This document shows, piece after piece, positions 1-64,000 of a DNA stretch of 64,000 nt. Position 1 is the first letter of the stretch, and the number at the start of each line of letters is the position of its first letter. Origin of the DNA: Ornithinibacillus sp. 4-3 (GTDB lineage Bacteria > Bacillota > Bacilli > Bacillales > Amphibacillaceae); assembly GCF_040958695.1 (NCBI RefSeq), contig NZ_CP162599.1, positions 902,001-966,000 on the forward strand, in the 5' to 3' direction. The notes below the pieces were generated by a model. It saw only the letters and a list, made by a program, of their open reading frames with translations. It did not search any database and had not been told where the DNA came from. Both the position numbers and the translations under genes were made by a program.

Positions 1-2
1 GC

Positions 3-566
3 ACTGTTAATTGTGATATAGATGCAAATGAAGTATTAAATACCAACTTATTTGATTTTGAAAAGGCAAGTAATTCTGCAGGCTGGTTACAAGAGCTAAA
101 CATGGGACCTCAAAATCATGTACCTGAAACGGAGGAGTACGGGATTTCCTCTTTTGTATATGAAAGAAGAATTCCTTTTCACACAGAGCGTTTCTACAAC
201 TGGTGCTGTCAAATGCCTACACAAATCGTTCGCTCAAAAGGTATTGTCTGGTGTGCAAGTAGAAATGATATAGCTCTATTATTATCTCAAGCAGGACCAT
301 CTGTTGGGATTGAGCCTCTTTCTTATTGGGTAGCATCACTAAGTAAAGAGGAACAAGAGAGAATTCTTAAGGAGGAACCAGAAGTACTAGCAGAATGGGA
401 TGCAGAATACGGTGATCGTTATACGAAGCTTGTATTTATTGGAACAAATTTAGAAGTAGAATTAATTACGAAAGAATTGGATGAATGTTTACTTACTGAT
501 GAAGAAATAAATGATGATTGGGATAAAGTCAGTGATCCTTTTAATTGGCAATTGGAAACAAGATAA
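3..566 (+). CDS. yciC: YciC-like CobW/ZNG1-family GTPase metallochaperone, C-terminal part
   Basis: The reading frame is open from the window edge, so only the last 187 codons are present and the N-terminal GTPase domain lies outside. The visible part is the CobW C-terminal domain: a linker FDFEKASNSAGW, then EEYGISSFVYERRIPFH, then RSKGIVWCASRNDIALLLSQ and a C-terminal FNWQLE. This closely matches my memory of Bacillus subtilis YciC, a zinc-starvation-induced (Zur-regulated) cytoplasmic GTPase thought to deliver zinc. The promoter and any Zur box are outside the window. A strong terminator follows. Family certain; exact metal specificity is inferred. Confidence 0.9.
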   Translation, partial: TVNCDIDANEVLNTNLFDFEKASNSAGWLQELNMGPQNHVPETEEYGISSFVYERRIPFHTERFYNWCCQMPTQIVRSKGIVWCASRNDIALLLSQAGPSVGIEPLSYWVASLSKEEQERILKEEPEVLAEWDAEYGDRYTKLVFIGTNLEVELITKELDECLLTDEEINDDWDKVSDPFNWQLETR

Positions 567-633
567 ACTGATTTCTTTCAAGTCATATTTAGTAAAGAAG
601 ATCCTATTAAATGCAGTTTCACTTTACGAATAA

Positions 634-677
634 ACAATCCGTGGGGAATAAAGAGCCTCACGGATTGTGGTTTTTTT
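634..677 (+). terminator. Rho-independent terminator after yciC
   Basis: ACAATCCGTG (634-643) pairs with CACGGATTGT (659-668), the stem extends inward through GGG/CCT, and a run of seven T follows at 671-677. Confidence 0.9.
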
Positions 678-721
678 GCAGTAATTAGTTTTGAGTCACT
701 AAGGGAAAGAGAGGTATATTT

Positions 722-1219
722 ATGGAGGCTTTGCGACTATTTAAGTATTCACGTATTTCTACTTTTATTGTGCTAAATAAGATTGATAAGGTTTTATGGG
801 ATGTACAGCCTGAAGGTTATCCAAATACAATCCGCTGGAATGCTGGGCATGTTTATATTACAGCTGAGGATTTTCTCCATGATGCTGATTGTAACTATAC
901 GGTTACTAAACCAGAATGGCTAAAATTATTTATTGATGGTACAAGCCCGATGGATTGGAGGAACAAAGAAGTTCCAAGTTCTGAAGAGATTATGCTTGCA
1001 TTAAAAGAGCAAGAAGAGAGAATTAATATTCATTTTCAAGATAAGTTGAAGCAACAAGCTTCTATTGCTCGAGATGTTAATGGAATGCTATTAGAAACAG
1101 TTGATTCTTCTGTACAATTCGTTACTTGGCATGAAGGTATCCACCTTGGCTTCATGAATGGTCTAAATAAACTATTTCAATCAGACTCATCTATCCAAGA
1201 GTTGGTTAGAAGTAGATGA
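722..1219 (+). CDS. DinB-superfamily protein
   Basis: A 165-residue protein starting at ATG 722 behind an AGAGAGG-type ribosome binding site. It fits the DinB/YfiT four-helix bundle: a first metal-ligand His in WNAGHVYIT (H43) and a second pair in TWHEGIHLG (H137, H141), the usual triad for a divalent metal. Such proteins in Bacillus are damage-inducible or act as metal-dependent thiol transferases, but most have no known substrate. It stands alone between two terminators, so it is probably monocistronic. Family call is good; role unknown. Confidence 0.82.
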   Translation: MEALRLFKYSRISTFIVLNKIDKVLWDVQPEGYPNTIRWNAGHVYITAEDFLHDADCNYTVTKPEWLKLFIDGTSPMDWRNKEVPSSEEIMLALKEQEERINIHFQDKLKQQASIARDVNGMLLETVDSSVQFVTWHEGIHLGFMNGLNKLFQSDSSIQELVRSR

Positions 1220-1230
1220 TTTTATGTGGA

Positions 1231-1272
1231 AATAGGCTTTAGCAATCCGATTTGGGATTGCTAAAGCCTATT
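1231..1272. terminator. Bidirectional terminator between convergent genes
   Basis: An 18-bp perfect stem, AATAGGCTTTAGCAATCC (1231-1248) with its complement at 1255-1272, flanked by T-rich sequence on one side and A-rich on the other. It serves the DinB-like gene on the plus strand and the ABC operon on the minus strand. Confidence 0.88.
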
Positions 1273-1274
1273 TA

Positions 1275-2042
1275 TTATATCTTAATTGGAGCTCGTTTTA
1301 TTAATAAATAAATCAATAGCATAATGATAAAGAAAACTAAACAAACAACAGGTAATGCTAATCCTTGTGGTATTTTCTCTAATGCTACAAAGTTATCAAA
1401 TATTGGTATATCTAGTGTTAATCGGATCATAGTATCTTTTATTATGAAGAGTGCAGCCCCAATGATTATCACGATGATTCCAAGTATGACACCAAGCCGG
1501 TAGAACGCTGCGCCAATTAACCAGCCTATGATATAAAACATAAAAATGTTTAAAGCAAATAGCCCTAATGAAAGGAAAAAGCTTGATTCAACACTAACAA
1601 ATGGTGTGATAATAATACTTTGGACAATATCTCCTATGATATGTCCATCTGTATCAATTTCAATAATTTTAAACGGATTTTCTTCTAGCTCAATATTAGT
1701 AAAACGAGTGATGATAAACTGTTCAACTAAGTTGATGAGATAAAATAAAATTGGAATGATAATAGATAAACCTACAGCAGCAAGCATATTACCAAGAAAA
1801 TAATTTTTCCTTGTAATTCCGTTTCCTACATAATAAGAAAGAAAACTAATAGCAATTATTCCAATTACAAGCATATATATATTTCCAGCAATGTAACCAG
1901 CGCTGTAGAATGAATCTGCATTGTTCTTGAAAAAATACCTAATTACATGGACAACTAGGAAAATCCCAATAGCCCAAAATGTCCAATTTAATTGAATCCA
2001 GAATTGATGGAATCCTACTTTGGGAAATGAAATAGGTTTCAT
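1275..2042 (-). CDS. ABC transporter permease subunit (YtrC/D-like)
   Basis: A 255-residue hydrophobic protein with about six membrane segments. Examples are WTFWAIGIFLVVHVIRYF near the N-terminus, GYIAGNIYMLVIGIIAISFL, and a last helix VCLVFFIIMLLIYLLIK before a short basic tail. It is the third gene of a minus-strand GntR-ATPase-permease operon, and its ATG overlaps the end of the ATPase gene, so it is translationally coupled and presumably forms the channel for that ATPase. Substrate unknown. Operons of this layout in Bacillus (ytr, yhc) respond to cell-wall antibiotics, which suggests but does not show a similar job. Confidence 0.8.
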   Translation of the reverse strand: MKPISFPKVGFHQFWIQLNWTFWAIGIFLVVHVIRYFFKNNADSFYSAGYIAGNIYMLVIGIIAISFLSYYVGNGITRKNYFLGNMLAAVGLSIIIPILFYLINLVEQFIITRFTNIELEENPFKIIEIDTDGHIIGDIVQSIIITPFVSVESSFFLSLGLFALNIFMFYIIGWLIGAAFYRLGVILGIIVIIIGAALFIIKDTMIRLTLDIPIFDNFVALEKIPQGLALPVVCLVFFIIMLLIYLLIKRAPIKI

Positions 2043-2908
2043 TATTCTTCCTCCTTCGTTAATTGAATAAATAAGTCATGTAGTGAGGCTGAGGTAATAT
2101 TAAGTCCCATTTGATCTGCGATATCTTTATCAGAAGGATTTAATTCGCCGTAAATGGTAATAGACTTTGTATCTCCCAACTCTTCTTCATGAAGGATAGT
2201 TTTATCTTTCACAAATGCATGTACTGCATCTTTATTTCCAATAATTTTTGCTCCTTGTGATACTAGTTCATCATAAGATTGATGGAGTAATATTTTCTGA
2301 TCTTTAATGATAATCACGTCATCAAAAAGATAATCCATTTCTGAAACAAGATGTGTAGATAAGATAATGATTCTGGGGTGTAGTTCTTGATCCTTTAAGA
2401 GTTCCTTATAAAAGATATCTCGTGCTGGTGCATCCATCCCAAGATATACTTCATCAAATATTGTAATAGGTGATCTACTTGCTAATCCGATAACCACATT
2501 AAAAGCAGATTGCTTTCCTTTAGATAGCTTGTTTATCGGTTTTTTCTCATCTAATTTGAATTTCCTTACTAACTCTTTTGCATATACTAAATCAAAATTT
2601 GGACGATACCAACTCATTCCTTTGATCATTACTTCAACAGTTTCTGATTCGTCCGAAAAATCCTTGCTGTATAAAAAGGTTATCATTTGCATGATTTTAG
2701 CATTTTCAAAAGGTTCTTCTCCATTGACTAGTAATTGTCCAGCTGTTGGCTCACGAAAAGACCCTAGTAAGGAAAGAAGGGATGTTTTTCCTGCCCCATT
2801 TCTTCCAAGTAGACCATATATTTTTGGTTCATTCACTTCAAGATTTATATCCTGTAAAGCTGATTCATTCCCATAGGATAGTTGGAGGTTCTTCGCCTTT
2901 ATATTCAT
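2042..2908 (-). CDS. ABC transporter ATP-binding protein (YtrB-like)
   Basis: A 288-residue cytoplasmic ATPase. Walker A is GRNGAGKTS near residue 35; the helical region reads SDESETVEVMIKGMSWY; the H-loop is LSTHLVSEMD. The signature motif is LSKGKQS rather than LSGGQ, and the Walker B end reads IFDEVYLGMD rather than LLDEPTxGLD. Both changes recur in the YtrB/EcsA-like branch that couples to small permeases. The gene sits between the regulator and the permease with one-base overlaps on both sides. Family is certain; the transported compound is unknown. Confidence 0.9.
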   Translation of the reverse strand: MNIKAKNLQLSYGNESALQDINLEVNEPKIYGLLGRNGAGKTSLLSLLGSFREPTAGQLLVNGEEPFENAKIMQMITFLYSKDFSDESETVEVMIKGMSWYRPNFDLVYAKELVRKFKLDEKKPINKLSKGKQSAFNVVIGLASRSPITIFDEVYLGMDAPARDIFYKELLKDQELHPRIIILSTHLVSEMDYLFDDVIIIKDQKILLHQSYDELVSQGAKIIGNKDAVHAFVKDKTILHEEELGDTKSITIYGELNPSDKDIADQMGLNITSASLHDLFIQLTKEEE

Positions 2909-3282
2909 TATTTTTCACTTCCTTTAACACTTTTTAGAAATTCAAAAATTTCTTCGTCCGTTATTTCTAATTTCTTAGCTTCTTGTACAAGCGTGATAAT
3001 GTAATCTTCTACAAATGATTGACGACGTTTTTCCAGTAACTTTTCCCTTGCTCCCTCGGAAACAAACATACCAATCCCTCGCTTTTTATATAGAATATTT
3101 TCTTCTACAAGCTGATTTATTCCTTTAGAAACAGTTGCATGGTTAATTTTGAAAAAATTGACCATTTGATTTGTTGAAGGCGCCTGATCATGTTCCGCTA
3201 ATTGCTTATTAATAATTTGATCTTCAATTTGTTCTCGTACTTGTATATAGATAGGTTTATCCGCATTAAAAATATTTTTCAT
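2908..3282 (-). CDS. GntR-family regulator, YtrA subfamily
   Basis: A 124-residue protein: an N-terminal winged helix (DKPIYIQVREQIEDQI, then PSTNQMVNFFKINHATVSKGINQL, the recognition region) and a short C-terminal dimerising tail of about 50 residues with no ligand domain, which defines the YtrA subfamily. These proteins repress the ABC operon they head. It is the first gene of the operon, overlaps the ATPase start in TAATG, and lies directly downstream of an inverted repeat that overlaps the promoter, so autorepression is likely. The inducer is not known. Confidence 0.88.
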   Translation of the reverse strand: MKNIFNADKPIYIQVREQIEDQIINKQLAEHDQAPSTNQMVNFFKINHATVSKGINQLVEENILYKKRGIGMFVSEGAREKLLEKRRQSFVEDYIITLVQEAKKLEITDEEIFEFLKSVKGSEK

Positions 3283-3320
3283 TGGAAGGCTCCCTTCTGT
3301 ATTTGGTTATCTGCAATTAC

Positions 3321-3344
3321 GGTTATATAGTTATGTGTATAACC
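3321..3344. promoter_or_regulatory. Probable GntR operator
   Basis: GGTTATA (3321-3327), ten bases, TATAACC (3338-3344). The repeat overlaps the end of the -10 box and the expected start of transcription of the minus-strand operon, as expected for a repressor site. Assignment to the adjacent GntR protein is inference. Confidence 0.6.
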
Positions 3345-3370
3345 ATATCAGTTGATTTTTTCCTTGTCAA
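3342..3370 (-). promoter_or_regulatory. Sigma-A-type promoter of the GntR-ABC operon
   Basis: Read on the minus strand: a perfect -35 TTGACA (3370-3365), a 17-base spacer, then TATGGT (3347-3342) as -10. The operator palindrome begins inside the -10 box. Confidence 0.65.
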
Positions 3371-3462
3371 TAGATGTGATAAAAAAAGTTCTATATGTTT
3401 AAAAAACATCAGTATTATTTAGGTAATATAGACTATGAACGATATTGATGTAGAGGAGGTTC

Positions 3463-3627
3463 TTGAGTGAAGGTTTTGCTAGAGATTCAATGTTTTTTCA
3501 TGTTTTAAGTTTAGAAATTATGCAAGCAGAGGAATAAGTGTTTGTTAAAATCAATAAAGATTAGTTTCAATTTGCAGAAGAAGTTAGGGATCTAACACTT
3601 CTATGGATTGAAGCTGATCTTTTTTGA
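3463..3627 (+). pseudogene. Possible degraded coding remnant
   Basis: Between the GntR operon and the MalT-like gene (3371-3734) there is no intact gene. One frame starting at TTG 3463 behind GAGGAGGT reads about 24 residues (SEGFARDSMFFHVLSLEIMQ...), hits TAA at 3535, continues VFVKINKD, hits TAG, then continues QFAEEVRDLTLLWIEADLF to TGA at 3625. Three protein-like stretches in one frame separated by stops suggest a decayed gene, but I do not recognise it and it could be chance. A TATAAT at 3691-3696 is the likely -10 for the next gene. Confidence 0.25.
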
Positions 3628-3734
3628 TACATGTTTAAAAAAAATAACCTCAAAATATGTAGAAAAAAGAAATAATGTTCAGAATTTGTGTATAATATGT
3701 ATAGATAATAATGCCTAATAAAGGAGGGATAGTG

Positions 3735-6275
3735 ATGCAGGCACAGTCTGTTTGGTTACACTCTAAAATAACAATACCTAAAGTTGCAGACACTATTGTA
3801 CACAGAGACCGATTAGATTTCCTATTAAACAAATCACGAGCAAGAGTGAAATTAATTCAAGCAGCTGCTGGGTATGGGAAAACAACATTATTAAGTCAAT
3901 GGGCTAATCAATTAGAAGAGCCAGTGGCTTGGCTATCTATCGATATGATGGATAATGATCCAAGTCGTTTTTGGCAATATATTATGAAAGCAATTTCTGA
4001 AGCCACTGGAGAACCAATAGCTAATAAACTGACATATCTGTTTGATTTACAGTACATGCCACCAGTAGAGTTGATCGTTGATTCCTTATTGAATGAATTA
4101 ACACTTATCCAATCTCCATTACATATTGTGTTGGATGATTATCATTATATTGAAATAAATGCTATTCATAAAATGATGACTCGTTTTATTAATTATTTAC
4201 CAGATCATGTTTATTTATATATTGCGAGTCGGTATAAATCTCCATTTCCTGTTGCTGCATGGAGGGTGAAGTCTTGGATAGTAGAAATTGGTATTACGGA
4301 ATTAGCCTTTACATATGAAGAAATAGAAGAATTATATCAAAAGAAACAGATTCTTATGGATCAAGCAGACTTTTGTAAGGAAATTTTAAGAAAGACAGAT
4401 GGATGGGCGGCAGGTGTGCAATTAAGTGGTATATCAGAAGAAAGAAATATAGGTTCGTTAAACCGTTCTAATACCTTCGTGACTGAATACATTATGCAGG
4501 AAGTTTTTTCTACCTTATCATTATCAACACAAGAATTTTTATTAGAAACATCTATGTTAAAAACACTTGATCCAGAGCTGTGTAATTTGATAACTGGGCG
4601 AGAGGATAGCTTGGAACAATTATCAGAGTTAGTTGATTTAGGTATTCTTACCATTCGCTTATCTTCTAAAAAGCAAATATTTCGTTACCATCAATTACTA
4701 GTAGAAGTATTAGAGCAGGAAAGAAAGCGCTTATACACGACTGAGCAGCATCAGGCACTTATAGATAAAATTGCAAATCTATTATATTCGAGAAAAGATT
4801 ACCATACAGCAATTGAATTTGCCTTGAAACAGAAACAATTTGATTTAGCAGATCAATGGATTGAGGAACAATTACTCGATATTTTTTACAGTGGACAAAT
4901 TGGTGTATTAATTCAGTGGGTGGATACTTTATGCGAAGCAGAATATCCTGTAGCACTAGAAACATTAATAATTTATGCTGTTTGCTTGATGACAATGACA
5001 AATATAGAGCAGACCAAGCAAATTATTACAAAATTAGATGAACGTGATGAACAAAATAGCTGGAAGAACCAAGAAAAATATGCAGAATTAGATAGTATAC
5101 TCCGCTCTTTGAAGGCATATATTAAGCTCGCTGAAGGAAAACAAGATGAGTTTATAGAGTTAATTCTAAAGCAAGTAGATAGAGGCCTTGTAAATGAGAA
5201 ATGGTATCTTGCCCCTGTACGTTACAACCCTTTTCAAGCTAAAATTTCTCGTACACCTTTAGGTTCAAAAGGAAAGTACGCTAATTTAAATGATATACGT
5301 GCCTTTTCAACATTTTTCAGGCAGACAGAGTTTAAAGAACAGCATGTAATGGGATATAGCTATGGGATTTTTGCAGAAATAGTTTATGAAGCAAATCTAT
5401 TAGAAGAGGTTTTATTAGAAGTTGAACAAGGCTTGTCCTATGCACATCGTTTTGCAGAACGTGGTTTATACGTACCGTTATCTATACTTAAGGGCAAGGT
5501 TTACATGGTACAAGGTCAGATGACAGCAGCACATACAATATGGAATCAGGCGTTAAGCGAAGTATCAGAGTGGTATTGGCTGCGATCGATTCATGCGATT
5601 AAAGCATTTGCTTATCTAAAAGAACATCGAATAAAGGAAGCAGAAGTAGAATTAGAGAAAATAAAGCGTCCAGATCCCCAGCAAATAGAATTAGGACAAG
5701 AGTTTTGGATTTTAGTTTATTGTCGATTATTAATGGCAAAGAAAGAATGGGAAAAAGCATTAGCAATTATTATTCAAGTTCATGATTACGCGAATAAGGA
5801 AGAACAGGTTGATTTAATCATAGAAGCTTCTATTCTAGAAGCAATTTGTCAAAGACAATTAAATCAAAAAGATATTGCATTTATTACTTTACATACAGCG
5901 CTATACTTAGGCTCTTGTTTTGGTTATAAACGAATATTTGTTGATGAAGAGAGTTTTAATAGTTTACTGATCGAATATCAGACATATATAAAAGAGAAGA
6001 ATCCTTTTCATAATGAAGTTTCAACAATCTATTTAGAAGAATTACTGGATATAAGTAAAGGTACTCATCCAAGTGATAATCGTATCAATCAACTCACATC
6101 AAGAGAGAGGGATGTACTACGTTTGCTGATAAGTGGTGCATCTAATCGAGAAATGGCTAATCAACTACATTTATCAGAAGGTACAATACGAGTCTATTTA
6201 ACTAGAATTTATAGTAAATTAGAAGTGAAATCGAGAGCTCAAGCCATATTATCTGCAAAAGATTGGAAATTATAA
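3735..6275 (+). CDS. MalT-like LAL/STAND regulator with LuxR-type HTH
   Basis: An 846-residue regulator. A P-loop lies at about residues 43-51 (AAAGYGKTT), with LDDYHYIE as the Walker B-like strand, then a long helical TPR-like middle (residues 350-770), and a C-terminal LuxR helix-turn-helix reading LTSRERDVLRLL...SNREMANQLHLSEGTIRVYL. Members are ATP-dependent transcriptional activators that oligomerise on sensing a ligand. I chose ATG 3735 over the in-frame ATG 3711 because AAGGAGGG (3721-3728) lies between them with correct spacing to 3735. It immediately precedes surface protein 1, facing the same way, and is the obvious candidate activator for it; this is inferred from position. Confidence 0.88.
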   Translation: MQAQSVWLHSKITIPKVADTIVHRDRLDFLLNKSRARVKLIQAAAGYGKTTLLSQWANQLEEPVAWLSIDMMDNDPSRFWQYIMKAISEATGEPIANKLTYLFDLQYMPPVELIVDSLLNELTLIQSPLHIVLDDYHYIEINAIHKMMTRFINYLPDHVYLYIASRYKSPFPVAAWRVKSWIVEIGITELAFTYEEIEELYQKKQILMDQADFCKEILRKTDGWAAGVQLSGISEERNIGSLNRSNTFVTEYIMQEVFSTLSLSTQEFLLETSMLKTLDPELCNLITGREDSLEQLSELVDLGILTIRLSSKKQIFRYHQLLVEVLEQERKRLYTTEQHQALIDKIANLLYSRKDYHTAIEFALKQKQFDLADQWIEEQLLDIFYSGQIGVLIQWVDTLCEAEYPVALETLIIYAVCLMTMTNIEQTKQIITKLDERDEQNSWKNQEKYAELDSILRSLKAYIKLAEGKQDEFIELILKQVDRGLVNEKWYLAPVRYNPFQAKISRTPLGSKGKYANLNDIRAFSTFFRQTEFKEQHVMGYSYGIFAEIVYEANLLEEVLLEVEQGLSYAHRFAERGLYVPLSILKGKVYMVQGQMTAAHTIWNQALSEVSEWYWLRSIHAIKAFAYLKEHRIKEAEVELEKIKRPDPQQIELGQEFWILVYCRLLMAKKEWEKALAIIIQVHDYANKEEQVDLIIEASILEAICQRQLNQKDIAFITLHTALYLGSCFGYKRIFVDEESFNSLLIEYQTYIKEKNPFHNEVSTIYLEELLDISKGTHPSDNRINQLTSRERDVLRLLISGASNREMANQLHLSEGTIRVYLTRIYSKLEVKSRAQAILSAKDWKL

Positions 6276-6294
6276 TTGCTTTATTCAAAAATAG

Positions 6295-6337
6295 CAGTCA
6301 AAAAATGTTGAAGTCTAACATTTTTGACTGTTTTTTT
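6295..6337 (+). terminator. Terminator of the MalT-like gene
   Basis: CAGTCAAAAAATGTT (6295-6309) pairs with AACATTTTTGACTG (6317-6330) with one bulged A, then seven T. Nearly the same hairpin recurs at 28907-28954. Confidence 0.9.
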
Positions 6338-6376
6338 ATGTTTTTTGTTCATGTGGAACCTCCAATTATTTACATA

Positions 6377-6545
6377 TTTCCCAGGAAATAAGGAATAGCA
6401 GCATTACTTATAAGATTTTTCCAGACAACAATTATTCAGATAAGAGAGTTATTCCAAAAGTAATATTAATTAAATTTTCAGTTGCCATTTGATTATAATC
6501 GTTGTATATTACTTTTAAGTAATATAATGCGGAAATAAGGAATAG
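6377..6545. repeat. Short repeats upstream of surface protein 1
   Basis: The gap 6338-6689 has no sizeable gene. It holds TTTCCCAGGAAATAA at 6377-6391, containing the dyad TTTCC-CA-GGAAA and repeated exactly at 28968-28982. It also holds a 15-base direct repeat GGAAATAAGGAATAG at 6384-6398 and 6531-6545. The second copy lies at the expected transcription start after the -10 at 6523. Either could be the binding site of the neighbouring MalT-like regulator, but nothing in the sequence proves it. Confidence 0.45.
6505..6528 (+). promoter_or_regulatory. Operator-like palindrome overlapping a -10 box
   Basis: TATATTACTT-TT-AAGTAATATA (6505-6526) is a perfect 22-base dyad. Its right edge forms the TATAAT (6523-6528) that best fits a -10 for surface protein 1. 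No good -35 is present (GTTGTA at 6501-6506, 16 bases upstream), which fits an activator-dependent promoter. Confidence 0.5.
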
Positions 6546-6576
6546 TACATTCGATTCATGGAGAGAGAGGTGTTTC

Positions 6577-6633
6577 ATGGTTGACTTAAAATGTCTTTAT
6601 AAGAACTTTAATTCTGTAATCGATGAGCTTTAG
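6577..6633 (+). CDS. Possible 18-residue leader peptide
   Basis: ATG 6577 follows GAGAGAGAGG (6561-6570) at good spacing and reads MVDLKCLYKNFNSVIDEL then TAG at 6631. It lies in the 5' leader of surface protein 1. It could be a real small peptide, a leader ORF, or chance; I recognise no family. Confidence 0.25.
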   Translation: MVDLKCLYKNFNSVIDEL

Positions 6634-6689
6634 CTACATGCTTTTTACATACATAATGATAAGAATTCAGATATAAGGGAGGAAACAGG

Positions 6690-7514
6690 GTGAATGGGAA
6701 GAAAAGAAATTTCTACAGTTCATTGAGGGGAAATCTAAGAAAGATGAGCATGCTTTTACTAGTATCGCTCATGTTAGGAACAGGATTAAATATTATAAAT
6801 ACACCATCAGCCGTGGCAAGTACAAATAAACCTTTAGCAACACATCTTAGTGCTGGTGAAACCCACACAGTGGGATTAAAAAAAGATGGCACAGTCATCG
6901 CAACAGGACGGAACTCTTCTAGTCAATTAGCAATAGAAAATTGGACAGATATTACAGAAGTTAGTGCAGGCGGTCTGCATACGGTTGGGCTAAAAAAAGA
7001 TGGAACCGTTCTTTCGGCAGGTAGTAATAGTGATGGGCAAAGAAATGTGGATAATTGGGAGAATATTATCCAAGTTGCTGCTGGCAGAGCACATACCGTT
7101 GGGTTAAAAGAGGATGGGACCGTTGTAGCTACTGGTGGGAATTTTTATAATCAAACCAATGTGGCAGATTGGGAAGATATTGTCTATATTGCTGCTGGGA
7201 TGCACCATACCATTGGTGTAAAAAAGGATGGAACAGTTATTGCGACAGGTATAAATAATCATGGTCAAGCCAATGTAGACGACTGGAAGGACATTATCCA
7301 AGTAGCAGCAAATCTATATCACACAATAGGATTAAAAAGTGACGGAAGCGTTGTAGCAGTGGGGTCGAATAGCAGCGGGCAAATCAATGTAGAGGATTGG
7401 CAGGATATTGCCCAAATCACTTCTGGGGCTGTCCATACAGTTGGCGTAAAAAAGGATGGAACAGTTGTGGCTACTGGTTTTAATGTTTTTGGCCAAATAG
7501 AGGTAGGGGACTAG
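6690..7514 (+). pseudogene. Surface protein 1, N-terminal part, ended by a nonsense codon
   Basis: GTG 6690 follows GGGAGG at 6678-6683. Residues 1-44 are a secretory signal (basic start, MSMLLLVSLMLGTGL, cleavage after AVAS). From residue 55 come blades of a propeller, each about 38 residues with the pattern HTVGLKxDGTVxATGxN...W.DI.QVAAG; five and a half blades are read. Codon 275 (7512-7514) is TAG, where every other blade has TGG for the conserved Trp of the DW-EDI motif. The same frame then continues to 12941. The gene was therefore one protein of about 2083 residues, and a single G-to-A change broke it. A sequencing error or phase-variable state is possible. Confidence 0.85.
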
Positions 7515-7523
7515 GAGGATATT

Positions 7524-10500
7524 GTGCAAGTCGCAGCTGGAGAATATTATACAGTAGGTCTAAAAAGCGACGGTACGGTTTTAGCAACGAATTATAATGA
7601 GGAAGGGCAAACAAATGTGCAAGATTGGAAGTTAAAAGCACTTACAGAGAAAGAGCCGCCATTTCGACTGCCTAATCATCTTGGTTCAGGCGCTCTTCAT
7701 ATTGCTGGTTTGAATATAGATGGTAGTGTAATGGCAACTGGCTCTGATAGTGAAGGACGAGCAAATGTGGGAGATTGGGAGGATATTATAGAACTATCTG
7801 GGGGAGATTTTCATACAGTAGGCTTAAAAGCAGATGGTAGTGTGGTAGCAGTAGGGAGGAGTAGCAGCATTTTGAAAATAGGAGATTGGGAGGGTATTGT
7901 GCAAGCTGTTGCAGGTGGCTATCATACCATTGGTTTAAAAGAAGATGGAACACTTATTGCGACAGGTTTGAACAATTATGGTCAAACGAATGTAGGAGAC
8001 TGGGAAAATATCGTTCAAATTTCTGCGGGAGCATATTCTACATTTGGTTTAAGAAGCGATCGAACCGTTATAGCAGTCGGTTTTAATGGTAGTGGGCAAC
8101 TAAATCTAGGAGATTGGAAAGATATTGTCCAAATTGAAGGTGCTGATTACCATACGGTTGGCTTAAAAGCAGATGGCACGGTGGTAGCAGCAGGTAGCAA
8201 CGGGTATGGCCAAAGTAATGTGGGAGACTGGAAAAATATTAAACAAGTGGCGGCAGGAACTTATCATACCGTTGGATTAAAGAATGACGGTACGGTCATC
8301 GCAGTAGGATTTAATAGCAGGGGTCAACTTGAAGTAGAAGATTGGAAGGATATTATTCAGATTGCAACAGGTGACAATTATACCGCTGGGTTAAAAAGTG
8401 ACGGTAGTGTGTTGATAGCAGGTTCTCCTAGCAATGTTCAATTAGATGTAGATAATTGGAAGGTGAAAACTTTTGCTCCTCAACCTCCTCAAGAATTATC
8501 AGTTGTCAGTACTTCTGGATCTGAGACAGAAGTAGAAGTAAGCTGGGACCCTGCACTAGATTGGGGGATTGGAACAGGATCCTCTCGTAAGTATGAGCTT
8601 GAACAATGGAATGGGGAATCATGGGATCTTATAGGAACGTTATCAGAGGATAACACGTTATGGAAAGGAAAATTATCGGAGGCAATTCAGACTATGTTAC
8701 GTATTCGTGCAGTCACCGACTTTGATAGTTCTCCTTATATTGAATCCAATACATTTCGAGTCGGTCGTCCTGCCCCGCCAGATATCACTGATTTACCACC
8801 AAAGATAACAAACCAAGCAACTATTAATATAGCGGGCATAGCAGAAGCAGACAGCGAGGTAAAAGTCAGCTATGGCGAACAAGAAAAAAAGGTGCAGGCA
8901 GATGAAAGGACGGGTGCCTTTACCATAGAGGAGATCGTGCTAACTCCTAACGAAATGAATGAATTAAAAGTAGTTGCTATCTCACACGGTTTAACGAGTG
9001 AGCCAGTCAACCTCTCTATTCAACATGATGATCGCCCTCCTGCTGCTCCAACGATTACAGTAGAACCAGAAGGCTGGACAAATGCAGAAGAAGTATTTGT
9101 CACCATTACCAATGGAGCAGATGAAGGAAGTGGAGTGGCAAGAACAGAATATCGAATTGGAACAGAGGAAATTTGGGTAACCTATGAGGGAATATTAACG
9201 GTGACGAAAGAAGGAGAAACGAAGATAGAAGCACGTACTATTGATCAAGCAGGGAATATTAGTACTGTTTCTGATACAACAGTGCAAATTGATCGCATAG
9301 CGCCAACCGCACCACAAATTGAAGCAGATACTAGCGCATGGACCAATGCAGATCAAGTAATCGCTCGTATCACGATAGAGGAAGCAGATGCGAATGTTGA
9401 ATATCAATTAAATGGGGTAGATGGAGAATGGATCTCCTATACTGAAGAAATTGTGGTTACAGAAGAAGGAGAGACCATGATTTATGCCCAGGCAGTGGAT
9501 CGAGCGGGAAATATCAGTGATGTGGTAGAATCTCTAGTTCGAATCGACCGAACTGCTCCGGAATTAACCTTGCTTGGTGAGAATCCGATGTATGTGTTAT
9601 ACGGGGAACCTTTTGAAGAGCCAGGTTATCAAGTAGCAGATAATATTACGGATAATTTGGAAGTGGATGTAATAGGAGAAGTAGATACGAACGAAATTGG
9701 TGTATATACTATCACCTATTCTGTACAGGATGAAGCGGGAAATGAAACCGCTCAGACTCGAACAGTACATGTTGTTGATGAAGTACAGCCAGTCATTATC
9801 TTAAAAGGCGATAACCCTTTGATTCTAGAGGTGGGAACTGATTACGAAGAACCAGGGGCAACTGCAGAAGATAATGTAGATGGTGATATCAGTGGCCATA
9901 TCCAGATTACGGGGGATGTAGATACATCCAAACTAGGAATCTATCAAGTGACGTACCAAGTAGCAGATAGTTCAGAGAATCAAACAGAAGTCACTCGTAC
10001 CGTGGAAGTGGTGGATACCACTGCACCAGAGATAACGCTAGAAGGGTCAAGAGAAGTTACCATTGAGCTTGGTGATATTTACGAAGAATTAGGAGCTGTA
10101 GCAAAAGATAACTATGGTGGAGATATCAGCGATCGTATTGACATCATAGGAAATGTTGACACCAGTAGGATAGGAACGTATCAGATAACCTATACAGTAG
10201 CTGATAATTCACAGAATTCTACGAGCAAAATACGTACAGTCCATGTAGTCGATACCACACCGCCAGCTGATGTTATTTTCGAGACAACAAGCGTAACAAT
10301 AGATCATGTAACATTTACCTTTTCTGCGAAAGACTTAGGAGGAATAAAGGAATATATATTATCTCGGAATGGAGAAGAAATTGCCCGGCTTGATGGAAGT
10401 GAAACAACCTATACAGACGAAGAAATGCAAGCTGGAACAACCTATCTTTATGAATTGACAGCAGTTGATTTTTCTAAAAATGCTTCTACTGTGAAAATGG

Positions 10501-12941
10501 AAGTGACAACGAAAGAAAAGCCAATACTGGGAGCACCAGTAACTGTAAAGCATATGGATGAAGCAGGGAACGAGATTGCCGAAATAGAAGAACTGACCGG
10601 GAACATAGGGGAGCCCTACGAAACAGAACCAAAAGCTATTAAAGGTTATACATTAATCCAAGAACCGGAGAACGCAACTGGTACATTTATAGAAGAAGCT
10701 CAAACCGTAACGTACGTCTATGCACTAGAAAAAGAAGAACCAAAACCAGGAGAGTCAGTAACAGTAAAGCATGTGAATGAGGAAGGAACGGAACTCCTTC
10801 CAGTTGAGGAACTGAATGGGAATATAGGAGACTCCTATCAAACCTATCCAGCTATCATCGAGGGGTATGAAATTGTACAGATACCAAGCAACGCAACTGG
10901 TGAGTTTACCAACGAAGTGCAAACTGTGATATATGTTTATGCCCCAGTCCAGGTAGAGATAGAAGGAAGGATTATCATTGAATATGTCGATGAAATTGGT
11001 AATCCTGTTTCAGGCAAAGAAATTCGAACAGGATTAGTGGGAGAAACATATGAAACCGAGCCAAAAAACATCGAAGGCTATGAATTGATCCAAACTCCAG
11101 ACAATGCGACTGGAACATTTACAGAAGAAGCGCAAATCATTACCTATGTTTATTCACCGCTCAAAGAAGAGCCGATAGCGGGAGCCCCAGTTACAGTAAA
11201 CTATGTAGATGAAGAAGGAAATAACCTGGTTACTCCTGAAACCTTACTTGGGAATATAGGAGAGTCATACGAGACAGAAGCTATCCAAATTGATGGGTAT
11301 GAAGTTCTTCAGGCGCCAGACAATGCAATTGGTACATTTACTAATGAAGCCCAAATGGTTATCTATATCTATACTCCAGTGGAAGGAAGCCTAGAAGGAA
11401 CGGTTATCATTGAATATATAGATGAAGCTGGAATTTCGATTAAGCATAGAGAAACCAAAATAGGCTTGATAGGAGAGCCTTATGAAACCAATCCAAAAGA
11501 AATTAAAGATTATCGGTTAATTCAAACACCAGATAATGCGAGTGGTATATTTACAGAAGAAATACAGCTGGTAACGTATGTCTACACGCTGAATAAAGAA
11601 GAACCAATACCAGGAGCTCCAGTCATGGTAAAACATGTAGATGAGGAAGGAAATGAGCTCTTTCCAGCTGAGGAGTTGATAGGGAATATTGGTGAATCCT
11701 ATCACACTTATCCAGCTATCATCAAGGGCTATGAAGTCATCCAGACACCAGACAATGCAACTGGTAGCTTCACCAATGAGACGCAATTTGTAACATATGT
11801 CTATACTTCTATTGAAGAAAAGCTTGAAGGAACGATTATCATTGAATATGTAGATGAAGCCGGTCATTCGATTGCAGGTAAAGAAATCCGAACAGGGCTG
11901 TTAGGAGAAATATATGAAATCGTGCCAAAAGTTATTAAGGGCTATCAGTTAGTTGAAACACCAGAAAATGCAGTTGGTGTATTTAAGGAAGAGACGCAAA
12001 CCATCACCTATGTCTATGCACCAATTAAGAAGGAGCCAACAGTGGGAGGACCAGTCACGATAATTTATGTGGATGAGGATGGAAAAGAACTTCTCCCTTC
12101 CAAAGAATTAACAGGAAATATAGGAGATGCTTATCAAACTAAAGCTAAAGTTATTGAGGGCTTTGCATTAACACAAACACCAGAAAATGCGAGTGGTATA
12201 TTCACAGAAGTAGTCCAAATCGTTGAATATGTGTATACACTAGAAAAAGCTACAGAACCAATAGAATCGGGAACGATAGAAATTGTGCTGAATCGACCGC
12301 CTGTAGAAGTATTTCCAGGAACAATGGTAAGTGTGAAAGGCACGCAGACAACAATACAATTACCGACCGATTTACCAGAAGACACACAATTACAAGTTCT
12401 AACCACTCCATTGAAAGAACAGAATGGGCTAAAACAAGCCGGAGAAGTCTATGATTTTACTTTTATCTATCCAAAAGGTCATGAAGATTATCAAGGTGAA
12501 TTTATCTTGACGATGGGTGTAGATAATGACGGAGAACAAGTGGCAATCTATTACTACCAGGAAGAATTGGGAGAGTGGCAGTTGACTGGAGGAACAAGAA
12601 AGAGGCAGAAAATCACAGCGATAGTATCTCATTTCTCTATGTACGGTGTATTTGTGAAAGAAGATGCAGAAGAAGAGTCTTCTTCAAATAAAGAAAACCA
12701 AGAAATTACAAAGCCTTCTATGAAGGAGAAAAACAAAAAGGAAGAAGTATCTTTTGCTGATAATAAGGAAGAGCAGTTATCAGGCGAGGAAGCTACTGAA
12801 TCAAAGAAAGAAGCAGAAGAAGCCTCTTTGCCAAATACAGCAACCAATCAATATAACTGGCTGATTGTAGGTATTCTATTGATTATATTAGGAAGCAGTA
12901 GATGGGTTATACGAAGAAATACAACTCATAAAGAAGGATAA
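7524..12941 (+). CDS. Surface protein 1, remainder: propellers, Ig/FN3, MucBP repeats, LPNTA anchor
   Basis: This continues the 6690 frame. In order: the end of propeller 1 (blade 7); a second seven-blade propeller (residues 55-320 of this part); an FN3-like domain; an Ig-like domain; two Ig repeats of the PTI-EGWTNAxxV...ARTxDQAGN type; three DUF5011/HYR-like domains (GDNPLILEVGTDYEEPGA); another FN3; eight MucBP repeats of about 72 residues (nt 10530-12265); a shared pre-anchor module (nt 12268-12666); a charged linker; and LPNTATNQYNWL at residue 1769 with a membrane helix and basic tail. The protein should be linked to the wall by a sortase that accepts LPNTA. The GTG at 7524 has AGGAGG five bases upstream, so reinitiation is conceivable, but the product would lack a signal peptide. 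Confidence 0.85.
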   Translation: MQVAAGEYYTVGLKSDGTVLATNYNEEGQTNVQDWKLKALTEKEPPFRLPNHLGSGALHIAGLNIDGSVMATGSDSEGRANVGDWEDIIELSGGDFHTVGLKADGSVVAVGRSSSILKIGDWEGIVQAVAGGYHTIGLKEDGTLIATGLNNYGQTNVGDWENIVQISAGAYSTFGLRSDRTVIAVGFNGSGQLNLGDWKDIVQIEGADYHTVGLKADGTVVAAGSNGYGQSNVGDWKNIKQVAAGTYHTVGLKNDGTVIAVGFNSRGQLEVEDWKDIIQIATGDNYTAGLKSDGSVLIAGSPSNVQLDVDNWKVKTFAPQPPQELSVVSTSGSETEVEVSWDPALDWGIGTGSSRKYELEQWNGESWDLIGTLSEDNTLWKGKLSEAIQTMLRIRAVTDFDSSPYIESNTFRVGRPAPPDITDLPPKITNQATINIAGIAEADSEVKVSYGEQEKKVQADERTGAFTIEEIVLTPNEMNELKVVAISHGLTSEPVNLSIQHDDRPPAAPTITVEPEGWTNAEEVFVTITNGADEGSGVARTEYRIGTEEIWVTYEGILTVTKEGETKIEARTIDQAGNISTVSDTTVQIDRIAPTAPQIEADTSAWTNADQVIARITIEEADANVEYQLNGVDGEWISYTEEIVVTEEGETMIYAQAVDRAGNISDVVESLVRIDRTAPELTLLGENPMYVLYGEPFEEPGYQVADNITDNLEVDVIGEVDTNEIGVYTITYSVQDEAGNETAQTRTVHVVDEVQPVIILKGDNPLILEVGTDYEEPGATAEDNVDGDISGHIQITGDVDTSKLGIYQVTYQVADSSENQTEVTRTVEVVDTTAPEITLEGSREVTIELGDIYEELGAVAKDNYGGDISDRIDIIGNVDTSRIGTYQITYTVADNSQNSTSKIRTVHVVDTTPPADVIFETTSVTIDHVTFTFSAKDLGGIKEYILSRNGEEIARLDGSETTYTDEEMQAGTTYLYELTAVDFSKNASTVKMEVTTKEKPILGAPVTVKHMDEAGNEIAEIEELTGNIGEPYETEPKAIKGYTLIQEPENATGTFIEEAQTVTYVYALEKEEPKPGESVTVKHVNEEGTELLPVEELNGNIGDSYQTYPAIIEGYEIVQIPSNATGEFTNEVQTVIYVYAPVQVEIEGRIIIEYVDEIGNPVSGKEIRTGLVGETYETEPKNIEGYELIQTPDNATGTFTEEAQIITYVYSPLKEEPIAGAPVTVNYVDEEGNNLVTPETLLGNIGESYETEAIQIDGYEVLQAPDNAIGTFTNEAQMVIYIYTPVEGSLEGTVIIEYIDEAGISIKHRETKIGLIGEPYETNPKEIKDYRLIQTPDNASGIFTEEIQLVTYVYTLNKEEPIPGAPVMVKHVDEEGNELFPAEELIGNIGESYHTYPAIIKGYEVIQTPDNATGSFTNETQFVTYVYTSIEEKLEGTIIIEYVDEAGHSIAGKEIRTGLLGEIYEIVPKVIKGYQLVETPENAVGVFKEETQTITYVYAPIKKEPTVGGPVTIIYVDEDGKELLPSKELTGNIGDAYQTKAKVIEGFALTQTPENASGIFTEVVQIVEYVYTLEKATEPIESGTIEIVLNRPPVEVFPGTMVSVKGTQTTIQLPTDLPEDTQLQVLTTPLKEQNGLKQAGEVYDFTFIYPKGHEDYQGEFILTMGVDNDGEQVAIYYYQEELGEWQLTGGTRKRQKITAIVSHFSMYGVFVKEDAEEESSSNKENQEITKPSMKEKNKKEEVSFADNKEEQLSGEEATESKKEAEEASLPNTATNQYNWLIVGILLIILGSSRWVIRRNTTHKEG

Positions 12942-12983
12942 CCTAATCAGATAGAGGATGTATGGAAGAAGGGTAGAATAATT

Positions 12984-13047
12984 AAAACCTAAACATTATC
13001 TCAATTTTTCGTAAGGAAATATTGAGATAATGTTTAGGTTTTTCTTT
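12984..13047. terminator. Long terminator after surface protein 1
   Basis: A stem of about 22 bp, AAAACCTAAACATTATCTCA from 12984 paired with 13021-13043, with a T-rich tail on the plus side and A-rich start on the other. It probably also serves the convergent DUF488 gene. Confidence 0.88.
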
Positions 13048-13089
13048 TACTTAAAAATTTCCTTCTAAATGTTAACCATCTGATTTTAA

Positions 13090-13458
13090 TTATCTTGAAT
13101 ATGATAAATCACTTTCCAGTACTTCTTTCAGCACCTGAGCATGATTATGTTTTGTGTCCTTAGCGCTATATAATAAAATAAGCTGCTGGTTTTTTTGTAG
13201 ATTCTGAAGCTGAGATAATTTTTCTAGTTTCTTCGTGTCATGTAATAATTCTTTCTTATATGCTATTTTGAAATCCGCAAATTTTTCTGGATCATGATTA
13301 AACCATTTCCTTAAAGTAGTTGTAGGTGCTATTTCCTTTGCCCATTCATCCAGATTTGCCACTTTTTTAGAGATTCCTCTGGGCCAGATTAAATCAACAA
13401 GCACTCGATAGCCTGGGACATCTGACTTTTCATAAATACGTTGTAATACAATAGACAT
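13090..13458 (-). CDS. DUF488-family protein (YeaO-like)
   Basis: A 122-residue protein with family marks: MSIVLQRIYE start, YRVLVDLIWPRGISKK, APTTTLRKWFNHDPEKF, and a late ILLYSAKDTKHNHAQVLKE. Function is unknown for the family; some members have been linked to heme or stress. The longer frame starts at GTG 13467, but GGAAAGG lies only two bases from that codon and eleven from ATG 13458, and the family usually begins M-x-I-x-L-x-R-x-Y, so 13458 is preferred. Convergent to surface protein 1; no operon partner. Confidence 0.85.
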   Translation of the reverse strand: MSIVLQRIYEKSDVPGYRVLVDLIWPRGISKKVANLDEWAKEIAPTTTLRKWFNHDPEKFADFKIAYKKELLHDTKKLEKLSQLQNLQKNQQLILLYSAKDTKHNHAQVLKEVLESDLSYSR

Positions 13459-13683
13459 CAAGCACACTGCCTTTCCAGTTCAACAAAAATTATCTTCTTT
13501 ATTATTTTAAATATAGCATTGATGTACTACCATATCTATGAATGTTATTTATAAAAAGGAGTTTTTTTGTTGAAAACCATCTGATATGCTCTCTATCTTG
13601 TGGTTTTTAGTATACAAAAAAAGCTTCGTCAACTTATAATTAAAATAAGCTTAATGGAAGTATGAAAATGTGGAGGAATTTTG

Positions 13684-14292
13684 ATGGCGGAAAGAGGAAG
13701 ACCTAAAGGGGCAAGTGGAGAAGAAAGTCGAGCGTTGCTGTTAGAGATAGCAGCAAAAGAATTTGCACAGCATGGTTATCATGAAACAAAAGTAAGCTCG
13801 ATTGTCAAAGGTGCATCATTAAGTCAGCCTACCTTTTATTTATATTTTAAAAATAAAGAAGCTATTTTTGAAGAATTAGAGGATTTGTTCCATATACAAA
13901 TTATTGATTTTACGAAGAAAAGCCGTTTACAGCCTGAGCTAGAACCAAAGATTATAAAAGAACGTATTATTTATAATGTGGGACAATTATTAACGTTTCT
14001 TGCAAAAAATCCAGATTTAACAATGATTGGTTTTTATTTGTCAACAAAATCCGACGAAATTAAAGCACGAATGGTTAGAGAAACAAAAGATAACCTAGAT
14101 TTTGAAGTAGAGGCTGGTTATTTTCGTAAAGATTTAGATACGTATATGATTGCAGAGGCCTTAATCGGTATAGTTGAACGATTAACATTTATTCAATTGC
14201 TACCTGGAATAAAACAGCCAGGGGAGATCGCTGAATTCATTGTAGACTTATTATTAAATGGTATGTTGAATGAAGAAAATAACAATCAATGA
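13684..14292 (+). CDS. TetR-family regulator
   Basis: A 202-residue protein with an N-terminal TetR helix-turn-helix at about residues 10-55: LLLEIAAKEFAQHGYHETKVSSIVKGASLSQPTFYLYFKNKE. The C-terminal half is a ligand/dimerisation domain without recognisable specificity. ATG 13684 is chosen over TTG 13681 because GGAGG (13672-13676) is seven bases away. It precedes the alpha/beta hydrolase by 180 bases in the same direction and may regulate it. TATAAT at 13635-13640, flanked by AAGCTT on both sides, is a plausible promoter region. Confidence 0.88.
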   Translation: MAERGRPKGASGEESRALLLEIAAKEFAQHGYHETKVSSIVKGASLSQPTFYLYFKNKEAIFEELEDLFHIQIIDFTKKSRLQPELEPKIIKERIIYNVGQLLTFLAKNPDLTMIGFYLSTKSDEIKARMVRETKDNLDFEVEAGYFRKDLDTYMIAEALIGIVERLTFIQLLPGIKQPGEIAEFIVDLLLNGMLNEENNNQ

Positions 14293-14363
14293 TTAATTTT
14301 CTACTAAAAAAATTGTTATAAAATATAGTGGGTTCAAGTATTTTTACTACTAATTTCGTATAC

Positions 14364-14394
14364 TTTCATTTTTCTTTCATTATTAGATGATAAA
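14364..14394 (+). promoter_or_regulatory. SARP-like direct-repeat activator site
   Basis: TTTCAT at 14364-14369 and again at 14375-14380, an 11-bp period, then eight bases and GATAAA (14389-14394) as a -10-like hexamer. This is the layout used by SARP/BTAD and OmpR-like winged-helix activators. A copy with the same spacing lies at 18513-18543. It is 80-110 bases upstream of the hydrolase gene. Confidence 0.55.
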
Positions 14395-14474
14395 CTTTTG
14401 CTACATATGACATAGAGAATCATATTTTCTATGAATAGGCGAGTTTTCATTCTTAATGAAAAAGGAGAAAATAT

Positions 14475-15410
14475 ATGTCTTTATTTAGTTGGATTATTGC
14501 TTTAATAGCGATTTTCGTAATGCTTGCATGTCTAATTCTTTCTTTTGTAGTTTCTTGGAAATTAACACATAATAATGTTAGAAAACCGGTTAATGATTCC
14601 CCTGAGAAATATGGTTTGGATTTTGAAAGGATTACTTTTCCGAGTCTGGATGGTACTTCTTTAAAAGGCTGGTTCATTCCTGCGCCACAACCCAAAAATA
14701 TGACGATTATTTTTGCTCATGGTTATCGTAGCAATCGTTTGGAAAAGAAACTTCCTGCATTAAGGTTGGCAGAAGATTTAACAAAACAAGGTTTCCATGT
14801 ATTGATGTTTGACTTCCGGAATTGTGGAGAATCTGGCGGAAGTGTTAGTTCCATTGGTTTATATGAACAGGAAGATATACTTGGTGCGATTCAATGGGTT
14901 AAAGAAAATCGTTCTTCTATGATCGGACTTATGGGTTTCTCTATGGGGGCTTCTGCTGCCTTGCTTGCAGCTGCTCGTGCACCCCAGGTGGTAGGCGTAG
15001 TTGCAGATAGCCCATTTGATGAGTTACCCACTTATTTGGCAGAGAAGTTTTATGTATGGACAAAGCTCCCAAGCTTTCCATTTACTCCATTGACCTTAGC
15101 TTTTATTAGAGTACATGTAGGAAATCCGAAAAATGTAAATCCTAAAAAAGCTCTAGAGAAAATCTTTCCACGCCCAATTTTATTTATTCATGGTGAAGAT
15201 GATCAGAAGATTCCATGTGAAAATAGTATACGGATGCATGAATTCTACAAGGAGTATTCAACATTTTTAAAAATTTCTCATGCTGATCATATACAGGGTT
15301 ATAGGTTGGACAGGGAAAAATACACTAAGCAAGTTGTTCAGTTTTTTGATAAAGTTGTTAGACAAGAAAGGACCCAAGATATAGAACAGCAAAAACAAAC
15401 TAGTTGGTAA
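14475..15410 (+). CDS. Membrane-anchored alpha/beta hydrolase (YqkD-like)
   Basis: A 311-residue protein starting with a signal-anchor helix (WIIALIAIFVMLACLILSFVVSW). The hydrolase fold follows: HGYRSN oxyanion region, DFRNCGESGG, nucleophile elbow GFSMGAS (S156), acid in HGEDDQKIP (D242 or D243), and a His in SHADHIQGY (H269 or H272). The active domain should sit on the outer face of the membrane. The substrate is unknown; relatives are annotated as peptidases or esterases. AAAGGAG gives the start. The SARP-like repeat upstream suggests control by the nearby REC-BTAD regulator together with surface protein 2. Confidence 0.85.
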   Translation: MSLFSWIIALIAIFVMLACLILSFVVSWKLTHNNVRKPVNDSPEKYGLDFERITFPSLDGTSLKGWFIPAPQPKNMTIIFAHGYRSNRLEKKLPALRLAEDLTKQGFHVLMFDFRNCGESGGSVSSIGLYEQEDILGAIQWVKENRSSMIGLMGFSMGASAALLAAARAPQVVGVVADSPFDELPTYLAEKFYVWTKLPSFPFTPLTLAFIRVHVGNPKNVNPKKALEKIFPRPILFIHGEDDQKIPCENSIRMHEFYKEYSTFLKISHADHIQGYRLDREKYTKQVVQFFDKVVRQERTQDIEQQKQTSW

Positions 15411-15540
15411 ATGCTGTAATATTTCAATATTAGAAGTCTGAATTTTGGAATTTTTATTTCATATGAAGTAGTAGAAAACGCAGTTGTAGATATAATAGGA
15501 AAACAGATTTGAGTCTGTAAGATAGTGGAGAATAGCAATC

Positions 15541-17286
15541 ATGAATTATATCCTATTTTTAACGTTAATCATATCAGCTATGCTAATGTGTCTTTTACTT
15601 ATCTATTCATTTCGGCACAGAAGACAGCGTGGAGTTCGGTATTTTGCTTGGGTGATGGTTTGTCGAGTGATTTTTGGCTGTAGTGTCATCCTAGAGTTAT
15701 ACAATAGTGAGTTATCATCGAAATTATTCTTTCGACAAATCGAGCAGACTGCACTGGTGATGAATGTTCCACTAGTAATCCTGTGTGTGCTTGATTTATA
15801 TGGTCGAGATGAATGGCTAAAATGGCAGCGACAGTCTCTCTTATTCCTTCCGTTTATTGGCTGGTCTGCGCTCATATGGACCAATGATAAAACACAAGCA
15901 ATCTTTGAATCGGTCACTCTTGTTGATGGTTACTTAGAAGTATCGAGGACCAACTTAGCGTTTAGCTTTAATATTATCTGTTATTTTATTTTATTGATAT
16001 GTGTTTATTTCTTTATTACTTACCTAAAAAAGGCGCGTCCAGAAATTCGCAAACCAGGTATTTTAATTGTTGTATTGGCATCAATTTCAGCAGTGGTGGA
16101 ACTGATTAAATTAGTATACCCCAATCTATCTGAGTGGTTGCTTCCTCTTTCAGTGTATTGTGGGGTGTTTGGACTTATCATACTCTGGGTAGTTTATCAA
16201 AATAAATTGTTTACTATCGTCCCAATGGCAAGAGATTTTATCATGGACACAGTAAGAGAGGGAATTTTGACCGTAGACCAGAAAGGAAGGGTCATTGATT
16301 GTAATCATTTTATAAAGCCGTTATTTGCGAATACGGGTACGACTATTATTGGAAAGGATATTTCTGAGTTATTGCGGAATTGGCCTGAATGGCTAAATGC
16401 ATGTAAGCAGCGACAAGAGGCAACAGTAGAAATGAAGAGTGAGATAAACGGGGAAGTGAAGTACTTTATCACAAAGGTTTATCCGCTTTACTCCAAGCGA
16501 GGCCTTATACTTGGGACAGTCTCTATCTTGTTTGATATCACAGAGAAGCAATATCGGTTAGAAGAAATCGCCCATCTTAATTTTATGAAAGATCAGTTGT
16601 TTACTCTTGTTTCTCATGATATTCGTGAACCGATTGCTACACAAGTGAGCTTGATAGAAATGCTGGAGGAAGACAGACAGAACTTTACATCAGAAAATGC
16701 TGAACTGGTTGATTTCTTAAGTGCGCAGATTCGTTCCACTTATATGACGGTTAACAATGTGTTGGAATGGTTTCGTGGTCAAAAAAATGATGTGTCACTT
16801 CATCCTGAATCGATAGCTTTGCTTGATCTGATTTATGAGGCTTATCGGATTTTGTTTATTAAAAGTAAGGAGAAGCATATTAATATCAATATTCGTGTCG
16901 ATGAAACTATTTATGTATATGCAGATCGTGAGGCAGTAATTATGATCCTTCGTAACTTATTATCCAACGCTATCAAATTCTCTAATCGAGGGGCAACTGT
17001 TGAGGTTCTTGCAAAAAAATATCGAGGAAAAGAAATCATGATTACTGTATATGATGAAGGCATTGGAATGACAGAAGAAATGGTATGCAGCCTCCTAAAT
17101 GAAGAATCCTTAATTTCAACTCTAGGTACAGAGAAGGAAAAAGGAACAGGACTCGGCTTACAAGTCAGTCGACAATTTGTGAAGATGAATGGTGGTGAAT
17201 TCTGGGTGGAAAGTGAATTAGGAAAAGGTAGTGCCTTTCATTTTTCATTGAAAGAAGGTGAGAAAGTTGAGAGTTATGATTATTGA
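15541..17286 (+). CDS. Sensor histidine kinase with 7TM N-terminus and PAS domain
   Basis: 581 residues. Residues 1-220 contain seven hydrophobic segments of the 7TM histidine-kinase sensor type. A PAS-like domain follows at about 225-340 (GILTVDQKGRVIDCNHF). The dimerisation helix carries the phospho-acceptor in LVSHDIREPI (H359). The ATPase domain has an N box LRNLLSNAIKFS, YDEGIGMTEE and GTGLGLQVSRQ. It is a membrane protein that autophosphorylates on an unknown signal and should pass phosphate to the overlapping response regulator. Start ATG 15541 follows a GGAG motif. Confidence 0.9.
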   Translation: MNYILFLTLIISAMLMCLLLIYSFRHRRQRGVRYFAWVMVCRVIFGCSVILELYNSELSSKLFFRQIEQTALVMNVPLVILCVLDLYGRDEWLKWQRQSLLFLPFIGWSALIWTNDKTQAIFESVTLVDGYLEVSRTNLAFSFNIICYFILLICVYFFITYLKKARPEIRKPGILIVVLASISAVVELIKLVYPNLSEWLLPLSVYCGVFGLIILWVVYQNKLFTIVPMARDFIMDTVREGILTVDQKGRVIDCNHFIKPLFANTGTTIIGKDISELLRNWPEWLNACKQRQEATVEMKSEINGEVKYFITKVYPLYSKRGLILGTVSILFDITEKQYRLEEIAHLNFMKDQLFTLVSHDIREPIATQVSLIEMLEEDRQNFTSENAELVDFLSAQIRSTYMTVNNVLEWFRGQKNDVSLHPESIALLDLIYEAYRILFIKSKEKHININIRVDETIYVYADREAVIMILRNLLSNAIKFSNRGATVEVLAKKYRGKEIMITVYDEGIGMTEEMVCSLLNEESLISTLGTEKEKGTGLGLQVSRQFVKMNGGEFWVESELGKGSAFHFSLKEGEKVESYDY

Positions 17287-18385
17287 TGATGAGCCTGCGA
17301 TGCTTACTATTATGCAACGGTTATTATATAAAATAGATGGTGTAGAAGTGGTGACAAGTTTTCAGCATATAAAGGATGCGCTCCTGTTTACTCAAAAAGA
17401 AATGGTAGATATAGCATTTATTGATATTATGATAGCTGATGAAAGTGGGTTGGATCTTGCACGTCAGCTACGTGCTAGACAAGCAGATTTGGAGATTGTG
17501 TTCGTAACCTCACATCGGGAATATGCAGTTGATGCATTTGCTACGTATCCCTTAGATTATATGGTAAAGCCTGTATCACCAAAAAGACTGACACAAACGG
17601 TGGAAAGAGTTAAAGCCAAAAAAAGAAAAGCTGACAGCGAGAAGCCTGTAAAAATGTCGTCGAATCGACTAATAGTAAAAGCTTTAGGTGGTTTTGAAGT
17701 GAGCAGTTTAGAAGCTGGCGAGGTAAAGTTTATTTCAAAGAAGAGCCAGGAATTATTCGCCTTATTACTGCTACAGCGTGGACGAGCAGTATCGAAGGAC
17801 AGGGTTATCGACGAAATGTTCTATGATATGCCGTTAGAGAATGCAGGAGGATATCTAAATACGATTGTTTACCAACTGCGTAAGGTCTTGCAGCCACATG
17901 GATTGAAATCAATTATTCGTTCTTTTGATGAGCAGTATATGGTGGAAATGGATCAAGTAGAGGTAGATTTTATTTCCTTTGAATCTTATATAAAAAGCAA
18001 AGAAGAGTGGAATGAAAATACGGTAAAAACGGCAATCGAATGGGATGCAAGATTTGCAGGTGATTTATATGAAAGCAAAGCATATACTTGGGCTGTACTC
18101 GAACAAGAGGCACTTGCATTACGATATCATGATTTTGCTGTTCGCCTTGTTCGTTGGCTACTAGAATATAATCAATTAACACAAGCGATTTTAGTTGCTA
18201 GGAAGTTAGTTTCCCGTAATGAACTGGATGTAGAAGGAAACACTCTTTTATTGCAGGCCTATCGTTTGGCAAAGGATGATACCTCTTTTCACAAGCATTA
18301 TCAGCAGTTTTCCAAGCTGTATCATGAGGAGATGGGGAGCTTTCCATTAATAGAACAAGAGGTAATGAAGTTCTATAAAAAATAA
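17267..18385 (+). CDS. Response regulator REC-wHTH-BTAD (SARP-like)
   Basis: About 372 residues. The receiver domain has MIIDDEP, the acceptor Asp in FIDIMI (D53 from this start), TS in VTSHREY and Lys in MVKPVSP. A winged-helix DNA-binding domain follows (IVKALGGFEVSSL...RGRAVSKDRVIDEMF), then a helical bacterial transcriptional activation domain. It overlaps the kinase gene by 20 bases. I prefer TTG 17267 (MRVMIIDDEP) because AAGGTGAG sits four bases upstream; GTG 17258 is the alternative. SARP/BTAD proteins bind direct repeats with an 11-bp period, and two such sites flank this gene pair, so it probably activates both the hydrolase and surface protein 2. Confidence 0.88.
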   Translation: MRVMIIDDEPAMLTIMQRLLYKIDGVEVVTSFQHIKDALLFTQKEMVDIAFIDIMIADESGLDLARQLRARQADLEIVFVTSHREYAVDAFATYPLDYMVKPVSPKRLTQTVERVKAKKRKADSEKPVKMSSNRLIVKALGGFEVSSLEAGEVKFISKKSQELFALLLLQRGRAVSKDRVIDEMFYDMPLENAGGYLNTIVYQLRKVLQPHGLKSIIRSFDEQYMVEMDQVEVDFISFESYIKSKEEWNENTVKTAIEWDARFAGDLYESKAYTWAVLEQEALALRYHDFAVRLVRWLLEYNQLTQAILVARKLVSRNELDVEGNTLLLQAYRLAKDDTSFHKHYQQFSKLYHEEMGSFPLIEQEVMKFYKK

Positions 18386-18391
18386 ATATTT

Positions 18392-18422
18392 AAAAGAGAG
18401 CATATTTTTTGCTCTCTTTTTT
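18392..18422 (+). terminator. Terminator of the kinase/regulator pair
   Basis: AAAAGAGAGC (18392-18401) pairs with GCTCTCTTTT (18411-18420), followed by more T. Confidence 0.85.
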
Positions 18423-18512
18423 GTTGTTTGGAATTACTTATGAATATTTATTGATAATAGTTTTCCAAATGCAATGTGATTTCTATGCTTATACTGTTCG
18501 AGATAGCTATTC

Positions 18513-18543
18513 TTTCATTTTGTTTTCATTACAGAATGATAGA
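18513..18543 (+). promoter_or_regulatory. SARP-like direct-repeat activator site
   Basis: TTTCAT at 18513-18518 and 18524-18529, an 11-bp period, then eight bases and GATAGA (18538-18543). It is about 75 percent identical over 31 bases to the site at 14364-14394, with the repeats and spacing fully kept. It lies about 100 bases before surface protein 2 and just after the BTAD response regulator. Confidence 0.55.
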
Positions 18544-18641
18544 TTGTTTCCAAGCATGTAAAAAGCTGGGAAATGCTAAATTATCTGTTCTGCATAGGAA
18601 GGTCTATCATTCTAGATCAAAGAAGGGGAGGAACGAGTAAA

Positions 18642-21600
18642 GTGACGCAAAAAGGAAAGCGCTATCAACAGATGCAGGAGTTTTTTAAGAAAATAAGTGG
18701 GGGGCTATTAATCATATTGTTGGTAGGTACAAGCTGGAATATCAACGCACTGCCTACAGTCGCAAGTACCCCTTTATCAATACCGATGGATACAGCGCGG
18801 CTTAGCGTAGGTAGTGGCCATACCGCTTTTTTACAAGAAGATGGCACCGTCACCGCTGTCGGACTTGATTCACAAGGTCAGCTAAATGTAGATGATTGGC
18901 AGGATATCGTTCAAGTTGCAGCAAACGGTTTCCATACGCTTGGTTTAACAAGTGCAGGCAGGGTTGTTGCTGTAGGTAATAATACGGATGGCCAACTAGA
19001 TGTAGCAGACTGGAAAAATATTGTGCAAGTGGATGCAGGCAGTTACCATAGCGTTGGGGTAACAAACACAGGAGAGGTTGTTGCTACAGGGAGTAATTCG
19101 CATGGTCAGTTGGATGTAGAGCATTGGGAAGATATCATCCAAGTCTCTGCAGGAATACAGCATACCGTTGGGCTAAAGGAGGATGGTACTGTCGTCGCCG
19201 TTGGATATAATTCGAATGGTGCACTACATGTAGATGACTGGGAGGATATTGTGCAAATTTCCGCAGGTCCTTGGCATACTGTTGGATTAAAAGCAGATGG
19301 CACGGTTGTCTATACTGGAGGCATAATGGATATGTCGGGTGTAGCCGATTGGGAAAATATTGTCCAGGTCGCAGGCGGTAACAGTCATACTGTTGGGTTA
19401 AAGGAGGATGGCACCGTCGTAGCTACAGGAACGAATTGGGAAGGTGAAATGAATATAGAAGATTGGGAGGATATTATTCAAGTCTCCACCAAAGGAACGA
19501 TTACGGTTGGTTTAAAAAGTGATGGCAGTTTGATTGGTGTAGGGTGGCAAGGGTTTGGTCACTTGGATTTCCTTCCTCAAGAGCCACAAGCCATAGAAGT
19601 CACAAGTATCGCTGATCCGGAAACAGATGTAGAAGTGACCTGGGAAGCCCCGGAGACTTGGGGGACAGGGATAGCGTCCTCACGTAAGTATGAATTGGAA
19701 CAACAGGATGGAGAGGAATGGACTTTAGTAGCAGAGGTAGCTGGTGATCAGACATCATGGACAGGAAAACTGGCCGAGACAAAACAAACAACAATGCGTA
19801 TTCGGGCAATTACTGCTGCTGGTGAATCTGTTTATACAGAATCTAATCCATTTCGAGTCGGTGCACCTGCTCCTCCAGATATAAGTGAATATCCAAAGCG
19901 AACCAATCAAACTGCTGTTGATATCTCAGGAACGGCAGAGCCGGGAATCGAAGTGAAATTAACCTATGGTGATGAAGAAAAAAGTGTAACAGCAGATGAA
20001 GAGACAGGTGAATTTACACTGGCAGGATTAGAACTGGCTCCAAACCAGATGAATTCATTGGAGGTTACAGCTGTTTCTTACGGACTCAACAGTGCTCCAG
20101 TTTCTTTGTCTATCCTACATACGGAGCTGGAATTTCCTGCATATCCTGCGCGAATTACAGCAGGCGATGGGCATACTATTTATTTGAGAGATGATGGTAC
20201 AGCCGCCTCTGTAGGAAGGAATTCAATAAATGTACTCAGTCTGGATGATTGGGAAAATATGATACAAATTGCGGCAGGTGACTTGCATATTGTGGGTATA
20301 ACCACTGCTGGCAAGGTAATAGCTGTGGGATGGAATAATCATGGAGAGATGAATGTTACAGATTGGGATCATATCGAGCAAGTTGCAGCAGGTGAAGCGC
20401 ATACTGTTGGTTTAAAAGCAGATGGTACAGCAGTCGCTGTGGGAAGCAATACATCTGGTCAGCTGAATATAGACGGTTGGGAAAATATCGTCCAAGTTGC
20501 AGCATACGGCAATCATACAATCGGTCTAAAAGCAGATGGTACGGTTACTGCTGCTGGAAATAATGCGCAAGGTCAACTAAATGTAGCAGGTTGGGAAGAT
20601 ATGCTGCAAGTTGAAACAGGAGCTTTGCATACGGTCGGTTTAAAATCTGACGGTACGGTTGTCGCTGTCGGGAATAATACGCAAGGTCAATTAAATGTAG
20701 AAGAATGGCAGGATATTATTCAAGTTGCGGCAGGTGCTTTGCATACGATTGGTCTAAAAGCAGATGGTACAGTGGTAGCTACAGGCCACAATTTTTGGGG
20801 TCAATTGTATATAGAGGACTGGGAAGATATTGTTCAAATTGCGGTAGGGAGTTATCATACCGTCGGTTTAACAGGAGAAGGAAAAATAGTTGGTACGGGC
20901 AACAATAGCTATAGACAACTGGATTTTTCGCCTCAAGCACCTCTAGCTTTAGAGGTTGCTAGTGTAGCGAATCCAGAAACAGATGTAGAAGTGAATTGGC
21001 GTTGGTCGCCATTTAGTTCGATAATCTGGGGGATTGGAGAAGAAGGTTCCCGTATTTATAGATTGGAACAATGGAATGGAGAGGATTGGGCTCTAGTAGA
21101 GGAGTTCGATGGAGGTCATACATCATGGGCAGGAAAATTACTAGAAACAAATCAGACGAAGCTGCGTATTCAATTAGCTACGGACATTGGCTTATCCGCT
21201 TATACAGAATCTAATTTGTTTCGGATCGGCGCTCCTGAGTCACCAGATATCGATGACTATCCAGAAATGACGAATCAATCTGCCATTGATATAGCTGGAA
21301 TAGCAGAACCTGGCAGTGAAGTAAAGGTCACATATGGGGAGAAAGAAAAAAGTGTAACAGCAGAGGAAGAGACAGGTGAATTTACACTGGAAGGGCTGGA
21401 GTTAACGCCAAATCAGGAAAATCAATTAGAGGTTGTAACTATTTCTTATGGTGTAGCAAGTGAGCCAGTCATTTTATCGATTTTACATGATGATATTGCT
21501 CCTGCTGTTCCAACGATTGAATTGGCACCAAGTGGATGGACTAATGAGGAAAACGTGCTTGTTACAATCACAGATGGAGAGGATCAAGGCAGTGGAGCAG

Positions 21601-24600
21601 CTCGAACCGAGTATCGAGTCGGGGAAGATGGAAACTGGACGCATTACGAAGAAGTATTTCCTATTTCAGATGAAGGCGAAACCACTGTATATGCACGAAC
21701 GAGTGATCAGGCAGGCAATATCAGTGAAGTTGCTGAAGCCATAGTACAAATTGATCGTAATATCCCCACTGCCCCAAGTATTTCGGTTGATACCATGGAG
21801 TGGACCAATGCCGACCAGGTAACTGCTCATATCATGGTAATGGAAGAAAACACCACGATTGAATATCAACTTGGCGGTACAGAAGGGGAATGGCAAATTT
21901 ATGAAGAAGAAATCGTTATTACCGAAGAAGGTGAGACCACGATTTATGCCAGAACAGTGAACCAAGCAGGCAGCAAAAGTGAGGTCACAGTAGAAACCAT
22001 TCGGATCGATCGCACCAATCCAGAGATACATGTCATCATGACACAAGGCGAAAATGAGGATGTCTATGAAGAGGGAACATGGACAAATCAGACGGTTTAT
22101 TTATCTATAGTAGCAATCGATCAAGCGATGAAAGATTTGGTGATCAGCATCAATGGAGAAATCGTTGAGGATCAGGCTGATTTTGCCTATGATACCTCTA
22201 TTACAGAAACAGGAACACATCAAATAGAAGTAAAGGCTTCTGATCAAGCAGGAAATCAAACCGAAACAACACAGATCATTCCTATCGATCAAATGGCTCC
22301 ATCCGCTCCGTCGATTCAGTTGAATCCAGATGGCTGGACTAATGCTGAATCGGTTACAGCAACGATTACAGCAGGAGAAGATAGGGAAAGTGGGGTAGCT
22401 CGAACGGAATATCGTATAGGTGAAGGCGAGTGGCAAATCTATGATACAGCTTTATCGATTACAGAATCAGGAGAAACCAAGATTTATGCTCGTACCATCG
22501 ATCAAGCTGGAAATACCAGTGAAACATCTGAAGCAGTAGTGCAAATCAAACGGACAATACCTGCTGTGCCAACCCTCGCAGTAGAAACAAATAAATGGAC
22601 TAATGCTGAAAGTGTTTCGGTAGCGATGACAACAAGTGAAGATAATGACCGTATCGAGTATCAATTAAATGGTGAAGGCGCATGGTTTACTTATGCAGAT
22701 GGATTAGCCATTACTAAAGAAGGTAAAACAACGATTACGGCCCGTGCTGTTGATCAAGCAGGTAATACCAGCGAAGTAGTACAGGATATAGTTCGAATCG
22801 ACCGCACAGCACCAGAACTGACTTTGCTTGGAGATAATCCTCTGACTATTCAGCATGGTGAAGTCTTTACCGAACCTGGTTATCAAGCAGAAGATAGTTT
22901 TACCAATGACTTACAAGTAACGAGTACTGGAGAAATAGACACAAACAAAATAGGAGCGCAAGAGTTAGTTTACACCGTGAAGGATGTAGCCGGAAATCAA
23001 ACTAGCAAAACGCGTGTGGTACAGGTAGTTGATGAGGGATACCCTGTTATTACTTTAAAAGGTGATAACCCGCTTATTTTAGAGGTAGGAACAGACTATC
23101 AAGAAGCAGGCGCAATAGCAGAAGATAATGCAGACGGTGATATCAGTGATCAGATTCAAACGATAGATAATATCGATACATCGAAGCTGGGCATCTATCA
23201 AGTAACTTATCAAGTAACGGATAGTTCTGCAAATCAAACGGAAGTGATTCGTATGGTAGAGGTCGTGGATACTGTTGCTCCAGAGCTGACATTGCAAGGA
23301 GAACAAGAGGTTACCATGGAGCTTGGTGACGACTATGACGAAGCAGGCGCTACCGCTTCAGATAACTACGATGGAGATCTCAGTGAACAGGTTACGGTTA
23401 CCGGTAGTATCGATACCAGTCAAGCAGGAGTATATCAGTTAACGTATGTCGTAAGGGACAGCTCTGGCAACATAACTAGTATGATACGCACGATAAATGT
23501 GATAGATACGATAGCACCAACAGAGATTACAATAGAAGCTACCGAAGTTACCGCAAATCAGATTGTATTCACATTCTCTGCTGAAGATTTGGCAGGTATT
23601 AAAGAATATCGTTTATTCCGTGATGGTGAGGAAATAGCGCGTATCGCTGGTAATGCAACAAGTTATACAGATCAAACAGTGCAGGCAGGCACAACCTATC
23701 ACTATGAGTTAACAGCAATCGACCCATCGGATAATACTTCAACAGCGAATGTGGAAGTTACTACCAAACAAGTAGCAATACCGGAGGAACCTGAATTAAG
23801 TATTGAAAGAGTTCCGACATTGGCGAAGCAGCAGATAGCCTATGGGACTCCAATGTCTAAGCTCTTACTTCCAGAAAAGGTAGAGGTTTTATTAACTAAT
23901 GGAGATCAAGTTAACTTATCTGTTACCTGGGATAAAGGTACACCTGTTTATGATGGGAAAATTACCGGCAGTTACTTTTTTACTGGAGAGATAATTTTAC
24001 CAGATAACGTGACAAATCCGAATCAACATAAGGCGTTAATGGAACTTATTGTGGAGGCAGGACCAGAAGAACCAAAAGAGTTTGCAGTAACCGAGGTTAT
24101 AGTAGATAAGCCGCCAGTATTGGTTGCGGCAGGCACAACAATTACCGTAAGGGATACAGAGACAACGATCCAATTGCCTGATGATTTGCCAGAAGGTACG
24201 AGGCTTCAGGTAAAATCAGTCAAGGACCTGACTTTTGAAGGCTTTCAGTTGGCAGGTGAACTTTATGACTTTATCTTTATCTATCCAGAGGGAGAGGAAG
24301 ATTATACAGGTGAGTTTATCTTGACGATGGGGGTAACAGAAGACAGTGATCAAACTGCACTTTATCATTATCAAGAAGGTACGAAGACATGGGAATATAT
24401 TGGTGGAACAAGAGATAAAGACTCTATAACAGCACCAGTCAATCACTTTTCAATCTATGGTGTATGGATGAAAGAAGATAATTCAATACCGCCTAGTAAA
24501 GAGAAACCAGAGCAGACAGAAACAGACCATGACAAACCATCTAAAATAGATAAAGAAGAACAAGACTCAATACCATTAGATCAAACAAATAATACTGAAA

Positions 24601-24752
24601 CTACAAAAGAAGTAATCGACAACGAGCAGGAGCTAAAACAGAACTTACCAAATACTGCCACACAGCAATATAATTGGCTTTTAGCTGGTCTAATACTGCT
24701 ATTATTAGGTAGCAGTATCTGGTGGATTGGTAGAAAGCGAAAGGAACTATAA
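18642..24752 (+). CDS. Surface protein 2: two seven-blade propellers, Ig/FN3 domains, LPNTA anchor
   Basis: 2036 residues from GTG 18642, chosen because GGGGAGG (18625-18631) precedes it; the upstream in-frame ATG at 18573 has no such site. Order: signal peptide (ISGGLLIILLVGTSW, cleavage near VAS); seven RCC1/BLIP-II-like blades of 38 residues; FN3-like and Ig-like domains; a second set of seven blades (nt 20150-20930); again FN3 and Ig; several EGWTNAxxV-type Ig repeats; three DUF5011-like domains; FN3; a Big_4-like domain (IERVPTLAKQQIAYGTPM); the pre-anchor module (nt 24076-24480); a charged linker; and LPNTATQQYNWL at residue 2002. Unlike protein 1 it has no MucBP repeats. Intact, and probably controlled by the upstream kinase/BTAD pair. 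Likely adhesin or wall-exposed binding protein; the ligand is unknown. Confidence 0.9.
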   Translation: MTQKGKRYQQMQEFFKKISGGLLIILLVGTSWNINALPTVASTPLSIPMDTARLSVGSGHTAFLQEDGTVTAVGLDSQGQLNVDDWQDIVQVAANGFHTLGLTSAGRVVAVGNNTDGQLDVADWKNIVQVDAGSYHSVGVTNTGEVVATGSNSHGQLDVEHWEDIIQVSAGIQHTVGLKEDGTVVAVGYNSNGALHVDDWEDIVQISAGPWHTVGLKADGTVVYTGGIMDMSGVADWENIVQVAGGNSHTVGLKEDGTVVATGTNWEGEMNIEDWEDIIQVSTKGTITVGLKSDGSLIGVGWQGFGHLDFLPQEPQAIEVTSIADPETDVEVTWEAPETWGTGIASSRKYELEQQDGEEWTLVAEVAGDQTSWTGKLAETKQTTMRIRAITAAGESVYTESNPFRVGAPAPPDISEYPKRTNQTAVDISGTAEPGIEVKLTYGDEEKSVTADEETGEFTLAGLELAPNQMNSLEVTAVSYGLNSAPVSLSILHTELEFPAYPARITAGDGHTIYLRDDGTAASVGRNSINVLSLDDWENMIQIAAGDLHIVGITTAGKVIAVGWNNHGEMNVTDWDHIEQVAAGEAHTVGLKADGTAVAVGSNTSGQLNIDGWENIVQVAAYGNHTIGLKADGTVTAAGNNAQGQLNVAGWEDMLQVETGALHTVGLKSDGTVVAVGNNTQGQLNVEEWQDIIQVAAGALHTIGLKADGTVVATGHNFWGQLYIEDWEDIVQIAVGSYHTVGLTGEGKIVGTGNNSYRQLDFSPQAPLALEVASVANPETDVEVNWRWSPFSSIIWGIGEEGSRIYRLEQWNGEDWALVEEFDGGHTSWAGKLLETNQTKLRIQLATDIGLSAYTESNLFRIGAPESPDIDDYPEMTNQSAIDIAGIAEPGSEVKVTYGEKEKSVTAEEETGEFTLEGLELTPNQENQLEVVTISYGVASEPVILSILHDDIAPAVPTIELAPSGWTNEENVLVTITDGEDQGSGAARTEYRVGEDGNWTHYEEVFPISDEGETTVYARTSDQAGNISEVAEAIVQIDRNIPTAPSISVDTMEWTNADQVTAHIMVMEENTTIEYQLGGTEGEWQIYEEEIVITEEGETTIYARTVNQAGSKSEVTVETIRIDRTNPEIHVIMTQGENEDVYEEGTWTNQTVYLSIVAIDQAMKDLVISINGEIVEDQADFAYDTSITETGTHQIEVKASDQAGNQTETTQIIPIDQMAPSAPSIQLNPDGWTNAESVTATITAGEDRESGVARTEYRIGEGEWQIYDTALSITESGETKIYARTIDQAGNTSETSEAVVQIKRTIPAVPTLAVETNKWTNAESVSVAMTTSEDNDRIEYQLNGEGAWFTYADGLAITKEGKTTITARAVDQAGNTSEVVQDIVRIDRTAPELTLLGDNPLTIQHGEVFTEPGYQAEDSFTNDLQVTSTGEIDTNKIGAQELVYTVKDVAGNQTSKTRVVQVVDEGYPVITLKGDNPLILEVGTDYQEAGAIAEDNADGDISDQIQTIDNIDTSKLGIYQVTYQVTDSSANQTEVIRMVEVVDTVAPELTLQGEQEVTMELGDDYDEAGATASDNYDGDLSEQVTVTGSIDTSQAGVYQLTYVVRDSSGNITSMIRTINVIDTIAPTEITIEATEVTANQIVFTFSAEDLAGIKEYRLFRDGEEIARIAGNATSYTDQTVQAGTTYHYELTAIDPSDNTSTANVEVTTKQVAIPEEPELSIERVPTLAKQQIAYGTPMSKLLLPEKVEVLLTNGDQVNLSVTWDKGTPVYDGKITGSYFFTGEIILPDNVTNPNQHKALMELIVEAGPEEPKEFAVTEVIVDKPPVLVAAGTTITVRDTETTIQLPDDLPEGTRLQVKSVKDLTFEGFQLAGELYDFIFIYPEGEEDYTGEFILTMGVTEDSDQTALYHYQEGTKTWEYIGGTRDKDSITAPVNHFSIYGVWMKEDNSIPPSKEKPEQTETDHDKPSKIDKEEQDSIPLDQTNNTETTKEVIDNEQELKQNLPNTATQQYNWLLAGLILLLLGSSIWWIGRKRKEL

Positions 24753-24772
24753 CAAATTATTACCTTAAGTAT

Positions 24773-24803
24773 GCGCTCATCAATCTATTGGTGAGCGCTT
24801 TTT
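24773..24803 (+). terminator. Terminator of surface protein 2
   Basis: GCGCTCA (24773-24779) pairs with TGAGCGC (24792-24798), followed by T. Confidence 0.85.
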
Positions 24804-25129
24804 GTGCACAGTAAATAAAAATTTCCATTCAACAGATTAACGAGAATTGCCGATCTATAAATAAACTAGCTAAGATGAGCGATAGGAAGTATTCATTAAG
24901 CGCTAATTCTAATAATAAGAATTTTTTGTCTTTATCGCTTTATAGTGCTGTGATAAAATTTAAAGTGTGTTATTTTCATACAGAGTAAACGCTAGGTAAT
25001 CGGGAGACGTGCAAGTAGAATTTAAGTGAACCCGATTTAGTTGTTAATACTGGGCATGTCGCAAGACAACAATTTTTTTAAAACAAGTATATATGAAAGA
25101 GAGTCAATGGATAGAGGGAGAGGATTATA
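24804..25129. other. Intergenic stretch before the broken third locus
   Basis: No gene or clear promoter found. It ends with GGGAGAGG, the ribosome binding site for the TTG at 25130. A short AT-rich stretch near 24905-24960 could hold a promoter but has no convincing -35/-10 pair. Confidence 0.4.
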
Positions 25130-25525
25130 TTGCACTTTTGGCATAAATGGGTGATTGGCATCATTGTTTGTATCCAAGTAATTGCCCTCTTTTTTCTGAT
25201 TTATGAAAATGGAGCTTCAATAACGATAGTAGGAGGAAGTATTCTATTTATCTTATTTGGTTTATATCGTCTGATATATTTTGATGTAGATCACTATCCT
25301 CGTATCAATTTGCTTTTATTGTGGGTGCAATTGGCTATAGGTTTTCTGATAACCTGTTTTGATTCCTCCTTTATTTCTTCCATTTATTTATATTTTTTGA
25401 TTTCTGAAATAGCATTGATATATCGCTTTCGAACTAGTTTTCTGTATATGATATCCTCCTATATTTTGTATGTTATTAGTCGGTTCATTGTATTTGATTT
25501 TCCAGCGTTTGAAGAAAAATGTTAG
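25130..25525 (+). pseudogene. Stump of a multi-pass membrane protein, perhaps a sensor kinase
   Basis: TTG 25130 follows GGGAGAGG. The 131-residue frame has four or five membrane helices (VIGIIVCIQVIALFFLIY, ITIVGGSILFILFGLYRLIY, LLLLWVQLAIGFLIT, IYLYFLISEIALIY, FLYMISSYILYVISRFIVF). It then stops just where sequence matching the interior of the surface proteins begins in another frame. The topology resembles the N-terminal sensor part of small Bacillus histidine kinases, and kinase genes accompany surface proteins 2 and 4, so I infer that a kinase lost its catalytic half in a deletion. Confidence 0.6.
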
Positions 25526-28500
25526 TGAAGTAGTAGAAGCTGTAGTAAGAATCGACCACACTACTCCAACATTGACCTTACTTGGTGAAAATCCAATGTC
25601 TGTATTTTATGGAGAAGTTTTTGAAGAGCCTGGTTATCAAGCAGAAGATAACTTTACGGATGACTTGGAAGTAATCGTGACAGGAGAAATAGATACGAAT
25701 CAAATAGGTGAACAAAAGTTAACCTACCCCGTCCAGGATCAAGCAGGAAACAAAGTAACCAAAACTAGAACGGTATATGTCATTGATAAAGATCAGCCTA
25801 TCATAACTTTAAAAGGTGGAAATCCGCTTGTTCTAGAGGTAGGAACAGCTTATGAAGAGGCTGGAGCAACTGCTGAAGATAATGTAGATGGTGATATAAG
25901 TGACCAAATCAAAATTACTGATAATATCGATACATCGAAACTAGGAATCTATCAAGTAGTTTATAAAGTGGAAGACAGCTCCGGTAACCAAGCTACAGCG
26001 ATTCGTACCATAGAGGTTGTAGATACTATCGCTCCAGAAATTACATTAAATGGAGAAGAAGAAATAATCATCGAGCTTGGTGATGAATACCAGGAAGCAG
26101 GTGCTCAAGCTTTAGATAATTATGATGGAGATGTGAGTAATCGTATTGAGATCACAGGAGATGTCGATACTAATCGGATAGGAACATATCAGATAACATA
26201 CAGCGTGGCAGATAGTTCAAATAATACTGTTAGCATAACACGCACAATCCATGTAACAGATGCAACACCGCCAACCGATGTTATTTTCAAAGCAACAAGC
26301 GTAACAACAGATCGTGTAGCATTTACCTTCTCTGCACATGATTTGGGAGGAATTAAAAATTATATACTCTTAAGAGATGGAGAAGAAATTGCGCTTCTTG
26401 ATGGGGGATCAACAAGCTATACAGATGAAGAATTGCAAGCAGGAACTACTTATCTTTATGAGCTTACAGCCGTTGATTTTTCTGATAATGCTTCTCTCAA
26501 AGTAGCTAAGGAGGTTACCACGAAAGAAAAATCAGTAGTAGCCGCGCCGATAACTGTAGAGTATGTAGATGAGGGAGGAAATCAGCTTACTAAAGTGGAA
26601 ACGCTCACTGGGAAGATAGGAGAAGTCTACCAAACGGAAGCGAAAGAAATCGAAGGCTATGAGCTAGTAGAAATGCCAGACAATGCAAGTGGTGAATTTA
26701 CAGAAGAAGCGCAGACAGTGACGTATGTGTATGCATTGGAGGAAGAAGAGTCAATTCTAGGTGAACCAGTGATAGTAGAACATGTCGATGAAGAGGGAAC
26801 TGAGCTTCTTCCACCAGAAGAGCTTATTGGGAACATCGGAGATTCCTATCAAACCCATCCGTCTGAAATTGCAGGCTATGAATTATTACAGAATCCAGAC
26901 AATGCAACTGGTGAATTTACCGATGAAGCACAAACTGTTATTTACGTCTATACACCAATAGAAAGTGATGTAGAAGGAACAATCATCATCGACTATGTCA
27001 ATGAAGCTGGTGAATCTATTGCCGGTAGAGAGACGCAAACAGGCATAGTGGGAGAGGTTTATCAAACAGAGCCGAAAGCAATTGAGGGGTATCAGTTAAT
27101 CGACACCCCGGACAATGCGACTGGCGAATTTACTGAAGAACCGCAAATCGTGGTCTACGTCTATGCGCTAATGGAAGAAGAGCCAACATTGGGAGCACCA
27201 GTAATCGTAAAATATATGGATGAAGCAGGGGAGGAACTGATTCCTTCCGAAGAATTAACTGGAAAGTTAGGCGAATCCTATCAAACAGAAGCAATCGAGA
27301 TAGGTGGCTATGAAGTCTTGAAAACACCAGACAATGCAACTGGTGAATTTACAAGTGAAGCACAGACCGTGATTTACATTTATACTTCAGTAGAAAGTGA
27401 CGTAGAAGGAACAGTCATCATTGAATATGTTGATGAAACGGGGCAGTCCATTGCAAATAGAGAAACACAAACAGGAGTAGTAGGAGAAGCCTATGAAACG
27501 GAACCAAAAATAATTGAGGGCTATGAATTAGTAGAAACGCAAGGTAATGCGACTGGCGAATTTACCGAAGAACCGCAAACAGTAACCTATGTTTATGCTT
27601 TAGAGGAAGAAGAGCCGATACTGGGAGCACCAGTGACCGTGAAATATGTGGATGAAGCAGGAGAGGAGCTCATTCCATCCGTAGTATTAAAAGGAAATAT
27701 GGGTGAATCCTATCAAACAGAAGCAATCGAGCTAGGAGGCTATGATGTTGTGCAAACACCGGACAACGCTTCTGGTACATTTACAGAAGAAGCACAAACA
27801 GTAACGTATGTGTATGCTCCAAAGAAAGTAGAAGTGCCTTTGGAAGGAACCATTATGATAGAGTATGTGAATGAAGAGGGTCAATCACTTGTAAGCAGAG
27901 AAACGAGAATAGGCGTAGTAGGCGAAGCATATACAACAGAAGCGAAAGCAATTAAAGGCTATCAATTGATCGAAATCCCAGAAAATGCAACAGGTACATT
28001 TACCGAAGAAATGCAAACAGTAACGTATGTGTATACGTTAGAAAAACGAGAGGAACCAAAAGAAACTGAAATCCCAGAATTAATCGAAATTATTCTGGAT
28101 GAACCACCAGTAGAGGTATTTCCGGGAATCACGGTCACGGTGAAAGATACCCAAACTATCATCCAATTACCGAATGATTTACCAGCAGGCACGTTATTAC
28201 AAGTGCTCACTGCCGAAGTGAAAGAACAGAAAGACTTGAAGCAGGCTGGAGAAGTATACGACTTTCTCTTTACTTTCCCAGAAGAACAGGGGGATTACAG
28301 TGGAACATTTATCCTGACAATGGGTGTGGATGAAGCAGGTGACCAAGCAGCCCTATACCATTATCAAGAAGCATGGCAGCGGATTGGTGGAACCTTAAGT
28401 GGAAATACCATCACCGCAACGGTATCCGATTTCTCGATGTATGGTGTGTTTATGGAAGAAGTGCTAGAAACAGAACCGCCAGTGAAGGAAGAGCCAGAAG

Positions 28501-28721
28501 AGAAGGAACCAAAGCAAGAGCCGAAAGGGCAAGAAACAGAAGGAAAGAAACCAGCAAAAGAACCAAAAGAGGAAAAACCAGCAGAGGAAGAGGCCACTAT
28601 TTTGCCAGCAACTGCAACCAATCAATATAACTGGCTGATTGCTGGGATCGTATTGATGATAACAGGAAGCAGCATATGGTTGATTCGTCGAAAAAGGAAG
28701 TATAAGGAAGATCATCAATAG
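25518..28721 (+). pseudogene. Surface protein 3, 5'-truncated relic with LPATA anchor
   Basis: From 25518 the frame reads NVSEVVEAVVRIDHT, matching the middle of surface proteins 1 and 2 (GNTSEVVQDIVRIDRT in protein 2). Three DUF5011-like domains, an FN3 domain, seven MucBP repeats (nt 26530-28060), the pre-anchor module (nt 28075-28461), a Pro/Glu/Lys linker, LPATATNQYNWL and a membrane tail follow. The signal peptide and all propeller blades are missing. The only in-frame ATG upstream (25470) lies in the membrane-protein stump and has no ribosome binding site, so the protein is unlikely to be made or exported. The MucBP order matches protein 1, its closest relative here. Confidence 0.82.
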
Positions 28722-28748
28722 AGTAAAGACATAACAGAACGTGTTCAT

Positions 28749-28806
28749 AAACCTAAACGTACCCTGTATTCTTCCGCTAGAATAGAAGGAGCGATTAGGT
28801 TTTCCT
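28749..28806 (+). terminator. Hairpin after the surface protein 3 relic
   Basis: AAACCTAAACG (28749-28759) pairs with CGATTAGGTTT (28792-28802) with one mismatch, followed by TTCC. The arms share AAACCTAAAC with the terminator after surface protein 1. Weak T tail. Confidence 0.5.
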
Positions 28807-28906
28807 TACTATCTCTGCTTGTCAACATATAGATATCGACGTGAACAAGACTAGATCAAACGAAAGTAGAATCATAAATTAGTAGAAAATCTGTGATTAT
28901 GGTTTA

Positions 28907-28954
28907 TAACAGTCAAAAATGTTAGCTCTCAACATTTTTTGACTGTTATTTTTT
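28907..28954 (+). terminator. Orphan terminator resembling the one after the MalT-like gene
   Basis: TAACAGTCAAAAATGTT (28907-28923) pairs with 28931-28948, followed by a T-rich tail. No gene ends just before it. The whole gap 28722-29161 holds only this hairpin, the one at 28749, and the motif TTTCCCAGGAAATAA at 28968-28982. That order (hairpin, then motif) copies the region after the MalT-like gene at 6295-6391, so the gap may be what remains of a similar regulator-promoter unit. Confidence 0.7.
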
Positions 28955-29161
28955 GTAATTTTTTCACTTTCCCAGGAAATAAAAAAATTATCTAGAAAAA
29001 TAGCCAATTGCTAACATTCCTCAATATTCAAATAAATAATTCTCTGATAGCATTATGAAAAATCTTCTTAAAATGAGGTTTTGTAACGAATTGGAGGAAA
29101 TTAACTTCAAATTGATTTGATAAGAGGATATGAATTATTTATAAAGGGGGAATAGAGATAA

Positions 29162-29539
29162 ATGGGAGTAAAATTAATTAAGATTTCAGTTGTTTATTTT
29201 GCATTAGGAGCATTACTCGGGCTTTATATGTCTATGGCACAAAATTACAGCTACACTGGTGTGCATGCACATGTGAATTTGCTAGGGTGGACTGCTTTAA
29301 CCCTAGCAGGAATTTTATATTTAATGTTTCCGAAAGCTGGAAATAGCCTGGCTGGTAAAATTCATTTTTGGATGCATAATATAGGTCTGCCTTTGATGAT
29401 GATCGGATTATTCATGGCAATTAGCGGGTATGATCAATTTTTGATCTTAATTCCAGTAGGTGGGGTAACCGTTGTTTTAGCTGTTTTAGTCTTTGCTTTT
29501 AATATATTAAAAAATATTAAATCAGTTGATGCTTCATAG
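29162..29539 (+). CDS. Small 4TM protein of the cytochrome oxidase subunit I-like type
   Basis: A 125-residue protein with four membrane helices and a conserved YTGVHAHVNLLGWTALTLAG stretch, where H-x-H plus a following GW motif resembles a piece of the heme-copper oxidase CcoN/NorB fold; a third His lies in FWMHNIGLPLM. Such short stand-alone proteins occur in Bacillaceae and are usually annotated as cytochrome-c oxidase-like; no activity is established. AAAGGGGGA provides the ribosome binding site. It is followed by a terminator-like hairpin, then surface protein 4; no obvious functional tie. Confidence 0.65.
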   Translation: MGVKLIKISVVYFALGALLGLYMSMAQNYSYTGVHAHVNLLGWTALTLAGILYLMFPKAGNSLAGKIHFWMHNIGLPLMMIGLFMAISGYDQFLILIPVGGVTVVLAVLVFAFNILKNIKSVDAS

Positions 29540-29560
29540 AACTCGCTTTTCGTTTAGAAC

Positions 29561-29594
29561 AAATGAAATCTTAAATATATTTAAGGTTTCATTT
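29561..29594 (+). terminator. Hairpin between the 4TM protein and surface protein 4
   Basis: AAATGAAATCTTAAAT (29561-29576) pairs with ATTTAAGGTTTCATTT (29579-29594) with one mismatch. There is no long T run, so termination may be partial. Confidence 0.55.
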
Positions 29595-29672
29595 CAATAG
29601 GGTGAATCATGGTAAGTTTAGCATAATTTCGTTGATGAGAAAATGAAGTAAAAAAAGGAAGGATGAATATAT

Positions 29673-31745
29673 TTGCAGAAGGTTATGATGAAATCACAAG
29701 TATGGTTAATTACATTAGTATGTTTACTTGTATTAACACCAATTACATCAGTAATAGCAGCTGGGGTGGAGAAGGAAAAAGTTAATTATGTTTCATTAGG
29801 AGATTCATTAGCTGCTGGACAATTATCTGATAAAACCCTTGGTATTGGCTATGCAGGTAACATTGTAAAGGATTTAGAAGCAAATGGATATGAGGTGAAT
29901 TTTTCTAACAAGGGAGTGCCTGGAGCAACTTCGACAGAGGTGGTTGCACAACTGAATGCTCAAGAGCTAATGAACGCAGATATTGTAACAATTAGTGCTG
30001 GTGCAAATGATTTATTAAGAGCATTAGATATGTCAAAAATTGCTTTATTTGATAAAAATTATTTGAATCCAAAAGCTGTATCTGAAATGAAAAATACTGT
30101 TAAAATTGAAATTGATACAGATATCGAGACAGCTATAGATATGGCTGAAGAATCAATAGTTGGAGCTGCTGGAAAGATAGCTACTTTACATATAACAATG
30201 GAAACACTAGAAGAAGCTGTAAAACCATATGAAACATTTTTATCAGATGATATAAAAGAAGCACTTACTTCAATTCGAAATGATTTAGATCATGTGATAT
30301 TAAAGCTTACTAACATCCAAGAAGCAAAAGATAGTTTTGTAATGGGTGAAGAAAGTTCTAGAGAGACATTAGGGACGATATCCAATGAGCTTGGTTCTAT
30401 ATCAGAGGGTATAAACAAAATAAATAATGCAATCACAACGATTAATCTAGAAATAGACAAGTTACCTATTACTGTTCCTGTTGAAATTGTAGAGGCTGTA
30501 GAAACAGTTAACAATTTAAGCTTAGATATTAAAGAAAACGTAGATACAGCAAAAATTATGATTGATGATGCATTAATTAAATTAGATGAATTTGATGAGC
30601 GTATAGCAGAGATTGATAGATTAGTAGTAAATGCACAAGAAGTACAACAAATGCTAGCAAACCTGCCAAATAAGATAACAGAGGCAGGGAAAAATACAGC
30701 TCAAATCATTGCTGCTATTAAGGAAGTAAATCCGGAGGTACAGGTGTATGTATTAGAATATTATAATGCTTTGCCTTATTTATCAGCAGAGATACAACAA
30801 TTCATAGTACCATTATTAATTGCTTTAAATGATGCGAATAAAGCAGTGGCAGATGCAACAGGAGCAATCTATATCCCTACTTTTGAAGCATTTGATGGAA
30901 AGCATGAAGCTTATCTTCCTAATCCAGGAGATATTCATCCAAATGAAGCAGGATATCGCGAGATTGCTGACGCATTTATGAGTAAAATAAATGAATCATT
31001 CCCAGAAATTTCTAAGCCAGATCCTACGCCTGAAGAGCCAAAAGAGCCGAATGAACCTGAGGAAGAACCTAGAGAATCAGCTAAACAGCCAGAATCAGTA
31101 GAAATCGTTCTAGGTAATTCACCTGTGGAGGTATTTGCAGGTACATTAGTTACGATCAAAGATACACAGGCAACTATCCAATTACCGGAAGATTTACCAA
31201 GTGGTACGATGCTACAGATTATGCTTGCGCAAGTAGATATACAGAAAGGTCTAACACAATCTGGAGAAGCTTTTGATTTTATTTTCACTTATCCAGTGGG
31301 GGATGAGGACTATAAGGGCGAATTTGTTTTAACATTAGGTGTAACAGGTGAACATGAAGGATCTTCTATTTATCATTATCAAACAGAAGATCAAGTATGG
31401 GAGTTAATTGGCGGTAAACTAGAAGAAGGAAAACTGACTGCGACAGTATCACATTTCTCTATGTATGGTGTATTTACGTCAGAAAAAACAACTGAGCCAC
31501 CTAGCAAGCAAGAATCTTCTACTAAGGAAAAACCAATAAATGATGATCAAGGTACAGCAGATAAGGAAGAAAAAGAAAATAATGATAAAATTATAACAGA
31601 TGAAGAAGTAAAAGCAGAAAAGGAATCTCAGAAGCTACCAGAAACAGCAACAAATCAATATAATTGGTTAATCATAGGGATTCTACTAGTTTTAATGGGT
31701 GGAAGTATTGAATTTATCCGTAGAAAAAGCGCAATGATGAAGTAA
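29673..31745 (+). CDS. Surface protein 4: SGNH/GDSL hydrolase with LPETA anchor
   Basis: 690 residues from TTG 29673, preceded by AAGGAAGGA. Signal peptide (VWLITLVCLLVLTPITSVIAA), then an SGNH hydrolase: block I YVSLGDSLAAG (S45), block II NKGVPGATS, block III ISAGANDLL (N112), block V DIHPNEAGY (D420, H422). Between blocks III and V lies an insertion of about 250 mostly helical, coiled-coil-like residues, far longer than usual. The C-terminus has a Pro/Glu linker, the shared pre-anchor module (nt 31094-31488), a charged linker, LPETATNQYNWL and a membrane tail. It is likely a wall-anchored esterase acting on surface or environmental acyl groups. The OmpR/kinase pair downstream is its probable regulator. 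Confidence 0.88.
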   Translation: MQKVMMKSQVWLITLVCLLVLTPITSVIAAGVEKEKVNYVSLGDSLAAGQLSDKTLGIGYAGNIVKDLEANGYEVNFSNKGVPGATSTEVVAQLNAQELMNADIVTISAGANDLLRALDMSKIALFDKNYLNPKAVSEMKNTVKIEIDTDIETAIDMAEESIVGAAGKIATLHITMETLEEAVKPYETFLSDDIKEALTSIRNDLDHVILKLTNIQEAKDSFVMGEESSRETLGTISNELGSISEGINKINNAITTINLEIDKLPITVPVEIVEAVETVNNLSLDIKENVDTAKIMIDDALIKLDEFDERIAEIDRLVVNAQEVQQMLANLPNKITEAGKNTAQIIAAIKEVNPEVQVYVLEYYNALPYLSAEIQQFIVPLLIALNDANKAVADATGAIYIPTFEAFDGKHEAYLPNPGDIHPNEAGYREIADAFMSKINESFPEISKPDPTPEEPKEPNEPEEEPRESAKQPESVEIVLGNSPVEVFAGTLVTIKDTQATIQLPEDLPSGTMLQIMLAQVDIQKGLTQSGEAFDFIFTYPVGDEDYKGEFVLTLGVTGEHEGSSIYHYQTEDQVWELIGGKLEEGKLTATVSHFSMYGVFTSEKTTEPPSKQESSTKEKPINDDQGTADKEEKENNDKIITDEEVKAEKESQKLPETATNQYNWLIIGILLVLMGGSIEFIRRKSAMMK

Positions 31746-31751
31746 GTACAG

Positions 31752-31795
31752 GCCTAACTATATTCTTTTACATTAGAATATGTTTAGGCTTTTTC
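31752..31795 (+). terminator. Terminator of surface protein 4
   Basis: GCCTAACTATATTCT (31752-31766) pairs with 31775-31789 with two mismatches, then TTTTTCT. Confidence 0.85.
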
Positions 31796-31961
31796 TACAT
31801 GTATACAAATTGTTAAATTAATAACATTCTTTTCTTTAGATAGGTACAAACTTCTTAATCTACACTAAATCTATGCAAAGAACGAAATGTAATATATAAT
31901 TAAGTTGAATAATAAGAATATTTCGTTAATATAACATAGGAAAGGAGAACTTGAATAAACC

Positions 31962-32642
31962 ATGCGTATTTTACTAGTCGATGATGATCAAGATATATTG
32001 AACATTAACTCTATTTATCTTGAACGAGAAGGATATGAATGTTTATTAGCAGAAACATTGCAGCAGGCACATGCAATCATAGAATTGGAAAATCCAGATT
32101 TGATTGTTCTTGATATTATGCTTGCAGATGGATCAGGAATTGATTTTTGTCGTAAAATACGAGATCTTACGATTGCTCCGATCATCTTTTTATCAAGCTT
32201 ACTAGAAGAAGCTAAGAAAATAGAGGCATTGAAAATTGGTGGTGATGATTATATAACTAAACCATACAAGCTTGCAGAATTATCGGCAAGAATCTATGCC
32301 AATTTACGACGTATGCAAATGTATGAGAAGAAGACATATGAATTTCCACCATTGAAAATAGAGGTAGAGTCCTATCGTGTTTTTTTATATGAAAAAGAAA
32401 TACTACTTACGCAAAAAGAAATGCAATTATTAGTTATCCTTGTCAGAAATCAAGGAACGACAGTGCGTGCTGTTGATTTGTATGAACAAGTATGGGGACA
32501 ACCTGCAATTAATGAATCGAGTATGAGAACATTGCAAGTACATATTTCTACATTGCGTAAAAAGATTATCTTAGATGAAAATTCCTCCATTAATATTAAA
32601 ACGATTCGTATGATAGGTTATTGCTTTCAATATGAAGAGTAG
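31962..32642 (+). CDS. OmpR-family response regulator
   Basis: 226 residues: receiver domain with LLVDDDQD, acceptor D51 in LIVLDIML, S in FLSSL and Lys in DDYITKPYK; then an OmpR winged helix (LLTQKEMQLLVILVRNQG...RTLQVHISTLRKKI...IKTIRMIGYCF). ATG 31962 has AAAGGAGAA rather far upstream (about 12 bases). It is followed 33 bases later by its kinase. Targets are not shown by the sequence; by position surface protein 4 is the first candidate, the ABC/ECF operon the second. Confidence 0.9.
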   Translation: MRILLVDDDQDILNINSIYLEREGYECLLAETLQQAHAIIELENPDLIVLDIMLADGSGIDFCRKIRDLTIAPIIFLSSLLEEAKKIEALKIGGDDYITKPYKLAELSARIYANLRRMQMYEKKTYEFPPLKIEVESYRVFLYEKEILLTQKEMQLLVILVRNQGTTVRAVDLYEQVWGQPAINESSMRTLQVHISTLRKKIILDENSSINIKTIRMIGYCFQYEE

Positions 32643-32675
32643 GGAAAGCAAAATAATGGAATTGGTGGTAAGACA

Positions 32676-34076
32676 ATGCATATACCGTTAGAAGATTGGT
32701 CCCAGTGGACATTTAGCCTTTTATTGCTTGGGGGTATATTTTTCGTTGGGCTTTTTAATATAGTAGTCTACCTAGTGCGTAGGAGACTTAATGTACATTA
32801 TTATTTTGGAATGCTATGTGTGTTTTATGTCATATGGTATAGCAGCCATGTTATGACATTCAATCTGTTTTCATCAGACTTTCTAAGTGATCATTATATT
32901 ATTATCATTGCTGCAATAGCTACGAATCGGATGGCTTTACATATTACTTTATATACAATGCATACGTTAGAAATAGATAAGCCTATATTTGAAAAGAGGT
33001 TTAAGATTGCCTCCAATTTATTGCTACTTGCTTGTTTCTTTATGCCATTTTCGATTACTTATACAGTAGGCATGATATGGTTAATTGAGTTGTTCAATGC
33101 AATCGTTCAAATTTATTTTTCATATGAAATTATAAAAGTGATCAAACGTTTTCGCAAAAACATTCGAATGATTAATGTAATTTGTTATTTTGTAATTTGT
33201 ATTGCAACAATTATGCAGTTTATCGACATGGAATTCCATGGTAATACGATATTCCTTGCATTTATAATGATGGCGTTACAAGCGATAATTCTAGCAATTC
33301 ATTATAATAATGCAATTGTTGAAGTAGAACGAGCGAATGTGACACTGGAAAGGAAAGTTATCGAACGGACAGCTGACCTTATTCAGAAGGAAAAGGAAAC
33401 CATTCACCTTATTTCGAGTATTTCACATGATTTGCGCACGCCTATCTCTGTTGTTGGCGGTTATATAGGGCTTTTGCAGAGTGATCCAAGCATAGATGAA
33501 ACAAATAAAAAATATATTTCTAATTCATTAGTGCGCCTATCACAGATGGAAAAGCTCACTCTGGATTTATTTACATTATCACAAATAAGCGATAAAAATT
33601 ATACATTTGAGTTGGAAAATATCCATATTATGAGAATAATGAAAGAAATTAAGGTATTGTATACAGATCATGCAAAGGAAAAAGGGATCACCCTGGAAGT
33701 GAACACAGTGAATGCAATCTGTATAGCTGATAAAATGAGAGTCTTACAAATATTGGATAATTTACTGACGAATGCTTTAACATATGCGAGAACTTCTATC
33801 AAAATAGAAGGAAGATTACATAAAGATGAACTTCAAATTACTGTTTCTGATGATGGGGCAGGTATTCAACCAAAAGATCTCCCACATGTGTTTGAGCGTT
33901 TTTATAAAAAAAGTAAACATGGATCGGGACTTGGATTAAGTAATGTGAAACAGCTTGTTCAGCGCATGAATGGCACAGTCGTTGTTGAAAGTGAACTAGA
34001 TGTTGGTACAAGTTTTCGATTTACATTGCCACTTGCAATAGAAGGACAGGAAAAACGGAACCTAGAATTTATTTAA
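32676..34076 (+). CDS. Sensor histidine kinase with multi-pass N-terminus
   Basis: 466 residues. About seven membrane helices occupy residues 10-215, then a short coiled linker (ERKVIERTADLIQKEKE) like the 7TM-DISM kinases. The phospho-acceptor lies in SISHDLRTPISVVGGY (H251). The ATPase domain has LDNLLTNALTYA, SDDGAGI and GSGLGLSNVKQL. It is the partner of the OmpR regulator immediately upstream. No PAS domain, unlike the other kinase in this window. Confidence 0.9.
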   Translation: MHIPLEDWSQWTFSLLLLGGIFFVGLFNIVVYLVRRRLNVHYYFGMLCVFYVIWYSSHVMTFNLFSSDFLSDHYIIIIAAIATNRMALHITLYTMHTLEIDKPIFEKRFKIASNLLLLACFFMPFSITYTVGMIWLIELFNAIVQIYFSYEIIKVIKRFRKNIRMINVICYFVICIATIMQFIDMEFHGNTIFLAFIMMALQAIILAIHYNNAIVEVERANVTLERKVIERTADLIQKEKETIHLISSISHDLRTPISVVGGYIGLLQSDPSIDETNKKYISNSLVRLSQMEKLTLDLFTLSQISDKNYTFELENIHIMRIMKEIKVLYTDHAKEKGITLEVNTVNAICIADKMRVLQILDNLLTNALTYARTSIKIEGRLHKDELQITVSDDGAGIQPKDLPHVFERFYKKSKHGSGLGLSNVKQLVQRMNGTVVVESELDVGTSFRFTLPLAIEGQEKRNLEFI

Positions 34077-34088
34077 GGTTCTGTTTTT
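34051..34088 (+). terminator. Terminator overlapping the kinase stop codon
   Basis: AAAAACGGAACCT (34051-34063) pairs with AGGTTCTGTTTTT (34076-34088), with one G-U pair; the hairpin includes the last codons of the kinase. Confidence 0.8.
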
Positions 34089-34189
34089 ATATGTGTAAGA
34101 ATTTTGTATAATTTATTTTTCAATAAAGCTGAAACAATTTAAAAGGCTTCCTCGTGTAATGAATGAAGTGGAAATGAGGGGAGAAGAAA

Positions 34190-35065
34190 ATGAGTACAAT
34201 TTACATAAAGGGATTAAATAAATCCTATAAAAAGTTTCAAGCTTTAAAGGATATCCATTTGCAAATTGAACCTGGTTTATTTGGATTATTAGGGCCAAAT
34301 GGAGCAGGAAAATCAACATTGATGAATATTATCAGTACGATTTTAACCTGGGATGAGGGGCAGGTATCTGTATACGACTATGATTTAAAAAAGGATAGTC
34401 ATAAGGTACGCGAGCTATTAGGTTATTTACCACAGCATTTCCAAGCACCGGGACAATTTACCGGGGAAGAATTCCTGCATTATGTTGCATCCATGAAAGG
34501 AATGAATAATCGCCAGAAACGAGCAATAGAGGTACAGCGCTTGTTAGAACAGGTGAATTTAACAGAGCATGCAAGGAAAAGAATAAAGGGTTATTCAGGT
34601 GGGATGAAACGTCGCTTAGGGATTGCTCAAGCATTAATTGGCAGTCCAGAACTAATCATTCTAGATGAGCCAACAGCAGGACTTGATCCATCTGAGCGAA
34701 TACGTTTCCGTAATGTTATCGAACGATTAGGGAAGGAATATACGATTATCTTATCTACTCATATTCTAAGCGATATTGAAACAAGCTGTGAGCGTGTGGG
34801 AGTCATTAATAAGGGAGAACTGCTCTATCAAGGAGAGACGGATAAGCTTGCTTCTTTAGCGGAAGGGGTAGTTTGGGAAATAACCGTGCCAATTTCTCAA
34901 TATGATGAAGTGGAACAAGCATACATCGTACTTTCAAGTAGACGTGAGCAGGAACAAATGGTATTTCATATTCTGTCGAAGGATGAACCAGAACACCCAG
35001 CTCAATATGTAAAACCAACATTAGAAGATGGCTATATGGCGTTGATTAATGGGGTGATCGCATGA
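34190..35065 (+). CDS. ABC transporter ATP-binding protein
   Basis: 291 residues with all canonical motifs: Walker A GPNGAGKST, Q-loop GYLPQHF, signature YSGGMKRR, Walker B LIILDEPTAGLD and H-loop STHILSDIE. A C-terminal extension of about 80 residues resembles exporter/bacteriocin-immunity ATPases. GAGGGGAG gives a strong start. It overlaps the next gene in ATGA, so it pairs with the permeases at 35062 and 37236. First gene of a six-gene operon. Confidence 0.93.
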   Translation: MSTIYIKGLNKSYKKFQALKDIHLQIEPGLFGLLGPNGAGKSTLMNIISTILTWDEGQVSVYDYDLKKDSHKVRELLGYLPQHFQAPGQFTGEEFLHYVASMKGMNNRQKRAIEVQRLLEQVNLTEHARKRIKGYSGGMKRRLGIAQALIGSPELIILDEPTAGLDPSERIRFRNVIERLGKEYTIILSTHILSDIETSCERVGVINKGELLYQGETDKLASLAEGVVWEITVPISQYDEVEQAYIVLSSRREQEQMVFHILSKDEPEHPAQYVKPTLEDGYMALINGVIA

Positions 35066-37239
35066 AGCAGCTTAAAAATAATTTTAAATATGAATGGTTG
35101 CTGTTGATTCGTAATAAATTTTTAGCGATTCCAATTTTAATTAATTTTGTGATTTGGGCTTATGTAATATATGGGAAATTTCAATTTGGTGCTGGGATAA
35201 CAGTTGAAAATCAATTTTATCAATATTTTATTTTTATCCTTTTATTTAATTTATTTATTGTTGGAATCCTAGCTGTTTATATCGTAAATCGGGATCGTAA
35301 TTCAAAATTTGAACAGCTAGCAATGACCTATCAAGTAAGAAACTGGCAATGGCTTACGAGTAAATGGTTGATCGTGCAAATATATGGGCTAGTCATCACA
35401 TTTTTCACAGTAATAATTCAAGTGATTTGGTTTTTTACGGCATCAATGAATGCGACTGAAGTGTTGAAGCAATCCATTTATACATTTGTACAAATGGGTG
35501 GAGCACTTTTCATTATTGTTTCATTTGGCTTTCTATGTGCAGTACTTATTCCAAATATATTTAGTTATTTAGCTATTCCTGTATTGATTATTGTGTCTGT
35601 ATTTTTACCATTTGATAACACAGGAATGTCGTTGGAATATGATAATCCGCGTTTCCATTTGCTGACACCTTTTGATTTTATGTTTGTGGAAACGCCGTAT
35701 GAAGGGATATGGGGAATTGAACGTGTATTTGACGATACACTGATTCATCAGGTAGCTGTATATGTTATAGCAATATTGATTTTTGCTTTTATGTTATTTA
35801 TTTTTAAAAGAAACCGTCGTAGTAAAGGGGAAAAGCAAGTCTTGCTTGCTCTTTTAGCTATAACAATGGCAGTGGCTTTTTTTATTAGTTTTATTCGTTT
35901 TACAGACTATAATCAAGCATTTAATCAATATGTAGAAACAGGAAATTATTATCTAGAAACATTCCTTTTGGATTATGAGGGAAAATCGGAAGAGGAATAT
36001 TACGATTATATTTATCAGTATTATGATGAAATGCAGGATGATGAGCCATATGATTTTTCTATTGAAACATCTGATTTAGATGTCTTATTAAAAGAGGGAC
36101 ATCAGTTAGAGGCAACAAATCAATTGACAATAAAAAATAATGGTAAGGAAGCGACTAATGAAGTATTCCTTACGTTAAATCATCAGCTTGAGGTAACAGA
36201 GTGTAGTAGTGAGCGAGAGTTAAGTTGTTTAATAGATGGGGATTTTATAACACTTCAACTGACGGAACCAATTCAGCCAAATGAAGAATTTGAAATGAAG
36301 CTTACCTATGGTGGAAAGATTTTACAATACTTTGATGAAGGAAATGGTGAGTCAGCATTTATTGATAAGCAACGTGTATTTCTACCTAAATCTGCTGGCT
36401 GGTATCCATTAATAGGCAAGCGTGCCTTATTTCAAGTAATGGAAGATGAACAGCTGTATGTAAAATTTAGAATGCGAAATACAAGACAAGTAGAAGATTT
36501 CCCTACACAATTTAATGTATCGCTTCAAAGTGCGGGTGTGGAAGTACCCTTAAGAATGTCGATTCCTAAGGCTGAAAATGGCAATTTTACTGGGAAAACA
36601 AAACATGGTTTAGAATTGATTGGCGGAAATATGGTGGAGCAAGAAGTAGCAGGTATCCGTGTGATTAGTCATCCACAATTGCAGGAAAGACTACCTGAAA
36701 TCATCAATAAATATCATCAAGCGTGGACAGGACTGAGGGAATGGTTTGATTTAGATTTAATGCCAGAAGCGATTTTCGTATTGCCAAGTAATCAATATTA
36801 TGACCAAATAAATCATACAGAGAATTTATATTTATTGAATGAAGATATGGTATATGGAGAAGCGTTAGAGAATCATGTTGCAAATGCTGTATATAGACAA
36901 GTGCTTCAATCTGGTATCCCTCATCCTAATACATTTCGTGACGGAGGTAGTACAGATGAAGTAGATTTCTATGATCGAACTATTTTAAATGAATTATTTG
37001 AATGGAGTATTTATTATCAAATGAAGCAAGAATCCTTTACAAAATATAAACCCGAAGGAAACTGGGAAAAAGAGTATGACCAAAAGATGGAAATAATTAA
37101 AGAAATGGAAAAACAAGGTGATGAATACTTACTTGCGTTTACCCGTTATTTATATGATGCTAGCAATGAATTAACAAATAGAAGTGAATTTAATATCGAG
37201 AAGCTTGCCGAATCATTTGAAAAGGAGATGAAGAAATGA
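35062..37239 (+). CDS. ABC-2-like permease with extracellular M1-peptidase-like domain
   Basis: 725 residues. Residues 1-295 contain seven membrane helices (first FLAIPILINFVIWAYVIYG, last LLALLAITMAVAFFISFIRF), then an approximately 430-residue domain predicted outside. The order resembles permease-M1 aminopeptidase fusions, with a beta-rich part (EATNQLTIKNNGKEATNEVF) and then a helical part. The usual HEXXH zinc motif is absent; the region where it might lie reads ENHVANAVYRQVL, so any peptidase activity is doubtful and the domain may only bind peptides. Couples by ATGA overlaps to the ATPase before and permease after. Confidence 0.75.
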   Translation: MKQLKNNFKYEWLLLIRNKFLAIPILINFVIWAYVIYGKFQFGAGITVENQFYQYFIFILLFNLFIVGILAVYIVNRDRNSKFEQLAMTYQVRNWQWLTSKWLIVQIYGLVITFFTVIIQVIWFFTASMNATEVLKQSIYTFVQMGGALFIIVSFGFLCAVLIPNIFSYLAIPVLIIVSVFLPFDNTGMSLEYDNPRFHLLTPFDFMFVETPYEGIWGIERVFDDTLIHQVAVYVIAILIFAFMLFIFKRNRRSKGEKQVLLALLAITMAVAFFISFIRFTDYNQAFNQYVETGNYYLETFLLDYEGKSEEEYYDYIYQYYDEMQDDEPYDFSIETSDLDVLLKEGHQLEATNQLTIKNNGKEATNEVFLTLNHQLEVTECSSERELSCLIDGDFITLQLTEPIQPNEEFEMKLTYGGKILQYFDEGNGESAFIDKQRVFLPKSAGWYPLIGKRALFQVMEDEQLYVKFRMRNTRQVEDFPTQFNVSLQSAGVEVPLRMSIPKAENGNFTGKTKHGLELIGGNMVEQEVAGIRVISHPQLQERLPEIINKYHQAWTGLREWFDLDLMPEAIFVLPSNQYYDQINHTENLYLLNEDMVYGEALENHVANAVYRQVLQSGIPHPNTFRDGGSTDEVDFYDRTILNELFEWSIYYQMKQESFTKYKPEGNWEKEYDQKMEIIKEMEKQGDEYLLAFTRYLYDASNELTNRSEFNIEKLAESFEKEMKK

Positions 37240-37925
37240 CAGGATTAATTTTTCGCTGTCAGCTCTTTTTCAAAAAATGGTTAAGCTCAATTTATGGGAT
37301 TGTCTTACTAGTATCTATCCCTATGGTAGCAATGATTCTTTATTATGATTTTTATTATGAAGAGACGGAGAGATTATTAAGTTTAATTTTTGAATTATTA
37401 GCACCGGTATGGCTTGTGCTTATCCTGCAATGGTATTTTTCAATTGAATTTGATTCTGGCTTTTTTACGCAGGTAGTGACCTATCCCATCGCCAGATATA
37501 AATTTTTACTGGAACGTTTTTTATTTGCATATATGTTATTTTTCGCTTTGCTAGGTGCTATTACGTGGGTGCTTACACCAATTCTAGGTTCTATTGTATG
37601 GAAGGCGTTACTTTATACACTACCACTTTATTTTTTCTATGGGGCAGTAATGCTTATTGGGCTGGTGATCAGTAAACGTTCGCTTGGTGCTTTGCTTGGC
37701 GGTATTTTTCTTTATTTGCAGAGCTTAATTGGTGCACCATTATTAGGGCAAGCTTTTCAAATGATTATGCTAAAGTATGGCAGTGTTATCTACTTTTTAG
37801 AGGGAGAGACTGGCTATAGTTTTGTAGATAATGATTTCTATTACTATAATCGGCTCATCTATATTGGAATCGGCATCATTCTAGTCATTTTAGCGCTTAT
37901 CAAATTTCAGAGAAAGCCGGTATAG
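37236..37925 (+). CDS. ABC transporter permease
   Basis: 229 residues with six membrane helices (IYGIVLLVSIPMVAMILYY, LAPVWLVLILQWYF, FLFAYMLFFALLGAITWV, LYTLPLYFFYGAVMLIGLVI, LGALLGGIFLYLQSLI, YIGIGIILVILALIKF). The start overlaps the previous gene in ATGA. Likely the second half of the channel served by the ATPase at 34190. Confidence 0.82.
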   Translation: MTGLIFRCQLFFKKWLSSIYGIVLLVSIPMVAMILYYDFYYEETERLLSLIFELLAPVWLVLILQWYFSIEFDSGFFTQVVTYPIARYKFLLERFLFAYMLFFALLGAITWVLTPILGSIVWKALLYTLPLYFFYGAVMLIGLVISKRSLGALLGGIFLYLQSLIGAPLLGQAFQMIMLKYGSVIYFLEGETGYSFVDNDFYYYNRLIYIGIGIILVILALIKFQRKPV

Positions 37926-37939
37926 GAAGGGGGAAGAAA

Positions 37940-38491
37940 ATGTTAGATGAACAATATATGACAGAATTGGCAAGTGGAAATGAATCAGCATTTGATTCCC
38001 TTGTTTTCCGTTATCATAAGCCTCTTTTCGGCTACCTCTACCGCTTATTACATGATGAAAAGCAAGCGGAGGATCTAGTGCAGGAGACCTTTTTGAAAAT
38101 TTATCAGGAAGGGAAAAGGGGATTTATACCGGAGCAATTTAAACCTTGGATGTATAAAATTGCCACGAATCGCTGTAAAGATTATTGGAAAAAAGCATCA
38201 ACGAAAAGGGAATTTGTAGCAGAGGATATATATGATAATCCAAGTCAGGTATACCATATTATCGATCATCAGATAGAAAGAAAATGGATGATGGAATCAT
38301 TGAATCATCTTTCGCTTGATTATCGAACAGCACTCTATTTACGTTTTTATCAGGATTTAAAATATGAGGAAATTGCTATGACATTGGAGATTCCTTTAAA
38401 TACAGTTAAGACTCGTATTTCACGAGGGTTAAATCAGCTAGAGAAAATTTTGCAGGAGAATGAGGGGAAGGAGGAGAGAAAATATGAGTGA
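37940..38491 (+). CDS. ECF-type RNA polymerase sigma factor
   Basis: 183 residues. Region 2: ESAFDSLVFRYHKPLFGYLYRLL and EDLVQETFLKIYQ, then FKPWMYKIATNRCKDYW. Region 4: LDYRTALYLRFYQDLKYEEIAMTLEIPLNTVKTRISRGL. AAGGGGGAAG precedes the ATG. It sits inside an ABC-transporter operon and its end overlaps the following membrane-protein gene, the usual place for an anti-sigma factor. The layout recalls the B. subtilis sigY-yxlCDEFG operon, which also pairs an ECF sigma factor with an ABC transporter. Which promoters it reads is not visible. Confidence 0.92.
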   Translation: MLDEQYMTELASGNESAFDSLVFRYHKPLFGYLYRLLHDEKQAEDLVQETFLKIYQEGKRGFIPEQFKPWMYKIATNRCKDYWKKASTKREFVAEDIYDNPSQVYHIIDHQIERKWMMESLNHLSLDYRTALYLRFYQDLKYEEIAMTLEIPLNTVKTRISRGLNQLEKILQENEGKEERKYE

Positions 38492-39281
38492 GGATAAGGA
38501 ATTACACAAGCTTGAAAAGAAATGGGCGAGTCGTATGGAACGTTTTACCACTCCAGAGCCTACTCGAGAGCAGACATTTATGTTATTAGATAATATAAGA
38601 AACCAAGCGGTTGAAGAACAACCGCAAGATATGCGAGCGGAACTTGAACAATTACAGAAATCCCGTACACGACTCGAACAAATGTTTGATTTACTAGCCT
38701 CACAATGGACATTTTATGGAATGCGTAGCTGGATTTTAACAGCAATTCTAATGCTTATACTAACCATTTCTGTATATGGTAATGATCCAGGAGAATCAGG
38801 CTTTTCGCTATGGTTAAAGGGAATGAGCTTCTTAATGATTATTTTGATTGCTTATGCATTTCGACCAAGAAATGAAGGAAATGCTACGCTTGAAGAGCTG
38901 AGCTATTATCCGCTTATTCAACAAATGTTTGCTCGCTTTGTTATTGTAATGGGTGTGCAGCTTATTCTTGCTTTGCCATTGACCTTTTTCTTATTAGGGT
39001 CAGCAAGCACAATGGCGTATATTTTCGGTACGTTTACTCCATTATTTTTCTTTGGATCGGTTGGCTTTGCTAGCACATTTTGGCTAGGAGGAAGTGCTGG
39101 AACAATCATCACAAGCTTTCTTTGGTTCATGCAAATTTTGTTAGATGGTCAAGTAAAGTCATTCTCATTATTTCGCTTACCAGAGAGTGATTGGTTTATG
39201 CTTGCAAATGTATTCCTTTTACTCCTATCAATTTTATTACTCTGGTCGATTGTTCTTAAACGAGAGAAGGCTGGACAATGA
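38484..39281 (+). CDS. Membrane protein, probable anti-sigma factor
   Basis: 265 residues from ATG 38484, chosen because GAAGGAGGAGA (38467-38477) precedes it; an upstream in-frame codon at 38460 does not fit. The N-terminal about 85 residues are charged and helical (ELHKLEKKWASRMERFTTPEPT), and six membrane helices follow from residue 85. No Cys-zinc anti-sigma motif is present. Overlap with the sigma gene by eight bases and a cytoplasmic helical N-terminus suggest an anti-sigma role. It could instead be a permease partner for the ATPase that overlaps its end. Confidence 0.65.
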   Translation: MSEDKELHKLEKKWASRMERFTTPEPTREQTFMLLDNIRNQAVEEQPQDMRAELEQLQKSRTRLEQMFDLLASQWTFYGMRSWILTAILMLILTISVYGNDPGESGFSLWLKGMSFLMIILIAYAFRPRNEGNATLEELSYYPLIQQMFARFVIVMGVQLILALPLTFFLLGSASTMAYIFGTFTPLFFFGSVGFASTFWLGGSAGTIITSFLWFMQILLDGQVKSFSLFRLPESDWFMLANVFLLLLSILLLWSIVLKREKAGQ

Positions 39282-39985
39282 GATTAGCATTAAACAATGT
39301 AACTTATGATATAACAGGAGAACGCATATTAGATCAGCTATCATGTAGGATCAATACAGGTATCACCTATATTATTGGTAAAAATGGCTCAGGAAAAAGC
39401 ACTTTATTAAAGCTGTGTGCGACTGCGCTTCAGCCAACAGAAGGAACGATTGAGTATACAGAGTTAGTAGAGAATCAACAAACAATCCTACAACGTAAAA
39501 GATTGACGATAGAGGACATAAGAAGAACGATTGGCTATATGCCTCAGGAATTTACAGGTTATGGGGAGCTATCCATTGAACGGTATCTACGATATATGGC
39601 AGCACATAAAGGGATTCCACGACAGTATGTAAAGAAAATAGTACGCGAATGGTTAGAAAAAACAAACTTATACACGATTCGTAGAAAAGCTTTATTTACC
39701 TTATCAGGCGGGCAGTTAAAAAAGGTCGGATTGATTCAAGCACTAATTAACCAACCAAGCATTTGTATTTTAGATGAACCGTTTGAAGGATTAGATCAAA
39801 TGGAAAGATATTATTTCGACCGTGTTCTGCGTAGATCCGCTTTCCATAGCATTATCCTGATTAGCACCAATATTGTTGAGGAAATGCAGGAAGGGGATGT
39901 GCTCTATTTAGATAGAGGAAAGATTCGATTATTTACTAATCTAGAGAAAGAGTCGCGTCAGCAGGTGAAGATGTGGATAGAGTGA
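39278..39985 (+). CDS. ABC transporter ATP-binding protein with altered H-loop
   Basis: 235 residues: Walker A GKNGSGKST, Q-loop GYMPQEF, signature LSGGQLKK, Walker B CILDEPFEGLD. The H-loop His is replaced: the motif reads ISTNIVEEM, where STH is expected, so hydrolysis may be reduced or differently controlled. It starts within ATGA at the end of the membrane protein, its likely partner, and closes the operon. Confidence 0.88.
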   Translation: MRLALNNVTYDITGERILDQLSCRINTGITYIIGKNGSGKSTLLKLCATALQPTEGTIEYTELVENQQTILQRKRLTIEDIRRTIGYMPQEFTGYGELSIERYLRYMAAHKGIPRQYVKKIVREWLEKTNLYTIRRKALFTLSGGQLKKVGLIQALINQPSICILDEPFEGLDQMERYYFDRVLRRSAFHSIILISTNIVEEMQEGDVLYLDRGKIRLFTNLEKESRQQVKMWIE

Positions 39986-40064
39986 AATCGATAAATGGAA
40001 GATAACCAAAAGAAATTAGTATTAAAAAAAGAATAGAAGCTTTGGAAAGTAATTGAAAAGCCTG

Positions 40065-40105
40065 GACAAGAAATTTTAGTTTAATATATTTCTTGTCTAT
40101 TTTTA
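40065..40105 (+). terminator. Terminator of the ABC/ECF operon
   Basis: GACAAGAAAT (40065-40074) pairs with ATTTCTTGTC (40088-40097), followed by TATTTTTA. Confidence 0.82.
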
Positions 40106-40263
40106 TATGTTTTGAAAATTAGGAGTATGATTTTTGTTTTCTTATCATTCTTAAGATAGAATTTAGTTTTAGTAAGAAATTTGTTGATATGAGAAGAGGT
40201 TATCAGATGGTAAGTGTTGAAAATATCATCTAAAATAGAATTTTTTCTAGAAAGGAGAAATAG

Positions 40264-42138
40264 ATGATTAAAAGAATAGGGGCTTTATTTGTTTTTCTAC
40301 TTGGTTTATTTTTTAGCTTCTTCACTGCCGATGTTGTGGCAGAAGATGCAACTCCATCAGATATCCCACTTACAGAGTTAGAGGCATTTGTAGATACGTA
40401 TGTGGATGAATATGTTGGTAAAACAGTAGCAGGTGCTACAATTATTGCAGTGAAAGATGGAAGAATTATTTTTTCCAAAGGTTACGGGTATGCAGATATA
40501 GAAGAGCAAATTCCAATGGATCCTAGTACCTCTGTACTCGAATGGGGATCAGTAGCAAAACTATTTGTCTGGGTATCGGCAATGCAGTTAGTGGAGGAAG
40601 AGAAGCTTGATTTACAAGCTGATATTCGCACTTATTTACCGGAGGGATTTCTCACCAAATTAAACTTTGATCAAGCTATCACGATGCTTGATTTAATGCA
40701 TCATCAGGCTGGGTTTGAAGAAAATATTTTTGATTTACTCTATGATTCCTCAGACCATCTGATGTCTTTAGAAGAGACATTAAAATTGGCAGAACCAGAG
40801 CAAGTTTATAAGCCTGGGGAAGTAGTTGCTTATTCTAATTATTCGACCTCCTTAGCAGCTTTTATTATTGAAAAAATTACAGGGCGATCATTTGCTGATT
40901 ATGCGGCAGAACATATTTTTACACCACTTGGTATGGAGCATACAACAATGCATTTACCAATGGAAGAAAAAGAAGAGATTCACTTAAACAAAACAAAAGG
41001 ATATACGTTAGAAGGCTCAGGTGATTTTAAGGAATTAGCACCTTTTTATATTTCCATGTATCCGAGCGGAGGTATTAATGGAACAGTAGAGGATTTGGCA
41101 AAATTTGCACAGGCTTTAATGCCAAATGATACGGAAAGCTCTCCCTTGTTTCAAGATAATCAAACTTTAACAACATTACTTTCTACAAGCTATGCTCCTC
41201 ATGAGGGGGTTGCAGGAAATGCTCATGGCTTTTGGGAATATGATGGTAAGTATAGAGGATTGGTGCATGGGGGAAATACGGTAGCTTTCTCTAGTAATTT
41301 TCATATTGTGCCTGAAGAGAACTTTGCTATTATTGTCTTAACTAACCAAGCAGATGAAGCAGATCTGACAAATGGTCTAATAGCTGAATTGGTTGGGCAA
41401 GGAGATCTAGCTATTCAATCAGATACTCCCCAGACATCTATTGTGGAGGGGGATTATTTATCAGCACGTCGAACTTATAGCGGATTTATCAATCTATATT
41501 TTTATCTCAATCCTTTACATATCACAGCAATTAGTGATCATGAAATCGAAATAGATTTAGCAGGATTTAAAGCTAATTATGTTCAAACAAGTCCGAACAC
41601 TTATAAATTTGAAAGTGGAGTAAATCTTTTACTTCCACATAATATGTTATATTTTCATGTGAAAGATGGGAAGGTAGAGCAAATTTCGACCACCTACGCT
41701 GATTATTTGCCAATGGATAAAAGTAAAGTTTTTCTTATGGCTAGTTTAGTATTATTTATTTGGTTTGTGGCTTACTTTCTTATTTCACCTATCTTATTAG
41801 CGATATTCGCTATTCGTCGACGGAGGAAAAAACTGAAAACAACCTTTATGATGAAGTGGAATAGGTTACTACTTCTTTCGGGAACAGCGATGCTAGTAAA
41901 TGTAATAGTATTAGCTGTCCGTATGCTAACAAAGCCAATGCGAGCATACTCAGAGCTTTTGATTCATTTTATATTGAATTATGGTTTAACAGCGATCAAT
42001 CTTCTCGCTTTTGTAATCATACTTCTGTATTGGAAAAAGACTCAGCTGACGAATATACAAAAGTTTGGATACATACTCACAGGAATTAGTAGTATTCTAT
42101 TTATTGCTTGGCTAATTGTCTGGCAGTTCTATGCTTGA
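40264..42138 (+). CDS. Membrane-anchored serine hydrolase, class C beta-lactamase family
   Basis: 624 residues. Signal peptide (LFVFLLGLFFSFFTADVVA), then a beta-lactamase/DD-peptidase-like domain: S96-V-A-K99 in EWGSVAKL, Y190-S-N192 in VAYSNYS and HGGNT as the KTG equivalent. A beta-rich linker follows, then four C-terminal membrane helices from about residue 480. Members act outside the membrane on cell-wall or D-amino-acid peptides (FmtA or Pbp-like) and are rarely true beta-lactamases. AAAGGAG provides the start. Monocistronic. Confidence 0.85.
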   Translation: MIKRIGALFVFLLGLFFSFFTADVVAEDATPSDIPLTELEAFVDTYVDEYVGKTVAGATIIAVKDGRIIFSKGYGYADIEEQIPMDPSTSVLEWGSVAKLFVWVSAMQLVEEEKLDLQADIRTYLPEGFLTKLNFDQAITMLDLMHHQAGFEENIFDLLYDSSDHLMSLEETLKLAEPEQVYKPGEVVAYSNYSTSLAAFIIEKITGRSFADYAAEHIFTPLGMEHTTMHLPMEEKEEIHLNKTKGYTLEGSGDFKELAPFYISMYPSGGINGTVEDLAKFAQALMPNDTESSPLFQDNQTLTTLLSTSYAPHEGVAGNAHGFWEYDGKYRGLVHGGNTVAFSSNFHIVPEENFAIIVLTNQADEADLTNGLIAELVGQGDLAIQSDTPQTSIVEGDYLSARRTYSGFINLYFYLNPLHITAISDHEIEIDLAGFKANYVQTSPNTYKFESGVNLLLPHNMLYFHVKDGKVEQISTTYADYLPMDKSKVFLMASLVLFIWFVAYFLISPILLAIFAIRRRRKKLKTTFMMKWNRLLLLSGTAMLVNVIVLAVRMLTKPMRAYSELLIHFILNYGLTAINLLAFVIILLYWKKTQLTNIQKFGYILTGISSILFIAWLIVWQFYA

Positions 42139-42398
42139 GGTCATTTCTTAACCTTACTGAGTGTTCTACACTTTTCGTTCGGTAATGCAAATAAAGATAT
42201 GATATGATTCAAGAGGATTAAAAAGCATAGTGCATATCATTTAAAATAAATACGGCTAGAGCTAGATGGAGTCTCAACAAATAGGACGGTGACATCTAAG
42301 TGCTTTATTTGCTTCATTACTGAATTGCTTTTAATAATTAAAGGTCAGATGAATCACTCTAAGGCGTGATTGATATAGACAGATGGAGAGTGAGGAAA

Positions 42399-43352
42399 AT
42401 GGCAAGAACATCTTCAACAGTGCAGGGAATTATTTTTAGTCTAATTGCCGGCTCCGCATGGGGGTTGGCTTTTCTTATTCCCAATATGCTTGCAAGTTTC
42501 ACATCGTTAGATATTACGATTGGGCGTTATTTTATGTACGGCCTTTATTCTATTATTTTATTTATGATTGCTCGACAAAATCCATTCAAAATATCGAAAA
42601 AAGTTTGGTTGCAAGCATTAATTTATGCATTTGCTGGGAATGTAGGATATTTTTTCTTCCTTGTTTTAGCGATAAAATATGCTGGAGCAACAGTAACTAC
42701 ACTAGTTCTTGGCACAATCCCAATTGTTATCAGTATTGTTGGTAATTTTATTTATAAGGAATTCCCATTGAAAATCATGCTTATTCCAGCGGCTTCGATT
42801 TTAATCGGTGTTACTTTACTGTCTTATGGGGAATTAGATATGCAAGCTTTCGAAGTAAGTGGCAATGATTTTCTTCTAGGTTTTGCTTGCGCATTAATTG
42901 CCTTAGGGATGTGGACAGGATACGGAATTTCGAATGGGCGTTTTTTACGAGAAAATAGTGATGTTTCAGCAGATTTATTTTCAACAATCATTGGTATTCA
43001 AACATTAACATTGGTAATTATAGTAATTATCGTAAACAGCATTTTCCAAGAGCCTATCTGGGTACGTATTTGGGCGAATGAGGAATTTCTAATCTTTATC
43101 ATCGGTGTTTCTGTATTAGGGATATTTGCATCATGGGTAGCTACCTGGGCCTGGAATCATGCATCAGCTAGGTTATCAGTTTCCTTATCAGGAATGCTTC
43201 TATCATTTGAAACCATTTTTGGATTATTATATGCGTTTATATATTATCAAGCATTTCCAACGATGACAGAAGGCTTTAGTATTGTGCTTATCTTAATCGG
43301 TGTATTATTTGGAATTTGGCGTATTTATCATTATAAATTTACATTAAAATAG
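42399..43352 (+). CDS. EamA-family (DMT) transporter
   Basis: 317 residues with ten membrane helices in two EamA repeats (IIFSLIAGSAWGLAFLIPNML; FLLGFACALIALGMWTGYGI). These export metabolites such as amino acids; the substrate is unknown here. The frame is open from a GTG at 42366, but GGAG (42385-42388) precedes ATG 42399, and the usual repeat starts there. Followed eleven bases later by the NTF2-like gene, so probably one operon. Confidence 0.87.
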   Translation: MARTSSTVQGIIFSLIAGSAWGLAFLIPNMLASFTSLDITIGRYFMYGLYSIILFMIARQNPFKISKKVWLQALIYAFAGNVGYFFFLVLAIKYAGATVTTLVLGTIPIVISIVGNFIYKEFPLKIMLIPAASILIGVTLLSYGELDMQAFEVSGNDFLLGFACALIALGMWTGYGISNGRFLRENSDVSADLFSTIIGIQTLTLVIIVIIVNSIFQEPIWVRIWANEEFLIFIIGVSVLGIFASWVATWAWNHASARLSVSLSGMLLSFETIFGLLYAFIYYQAFPTMTEGFSIVLILIGVLFGIWRIYHYKFTLK

Positions 43353-43363
43353 AGGTGAGAATC

Positions 43364-43732
43364 ATGGAGATTATTCGTAACTCAGGTTGTGATAACGCAC
43401 CGAAGAATAAATTTATTCAAGAATATTCGATTGCATTGTTAACAAATAATCAGGAAGCATTACTAGAAAAAAGTGCAGAGCAAATAGAAATGTATTTATC
43501 AAAGGGAACAATGATAAAGGGAAAAGAAGCACTGTCCCAGCTTAGAGATTTCCTTCCAACGGGTCACCAAATACTAAGATGTGATGCATCCATCTCTCAC
43601 GGAAAGCAAGCTTCTTTCCTTGGAACCTTGGAAAATGATATAGAGACACTCTTTGTTTCGATTCATTATGAATTTCGAACCTTTAAAGCAACTGATATTG
43701 TTAAGGCGATTCTATTTTTAGAGGAAAAATGA
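43364..43732 (+). CDS. NTF2-like/SnoaL-fold protein
   Basis: 122 residues beginning MEIIRNSGCDNAPKNKFIQEYSIAL, typical of a Bacillus NTF2-like family in which an N-terminal CGN-PKN motif precedes the cone-shaped fold (QIEMYLSKGTMIKGKEALSQL). No catalytic residues can be named. GAGGTGAG sits before ATG 43364, making this start better than 43355. Function unknown. Confidence 0.65.
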   Translation: MEIIRNSGCDNAPKNKFIQEYSIALLTNNQEALLEKSAEQIEMYLSKGTMIKGKEALSQLRDFLPTGHQILRCDASISHGKQASFLGTLENDIETLFVSIHYEFRTFKATDIVKAILFLEEK

Positions 43733-43801
43733 GGTTAAAATAAAAGGAAAAACAGAGCTTGAAATACGGACATTATTCAAATGAAGCGAAGTATAGAGGA
43801 A

Positions 43802-43857
43802 GTTCGGTTAAGTTCGCGACGTCCTGTCGCAACACCGAACTGACATACATCCTGTAT
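43802..43857. repeat. Tandem hairpins with TCCT loops
   Basis: The 43733-44053 gap holds two adjacent hairpins. The first has outer arms GTTCGGT (43802-43808) and ACCGAAC (43834-43840) and an inner stem GCGAC-GTCCT-GTCGC. The second is ATAC-ATCCT-GTAT at 43845-43857. Both loops share RTCCT. No T run follows, so it is not a normal terminator. It looks like an intergenic repeat element or a structured leader. I found no T-box motif here despite ilvD downstream. Confidence 0.6.
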
Positions 43858-43987
43858 CCCTCGAAGCGGTTATTTTCACAATTTATGTTCGGAACTAATT
43901 TTAAGTAATAAAACCTTTTTTCTGAACCTCCTTCACAAATGGTTATGACGGAATAATCAGATAAGTCATGATAATCATACAACTATG

Positions 43988-44016
43988 TTGACGGAACTAT
44001 TTATAGCACTTAAAAT
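43988..44016 (+). promoter_or_regulatory. Promoter of ilvD
   Basis: TTGACG (43988-43993), 17 bases, TAAAAT (44011-44016), about 38 bases before the ilvD ATG. Confidence 0.65.
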
Positions 44017-44053
44017 GAAGAGACTAACTAATTGAAAAAGGTGTGTATGTATA

Positions 44054-45724
44054 ATGAGAAGTAATATGATTAAAGTTGGTATCGATCGTGCACCACATCG
44101 AAGCCTTTTATATGCGACTGGAAAAGTGAAAGCGAGAGATTTAGAGAAACCATTTATTGGTGTTTGTAACTCCTATATTGATATTATTCCAGGACATGTT
44201 CATTTACGTGAATTTGCTGATGTAGTAAAAGAAGCTATTATTGAAGCGGGAGGAATTCCGTTTGAATTTAATACGATTGGTGTAGATGATGGGATTGCTA
44301 TGGGACATATTGGTATGAGATATTCCTTACCAAGTCGTGAATTAATTGCTGATTCTGCTGAAACTGTAATTAATGCACACTGGTTTGACGGTGTATTCTA
44401 TATCCCAAACTGTGACAAAATTACTCCAGGAATGCTGATGGCAGCAGTTCGTACAAATGTACCTTCTGTATTCGTTTCTGGTGGACCAATGGAAGCTGGA
44501 GTAAGTGAATCTGGACAGCAAATTTCTCTTTCTTCTGTATTTGAAGGAGTAGGAGCATATAAATCTGGGCAAATGTCAGAAGCAGAGTTATTAGATATTG
44601 AAAATAATGCTTGTCCTACATGTGGATCTTGTTCAGGAATGTTTACAGCAAATTCTATGAACTGTTTAATGGAAATGTTAGGTCTAGCATTACCAGGTAA
44701 TGGTACCATCGTAGCGACAAGTGCGAAGCGTAAAGAATTAATATATGAAGCAGCTAGAAACCTAGTTCGTATGATTAAAGAAGATGTAAAACCACGTGAT
44801 ATTGTTACTAAAGAAGCAATTGATGATGCATTTGCATTAGATATGGCAATGGGTGGTTCTACAAATACAGTGCTTCATACGTTAGCAATTGCTCATGAAG
44901 CAGGAATTGATTATAACTTAGAAGATATTAATGAAGTAGCTAGTCGTGTACCTTATCTAGCGAAAATTATGCCTGCATCAGATATTTCAATGGATGATGT
45001 GAATAAAGCTGGTGGGGTTGAGGCTATTATTAATGAATTAACAAAAATCCCTGGAGCAATCCATCCAGAACGTATCACAATCACAGGTAAGACGATGGGT
45101 GAGTTAGTAAAAGCACATGAGATTACGAATGATAAAGTAATCCGCACAAAAGACAATCCATATAGCCCAGTAGGTGGATTATCTATTTTATATGGTAACT
45201 TAGCACCTGAAGGGTCAGTTATTAAAGTGGGTGGAGTAGATCCATCTATTCAAACATTCACTGGAGAAGCAATTGTTTTTAATTCTCAAGAAGAGGCACA
45301 AGAAGCGATTGATGATGGCTCTGTAGAAGCAGGACATGTTGTGGTAATTCGATATGAAGGGCCAAAAGGTGGACCAGGAATGCCAGAAATGCTAGCACCA
45401 ACTTCAGCAATTATGGGGAGAGGTCTAGGAACCAAAGTAGCCTTAATTACAGATGGCCGTTTCAGTGGAGCATCCCGTGGTATTTCTATTGGGCATATTT
45501 CACCCGAGGCGGCAGAAGGCGGACCAATTGCCTTGATTAACAATGGAGATGTAATCGAAATTGATCTACCAAAACGTACCATCAATGTAAAGGTTTCTGA
45601 TGAAGAGTTAGAGGATCGCCGTCAAAATTTGGAGCCTTTCAAACCGAAGATTCAAACTGGTTGGTTAGCAAGGTACTCAAAATTAGTAACGAATGCATCT
45701 AAAGGCGGTATCATGAGCATTTAG
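44054..45724 (+). CDS. ilvD: Dihydroxy-acid dehydratase
   Basis: 556 residues, full length. It dehydrates 2,3-dihydroxy acids to 2-keto acids, the third common step of valine, leucine and isoleucine synthesis; cytoplasmic with an Fe-S cluster. Cluster Cys residues lie in [15 protein letters not shown] and [11 protein letters not shown]; other marks are [19 protein letters not shown] and [14 protein letters not shown]. The usual ilvBHC genes are not adjacent, so ilvD is separate here. Own promoter; terminator about 100 bases downstream. Confidence 0.97.
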
Positions 45725-45824
45725 GTCATAATAATAATCTGAACGAATAAAAGCATCTTTGTTTTTAATGTTCGTGAATTAGGCTAATGTAGTAATTTCG
45801 TTATATAAATTAATAGATTAATAT

Positions 45825-45863
45825 AAAAAGGAGAATTCTGTTTTTTAATGGGATTCTCTTTTT
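45825..45863 (+). terminator. Terminator downstream of ilvD
   Basis: AAAAAGGAGAAT (45825-45836) pairs with ATTCTCTTTTT (45853-45863) with one bulge. Confidence 0.75.
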
Positions 45864-45919
45864 GATATTAATATTCGGTTTTTGGCTTGATTTTTTCGCT
45901 GTGAAATAACGGGAAGTTA

Positions 45920-45949
45920 TTGACAGGCAGGTTCATCTGCGTGTATGAT
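45920..45949 (+). promoter_or_regulatory. Promoter of the purine permease transcript
   Basis: Perfect TTGACA (45920-45925), 18 bases, TATGAT (45944-45949). Transcription should start near 45956, 23 bases before the aptamer. Confidence 0.8.
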
Positions 45950-45978
45950 TGCTTTATTGAAATGCTTTAAAGAAGTAA

Positions 45979-46047
45979 AGCGTATAATCCTAGAGAATAA
46001 GGCTCACGGAGTTTCTACCAGACTACCATAAATGGTCTGACTACGCT
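45979..46047 (+). promoter_or_regulatory. Purine riboswitch aptamer, guanine type
   Basis: P1 AGCGTA (45979-45984) pairs with TACGCT (46042-46047). The conserved core reads TATAATCC, then L2 with AAGG, then GTTTCTACC, then P3 (CAGACTA/TGGTCTG) closed by loop CCATAAA, then GACTACG. The base after GA is C, which pairs with guanine or hypoxanthine (adenine types have U there). P2 has two adjacent mismatches, but both kissing loops are intact. It precedes a guanine/hypoxanthine permease, as expected. Confidence 0.93.
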
Positions 46048-46336
46048 GATATTAGAATTCTAGTTCATTTTAACATGAATAGAAGCTAGTATAGAAAAAT
46101 AAAAAACGAACAATACATAGATGGAATATAGTTAATGTACGTAATCTATTGAGTTGTTATCAATGTTCGTGCTCTGTAACTTTATTGGTTAGCCTTGCCC
46201 AATTCTCTAAAAATGAAATAGCTTTACAAACAGAAGTATTTAAAACTTATTATGATTTACACCACCTGTTTTTAAAAGCCAATTAAACTTGGTTTTTTAA
46301 AATAATATTATTTCAATTATTTTAGGGGGAAAGGGA
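46048..46336 (+). promoter_or_regulatory. Riboswitch leader and candidate expression platform
   Basis: No gene in this 289-base leader. It contains a large hairpin closed by ACGAACA (46106-46112) and TGTTCGT (46164-46170), and a terminator-like AAAAGCCAA (46274-46282) with TTGGTTTTTT (46289-46298) shortly before the gene. The latter is the best candidate for the regulated terminator, but I could not find the pairing that links it to P1, and the distance is unusually long. Confidence 0.5.
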
Positions 46337-47629
46337 ATGAAGAAGTATTTCCGCTTCGAAGAACTTGGGACTAATTATAGGACAGAGTTCACAGCAGGAT
46401 TAACAACATTTTTAGCGATGGCTTATATTCTTTTTGTCAATCCTGATATTTTAAGTGCAACAGGGATGGATCCTGGTGCTGTGTTTACGGCTACGGCACT
46501 TGCAGCAGCTATTGGTACGCTTTTAATGGGTGTTCTTGCTCGCTATCCAATCGCACTTGCACCAGGTATGGGCTTGAACGCCTTTTTTGCTTTTTCTGTC
46601 GTTATAGGTATGGGAATTGCTTGGGAAACAGCTCTAGCTGGGGTATTAGCATCTGGAATTCTTTTTGTTATTTTATCTTTATCTGGACTTCGTGAAAAGA
46701 TTATTAACGCAATCCCATCAGAGTTGAAAAAAGCAGTTGGAGCAGGAATTGGTCTGTTTATTGCATTTGTTGGGCTTCAAAATGCAGGGATTGTGGTAGG
46801 TGATGAAGCGACTCTAGTTGCCATCGGTGATTTAACGTCACCAGTTGTATTACTTGCTGTTTTTGGTTTAATTATTTCTGTTATCTTATTAACATTAGGT
46901 ATTAAAGCAGGTATTTTTTATGGAATGATTATGACAGCTGTTGCTGGGATTATCTTTGGTTTATCTGAATTTAATGGTTTTGTTGGAAGTGTGCCAAGCA
47001 TTGCTCCAACTTTTGGCCAAGCATTTGCGCACTTCGGTGATATCTTTACATTACAAATGCTCGTTGTTATTTTAACGTTTTTATTCGTTGATTTCTTTGA
47101 TACAGCTGGAACCTTAGTCGCAGTTGCGTCACAAGCAGGACTGGTAAAGGATAATAAATTACCACGTGCTGGTAGAGCACTTATGGCTGATTCGACTGCA
47201 ACAGTAGCGGGTTCTATTTTAGGTACATCTACAACAACATCATTTGTTGAGTCTACTGCAGGTGTTGGGGTAGGTGGACGTACTGGCTTCGCTTCTGTTG
47301 TGACAGCAGGGTTTTTCTTATTAGCATTATTCTTCTCACCATTATTAAGTGTTGTAACATCTGCGGTAACTGCTCCTGCTTTAATTATTGTTGGGGTTTT
47401 AATGTCTACTGCTTTAAAGGATATCGATTGGAAGCAATTTGAAATTGCTGTTCCAGCCTTCTTGACAGTGTTAATGATGCCATTGACATATAGCATTGCA
47501 ACAGGGATTGCGATGGGGTTTATTTTCTACCCAATTACAATGATCTTAAAAGGTAGAATTAAAGAAATTCATCCGATTATGTATGGACTGTTTGTTATCT
47601 TTATCTTGTACTTCATATTCTTAAGTTGA
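46337..47629 (+). CDS. pbuG: Guanine/hypoxanthine permease (NCS2/AzgA type)
   Basis: 430 residues with about twelve membrane segments. It starts MKKYFRFEELGTNYRTEFTAG and carries LTTFLAMAYILFVNP, ALAPGMGLNAFFAFSVV and DFFDTAGTLV, all typical of PbuG and its paralog PbuO, which import guanine and hypoxanthine with protons. The upstream guanine riboswitch supports the substrate and predicts shut-off when guanine is plentiful. AGGGGGAAAGGG precedes the ATG. Confidence 0.9.
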   Translation: MKKYFRFEELGTNYRTEFTAGLTTFLAMAYILFVNPDILSATGMDPGAVFTATALAAAIGTLLMGVLARYPIALAPGMGLNAFFAFSVVIGMGIAWETALAGVLASGILFVILSLSGLREKIINAIPSELKKAVGAGIGLFIAFVGLQNAGIVVGDEATLVAIGDLTSPVVLLAVFGLIISVILLTLGIKAGIFYGMIMTAVAGIIFGLSEFNGFVGSVPSIAPTFGQAFAHFGDIFTLQMLVVILTFLFVDFFDTAGTLVAVASQAGLVKDNKLPRAGRALMADSTATVAGSILGTSTTTSFVESTAGVGVGGRTGFASVVTAGFFLLALFFSPLLSVVTSAVTAPALIIVGVLMSTALKDIDWKQFEIAVPAFLTVLMMPLTYSIATGIAMGFIFYPITMILKGRIKEIHPIMYGLFVIFILYFIFLS

Positions 47630-47640
47630 TTTTTTAAAAT

Positions 47641-47688
47641 AGAGGTTGTCCAGAAAAACAGTTTTCACTGATTTTCTGAACAACCTCT
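47641..47688. terminator. Bidirectional terminator
   Basis: AGAGGTTGTCCAGAAAA (47641-47657) pairs with 47672-47688 with one G-U; T-rich and A-rich flanks serve pbuG and the convergent MFS gene. Confidence 0.85.
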
Positions 47689-47695
47689 TCTTTAG

Positions 47696-48874
47696 TTAGA
47701 TATTTCTTGCTCTCATTTTAAAGATAACCGTATGATAAATTGTAAGTAAGATTGTTCCAGTAAAAGCGAAACCTGCGATAACTTGGTAAAGGGTAGTACC
47801 ACCATATGCTTCCATGATGGAACCTCCCATTAAAGCTCCGATGATTCCGGAAACTCCAAAAAAGACGGAAAAGAAAATAAGATGTCCTGTAGATTGTAAC
47901 GATCTTGGTACCATACGCGCAATATAATCAAATGCTGCTAAATAAAATACAGCAAATGTTACTCCGTGTAAGGATTGTAATGCAATGACCATAAATGGAC
48001 TTTGGGCACTTGCAAAGAATAACCAACGAATACTGTATAAAGCACCCGCCAAAATGACAAATACCATTGGATGATATTTTTTAAACCAATATCCTGCTAG
48101 AGCGAATACAACGGCTTCACTAATAACTCCAACAAACCAAGCTAATCCAACAAGACTTTCACTTCCACCGAGTTCTACAATATATAATCCTACGAAACTA
48201 TCATTTGCTCGATGTGTCAAACATAGAAAGATAATTAAGATTAAGAAAAAGATATATGGTTTATTGCTGAACATCTTTTTCACATCATGTAATTGAACAG
48301 GCTCTGATGATACTTGAACATCTTGAAGCCGAGTTGCAATAAAAAGAGCGAACACCCCAAACATCAGATAAGGGAATATCATATATTGAATCCCAATATT
48401 TGTAAGTACAAATCCAATGACCAGCGAGGAGACCGCAAATCCAATGGAGCCCCAAGTTCGGATGGACCCAAACGGAACCTTAAGTTCAAATGCTCTTCTC
48501 TGTGCTAGACTATCCCCAAGTGCGCCAATAGGTGTGGAAAAGAAATAAAATAACCCTGCACTTAATAGAATAGCAACTAAAACATCCATTTGAAAAAAGA
48601 TGGTGCTAGCAACAAGCATACCAGAAACACAAATGAGCAGTATTTTTTTCACGGTTTTATACTTGTCACTTAAGAATCCCCAGAATGGCTGTGCTAAAAT
48701 AGTTGCAAGTGGACCTATCGCTAGAACCCAACCAACCTCTGCATTTGTTAATCCTTTATACTGTAAATACAAAGGTAAGTAACTAATAATAATTGTGTTT
48801 GTTGCATAATAACTAAATAGAAACATTTTTAATGGAACTAGAGGCCCTTTTGTCAATCCACATCCCGCCTTCAT
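47696..48874 (-). CDS. MFS transporter, oligosaccharide/nucleoside symporter-like
   Basis: 392 residues, twelve membrane helices. LYLQYKGLTNAEVGWVLAIG and PFWGFLSDKYKTVKK (loop 2-3 motif) fit the LacY/NupG-like MFS branch, similar to Bacillus YwbF. The substrate is unknown. The ATG at 48874 has a poor ribosome binding site; AAGGCGGG followed seven bases later by TTG (48856) is a good alternative start. It follows msrA by 16 bases on the same strand and is probably cotranscribed with it. Confidence 0.83.
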   Translation of the reverse strand: MKAGCGLTKGPLVPLKMFLFSYYATNTIIISYLPLYLQYKGLTNAEVGWVLAIGPLATILAQPFWGFLSDKYKTVKKILLICVSGMLVASTIFFQMDVLVAILLSAGLFYFFSTPIGALGDSLAQRRAFELKVPFGSIRTWGSIGFAVSSLVIGFVLTNIGIQYMIFPYLMFGVFALFIATRLQDVQVSSEPVQLHDVKKMFSNKPYIFFLILIIFLCLTHRANDSFVGLYIVELGGSESLVGLAWFVGVISEAVVFALAGYWFKKYHPMVFVILAGALYSIRWLFFASAQSPFMVIALQSLHGVTFAVFYLAAFDYIARMVPRSLQSTGHLIFFSVFFGVSGIIGALMGGSIMEAYGGTTLYQVIAGFAFTGTILLTIYHTVIFKMRARNI

Positions 48875-48890
48875 CTCTTAGGAAGTTATA

Positions 48891-49415
48891 TTACTTCCAA
48901 ACGTTTTCTATAAATTCGTCGCGACCAGATTTAGCGCGATCTTCTAAATATTCTTTTTCACTTTTCTTATAGAAATCTTGATGATAATCTTCGGCTGGAT
49001 AGAATTTACTAGCAGGTAAAATTTCCGTTACAATTGGTTTAGAAAATCTACCGCTATCTGCAAGTGCTTGCTTAGAAGCTTCTGCAATAGCTTTTTGCTC
49101 TTCGTCATGATAGAAAATTGCTGCACGATAAGAGTCGCCACGATCTTGGAATTGTCCTCCTGCATCTGTTGGATCAATTTGTTGCCAAAAGATGTCAACA
49201 ATATCCTTGTAAGCAATAATACTTGGATCAAATGTTATTTCAACAGCTTCATAATGCCCAGAAGTTCCTTTTTTCACATCTTCATAGGTTGGGTTTTCTA
49301 AATGCCCACCAGAATATCCAGATATGACAGCATGTACCCCGTCCCATTGATCAAATGGTTTTACCATACACCAAAAACATCCACCGGCAAAGGTAGCTTT
49401 TTTTAATTCAGTCAT
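48891..49415 (-). CDS. msrA: Peptide methionine (S)-S-oxide reductase
   Basis: 174 residues. It reduces the S form of methionine sulfoxide in proteins. The catalytic Cys lies in AGGCFWC (C13), with [20 protein letters not shown] and the substrate-binding Glu/Asp region of the MsrA fold. ATG 49415 is chosen because AGTAGGT precedes it and the family starts about twelve residues before the active Cys; a longer frame from 49439 lacks a ribosome binding site. Stand-alone MsrA with no MsrB domain. Confidence 0.94.
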
Positions 49416-49780
49416 TTGTTTAATACCTACTTTCAACAAAGAAATAATTTATTCTTTCATTATAAATCAAATGGATGAAAGATAGAAAATAATTGATTTG
49501 ATTTTATTTATTTTAATGAAAGGTGTGGATTCAAAAGGAGGAATTAATTCTTCAATTGTCAAGACAGATTCATTAATTTTTAATTCTTATAGTCTGAATA
49601 GTTCTCAAAATTGTCAAATTCATTTATACTTAAAGTATCATATTGCAACACGGCGTTTGTATTTGAGAAAAATGAAGCAGGATTAACAGAAGCAAAATGA
49701 TGTTCTCCCTTAATAATGGAGCGGAAGAGATAAGAGAGAATGTGATGATGTTTCGATATTGATGATGATGGAGTTAATGA

Positions 49781-49954
49781 AGACTTGCTGTTTTTATAGC
49801 TCTTAATACTTCAAACTTCTATAAAATGTTTACCGCTGGTTCATGGGCACAATATATTGAGAAAGGCACCACGAAACGGTATTGGCAACATGGATTATGC
49901 AAAACATTTGGGGGAATGAAGGACTTTTCTAATTTTGAAATAGAATGGTTCTGA
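49781..49954 (+). pseudogene. Unrecognised short frame in a gene-poor stretch
   Basis: The 49416-50397 gap holds no intact gene. This frame reads AVFIALNTSNFYKMFTAG, SWAQYIEKGTTKRYWQH and on to FSNFEIEWF before TGA, protein-like in composition but preceded by stops and without a ribosome binding site. A terminator at 50062-50107 with no gene ending before it suggests that a gene once lay here. I recognise no family. Confidence 0.25.
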
Positions 49955-50061
49955 GGGGAGAGAAGGACAGAATCAATTTGGTTAATTTGCTAATTTACTC
50001 AAGGAATACGCCGCATGTGAAAAGAGATTGGGATATATAAAGAAGTGTTTTAGTTGTGTTC

Positions 50062-50107
50062 AGCATATATCTCACCTCTATAGATGGCGAGATATATGCT
50101 TATTTTT
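50062..50107 (+). terminator. Orphan terminator
   Basis: AGCATATATCTC (50062-50073) pairs exactly with GAGATATATGCT (50089-50100), followed by TATTTTT. Nearest plus-strand gene end is the remnant at 49954. Confidence 0.8.
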
Positions 50108-50397
50108 CTGTTCTAAAGAAGAGTTGGAGCCTCTTAAGGATGTCATAGGTTTTGAATAGATAATTTTCGAGATGAACAATCAAAAATTTAGAACCAAATA
50201 AAACAACGAGCAATATATGAATAGGATGTAAAAATATATAAAACTCCTAGAGTAGCATATATTTATAGGTTCGTATTTTATTTAATAAACACTTTTTTAT
50301 TCTAGTCTCTTATCATATTGCTAAGTTTCGTGGCGCAAATGAAAATATATCGTTTAGTAACGATAGTGTCCGGTAAAAAATAGGAGATGATTACAGG

Positions 50398-51627
50398 ATG
50401 GTGAGGTGGAAAAGAAACCTCTTAATACTGTGTATAGGACAATTTTTTGTGATGGCATCGATGAGCTCTATCGTTCCGTTTTTACCACTTTATTTGCAAG
50501 AGCTAGGTTTAACAAATGCGAAGGAAATTAGTTTCTGGGCAGGACTGATTTTTGCTGCTAACTTTTTAACTGCCTTTATCTTTTCTCCAATTTGGGGAAA
50601 ATTAGCGGATAAGCATGGACGGAAAATTATGGTTATTCGCTCTGGGATAGGTATGGCTATTACTATTTCATTAATGGGAGTTGTAACAAGTCATATTCAA
50701 TTACTTTTTTTACGTTTATTAAGTGGAACTATTTCTGGATTTATTCCAGCAGGTATTGCCTTGATTTCTACCAATACACCTAAAGAGCGAATGGGGTATG
50801 CGCTTGGAACATTACAAGCAGGTGCAGTTGCTGGTTCGATTATTGGGCCAATGTTTGGTGGAATTATGGCAGATTCCTTAGGTTTTCAATCGATTTTTAT
50901 CTATACAGGATTAACCGTTTTTATTGCGACAATTCTCGTATGGATCTTTGTAAAAGAGAAATTTGAAAAAGAAGAAGTTCCAGTGAAATCAAGTCATCTT
51001 CAAGATTTCAAAAAAATCATAGCGGTGAAACCAATTCTTGCTATCTTTGGAGTAGCAACAATTGTTCAGCTTGCTTTACAGGGAACTTTACCACTAATTT
51101 CTGTATATGTGCAGGAGCTTGCACCTAATGCTGAAAAGATTGCGTTTTTAGCAGGGGTTACCATGGCTGTTATGGGGCTATCAAATATGTTAGCATCCCC
51201 GCAACTTGGGAAGCTCTCAGACAAATATGGACCTTCACATATACTGTTTTTCTCGGTGCTAGGGGCAGCGGTGTTTATGTTACCACAAGCTTTCGTCTTT
51301 AATCTTTGGCAATTAATCATATTACGCTTCTTCCTTGGACTATGCTTAGGTGGTATGCTTCCGGCTATTAATACTTTAGTTCGTCATTATGCTCCGAAAG
51401 GGATGGAGAGTACTACGTTTGGTTATTCTAATTCCGCTATCTTTTTAGGAAATCTAATTGGTCCAATTATTGCAGGAGTAATTGCTTCTAATTTTGGGAT
51501 TCGTAGTATATTTGTATGGGCAGGTATTTTGTTAATTCTAAATGCAGCTTGGGTTAAGTTTGCAATTTTAACAAAGAGCAGTTCAAGTGTGAAAAAGAGG
51601 AAATTCTTTCAAAAACAGCATGGCTGA
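50398..51627 (+). CDS. MFS multidrug-type efflux transporter
   Basis: 409 residues with twelve helices. IVPFLPLYLQELGL at helix 1, motif A GKLADKHGRK, motif C-like GSIIGPMFGGIMAD in helix 5 and a second-half motif A LGKLSDKYGP place it with 12-TMS drug:H+ antiporters of Bacillus (YttB-like). The exported compound is unknown. AGGAGA precedes ATG 50398. Stand-alone; no regulator adjacent. Confidence 0.87.
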   Translation: MVRWKRNLLILCIGQFFVMASMSSIVPFLPLYLQELGLTNAKEISFWAGLIFAANFLTAFIFSPIWGKLADKHGRKIMVIRSGIGMAITISLMGVVTSHIQLLFLRLLSGTISGFIPAGIALISTNTPKERMGYALGTLQAGAVAGSIIGPMFGGIMADSLGFQSIFIYTGLTVFIATILVWIFVKEKFEKEEVPVKSSHLQDFKKIIAVKPILAIFGVATIVQLALQGTLPLISVYVQELAPNAEKIAFLAGVTMAVMGLSNMLASPQLGKLSDKYGPSHILFFSVLGAAVFMLPQAFVFNLWQLIILRFFLGLCLGGMLPAINTLVRHYAPKGMESTTFGYSNSAIFLGNLIGPIIAGVIASNFGIRSIFVWAGILLILNAAWVKFAILTKSSSSVKKRKFFQKQHG

Positions 51628-51692
51628 AGTAAGGGGGGGAAAGAGACTAGGATGAAGAGGATCTAATTCTCATATCCATGTCTTGATATTTG

Positions 51693-52412
51693 ATGAGTGA
51701 GCCATTTGCACACCAATTATTAACAGGAAAAGTAAAAGAAGTTGGCGAACATGGAGCAGCAGACCCAATGGATCGCGCATGGAAGAGTGGAATGTTTAAA
51801 GAAGTTAAAACAGAACCTATTTATTTATCAAAAACAGGTTTAGTAGGGGATGAGGTAGCAGATACGAAGGTACATGGTGGACCTGAGAAAGCTATCTTCG
51901 CACATCCAAGCTCTCATTATGAATATTGGGAGAAGGATTTGCAAATAGATACCATGAGAATTGGCGCCATGGGAGAAAATATTGCACTCGAACATGGGGA
52001 TGAATCTACCTTTTGTATAGGTGATATCTATCAATTTGGCGAAGCGATTATTCAAGTATCCCAACCAAGACAGCCATGCTGGAAGCCAGCCCGAAGATTC
52101 CGAGTGAAGGATCTTGCTTTACGAATTCAAAATACAGGTAGAACGGGATGGTATTTCCGGGTACTACAAGAGGGAAATGTTAAAGCTGGTGATGTTTTAC
52201 AATTAATGGAACGCCCTCATCCGAAATGGACCATTACAGCTTGTAATGAAGTCATGCATGTCTATAAAAACGATTTGCAACTTGCAGAAGAGTTAGCAGG
52301 AATTCCCGAATTAGCAGAAAGCTGGAAAAAGACATTAATGAAAAGATTGCGTGGTCAGCAGTCTTCTATAGAAAAAAGAGTATACGGACCGAATATGGAA
52401 GTGGGAAGATAA
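51693..52412 (+). CDS. MOSC-domain protein (YiiM/YflK-like)
   Basis: 239 residues. MOSC features: LVGDEVADTKVHGGPEKAI, the conserved Cys in SQPRQPCWKPARRF, and a C-terminal helical 3-alpha domain (NEVMHVYKNDLQLAEELAGI) as in E. coli YiiM. Such proteins use molybdenum cofactor to reduce N-hydroxylated bases or similar compounds. ATG 51693 is preferred over TTG 51690, though neither has a strong ribosome binding site. Confidence 0.88.
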   Translation: MSEPFAHQLLTGKVKEVGEHGAADPMDRAWKSGMFKEVKTEPIYLSKTGLVGDEVADTKVHGGPEKAIFAHPSSHYEYWEKDLQIDTMRIGAMGENIALEHGDESTFCIGDIYQFGEAIIQVSQPRQPCWKPARRFRVKDLALRIQNTGRTGWYFRVLQEGNVKAGDVLQLMERPHPKWTITACNEVMHVYKNDLQLAEELAGIPELAESWKKTLMKRLRGQQSSIEKRVYGPNMEVGR

Positions 52413-52426
52413 TACCCCTATTTCAT

Positions 52427-52475
52427 ATACCTTCTTCGATTGTTTAGATAAGAACAATCAAAGGAGGTATTTTTT
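52427..52475 (+). terminator. Terminator whose 3' arm contains the next gene's ribosome binding site
   Basis: ATACCTTCTTCGATTGTT (52427-52444) pairs with AACAATCAAAGGAGGTAT (52453-52470) in 17 of 18 positions, then T to 52475 and ATG at 52476. The AAAGGAGG used by the amidase gene is fully inside the 3' arm. Transcripts reading through from the MOSC gene would be stopped, or have the site masked. Confidence 0.8.
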
Positions 52476-53174
52476 ATGAAGAAAATATTTATTGATCCCG
52501 GGCATGGAGGAAGAGATCCAGGTGCAATTGCCAACGGTTTACAAGAGAAAAGCATTACCTTGGCAATAGCACTTCAAACAAAGGTATTTTTGGAGCAAAA
52601 TTACGAAGGTGTACTTGTTCAACTATCTCGCTCAACAGATCAAACATTATCATTGGTTCAACGAACGAATATGGCAAATCAATGGCAAGCTGATTTATTT
52701 GTATCTATCCATGTAAATGCAGGCGGAGGAACTGGATTTGAATCATTTATTTATGATGGCTTATTTGCAGAGAGAGCGAAAACAGATGAAATAAGAAAGA
52801 TGATTCATCATGAAATTGTGCAAGGTAGTGACTTTTTTGATCGAGGATGTAAAGCAGCAAACTTTCATGTGTTACGCGCAACCAGAATGAGTGCAGTCCT
52901 TGTAGAAAATGGCTTTATTGATCGTTTAGAAGATGCACGGCAATTAAAATCCTATGCATTTATTGAAAGACTAGCTTTGGCACATGCTAATGGAATAGCA
53001 AAAGCAATAAAGTTATTAAAGCAGGATAAAAGGATCTGGCATGTCATTATAAAAGGTGACACTTTATGGAGCCTTGCCCAAAGCTATCAAACTTCTGTTG
53101 AGCAATTAATGAAGTTAAACACATCTATTAACCCTTTATCTTTACAAATAGGTCAGAAAATCAGAGTGAATTAA
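52476..53174 (+). CDS. N-acetylmuramoyl-L-alanine amidase with LysM (CwlC-like)
   Basis: 232 residues. The Amidase_3 domain cuts the bond between muramic acid and L-Ala in peptidoglycan: zinc ligands H10 (DPGHGG), E24 and H79 (VSIHVNA), catalytic Glu in LVENGFI. A C-terminal LysM (about 188-232) reads IKGDTLWSLAQSYQTS and binds glycan. There is no signal peptide, as in mother-cell lysis amidases of the CwlC type, so a late-sporulation role is likely, released by lysis or holin. Expression may be limited by the hairpin covering its ribosome binding site. Confidence 0.9.
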   Translation: MKKIFIDPGHGGRDPGAIANGLQEKSITLAIALQTKVFLEQNYEGVLVQLSRSTDQTLSLVQRTNMANQWQADLFVSIHVNAGGGTGFESFIYDGLFAERAKTDEIRKMIHHEIVQGSDFFDRGCKAANFHVLRATRMSAVLVENGFIDRLEDARQLKSYAFIERLALAHANGIAKAIKLLKQDKRIWHVIIKGDTLWSLAQSYQTSVEQLMKLNTSINPLSLQIGQKIRVN

Positions 53175-53177
53175 GTT

Positions 53178-53223
53178 AAACTAAGCAATCCAAATAATTT
53201 ATGAGTGGATTGCTTAGTTTTCT
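53178..53223 (+). terminator. Terminator of the amidase gene
   Basis: AAACTAAGCAATCCA (53178-53192) pairs exactly with 53206-53220, followed by T. Confidence 0.9.
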
Positions 53224-53356
53224 TTATTTTCTAAAAAGTTAGTGATATACTAAATTTGATATGGTTTACCTAAAATTATGATAGGTATTTGGACGCTTAA
53301 AGCAATCCTTTTAAGGTTAGTTAATAAAACATATAGAGAAGAAAAGGGGCATGGGG

Positions 53357-54736
53357 ATGAGTAAAGCGATTGTCTTATTTATGAATGATAAAGAGATTCA
53401 AAAAAATGAGCAGCTTGTTCAACTAGTAAATAATAGTTCAGCAGATTTTTCTGTTCAATTAGTTGATAATCAAGTACAGGTACTTGTGAAGGAAGTCCAA
53501 CAACGTAAAAAAACAAAAGATAAAATTCGTATGTTAGCAGGGGAAATTGCTCGTGAACTACGCAATAGAAAGGTAAAAAATGCAGAGATCCATGAAGAAA
53601 GCTTATGGAATGAATTTTCACCTTGGTCAAAGGATGATGTAGTCACTGCATTTGTGGAAGGCTGGGAGCTAGGCTCTTACCAATTTATTAAATACAAACA
53701 TAATGTAGAAGCATTTACTACAGAATTAAGCTGGGAAGGAACTGAATTTTCTTCAGCAATAGAAGCAGGTAAAATCCGTGCAAAAGCAACCATGTTTGCA
53801 AGAGATCTGAAAAATGAAATACCAAGCTTTTTAAATCCAGTGACATTCCCAGAAATCCTCGAAGATACATTTAAAGATACTGCTGTAAATGTTACTGTTT
53901 TACGTCAGCCTGAAATTGAAGAAAGAGAAATGAATGGCATATTAACTGTTTGTCGTGGAAGTAAGCATGACCCAGCCTTTGTAGAATTATCCTACTGTGG
54001 GGATGAAACAAAACCACTTGTTGCTTTAGTTGGAAAAGGGGTTACCTTTGATACTGGTGGAATTAGTTTGAAGGATGCACGTGATTTAAGTAATATGCGT
54101 ATGGATATGGGTGGTGCGGCTGCTGTATCTGGTGCTATGAAGCTACTCGCTGACAGTGGTGCTAAAGTAAATGTAGTAGCATTAATCCCGATTGTAGAGA
54201 ATATTCCTGATAACACATCTGTACTTCCAGGTGACGTGATTACTTATAAAAATGGACTACATGTTCAAGTTGCAAATACAGACTATGAAGGAAGATTAAT
54301 TTTAGCTGATGGTATCATTCGTGCAACTGAGCTGGAAGCAGAATATATTTTCAATATTTCTACCTTAACAGGATCTATTATGATGGCATTAGGCACAGAA
54401 ATGGCAGGAGCATTTGGTGATGAAGAATTGACCTTTGCTATTAAGAAAATTGGTGAAGAAAATGGAGATTTCATTTGGCCAATGCCACTTATTGATACAT
54501 ACAAAGAGCATTTTAGTAGTAATTATGCAGATTTTAGTAATTTACCAAAATCAGATATGGCGGGAGCTATTGCAGGAGGATTGTTTTTAAGTAACTTTAT
54601 TCCAGAAGACCATAAATGGCTACATATTGATATGGCTGGTGTAATGGAAAGTACGGAAAGAGGTTATTACGGTAATTCTGCCACTGGATTTGGTGTTAGA
54701 TTATTAGCAGATTTTACGGAGCATGTTTCTGAGTAG
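53357..54736 (+). CDS. M17 leucyl aminopeptidase
   Basis: 459 residues. It removes N-terminal residues from peptides in the cytoplasm using two metal ions. The N-terminal macro-like domain is divergent; the C-terminal catalytic domain shows VGKGVTFDTGGISLK (Lys and Asp ligands), MRMDMGGAAAV, and NTDYEGRLILADG, where the usual signature is NTDAEGRL. ATG 53357 is preferred over 53351 for its spacing from AAAAGGGG. Homologous to PepA/YuiE; stand-alone transcription unit. Confidence 0.92.
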   Translation: MSKAIVLFMNDKEIQKNEQLVQLVNNSSADFSVQLVDNQVQVLVKEVQQRKKTKDKIRMLAGEIARELRNRKVKNAEIHEESLWNEFSPWSKDDVVTAFVEGWELGSYQFIKYKHNVEAFTTELSWEGTEFSSAIEAGKIRAKATMFARDLKNEIPSFLNPVTFPEILEDTFKDTAVNVTVLRQPEIEEREMNGILTVCRGSKHDPAFVELSYCGDETKPLVALVGKGVTFDTGGISLKDARDLSNMRMDMGGAAAVSGAMKLLADSGAKVNVVALIPIVENIPDNTSVLPGDVITYKNGLHVQVANTDYEGRLILADGIIRATELEAEYIFNISTLTGSIMMALGTEMAGAFGDEELTFAIKKIGEENGDFIWPMPLIDTYKEHFSSNYADFSNLPKSDMAGAIAGGLFLSNFIPEDHKWLHIDMAGVMESTERGYYGNSATGFGVRLLADFTEHVSE

Positions 54737-54759
54737 ATGGGATTAAAATAAAACTAGGG

Positions 54760-54807
54760 GAACTCCTGAAAGAATAAATGATTTATTCTCTAGGAGTTCT
54801 CTTTTTA
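54760..54807. terminator. Terminator between convergent genes
   Basis: GAACTCCT (54760-54767) pairs with AGGAGTTC (54792-54799), the inner arms AGAATAAAT/ATTTATTCT extend it, and TCTTTTT follows. Confidence 0.85.
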
Positions 54808-54811
54808 TGTT

Positions 54812-55558
54812 TTAAATTTGGATATTAAAAGTATTTAAAAGTACTTGTGCTTTTTCTTTATCTGTCAAATCAGCCTTTTCAATGATTCCATTCTCTTTTG
54901 TAATCAATGTTTGATCACGTAAAGTAATTCTTCCAGTAGGTGTAGCTTTTGTCACTAAATCATGGTGAGTAAAGGAAGAACCTGGTGAGACTTGATTGAA
55001 AACAATACCTTCATGAAAGTCAATGAGCTGTTTTTCTTTTAGTTGAAAACGGTATAAAGGAGCCCATCCTTCTTCATTTTGACGTGTAAGATGATACCAG
55101 GTTTCATCAGCTTCGATTACTTTATATGTTCCACTTGCGTCAGCCTGCTCACTTCCATCGAGTGGGATAGAGTGATAATTGGAATCACCAAATCCAACAT
55201 CCGTTAAGTAAATGGCATTCTCTATTTTTACAAAAATAATCATATGTGTATCTTCTTTTGCCCAATAGCCTTGTGGACGACGTACCGTTGCAGAGCCAAG
55301 ACTAGCATTAAAGCCAAGTGCTGATAATGCCCAATGGAATAGACCATTGACCTCATAGCAATAGCCACCACGATTGCTTTCTACTATTTTCTTATACATA
55401 TGTTCTGTATTTAGATAAATTGGCTCCCTGCGCATTACATCTAAGTTTTCAAAAGGAACATGGAATAAATGTGCTTGTTGTAGTTTGCGCAAGGATTCTA
55501 AATCTACATTTATATTTTCTGGGGCTTTTATACGTTTTAAATAAGCTTGAATATCCAT
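54812..55558 (-). CDS. Arylamine N-acetyltransferase
   Basis: 248 residues. It transfers acetyl from acetyl-CoA to arylamines and hydrazines. The Cys-His-Asp triad is visible: C67 in RGGYCYEVN, H105 in EDTHMIIFV, D120 in LTDVGFGD. ATG 55558 is chosen since AGCAGGAT lies seven bases upstream; the longer frame from 55591 would overlap the asparaginase gene. Cotranscribed with asparaginase, with 19 bases between; no metabolic link is obvious. Confidence 0.93.
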   Translation of the reverse strand: MDIQAYLKRIKAPENINVDLESLRKLQQAHLFHVPFENLDVMRREPIYLNTEHMYKKIVESNRGGYCYEVNGLFHWALSALGFNASLGSATVRRPQGYWAKEDTHMIIFVKIENAIYLTDVGFGDSNYHSIPLDGSEQADASGTYKVIEADETWYHLTRQNEEGWAPLYRFQLKEKQLIDFHEGIVFNQVSPGSSFTHHDLVTKATPTGRITLRDQTLITKENGIIEKADLTDKEKAQVLLNTFNIQI

Positions 55559-55577
55559 TTTTATCCTGCTTTCTATA

Positions 55578-56567
55578 TTAATGTGTATCAAATATTTTTT
55601 GAATATCTTCTACATTGTCATATTTTATTAAAGAAAGCATTAATAGAATTCTAGCTTTCTGTACTAATAAATTATCACCAATGACAGGATTAAGCTTTTC
55701 ATATGATTTCATTGAAGCAACTCTTCCATTTCCAAGACGACTACAGCGAACAATATAAATGCCCTTTTCTTTAGCTTCTAAAAGAGCTTCCTCTTCGGCA
55801 GGAGAGACAGTACCGGCACCAGTACCCGCTACAACAATCCCTTTATATTTACCAGATTCCGTAATATATCGAATCAGATCACCTGTAACTCCAGCATAAG
55901 AATAAACAATTTCAACAGCTGGAATATCTGTTAAATCTACATCTGCGAAATCGGAATATGCTGTATGTTTTCTTGTTGGAGCGCGATAGAACTGAATGGA
56001 GTTATCAGGTTCTACAAATCCAAGAAACCCATGCTGTCCAGATTGAAATGTTTCTAGGCGATATGTATTTGTTTTCGTTACTTCTCTTGCGCCATTTATC
56101 TCATCATTCATTACTACTAAAGCACCTTTTCCATATGCTTCATCACTGGCAGCAACACGAACAGCATGAAGTAAATTAATTGGACCATCACTACTTATAG
56201 CGGTGAAGGGACGCTGTGAACCAACTAAAACAATTGGTTTTTCACTAGGTACTGTTAAATGCAAGAAGTATGCTGTTTCTTCCATGGTATTTGTTCCATG
56301 TGTAATAACAACTCCATCAAAATCTTCTGAATGAAAAGCTTTTGTAATACGATCTCTAAGTGTAATCCAATGTGAGTTTTGAATGGCAGTACTAACAATA
56401 TTGTCAACATGCTCGACGATAACATTTGCGTATTGCTTAATTTCTGGAACTTGTTCAAGGAAGTATTCACCTGAATAATTACCTGCTTTATAATCTTTTA
56501 AATCAAGACGATCTGAACCAGCACCAGAAATGGTTCCACCAGTAGTTAGTAGTAAGATTTTTTTCAA
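55578..56567 (-). CDS. L-asparaginase
   Basis: 329 residues from TTG 56567, set by AAAGGAGGCG six bases upstream. It hydrolyses asparagine to aspartate and ammonia. First motif LLTTGGTISG (T12 nucleophile); second motif reads THGTNTMEETAYF, where the usual catalytic pair is T-D (HGTDT), so Asn stands in place of Asp. VGSQRP and GTGAGTVS are also present. No signal peptide, so cytoplasmic. The Asn change may lower or alter activity; whether it is common among close relatives needs checking. Confidence 0.9.
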   Translation of the reverse strand: MKKILLLTTGGTISGAGSDRLDLKDYKAGNYSGEYFLEQVPEIKQYANVIVEHVDNIVSTAIQNSHWITLRDRITKAFHSEDFDGVVITHGTNTMEETAYFLHLTVPSEKPIVLVGSQRPFTAISSDGPINLLHAVRVAASDEAYGKGALVVMNDEINGAREVTKTNTYRLETFQSGQHGFLGFVEPDNSIQFYRAPTRKHTAYSDFADVDLTDIPAVEIVYSYAGVTGDLIRYITESGKYKGIVVAGTGAGTVSPAEEEALLEAKEKGIYIVRCSRLGNGRVASMKSYEKLNPVIGDNLLVQKARILLMLSLIKYDNVEDIQKIFDTH

Positions 56568-56713
56568 TAAAAACGCCTCCTTTATTCTCATTGTATAAAT
56601 TTAACCTAGTTGTGTCTACGAAACTATATTAGGACCAATAAAGAGCTAATAGTACATGCTATAATAATCTATAATTTTTAGGATATAATTTTTTTAAGAG
56701 AGGGATGTCTATT

Positions 56714-57127
56714 TTGCTAAAGCATCTAAAATCTAACAAAATCATTTCTTGTATTATGCTCATTGCTTTAATACTAACAATATTTGGTTGTGCTAGAGAG
56801 GGGGAAACAACAACTACTACGGTAACAATTGAGAATCCTAATGCTGAAGAAGTATTAACACTAGATCCTGATGCTGATATTTTCCAATTTAACGGTATTA
56901 TCTATACAACAAATATCGATTGGGTGGAAGAAAAAGTACTAACGAAAGATAAGGAAATCGGAGAAATAAAAACCAGAAATGGAGCAGATGCAAGTTTTGA
57001 AGATGGCATGGCTAATAAATTGCCGGTCGGGGCAAAAATATTTAAGACGAACGAAGAAAATGAAATGTTTTTAATTGTAGAATTTGCTGAAGAAAGCTTA
57101 AAATATTATGCTCTTGTTGAAGGATAA
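56714..57127 (+). CDS. Small lipoprotein of unknown function
   Basis: 137 residues from TTG 56714; the ATG at 56705 lies too close to GAGAGGG. Signal with lipobox LTIFGC (C26), so it should be lipid-anchored outside the membrane. The mature part is acidic: a Thr-rich linker, then VEEKVLTKDKEIGEIKTR and MANKLPVGAKIFKTNEE. The pattern resembles Bacillus lipoproteins of the DUF3221 type, but I cannot name it firmly. No operon partner. Confidence 0.72.
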   Translation: MLKHLKSNKIISCIMLIALILTIFGCAREGETTTTTVTIENPNAEEVLTLDPDADIFQFNGIIYTTNIDWVEEKVLTKDKEIGEIKTRNGADASFEDGMANKLPVGAKIFKTNEENEMFLIVEFAEESLKYYALVEG

Positions 57128-57310
57128 TTTAGGATTCACTTGACTTTCTGTTAAATTGAAATTTATGTTCATGACGTTCGTTTTAATGAAATAATACCAA
57201 TCTATCAATAGATAGTGAAAAACTTCCAAGCTCGCAAATGATGAATTTAATATTAATTTATCCTTAATTATAAAAGAAATAAAAGTATTCTTACATGCTT
57301 ACAATATAAA

Positions 57311-57354
57311 TGAAAGCGCTTTTACTATACGAGTTCGAAAAAATAGATTATAAT
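57311..57354 (+). promoter_or_regulatory. Candidate cre site and promoter upstream of the peptide cluster
   Basis: The 57128-57485 gap has no gene. TGAAAGCGCTTTTA (57311-57324) matches the CcpA cre consensus at all but the penultimate base. TATAAT (57349-57354) lies 24 bases later as a likely -10, with no good -35. This suggests carbon-catabolite control of the genes from 57486 onward. Confidence 0.55.
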
Positions 57355-57485
57355 AAAAAGGTTAAATTCTTCTGATAATTTTAAATAGTAGTAGTTGTGT
57401 TTATTGAAAGATTTTTATATTATAGATAGTAGTCAAAATATTAAAACAGCATTTCAATTAATGGAAACTAAGGGGGATTATTTGT

Positions 57486-59048
57486 ATGCGGAGGAAAGGG
57501 AAGGTTTTATTATTTATGCTAGTCGCAGTAATGCTTGTCATTGCTGGTTGTAGTAAGGGGGGATCAGGAAGCGGTGGTGATGCAAGAAATATCGTCATTG
57601 GTGTCGTAACTGAACCAGATACTATCGACATTCATGGTACATCTTCTGTAGGTGATGCTAATGGTGCACCTTATGATAGCTTAATGGAATATGATTTTGA
57701 TGGGAATTTAATTCCGAATTTAATAGAAGAATATGAAGTAGCAGATGATGGGTTATCAGTAACTTTTCATATGAGAGATGATGCTAAGTTTCATTCAGGT
57801 GAACCGGTTACTGCAGAAGCGATAAAACAAACTTTTGAACGTTTAATGGATAGATCTCCATTCAGCACAAATGTTGGAACAGTAGAGAATATTGAAGTAA
57901 TTGACGATACTTCTTTTACAATTGAGTGGTCTGAGCCATTTGCGCCGATTTTCTCAAACTTAACTTCACAATATTTAGCACCTATAGATGTATCTGTATT
58001 GGATGAAGATGGAGATGGATTTGAAAAGAATCCAATTGCTTCAGGACCATTAATGGTTGACGAGATCAAACGCGGAGATTCTATTATTTATAAGCCATTT
58101 GATGAGTATTACAATTGGGAAAATGATGAGCCTGGATTTGACGAAGTAAAGTTCCGCTTTATTACGGATGATGAAACACGAGTATTAGAGTTTAAGAGAG
58201 GAAATGTGAATGTATTATTAGATGTTCCATTCCAATATGTTGAAGAACTGGAAGAGGACGAGGAAGTAGATATCATACGTGTTCCAAACTATGTAATGAA
58301 CTATTTAGGATGGAATAACAAATTACCTATCTTCCAAGATGAAAAGGTAAGACAGGCAATCGCATTAGCAATCGATAGAGATGCAATTATTCAAACAACA
58401 TTTAATGGAGAAGCTACTCCGATCTTTGGGCCGCTACCTCCAGCAACTTATGGATATAGTGAAGATATAGAAAATATGGCAAAAGAAAAGTATACACAAG
58501 ATATTGAGCAAGCAAAGCAGCTTTTATCAGAAGCGGGCTGGGAAGCTGGTTCAGGTGGTGTTGTTGAAAAAGATGGAGAAAAATTCTCTGTGGAACTATG
58601 GGTAGACAATGATCCAGCAAACCAACGTGCAGCACAAATTATCCAAAATCAGTTAATGGAGATTGGAATTGAGATTAATATCTCTGTAATGGAATCTGCA
58701 GCGATTATTGAAATGACGCCACAAGGACAACATGAGATGTTACTTTGGAGCTTTGGTTGGTTAGATGCAGATGTATTGAACTTCTTATTATTTGGTGATG
58801 GTAAATCAACTAGATTACATTACGAAAAAGAAGAAATTTACTCAATTTTAGAAGAAGCAGGAATGGAGATGGATACAGAAAAACGTTTAGCAATGTATGA
58901 AGAAGCTCAAAAATTATTAATTGAGCAATCTCCATGGGTTCCATTATATGTAAAAGATGGAATTAATGCTGTTCGTGGTTTTGACAAATTTGAGATTCAC
59001 CCAATCGGTAACAATATCGTTTGGGAAACAATCCAGATGTCAGAATAA
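57486..59048 (+). CDS. ABC transporter solute-binding lipoprotein, family 5 (peptide type)
   Basis: 520 residues. Lipobox LVIAGC (C22) anchors it outside the membrane. Family marks: EPDTIDIHGTSSVGDANGAP, LSVTFHMRDDAKFHSGEPV, DDETRVLEFKRGNV, VRQAIALAIDRDAI and SPWVPLYVKDG. Such proteins bind peptides, glutathione or similar and pass them to an ABC permease. No permease or ATPase genes appear within the window; a closely similar binding protein starts at 63066. The hydrolases between them suggest a peptide substrate. Confidence 0.92.
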   Translation: MRRKGKVLLFMLVAVMLVIAGCSKGGSGSGGDARNIVIGVVTEPDTIDIHGTSSVGDANGAPYDSLMEYDFDGNLIPNLIEEYEVADDGLSVTFHMRDDAKFHSGEPVTAEAIKQTFERLMDRSPFSTNVGTVENIEVIDDTSFTIEWSEPFAPIFSNLTSQYLAPIDVSVLDEDGDGFEKNPIASGPLMVDEIKRGDSIIYKPFDEYYNWENDEPGFDEVKFRFITDDETRVLEFKRGNVNVLLDVPFQYVEELEEDEEVDIIRVPNYVMNYLGWNNKLPIFQDEKVRQAIALAIDRDAIIQTTFNGEATPIFGPLPPATYGYSEDIENMAKEKYTQDIEQAKQLLSEAGWEAGSGGVVEKDGEKFSVELWVDNDPANQRAAQIIQNQLMEIGIEINISVMESAAIIEMTPQGQHEMLLWSFGWLDADVLNFLLFGDGKSTRLHYEKEEIYSILEEAGMEMDTEKRLAMYEEAQKLLIEQSPWVPLYVKDGINAVRGFDKFEIHPIGNNIVWETIQMSE

Positions 59049-59059
59049 GAAATAAAAAT

Positions 59060-59136
59060 GAGGCAGAGGCTTGGATGCAAAAGTGAATGTAGTGTAATAA
59101 TTTCCTATTCATTTGTGGCAATCAAGCTTTTGTCTC
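59060..59136 (+). repeat. Large intergenic hairpin after the binding-protein gene
   Basis: GAGGCAGAGGCTTGG from 59060 pairs with CAAGCTTTTGTCTC up to 59136 (15 consecutive pairs counting G-U), the stem continuing inward with interruptions. No long T run follows. It may act as a partial terminator or 3' stabiliser that keeps binding-protein mRNA more abundant than the downstream genes. Confidence 0.6.
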
Positions 59137-59166
59137 GATTTAAAAAATAATAGGAGTGAAGATGAA

Positions 59167-60045
59167 ATGAGCTTACAGCAACAAATTGAAGACTATATTA
59201 AAACGGTAGATGCTGATTTTGGTATACATATTAAAAACTTACGTACAAATGAAGAAGTAAATATTAATTCAGATCGTTTATTTCAAATGGCAAGTGTGTT
59301 TAAAGTGCCTATTCTAGCAACTTTATATGATCTTGTGCATCAAGGGAAAATAGATGATACGAAACGAATTAAATTTAGTGAAGATGATCTAGTTCCAGGT
59401 TCAGGTGTTATTCAAGAATTAGCTCCAGGAGTTGAGCTTACAATTCGTGATATTGCAACATTAATGATTATTGTAAGTGATAATTTAGCTACAGATAAGA
59501 TTCTTGAGCTTATCGGAGTAGATACAGTTGAAAATAAAATGAGAGAAGTCGGAATTGAAAACATCCATATCGCACACCCATGTTGGGATCTGTTACGTTT
59601 AGTTGCAGGTGTTAGTGAAAGACCACAGAATAGACAGTCATACAATGAGATCATTGACGCTTTTAAAACAAATGAAACAGATCCTATTATATTTAGTGAA
59701 GAGGTAAAAAATAATTTAAGTACACCACGAGATATGTCTGCATTAGTTGAAAAAATCGCTAAAAATGAATTTGTTTCTCAAGCGGTGTGTGAAGATATTC
59801 GTGATATTATGCATCGTCAGCAATACAAACAAAGAATTGGTGGCTTACTACCACCACACACGGAAGTTGCAAGCAAGACTGGTTCCATTGCTACGATGTT
59901 TAACGATACAGGAATTGTGTATTTGCCAGATGGTAAAGGTGAATATGTAATGACAGCATTTACAGCTGGAAACCAAGAAGGTTATCAAGGTAATGAACCT
60001 ATCGCTAAAATTTCGAGAATGGCATACGACAGCTTTGTAAAATAA
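59167..60045 (+). CDS. Class A beta-lactamase-like serine hydrolase, cytoplasmic
   Basis: 292 residues from ATG 59167 behind AGGAGTGAAG. Class A motifs: S43-V-F-K46 in MASVFKVPI, S104-D-N106 in IVSDNLAT, K237-T-G in ASKTGS. The omega-loop ExxLN motif is not evident, and no signal peptide is present, which argues against a secreted antibiotic-resistance enzyme. Position between peptide-binding and peptidase genes suggests hydrolysis of imported peptides or cyclic amides. Confidence 0.85.
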   Translation: MSLQQQIEDYIKTVDADFGIHIKNLRTNEEVNINSDRLFQMASVFKVPILATLYDLVHQGKIDDTKRIKFSEDDLVPGSGVIQELAPGVELTIRDIATLMIIVSDNLATDKILELIGVDTVENKMREVGIENIHIAHPCWDLLRLVAGVSERPQNRQSYNEIIDAFKTNETDPIIFSEEVKNNLSTPRDMSALVEKIAKNEFVSQAVCEDIRDIMHRQQYKQRIGGLLPPHTEVASKTGSIATMFNDTGIVYLPDGKGEYVMTAFTAGNQEGYQGNEPIAKISRMAYDSFVK

Positions 60046-60102
60046 GATATCTTTCAGAATTATTACTAGGAAGTTAATCTGCGATCAAAGGAGCGGAAAG
60101 CA

Positions 60103-61557
60103 TTGAAAATAATCATAGGCGGAATTCAGCATGAAACGAATACATTTTCTAATGTAAAAACAACAGTTGAAGCATTTGAACTTCGCGGCTGGGATCTTGG
60201 GAATACACTGATTGAAAAAAATCGTGGTATACGTAATTTTATTGGAGGAATGGTTGATAAAGCAGAAGAATTGGAACTCGAAATTTTTCCGACCTTTGCT
60301 GTTACTGCCACCCCATCAGGTATCATTACAACAGACACATACGAGGCATTGAAGAATGCATTAATGGGCGGCGTTAGACAAGCTACTGATGTTGATGCTG
60401 TTGTATTAAGTCTTCATGGTGCAGGTGTTGCAGAAAATACAGAAGATCTTGAAGGCTCTTTGTTAGAAGAAGTTCGAGTAGCTGTTGGAGAGGACACTCC
60501 GATTATCGTAACATTAGATTTACATGCTAATATGACGCCAAAAATGGTAGATATAGCAGATGCTATTTTAGGGAATCATTTATACCCACATACGGATAGT
60601 TATGAAATTGGTGCAGAGGCAGTGGTTTTAGCAACAGAGATTGTTGAGGAGAAAGTAAAACCAACTATGTATTTAGAACAGCTACCAATCATGATTCCAA
60701 CATCTACAACAAATTTGTCACCAGCAAGTGATGTGAATCAGCTTTGCTATCAATGGGAAGACAAAGAAGGCGTAATAGATTGTACATTTTATCATGGATT
60801 TCCCTACACAAATATTAGCCATTTAGGTGTAGCTGTATTAGTGACAACCAATAATGACCCAGAATTAGCAAAACAAGTGGCTAATGATGTTAGTAGTTTT
60901 ATTGAGGAGAAGAAGCATGAATTCATTGTGGAACAACCATCACCGAAGGAAGGAATTGCACTCGCACTTGCACATGAAGGACGTCCAGTAGTTATCAATG
61001 AAACATCGGATAATCCAGGTGCTGGAACGCCGGCTGATGGAACTTATTTACTTCGTGAAATGCTTGCGGCAAATCTAACGGATGCGTGTTTTGGATTCAT
61101 GTATGATCCTGAAGTAGCTAAGATTGCTGCAGAAGCAGGTGTAGGGGCAACCGTTGAAGTATCCTTAGGTGGAAAAACAGATGATTTACATGGAGAACCA
61201 ATTCAATTAAGTGCATATGTAAAAGCTGTAACAGATGGTAAATTTGTCCAGTCCTCTGATATGGGGAAAGGTGAATTGGTTAATTTAGGAACTTCTGTCC
61301 GCTTGCAATGTAATGGGGTAGATATCATTGTCTGTTCTGTAAAAACACAAACCTTAGATGATGAAGTTTTCTTATTACATGGTATCGATATCCAGCAATT
61401 TAAAATTGTTGCATTAAAATCTAGCCAACATTTTAGAGCTGGTTTTGAACCAATTAGTTCAAAAATTATTACTGTTGATTCACCAGGTTTATCGACGATG
61501 GATTTCACTTCATTTGATTATTCAAATTTAAAAATGGAAATTTTCCCTTTAAATTAA
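60103..61557 (+). CDS. M81-family metallopeptidase (MlrC-like)
   Basis: 484 residues from TTG 60103 behind AAAGGAGCGG. MlrC-type zinc peptidase: GGIQHETNTFS at the N-terminus, TLDLHANMT and LYPHTDSYEIG with probable metal ligands, then the MlrC C-terminal domain (PVVINETSDNPGAGTPADGT). The family cleaves linearised microcystin fragments in sphingomonads, but in Bacillaceae the natural substrate is unknown. Sits in a peptide uptake cluster. Confidence 0.92.
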   Translation: MKIIIGGIQHETNTFSNVKTTVEAFELRGWDLGNTLIEKNRGIRNFIGGMVDKAEELELEIFPTFAVTATPSGIITTDTYEALKNALMGGVRQATDVDAVVLSLHGAGVAENTEDLEGSLLEEVRVAVGEDTPIIVTLDLHANMTPKMVDIADAILGNHLYPHTDSYEIGAEAVVLATEIVEEKVKPTMYLEQLPIMIPTSTTNLSPASDVNQLCYQWEDKEGVIDCTFYHGFPYTNISHLGVAVLVTTNNDPELAKQVANDVSSFIEEKKHEFIVEQPSPKEGIALALAHEGRPVVINETSDNPGAGTPADGTYLLREMLAANLTDACFGFMYDPEVAKIAAEAGVGATVEVSLGGKTDDLHGEPIQLSAYVKAVTDGKFVQSSDMGKGELVNLGTSVRLQCNGVDIIVCSVKTQTLDDEVFLLHGIDIQQFKIVALKSSQHFRAGFEPISSKIITVDSPGLSTMDFTSFDYSNLKMEIFPLN

Positions 61558-61621
61558 TGCAAAGAATTTTTCGATTATTCTAATGAGAAAGAATCATAGA
61601 AATTCAATGGAGGAGTAGCCG

Positions 61622-62971
61622 ATGGGAGAATCAACACTGAAAAGTTTTGAAACTTACGCAAAGGAATTACAGGAAAAATATCTAATACCAGGAATTAGTG
61701 TCGGATTAAATAAGGATGGAAAGTCCTTTTATTATAAAGGATTTGGTCATCGGGATGCTGATAACGACTTACCAGTTACAGGAGATACGATATTTGGAAT
61801 TGCATCTATTACAAAATCCTTTACTTGTGTAGCTATTATGCAATTACAAGAACAAGGGAAACTATCTGTAGATGATCCTGTTGTGAAGCATATACCAGAA
61901 TTAAAGATAGTAGATGCAGAGAAAACAGCGAAGATGACAATTCATCATTTTATGACACATACATCCGGGTTGCCACCACTAGCTTCATCTGTTGGTGAGG
62001 GAGGCAAAACGGCTGTTCAATCACATGAAGATTTTATTCAATTTGTGAATGGACAAAAAGTACAGTTATTAGGCGAACCTGGAGAGCAGTTCAGCTATTC
62101 CAATCATGCATACAATTTACTAGGAACAATTGTTGCGCGTGCAAGTGGACAAAGCTATGACAGTTATATTCAGAAAAATATATTAGAGCCATGTGGTATG
62201 TCAAATACAATGTTTGATATAACGGATGTACTTGAAGATGGAAATATTACTAAATTATATGAGGCAAAGGTTGTTCGTGGACAAACAAGTGTTTATCCAT
62301 TGGATGGCTGGGGAGAGACACCATTTATGAAGGCCTCAGGATTTTTAAGATCGACAGTAAATGATATGTTGCGTTATGCAGAAATTTTCCGAAATAAAGG
62401 TTTGTCTGGTAGTCGACAAATTTTAAATGCGGAAAGTGTTAAACAAATGACAACACCATATATCGAAATCGAACCTGGGAAATTTTATGGTTATGGATTA
62501 ATGATTACACCAGATTATCATGGTCATACACTGGTTGAACATAGTGGTAGTTTACCTGGTGTGGCATCAAGAATGTGTATTGTACCAGAAGCCGGTTTGA
62601 CTGGAGTTATTTTAACCAATCTAGCTGATATTCCAGCGGGAACCATTATATTAAGTGCCCTTAATGATGCACTAGGGGAAAATGTGAAAGCATCCCATAA
62701 CAATTATAAAGAACATACGCTATCAGTAGAAAAACTAGAGAGCTTAAAAGGACTCTATGAATCTGATGAAGGTATGAAAGTAATCATTGATTCGTATGGA
62801 TCACAACTCACCTTTTTTATGAATAGTGCATATCATCCCATTCGCTACATTGGGAATGATACCTTCCAAGTAAATCTTCGTGATCAAGAAGAAGCGATAC
62901 GCTTTGTTTTTGAAGAAAATGGCGAAGTAGATCGATTAGAGTTTCACTATCGCCAGCTCTGGAAGCGTTAG
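61622..62971 (+). CDS. Class C beta-lactamase-family serine hydrolase, cytoplasmic
   Basis: 449 residues. S62-I-T-K65 in ASITKSF, Y159-S-N161 in FSYSNHAYN, HSG in EHSGSLPGV. A C-terminal lipocalin-like part follows residue 365. No signal peptide. Members with this arrangement include D-aminopeptidases and esterases. GGAGGAG is upstream of ATG 61622. It is the third hydrolase between two binding proteins and probably completes peptide breakdown. Confidence 0.88.
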   Translation: MGESTLKSFETYAKELQEKYLIPGISVGLNKDGKSFYYKGFGHRDADNDLPVTGDTIFGIASITKSFTCVAIMQLQEQGKLSVDDPVVKHIPELKIVDAEKTAKMTIHHFMTHTSGLPPLASSVGEGGKTAVQSHEDFIQFVNGQKVQLLGEPGEQFSYSNHAYNLLGTIVARASGQSYDSYIQKNILEPCGMSNTMFDITDVLEDGNITKLYEAKVVRGQTSVYPLDGWGETPFMKASGFLRSTVNDMLRYAEIFRNKGLSGSRQILNAESVKQMTTPYIEIEPGKFYGYGLMITPDYHGHTLVEHSGSLPGVASRMCIVPEAGLTGVILTNLADIPAGTIILSALNDALGENVKASHNNYKEHTLSVEKLESLKGLYESDEGMKVIIDSYGSQLTFFMNSAYHPIRYIGNDTFQVNLRDQEEAIRFVFEENGEVDRLEFHYRQLWKR

Positions 62972-63029
62972 GTTAAATAGATTTTGAAAGGGGGAAGGTC
63001 TCGCTATAAAAAAAGTAAGAGTGAAGGCA

Positions 63030-63047
63030 AATGTTTTAAAAAACATT
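63030..63047. promoter_or_regulatory. Perfect palindrome before the second binding-protein gene
   Basis: AATGTTTT-AA-AAAACATT, immediately before the ribosome binding site GGGGAGGG. It could be an operator or a small mRNA hairpin; chance is possible at this base composition. Confidence 0.35.
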
Positions 63048-63065
63048 CTGGGGAGGGTAATTTAG

Positions 63066-64000
63066 ATGAAAAAAATTGGTTATGGTCTACTTTTAAGCAT
63101 ATTTATTTTACTGTTTGTCTTAGTGGGATGTAGTTCTAAAAAAACTGATGAATCTACTGGAGGAGAAGGTGTTAGTGAAGGTGGAGGCGATGGAGGTACT
63201 TTAGTCATTGCATCTGTTCGTGAACCAGATACAGTAGATGTTCACAACACTACATGGGTAGATGATGCAAATACACATATTTATGATAGATTATTCGTTT
63301 CCGATGATGAAGGGAACATTGCTAATGGTCTTGTAGAAGATTACGAAATCTCTGATGATTCATTATCGATGGAATTAAAATTAAAAGAAGGTATTACTTT
63401 CCATAACGGTAATCCTGTAAACGCAGAGGCTGTTATGAAAACCTTTGAACGCTATCAAGTAATCTCAGCTGGCGATTATTTAGGGCCAATTGCTGATATG
63501 GAAGTTATCGATGATTTAACATTGAAAATGACTTGGGAAACACCATTTGCACCATTCTTTAGTAATGCAACAACTTCCTATTTAGGAATTCTGGATACGT
63601 CAGTACTAGATGATGATTTGATGGGATTTGAAAAAGATCCTATTGGATCAGGTCCATTAAAACATGTAGAAACAAAGCGTGGAGAATCAATTCTTTATGA
63701 ACCATTTGAAGATTTCCGCTGGGGAGAAGAAGGTCCACCAAAATTTGATCAAGTACTATTCCGTTTTATCTCAGATGATGAAACTCGTTTGTTAGAGTTC
63801 AAGAGCGGTAATGTTCATGTATTGCCAAATGTTCCACCTCAATACATGGAAGAATTAGAAGCTGATGATGAGGTACAAATTGATCGTGTCCTAGCTAATG
63901 GTAACACATACCTAGGATTTAATATGAAGCTACCTATTTTTGAAGATTTAAAAGTTCGTCAAGCAATTGCTAAAGGTATTGATCGTGATCCAATTATCGA
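63066..64000 (+). CDS. Second ABC solute-binding lipoprotein, family 5, cut by the window edge
   Basis: Starts at ATG 63066 behind GGGGAGGG and is open to the end of the window (311 codons seen). Lipobox LVLVGC (C22), then EPDTVDVHNTTWVDDANTH, DDETRLLEFKSGNV and VRQAIAKGIDRDPII, closely matching the binding protein at 57486. The C-terminal third is missing. The pair probably differ in peptide preference. Confidence 0.92.
   Translation, partial: MKKIGYGLLLSIFILLFVLVGCSSKKTDESTGGEGVSEGGGDGGTLVIASVREPDTVDVHNTTWVDDANTHIYDRLFVSDDEGNIANGLVEDYEISDDSLSMELKLKEGITFHNGNPVNAEAVMKTFERYQVISAGDYLGPIADMEVIDDLTLKMTWETPFAPFFSNATTSYLGILDTSVLDDDLMGFEKDPIGSGPLKHVETKRGESILYEPFEDFRWGEEGPPKFDQVLFRFISDDETRLLEFKSGNVHVLPNVPPQYMEELEADDEVQIDRVLANGNTYLGFNMKLPIFEDLKVRQAIAKGIDRDPII

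Follow-up and report, generated by a model that had tools for sequence, protein, structure and literature searches.

A giant surface protein probably controlled by its neighbouring BTAD-type response regulator in a surface-protein island of Ornithinibacillus

The island of surface-protein genes

The window analysed here is a stretch of 64,000 nucleotides of Ornithinibacillus sp. 4-3 (NZ_CP162599.1, positions 902,001 to 966,000), and the genes and boxes given below by start and end lie on its forward strand. Four gene regions at 6690-12941 (gene 1), 18573-24752 (gene 2), 25470-28721 (gene 3) and 29673-31745 (gene 4) end in a common C-terminal module, some 220 residues long, in which genes 2, 3 and 4 are 48%, 55% and 49% identical to the copy in gene 1. 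Their sorting signals are LPNTA, LPNTA, LPATA and LPETA, respectively. A profile of the module matched genes 1-4 at E <= 4e-108, the next-best match being at 9e-57. Gene 1 contains RCC1, Ig and MucBP parts and gene 2, which is intact, RCC1 and Ig parts; the start of gene 2 is more likely the GTG at 18642, with GGGGAGG ahead of it. Gene 4 is a GDSL hydrolase that shares the module and lacks RCC1, Ig and MucBP parts, and it is preceded by a gene for a small membrane protein (29162-29539) with a weak COX1 match under the Pfam cut-off. A fifth member of the set (1585 aa, LPSTA) lies 15 kb before gene 1, upstream of the window, and is preceded by its own MalT-like regulator. PF04203 detected one sortase in the genome, of the LPxTATN-specific class D (NF058671), and genes 2 and 4, the two scanned, carry the class D substrate signal NF058670.

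Gene 1 and gene 3 are broken. The former consists of two ORFs in the same frame, split by a TAG at 7512-7514 within the RCC1 repeats, and inspection by eye revealed no signal peptide where the second ORF begins. That the TAG arose through an error in sequencing or a recent change confined to this strain, with gene 1 functional in the species, is somewhat unlikely: it is a lone stop in a frame otherwise open from 6690 to 12941, but decay is common locally, as seen in gene 3 and in a fragment at L093:16043-16867. Gene 3 is a remnant with Ig and MucBP parts, in which neither a signal peptide nor an RCC1 match was found. Its start overlaps a stump at 25130-25525, the surface-protein frame beginning near 25517, and the remnant is thereby joined to the opening ~130 codons of a histidine kinase. 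Residues 3-129 of the stump are 52% identical to a 444-aa kinase ORF, which is followed by a NarL-type regulator. A first-pass annotation had described a membrane-protein stump that might be a kinase, and this suspicion proved right, the stump being the N-terminal membrane part of one. Judged by this homology, the stump is derived from a predicted kinase/NarL-type pair whose regulator is gone. The head of gene 3 and the NarL-type regulator would have been lost together, most simply by a single deletion, and gene 1 would have decayed by its stop codon. The same annotation had seen four surface proteins with one module and LPxTA signals; module and signal are present in all four regions, but gene 1 is cut, gene 3 is headless and the fifth member lies outside the window.

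Regulators beside the surface genes

Domain matches recovered the regulator classes named earlier, namely a MalT-like LuxR protein, a kinase with a receiver/winged-helix regulator, and an OmpR-type regulator with its kinase. Before gene 2, an alpha/beta hydrolase gene (14475-15410) would be the first of a putative operon, assigned from position, with a histidine kinase carrying a HisKA_7TM sensor part (15541-17286) and a response regulator (17258-18385); a terminator-like hairpin follows at 18392-18420. The regulator combines a receiver (Response_reg, 73 bits) with a winged helix (Trans_reg_C, 24.5 bits, just under the cut-off of 26.2). The BTAD domain (PF03704) is matched in nine of the 12 regulators of the aligned set, and in the window regulator it gave no Pfam match even at E <= 1. 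This protein aligns over its full length with its relatives at 22-29% identity, and it matches a 374-position profile, of which it is itself a row, over the full length with 424 bits. A single-sequence comparison matched residues 4-374 to the BTAD-bearing paralogue at 1279173 (E 2e-38). It is by full-length alignment with relatives, not by Pfam, that the regulator is predicted to be BTAD-type. The earlier reading of a kinase/BTAD pair is therefore kept for the kinase, the receiver/winged-helix architecture and the full-length homology, but not as a Pfam assignment.

The 854-aa regulator before gene 1 (3711-6275) has the TPR_MalT (70.8 bits) and GerE (67 bits) domains of a MalT-like LAL protein and scores under the MalT equivalog cut-off (292 vs 537). 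A module-bearing surface gene adjoins each of the genome's two MalT-like genes, as well as one in Gracilibacillus timonensis. A 55-bp block precedes two MalT-adjoining surface genes and is absent before gene 1, and no motif that gene 1 has in common with the remaining MalT-linked surface genes rose above shuffles. Six of the nine best-scoring MalT-like relatives are without a surface neighbour. A control of 21 MalT-like regulators in other genomes, to which the known adjacent case L111 does not belong, gave no surface and one sortase neighbour within three genes. Pairing in the MalT class thus finds moderate support at the fifth member and none at gene 1. Behind gene 4 lie an OmpR-type regulator (31962-32642) and a histidine kinase (32676-34076), and a run of ABC-transporter genes (34190-39985) starts 113 bases after this pair. 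By position, the pair more likely serves the transporter than gene 4.

A recurrent neighbourhood and its promoter element

The gene-order comparison that the first-pass annotation had proposed as a check shows that the pairing of the BTAD class recurs in relatives. Across family and order, a sortase-signal gene lies within two genes of the regulator in 58 of 107 cases and in 31 of 48 genera; the other 49 have no surface gene within two genes, some genes being truncated at the edge of the retrieved sequence. Within the host family, a sortase-signal ORF is adjacent to 35 of 71 regulators and within two genes of 43, against a background of 5/341 at offsets 3-6. Sortase neighbours were seen in 30/107, a rough count in which 11 of 39 profile hits are without a TLxTC-like motif. 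The counts for relatives exclude the rows from the own genome and five partial ones elsewhere, and the short regulator L190 is under the score limit and so outside them; L225/L228 are regulators counted twice in one neighbourhood count, and L228 was left out of the 107. In the own genome, two of five full-length regulators (3600556 and 1265692) have no adjacent surface gene. The regulator at 2469779 is a second case there: it adjoins an LPETS adhesin with 11-base repeats, which occur nowhere else in the genome at up to two mismatches.

A scan for three-copy repeats in 16 single regions singled out one region, L092 (0/200 shuffles), and therefore the regions were pooled and scanned for two-copy repeats. 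Among periods of 8-23, period 11 was enriched (7/55 vs 10/591). A consensus derived from the period-11 repeats by visual inspection matched 33/55 regions against 25/589 controls, and 0/55 on the opposite strand. A -10 at a fixed distance emerged unselected (T 30, A 30 and T 29 of 33), this part having played no role in discovery, and the element before paired surface genes reads TGTWMAG-N4-TGTWMAG-N10-TANNNT. A matrix trained on 25 host-family boxes recognised 10/14 out-of-family pairs and 3/198 controls; at a score of at least 16, the figures are 9/14 and 1/198. At this threshold the element precedes 38 of all 56 pairs (training boxes included) and 2/589 other genes, and 18 pairs are without it. 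One of the genes kept among the controls, L103 (1766 aa, truncated at the edge of its stretch; box 17.0), is probably a real target. The box precedes the surface gene in every gene orientation: with the regulator upstream in 16/25 cases, divergent in 15/18, downstream in 5/7 and convergent in 2/6. It also precedes some regulators' own genes (L151, L155, L184, L214 and L225). Surface genes away from such a regulator have the box in 0 of 39 rows (38 distinct genes, one entered twice); the box thus goes with the regulator and not with surface genes in general. In many relatives, a BTAD-type regulator adjoins a giant surface protein and probably switches it on via a shared DNA signal.

The promoter of gene 2 does not fit the family matrix (score 2.0). 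It carries instead a predicted variant box with -10, CTTTCAT-N4-TTTTCAT-N10-TAGATT (18512-18545), and CTTTCAT-N4-CTTTCAT-N10-TAAACT lies at 14363-14396, before the regulator's gene run. These are the two exact matches to the variant pattern in 3.69 Mb, a pattern written with the gene 2 site in view; one mismatch yields 13 further sites, against eight for the reversed control. The proposed pairing in the window depends on a variant heptamer that is spaced like the family box. In the whole window the family consensus shows no excess (5 matches vs 7.8 expected), and GGGGTGGAG at up to one mismatch occurs at 7 sites vs 5.0 expected. The family matrix gives one intergenic hit, before the MalT gene (13.5), which does not exceed those within genes and was set aside. 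A third exact TTTCATT-N4-TTTCATT, at 35508, was rejected: it lies inside an ABC gene without the -10 geometry.

Mechanism, rival readings and known systems

We think it likely that gene 2 is driven by its own kinase and BTAD-type regulator via the box, that genes 1 and 3 are decayed, and that the island is a set of class D sortase proteins, most of which arrived with a private regulator. The course of events we infer would begin with the 7TM kinase, which would sense a cue and phosphorylate the regulator. The latter would bind the two 7-base direct repeats, with their 11-base period, at the -35 position, which for gene 2 would be exactly 10 bases ahead of the -10, and would activate gene 2 together with its own gene run. 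The product of gene 2 would then be exported and anchored by the single detected sortase. The same trio, consisting of a regulator, its box and a giant surface gene, recurs across family and order.

The idea that a different winged-helix regulator with general control of wall proteins, such as WalR or PhoP, acts at the box, the BTAD-type protein being a bystander, draws on similar sites. The WalR site, TGTWAH-N5-TGTWAH, has the same period as the box. PHO boxes likewise consist of two 7-base repeats with a 4-base gap (PMC4415409). The idea is improbable, given that surface genes without a BTAD-type regulator nearby lack the box, that the WalR consensus fits only 3/38 boxes, and that boxes also stand before the five regulators' own genes named above. 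Alternatively, regulators and surface genes might adjoin merely as both gather in a variable chromosomal region, with no regulatory link; the decayed genes and paralogues do give the island a hotspot-like look. The spread of the neighbourhood over genera, its absence in two other regulator classes compared (one being MalT) and a promoter element that tracks the pairing make this scarcely credible.

The first-pass annotation had gone further and read the island as a surface-switching system, in which each of four surface proteins has a regulator of a different class and responds to its own cue. Different classes do precede genes 1, 2 and 3 and follow gene 4, and two of them show pairing evidence elsewhere. 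With genes 1 and 3 broken, such a switch cannot work in this strain; the third regulator is also missing and ABC-transporter genes come directly after the OmpR pair, which makes this reading very improbable. Support for the positional pairing is strong for pair 2 as a class, by neighbourhood and promoter element, and for the window by the variant element with its two exact genome matches; it is moderate for the MalT class, and pair 3 has lost its regulator.

The preferred reading, with gene 2 under its BTAD-type regulator, has parallels in known systems. In Streptomyces, SARP/BTAD operators are heptameric direct repeats with 4-base spacers, in 11-base units usually overlapping the -35, and the regulator gene sits within the cluster it drives (PMC10972967, PMC5930380). 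The predicted operator here is similar in its heptamers, 4-base spacer, 11-base period and position in the -35 region, and the regulator again lies beside its predicted target; winged helix and BTAD-type C-terminus occur together in nine of 12 aligned relatives. Unlike in Streptomyces, the regulator begins with a receiver domain, and instead of antibiotic clusters its predicted targets are sortase-anchored surface proteins, sortases or pilus genes. PhoB promoters have a box-to--10 spacing like that of the element. PhoB/PhoP are also winged-helix response regulators, and the PHO box has two 7-base direct repeats with a 4-base gap (PMC4415409); they differ in serving a wide phosphate regulon, whereas the target here is local, beside the regulator gene, and the regulator has an extra C-terminal part. 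Likened by description, SctR of Bacillus anthracis also governs class D sortase and LPNTA protein genes, activating the srtC-basI operon (PMC3208642). It may be a member of the BTAD-type family or a mere analogue. Similarly, RlrA and RofA/Nra of streptococci are encoded in a pilus island and drive that island; unlike the BTAD-type proteins, they act as stand-alone regulators, belong to other families and recognise different DNA sites.

More tentatively, and with slightly less than even confidence, we suggest a Bacillales-wide code of one regulator for one surface protein. Each wall protein would answer to a private cue through a local BTAD-type regulator that has a recognition helix and an 11-base-period box to itself, and that in some cases would be autoregulated or drive a sortase or pilus gene; MalT-like and NarL-type regulators would occupy this slot elsewhere in the same island, and units would be gained, swapped and lost as blocks. 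No expression conditions are known to have been established for the giant adhesin-like proteins of environmental Bacillales, and a literature search covering titles and abstract openings, in a collection with few subscription papers, found no description of a link between BTAD-type regulators and surface proteins. With a regulator next to each protein and a DNA box that can be read, control could be predicted from sequence and surface proteins could be switched one at a time, and a class of response regulators that has received little study would gain a defined role. A Tyr in the presumed recognition helix is present in 39 of 40 strong-box regulators; it is also frequent in weak ones (10/15), and co-variation of helix and box is thus no more than a lead.

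Surface proteins and their predicted anchoring

The window spans bases 902001-966000 of the genome, a single contig of 3.69 Mb that is placed in the same family as that of Gracilibacillus timonensis. The first-pass annotation claimed four surface proteins with a common C-terminal module and sorting signal, and indeed one such module followed by an LPxTA signal is found at the 3' ends of four gene regions in the window (genes 1 to 4: 6690-12941, 18573-24752, 25470-28721 and 29673-31745). RCC1 and Ig repeats are present in genes 1 and 2, MucBP stretches in genes 1 (eight) and 3 (seven), and the product of gene 4 is a GDSL hydrolase. A fifth module-bearing protein of 1585 aa (PQQ propeller, Ig, LPSTA) is encoded at genome 888574-893331 and lies, as gene 1 does, directly 3' of a MalT-like regulator. 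A PF04203 search revealed a single sortase genome-wide, encoded 30 kb ahead of the window. It belongs to class D and is specific for LPxTATN, which fits the signal found in genes 2 and 4. Since the sortase gene follows directly behind an apparent OmpR-type regulator and kinase (L085:5002-7387, genome 870001-872386; translations judged by eye), two-component control of the anchoring enzyme itself is possible.

BTAD-type regulators and their neighbours

Gene 2 is preceded by a HisKA_7TM kinase (15541-17286) and a response regulator (17258-18385) that is assigned to the BTAD class by alignment, because Pfam does not detect that domain in the window protein. Relatives of this regulator were gathered by score alone, blind to neighbours. 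At E <= 1e-40 they occur in 54 of 120 genomes of the family, and at E <= 1e-90 in 36 of 299 genomes of the order, including five that belong to the family. The neighbourhoods covered comprised 8 from a separate single-protein search, 60 further family stretches and 36 outside the family. Within the family, a sortase-signal ORF is the next ORF in 35 of 71 regulators and lies within two ORFs in 43, and the rate at offsets 3-6 is only 5/341; outside the family it lies within two ORFs in 15/38 (two regulators counted twice). For this regulator class, the gene-order comparison proposed in the annotation supports the pairing: combined, 58 of 107 regulators have a sortase-signal gene within two ORFs, spread over 31 of 48 genera, and 71/107 have a surface or sortase neighbour if sortases within three ORFs are counted. 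The paired proteins have a median length of 2081.5 aa (n=56). Two control sets were compared: 21 MalT-like regulators from other genomes had no surface and one sortase neighbour, and 88 genes at least six ORFs from a BTAD-type regulator had three and none. In the genome itself a surface gene or fragment adjoins three of five full-length BTAD-type regulators (the window's, 2469779 and 1279173), and none adjoins 3600556 or 1265692.

A predicted box before paired surface genes

Scanning periods of 8-23 before 55 paired surface genes, 11 stood out (7/55 versus 10/591 control genes), as did its double, 22 (5/55 versus 14/591). The consensus TGTWMAG-N4-TGTWMAG, composed by eye from these repeats, precedes 33/55 paired genes versus 25/589 controls, and 0/55 on the opposite strand; other spacings gave 1-4 of 55, but gaps 7 and 8 gave 11 and 7. 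In the 33 aligned sites, T at position 28 (30 sites), A at 29 (30) and T at 33 (29) form a predicted -10 element at a fixed N10, emerging unselected. A matrix from 25 family sites recovered 10/14 out-of-family pairs versus 3/198 controls. Across 700 bases upstream, scores of at least 16 were reached in 38/56 pairs versus 2/589 (training sites included), and in 9/14 versus 1/198 for out-of-family pairs only. The box is present in 25 of the 31 genera that have a pair, and at a score of at least 12 in 0/39 rows of surface genes without a BTAD-type regulator nearby. It precedes the surface gene in 16/25 pairs with the regulator upstream, 15/18 divergent, 5/7 with the regulator downstream and 2/6 convergent pairs. 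The BTAD-type regulator would work at repeats of 11-base period, as PhoB and SARP activators do (PMC10972967, PMC4415409, PMC5930380).

At loci lacking an adjoining surface gene, a box precedes the regulator's own gene in five cases; the boxed neighbour at others encodes a sortase, a pilus tip protein or a GGDEF protein. Six such stretches (L137, L138, L140, L142, L154, L172) carry a strong box upstream of a gene for ~200-240 aa. Of the 196-205-aa type, the L140 product was scanned and is a sortase; that of L154 is a LuxR-type regulator. A small GGDEF protein adjoins the BTAD-type regulator in L131 and L145 (L105 by sequence), with a box upstream of the L145 copy, which may point to cyclic-di-nucleotide signalling.

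The region upstream of gene 2 does not fit the family matrix (score 2.0). Its predicted box and -10 read CTTTCAT-N4-TTTTCAT-N10-TAGATT (18512-18545), and CTTTCAT-N4-CTTTCAT-N10-TAAACT (14363-14396) precedes the hydrolase, kinase and regulator genes. A pattern allowing the gene 2 heptamer and TGTTCAG in this geometry matched the genome exactly at these two sites only, with 13 further sites at one mismatch; the reversed control gave 8 at up to one mismatch. As the pattern was composed with the gene 2 site in view, only the second site and the rarity count as independent. The presumed recognition helix has Asn in the window regulator and Tyr in 39/40 strong-box regulators, but also in 10/15 weak-box ones. 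As a second case in the genome, regulator 2469779 and its adjoining LPETS adhesin have 11-base repeats in four copies, TAATAT standing at N10 of the last two, and the repeat does not recur elsewhere at up to two mismatches.

Other regulators and decayed members

The MalT-like gene before gene 1 (3711-6275) found matches in 3/20 genomes as single query, and a three-sequence profile in 39/159 family genomes (E <= 1e-60). Both MalT-like genes of the genome precede a module-bearing surface gene; among the best nine matches of a longer list, a surface gene adjoins three (these two and one in G. timonensis) and not six. In G. timonensis the surface gene comes first and then the regulator, which is 57% identical to that of the fifth member. 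A 55-bp block with inverted TCCACC/GGTGGA precedes the surface gene both there and at the fifth member (score 20; 0/500 shuffles reaching it, best 15.5); since the regulator lies on different sides in the two, the block tracks the surface gene. No such block was found before gene 1, and the regulator there shares just 23% identity with that of the fifth member. The MalT-like gene before gene 1 is followed by an inverted repeat and T run (6288-6337; missing from the terminator-type hairpin scan list), and the BTAD-type regulator gene by a terminator-like hairpin (18392-18420), so genes 1 and 2 are probably each transcribed on their own. An 18-codon ORF with a good ribosome-binding sequence (6578-6634, by eye), between the MalT-like gene and gene 1, is a possible leader peptide.

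ABC-transporter genes, a frequent partner of OmpR/kinase-type pairs, start 113 bases after the pair behind gene 4 (31962-34076) on the same strand. Their run includes a sigma-70 family factor (37940-38491). Between a small membrane-protein gene and gene 4, a near-perfect AT-rich palindrome (29561-29594; two 17-nt arms, 94%) is a candidate operator or terminator. The proposed pairing of regulators with neighbouring surface genes is strongly supported for gene 2 by relatives' neighbourhoods and the box, plausible for the MalT class and unproven for gene 4. The suggested surface switching is better described as predicted local control of individual surface proteins, each by a regulator of its own, in an island half of whose members, genes 1 and 3, have decayed as judged from sequence.

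Gene 1 has an in-frame TAG (7512-7514) inside its RCC1 repeats. In gene 3 neither a signal peptide (by eye) nor an RCC1 match was found; at the 5' end the gene overlaps a membrane stump of 131 aa, with the frame of the surface protein beginning near 25517. A 444-aa kinase ORF of G. timonensis matches this stump with its first part (52%), as do, more weakly, kinases in 13 other genomes (155 searched). In 4/4 relatives (G152, which is G. timonensis, G122, G023, G018) the gene after this kinase encodes 216-228 aa with receiver and LuxR-type matches, NarL-like in the one scanned, and in none does a sortase-signal gene lie within five ORFs. A single deletion that removed the greater part of the kinase gene along with its regulator and the 5' part of gene 3 would best explain the window. 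Elsewhere in the genome, part of another surface protein (L093:16043-16867), next to a different BTAD-type regulator, likewise looks decayed; within L093:15800-16870 (genome ~1277800-1278870), this SdrD_B, LPETA fragment stands between kinase-like antisense sequence and the regulator, putatively a second remnant of the gene 3 kind.
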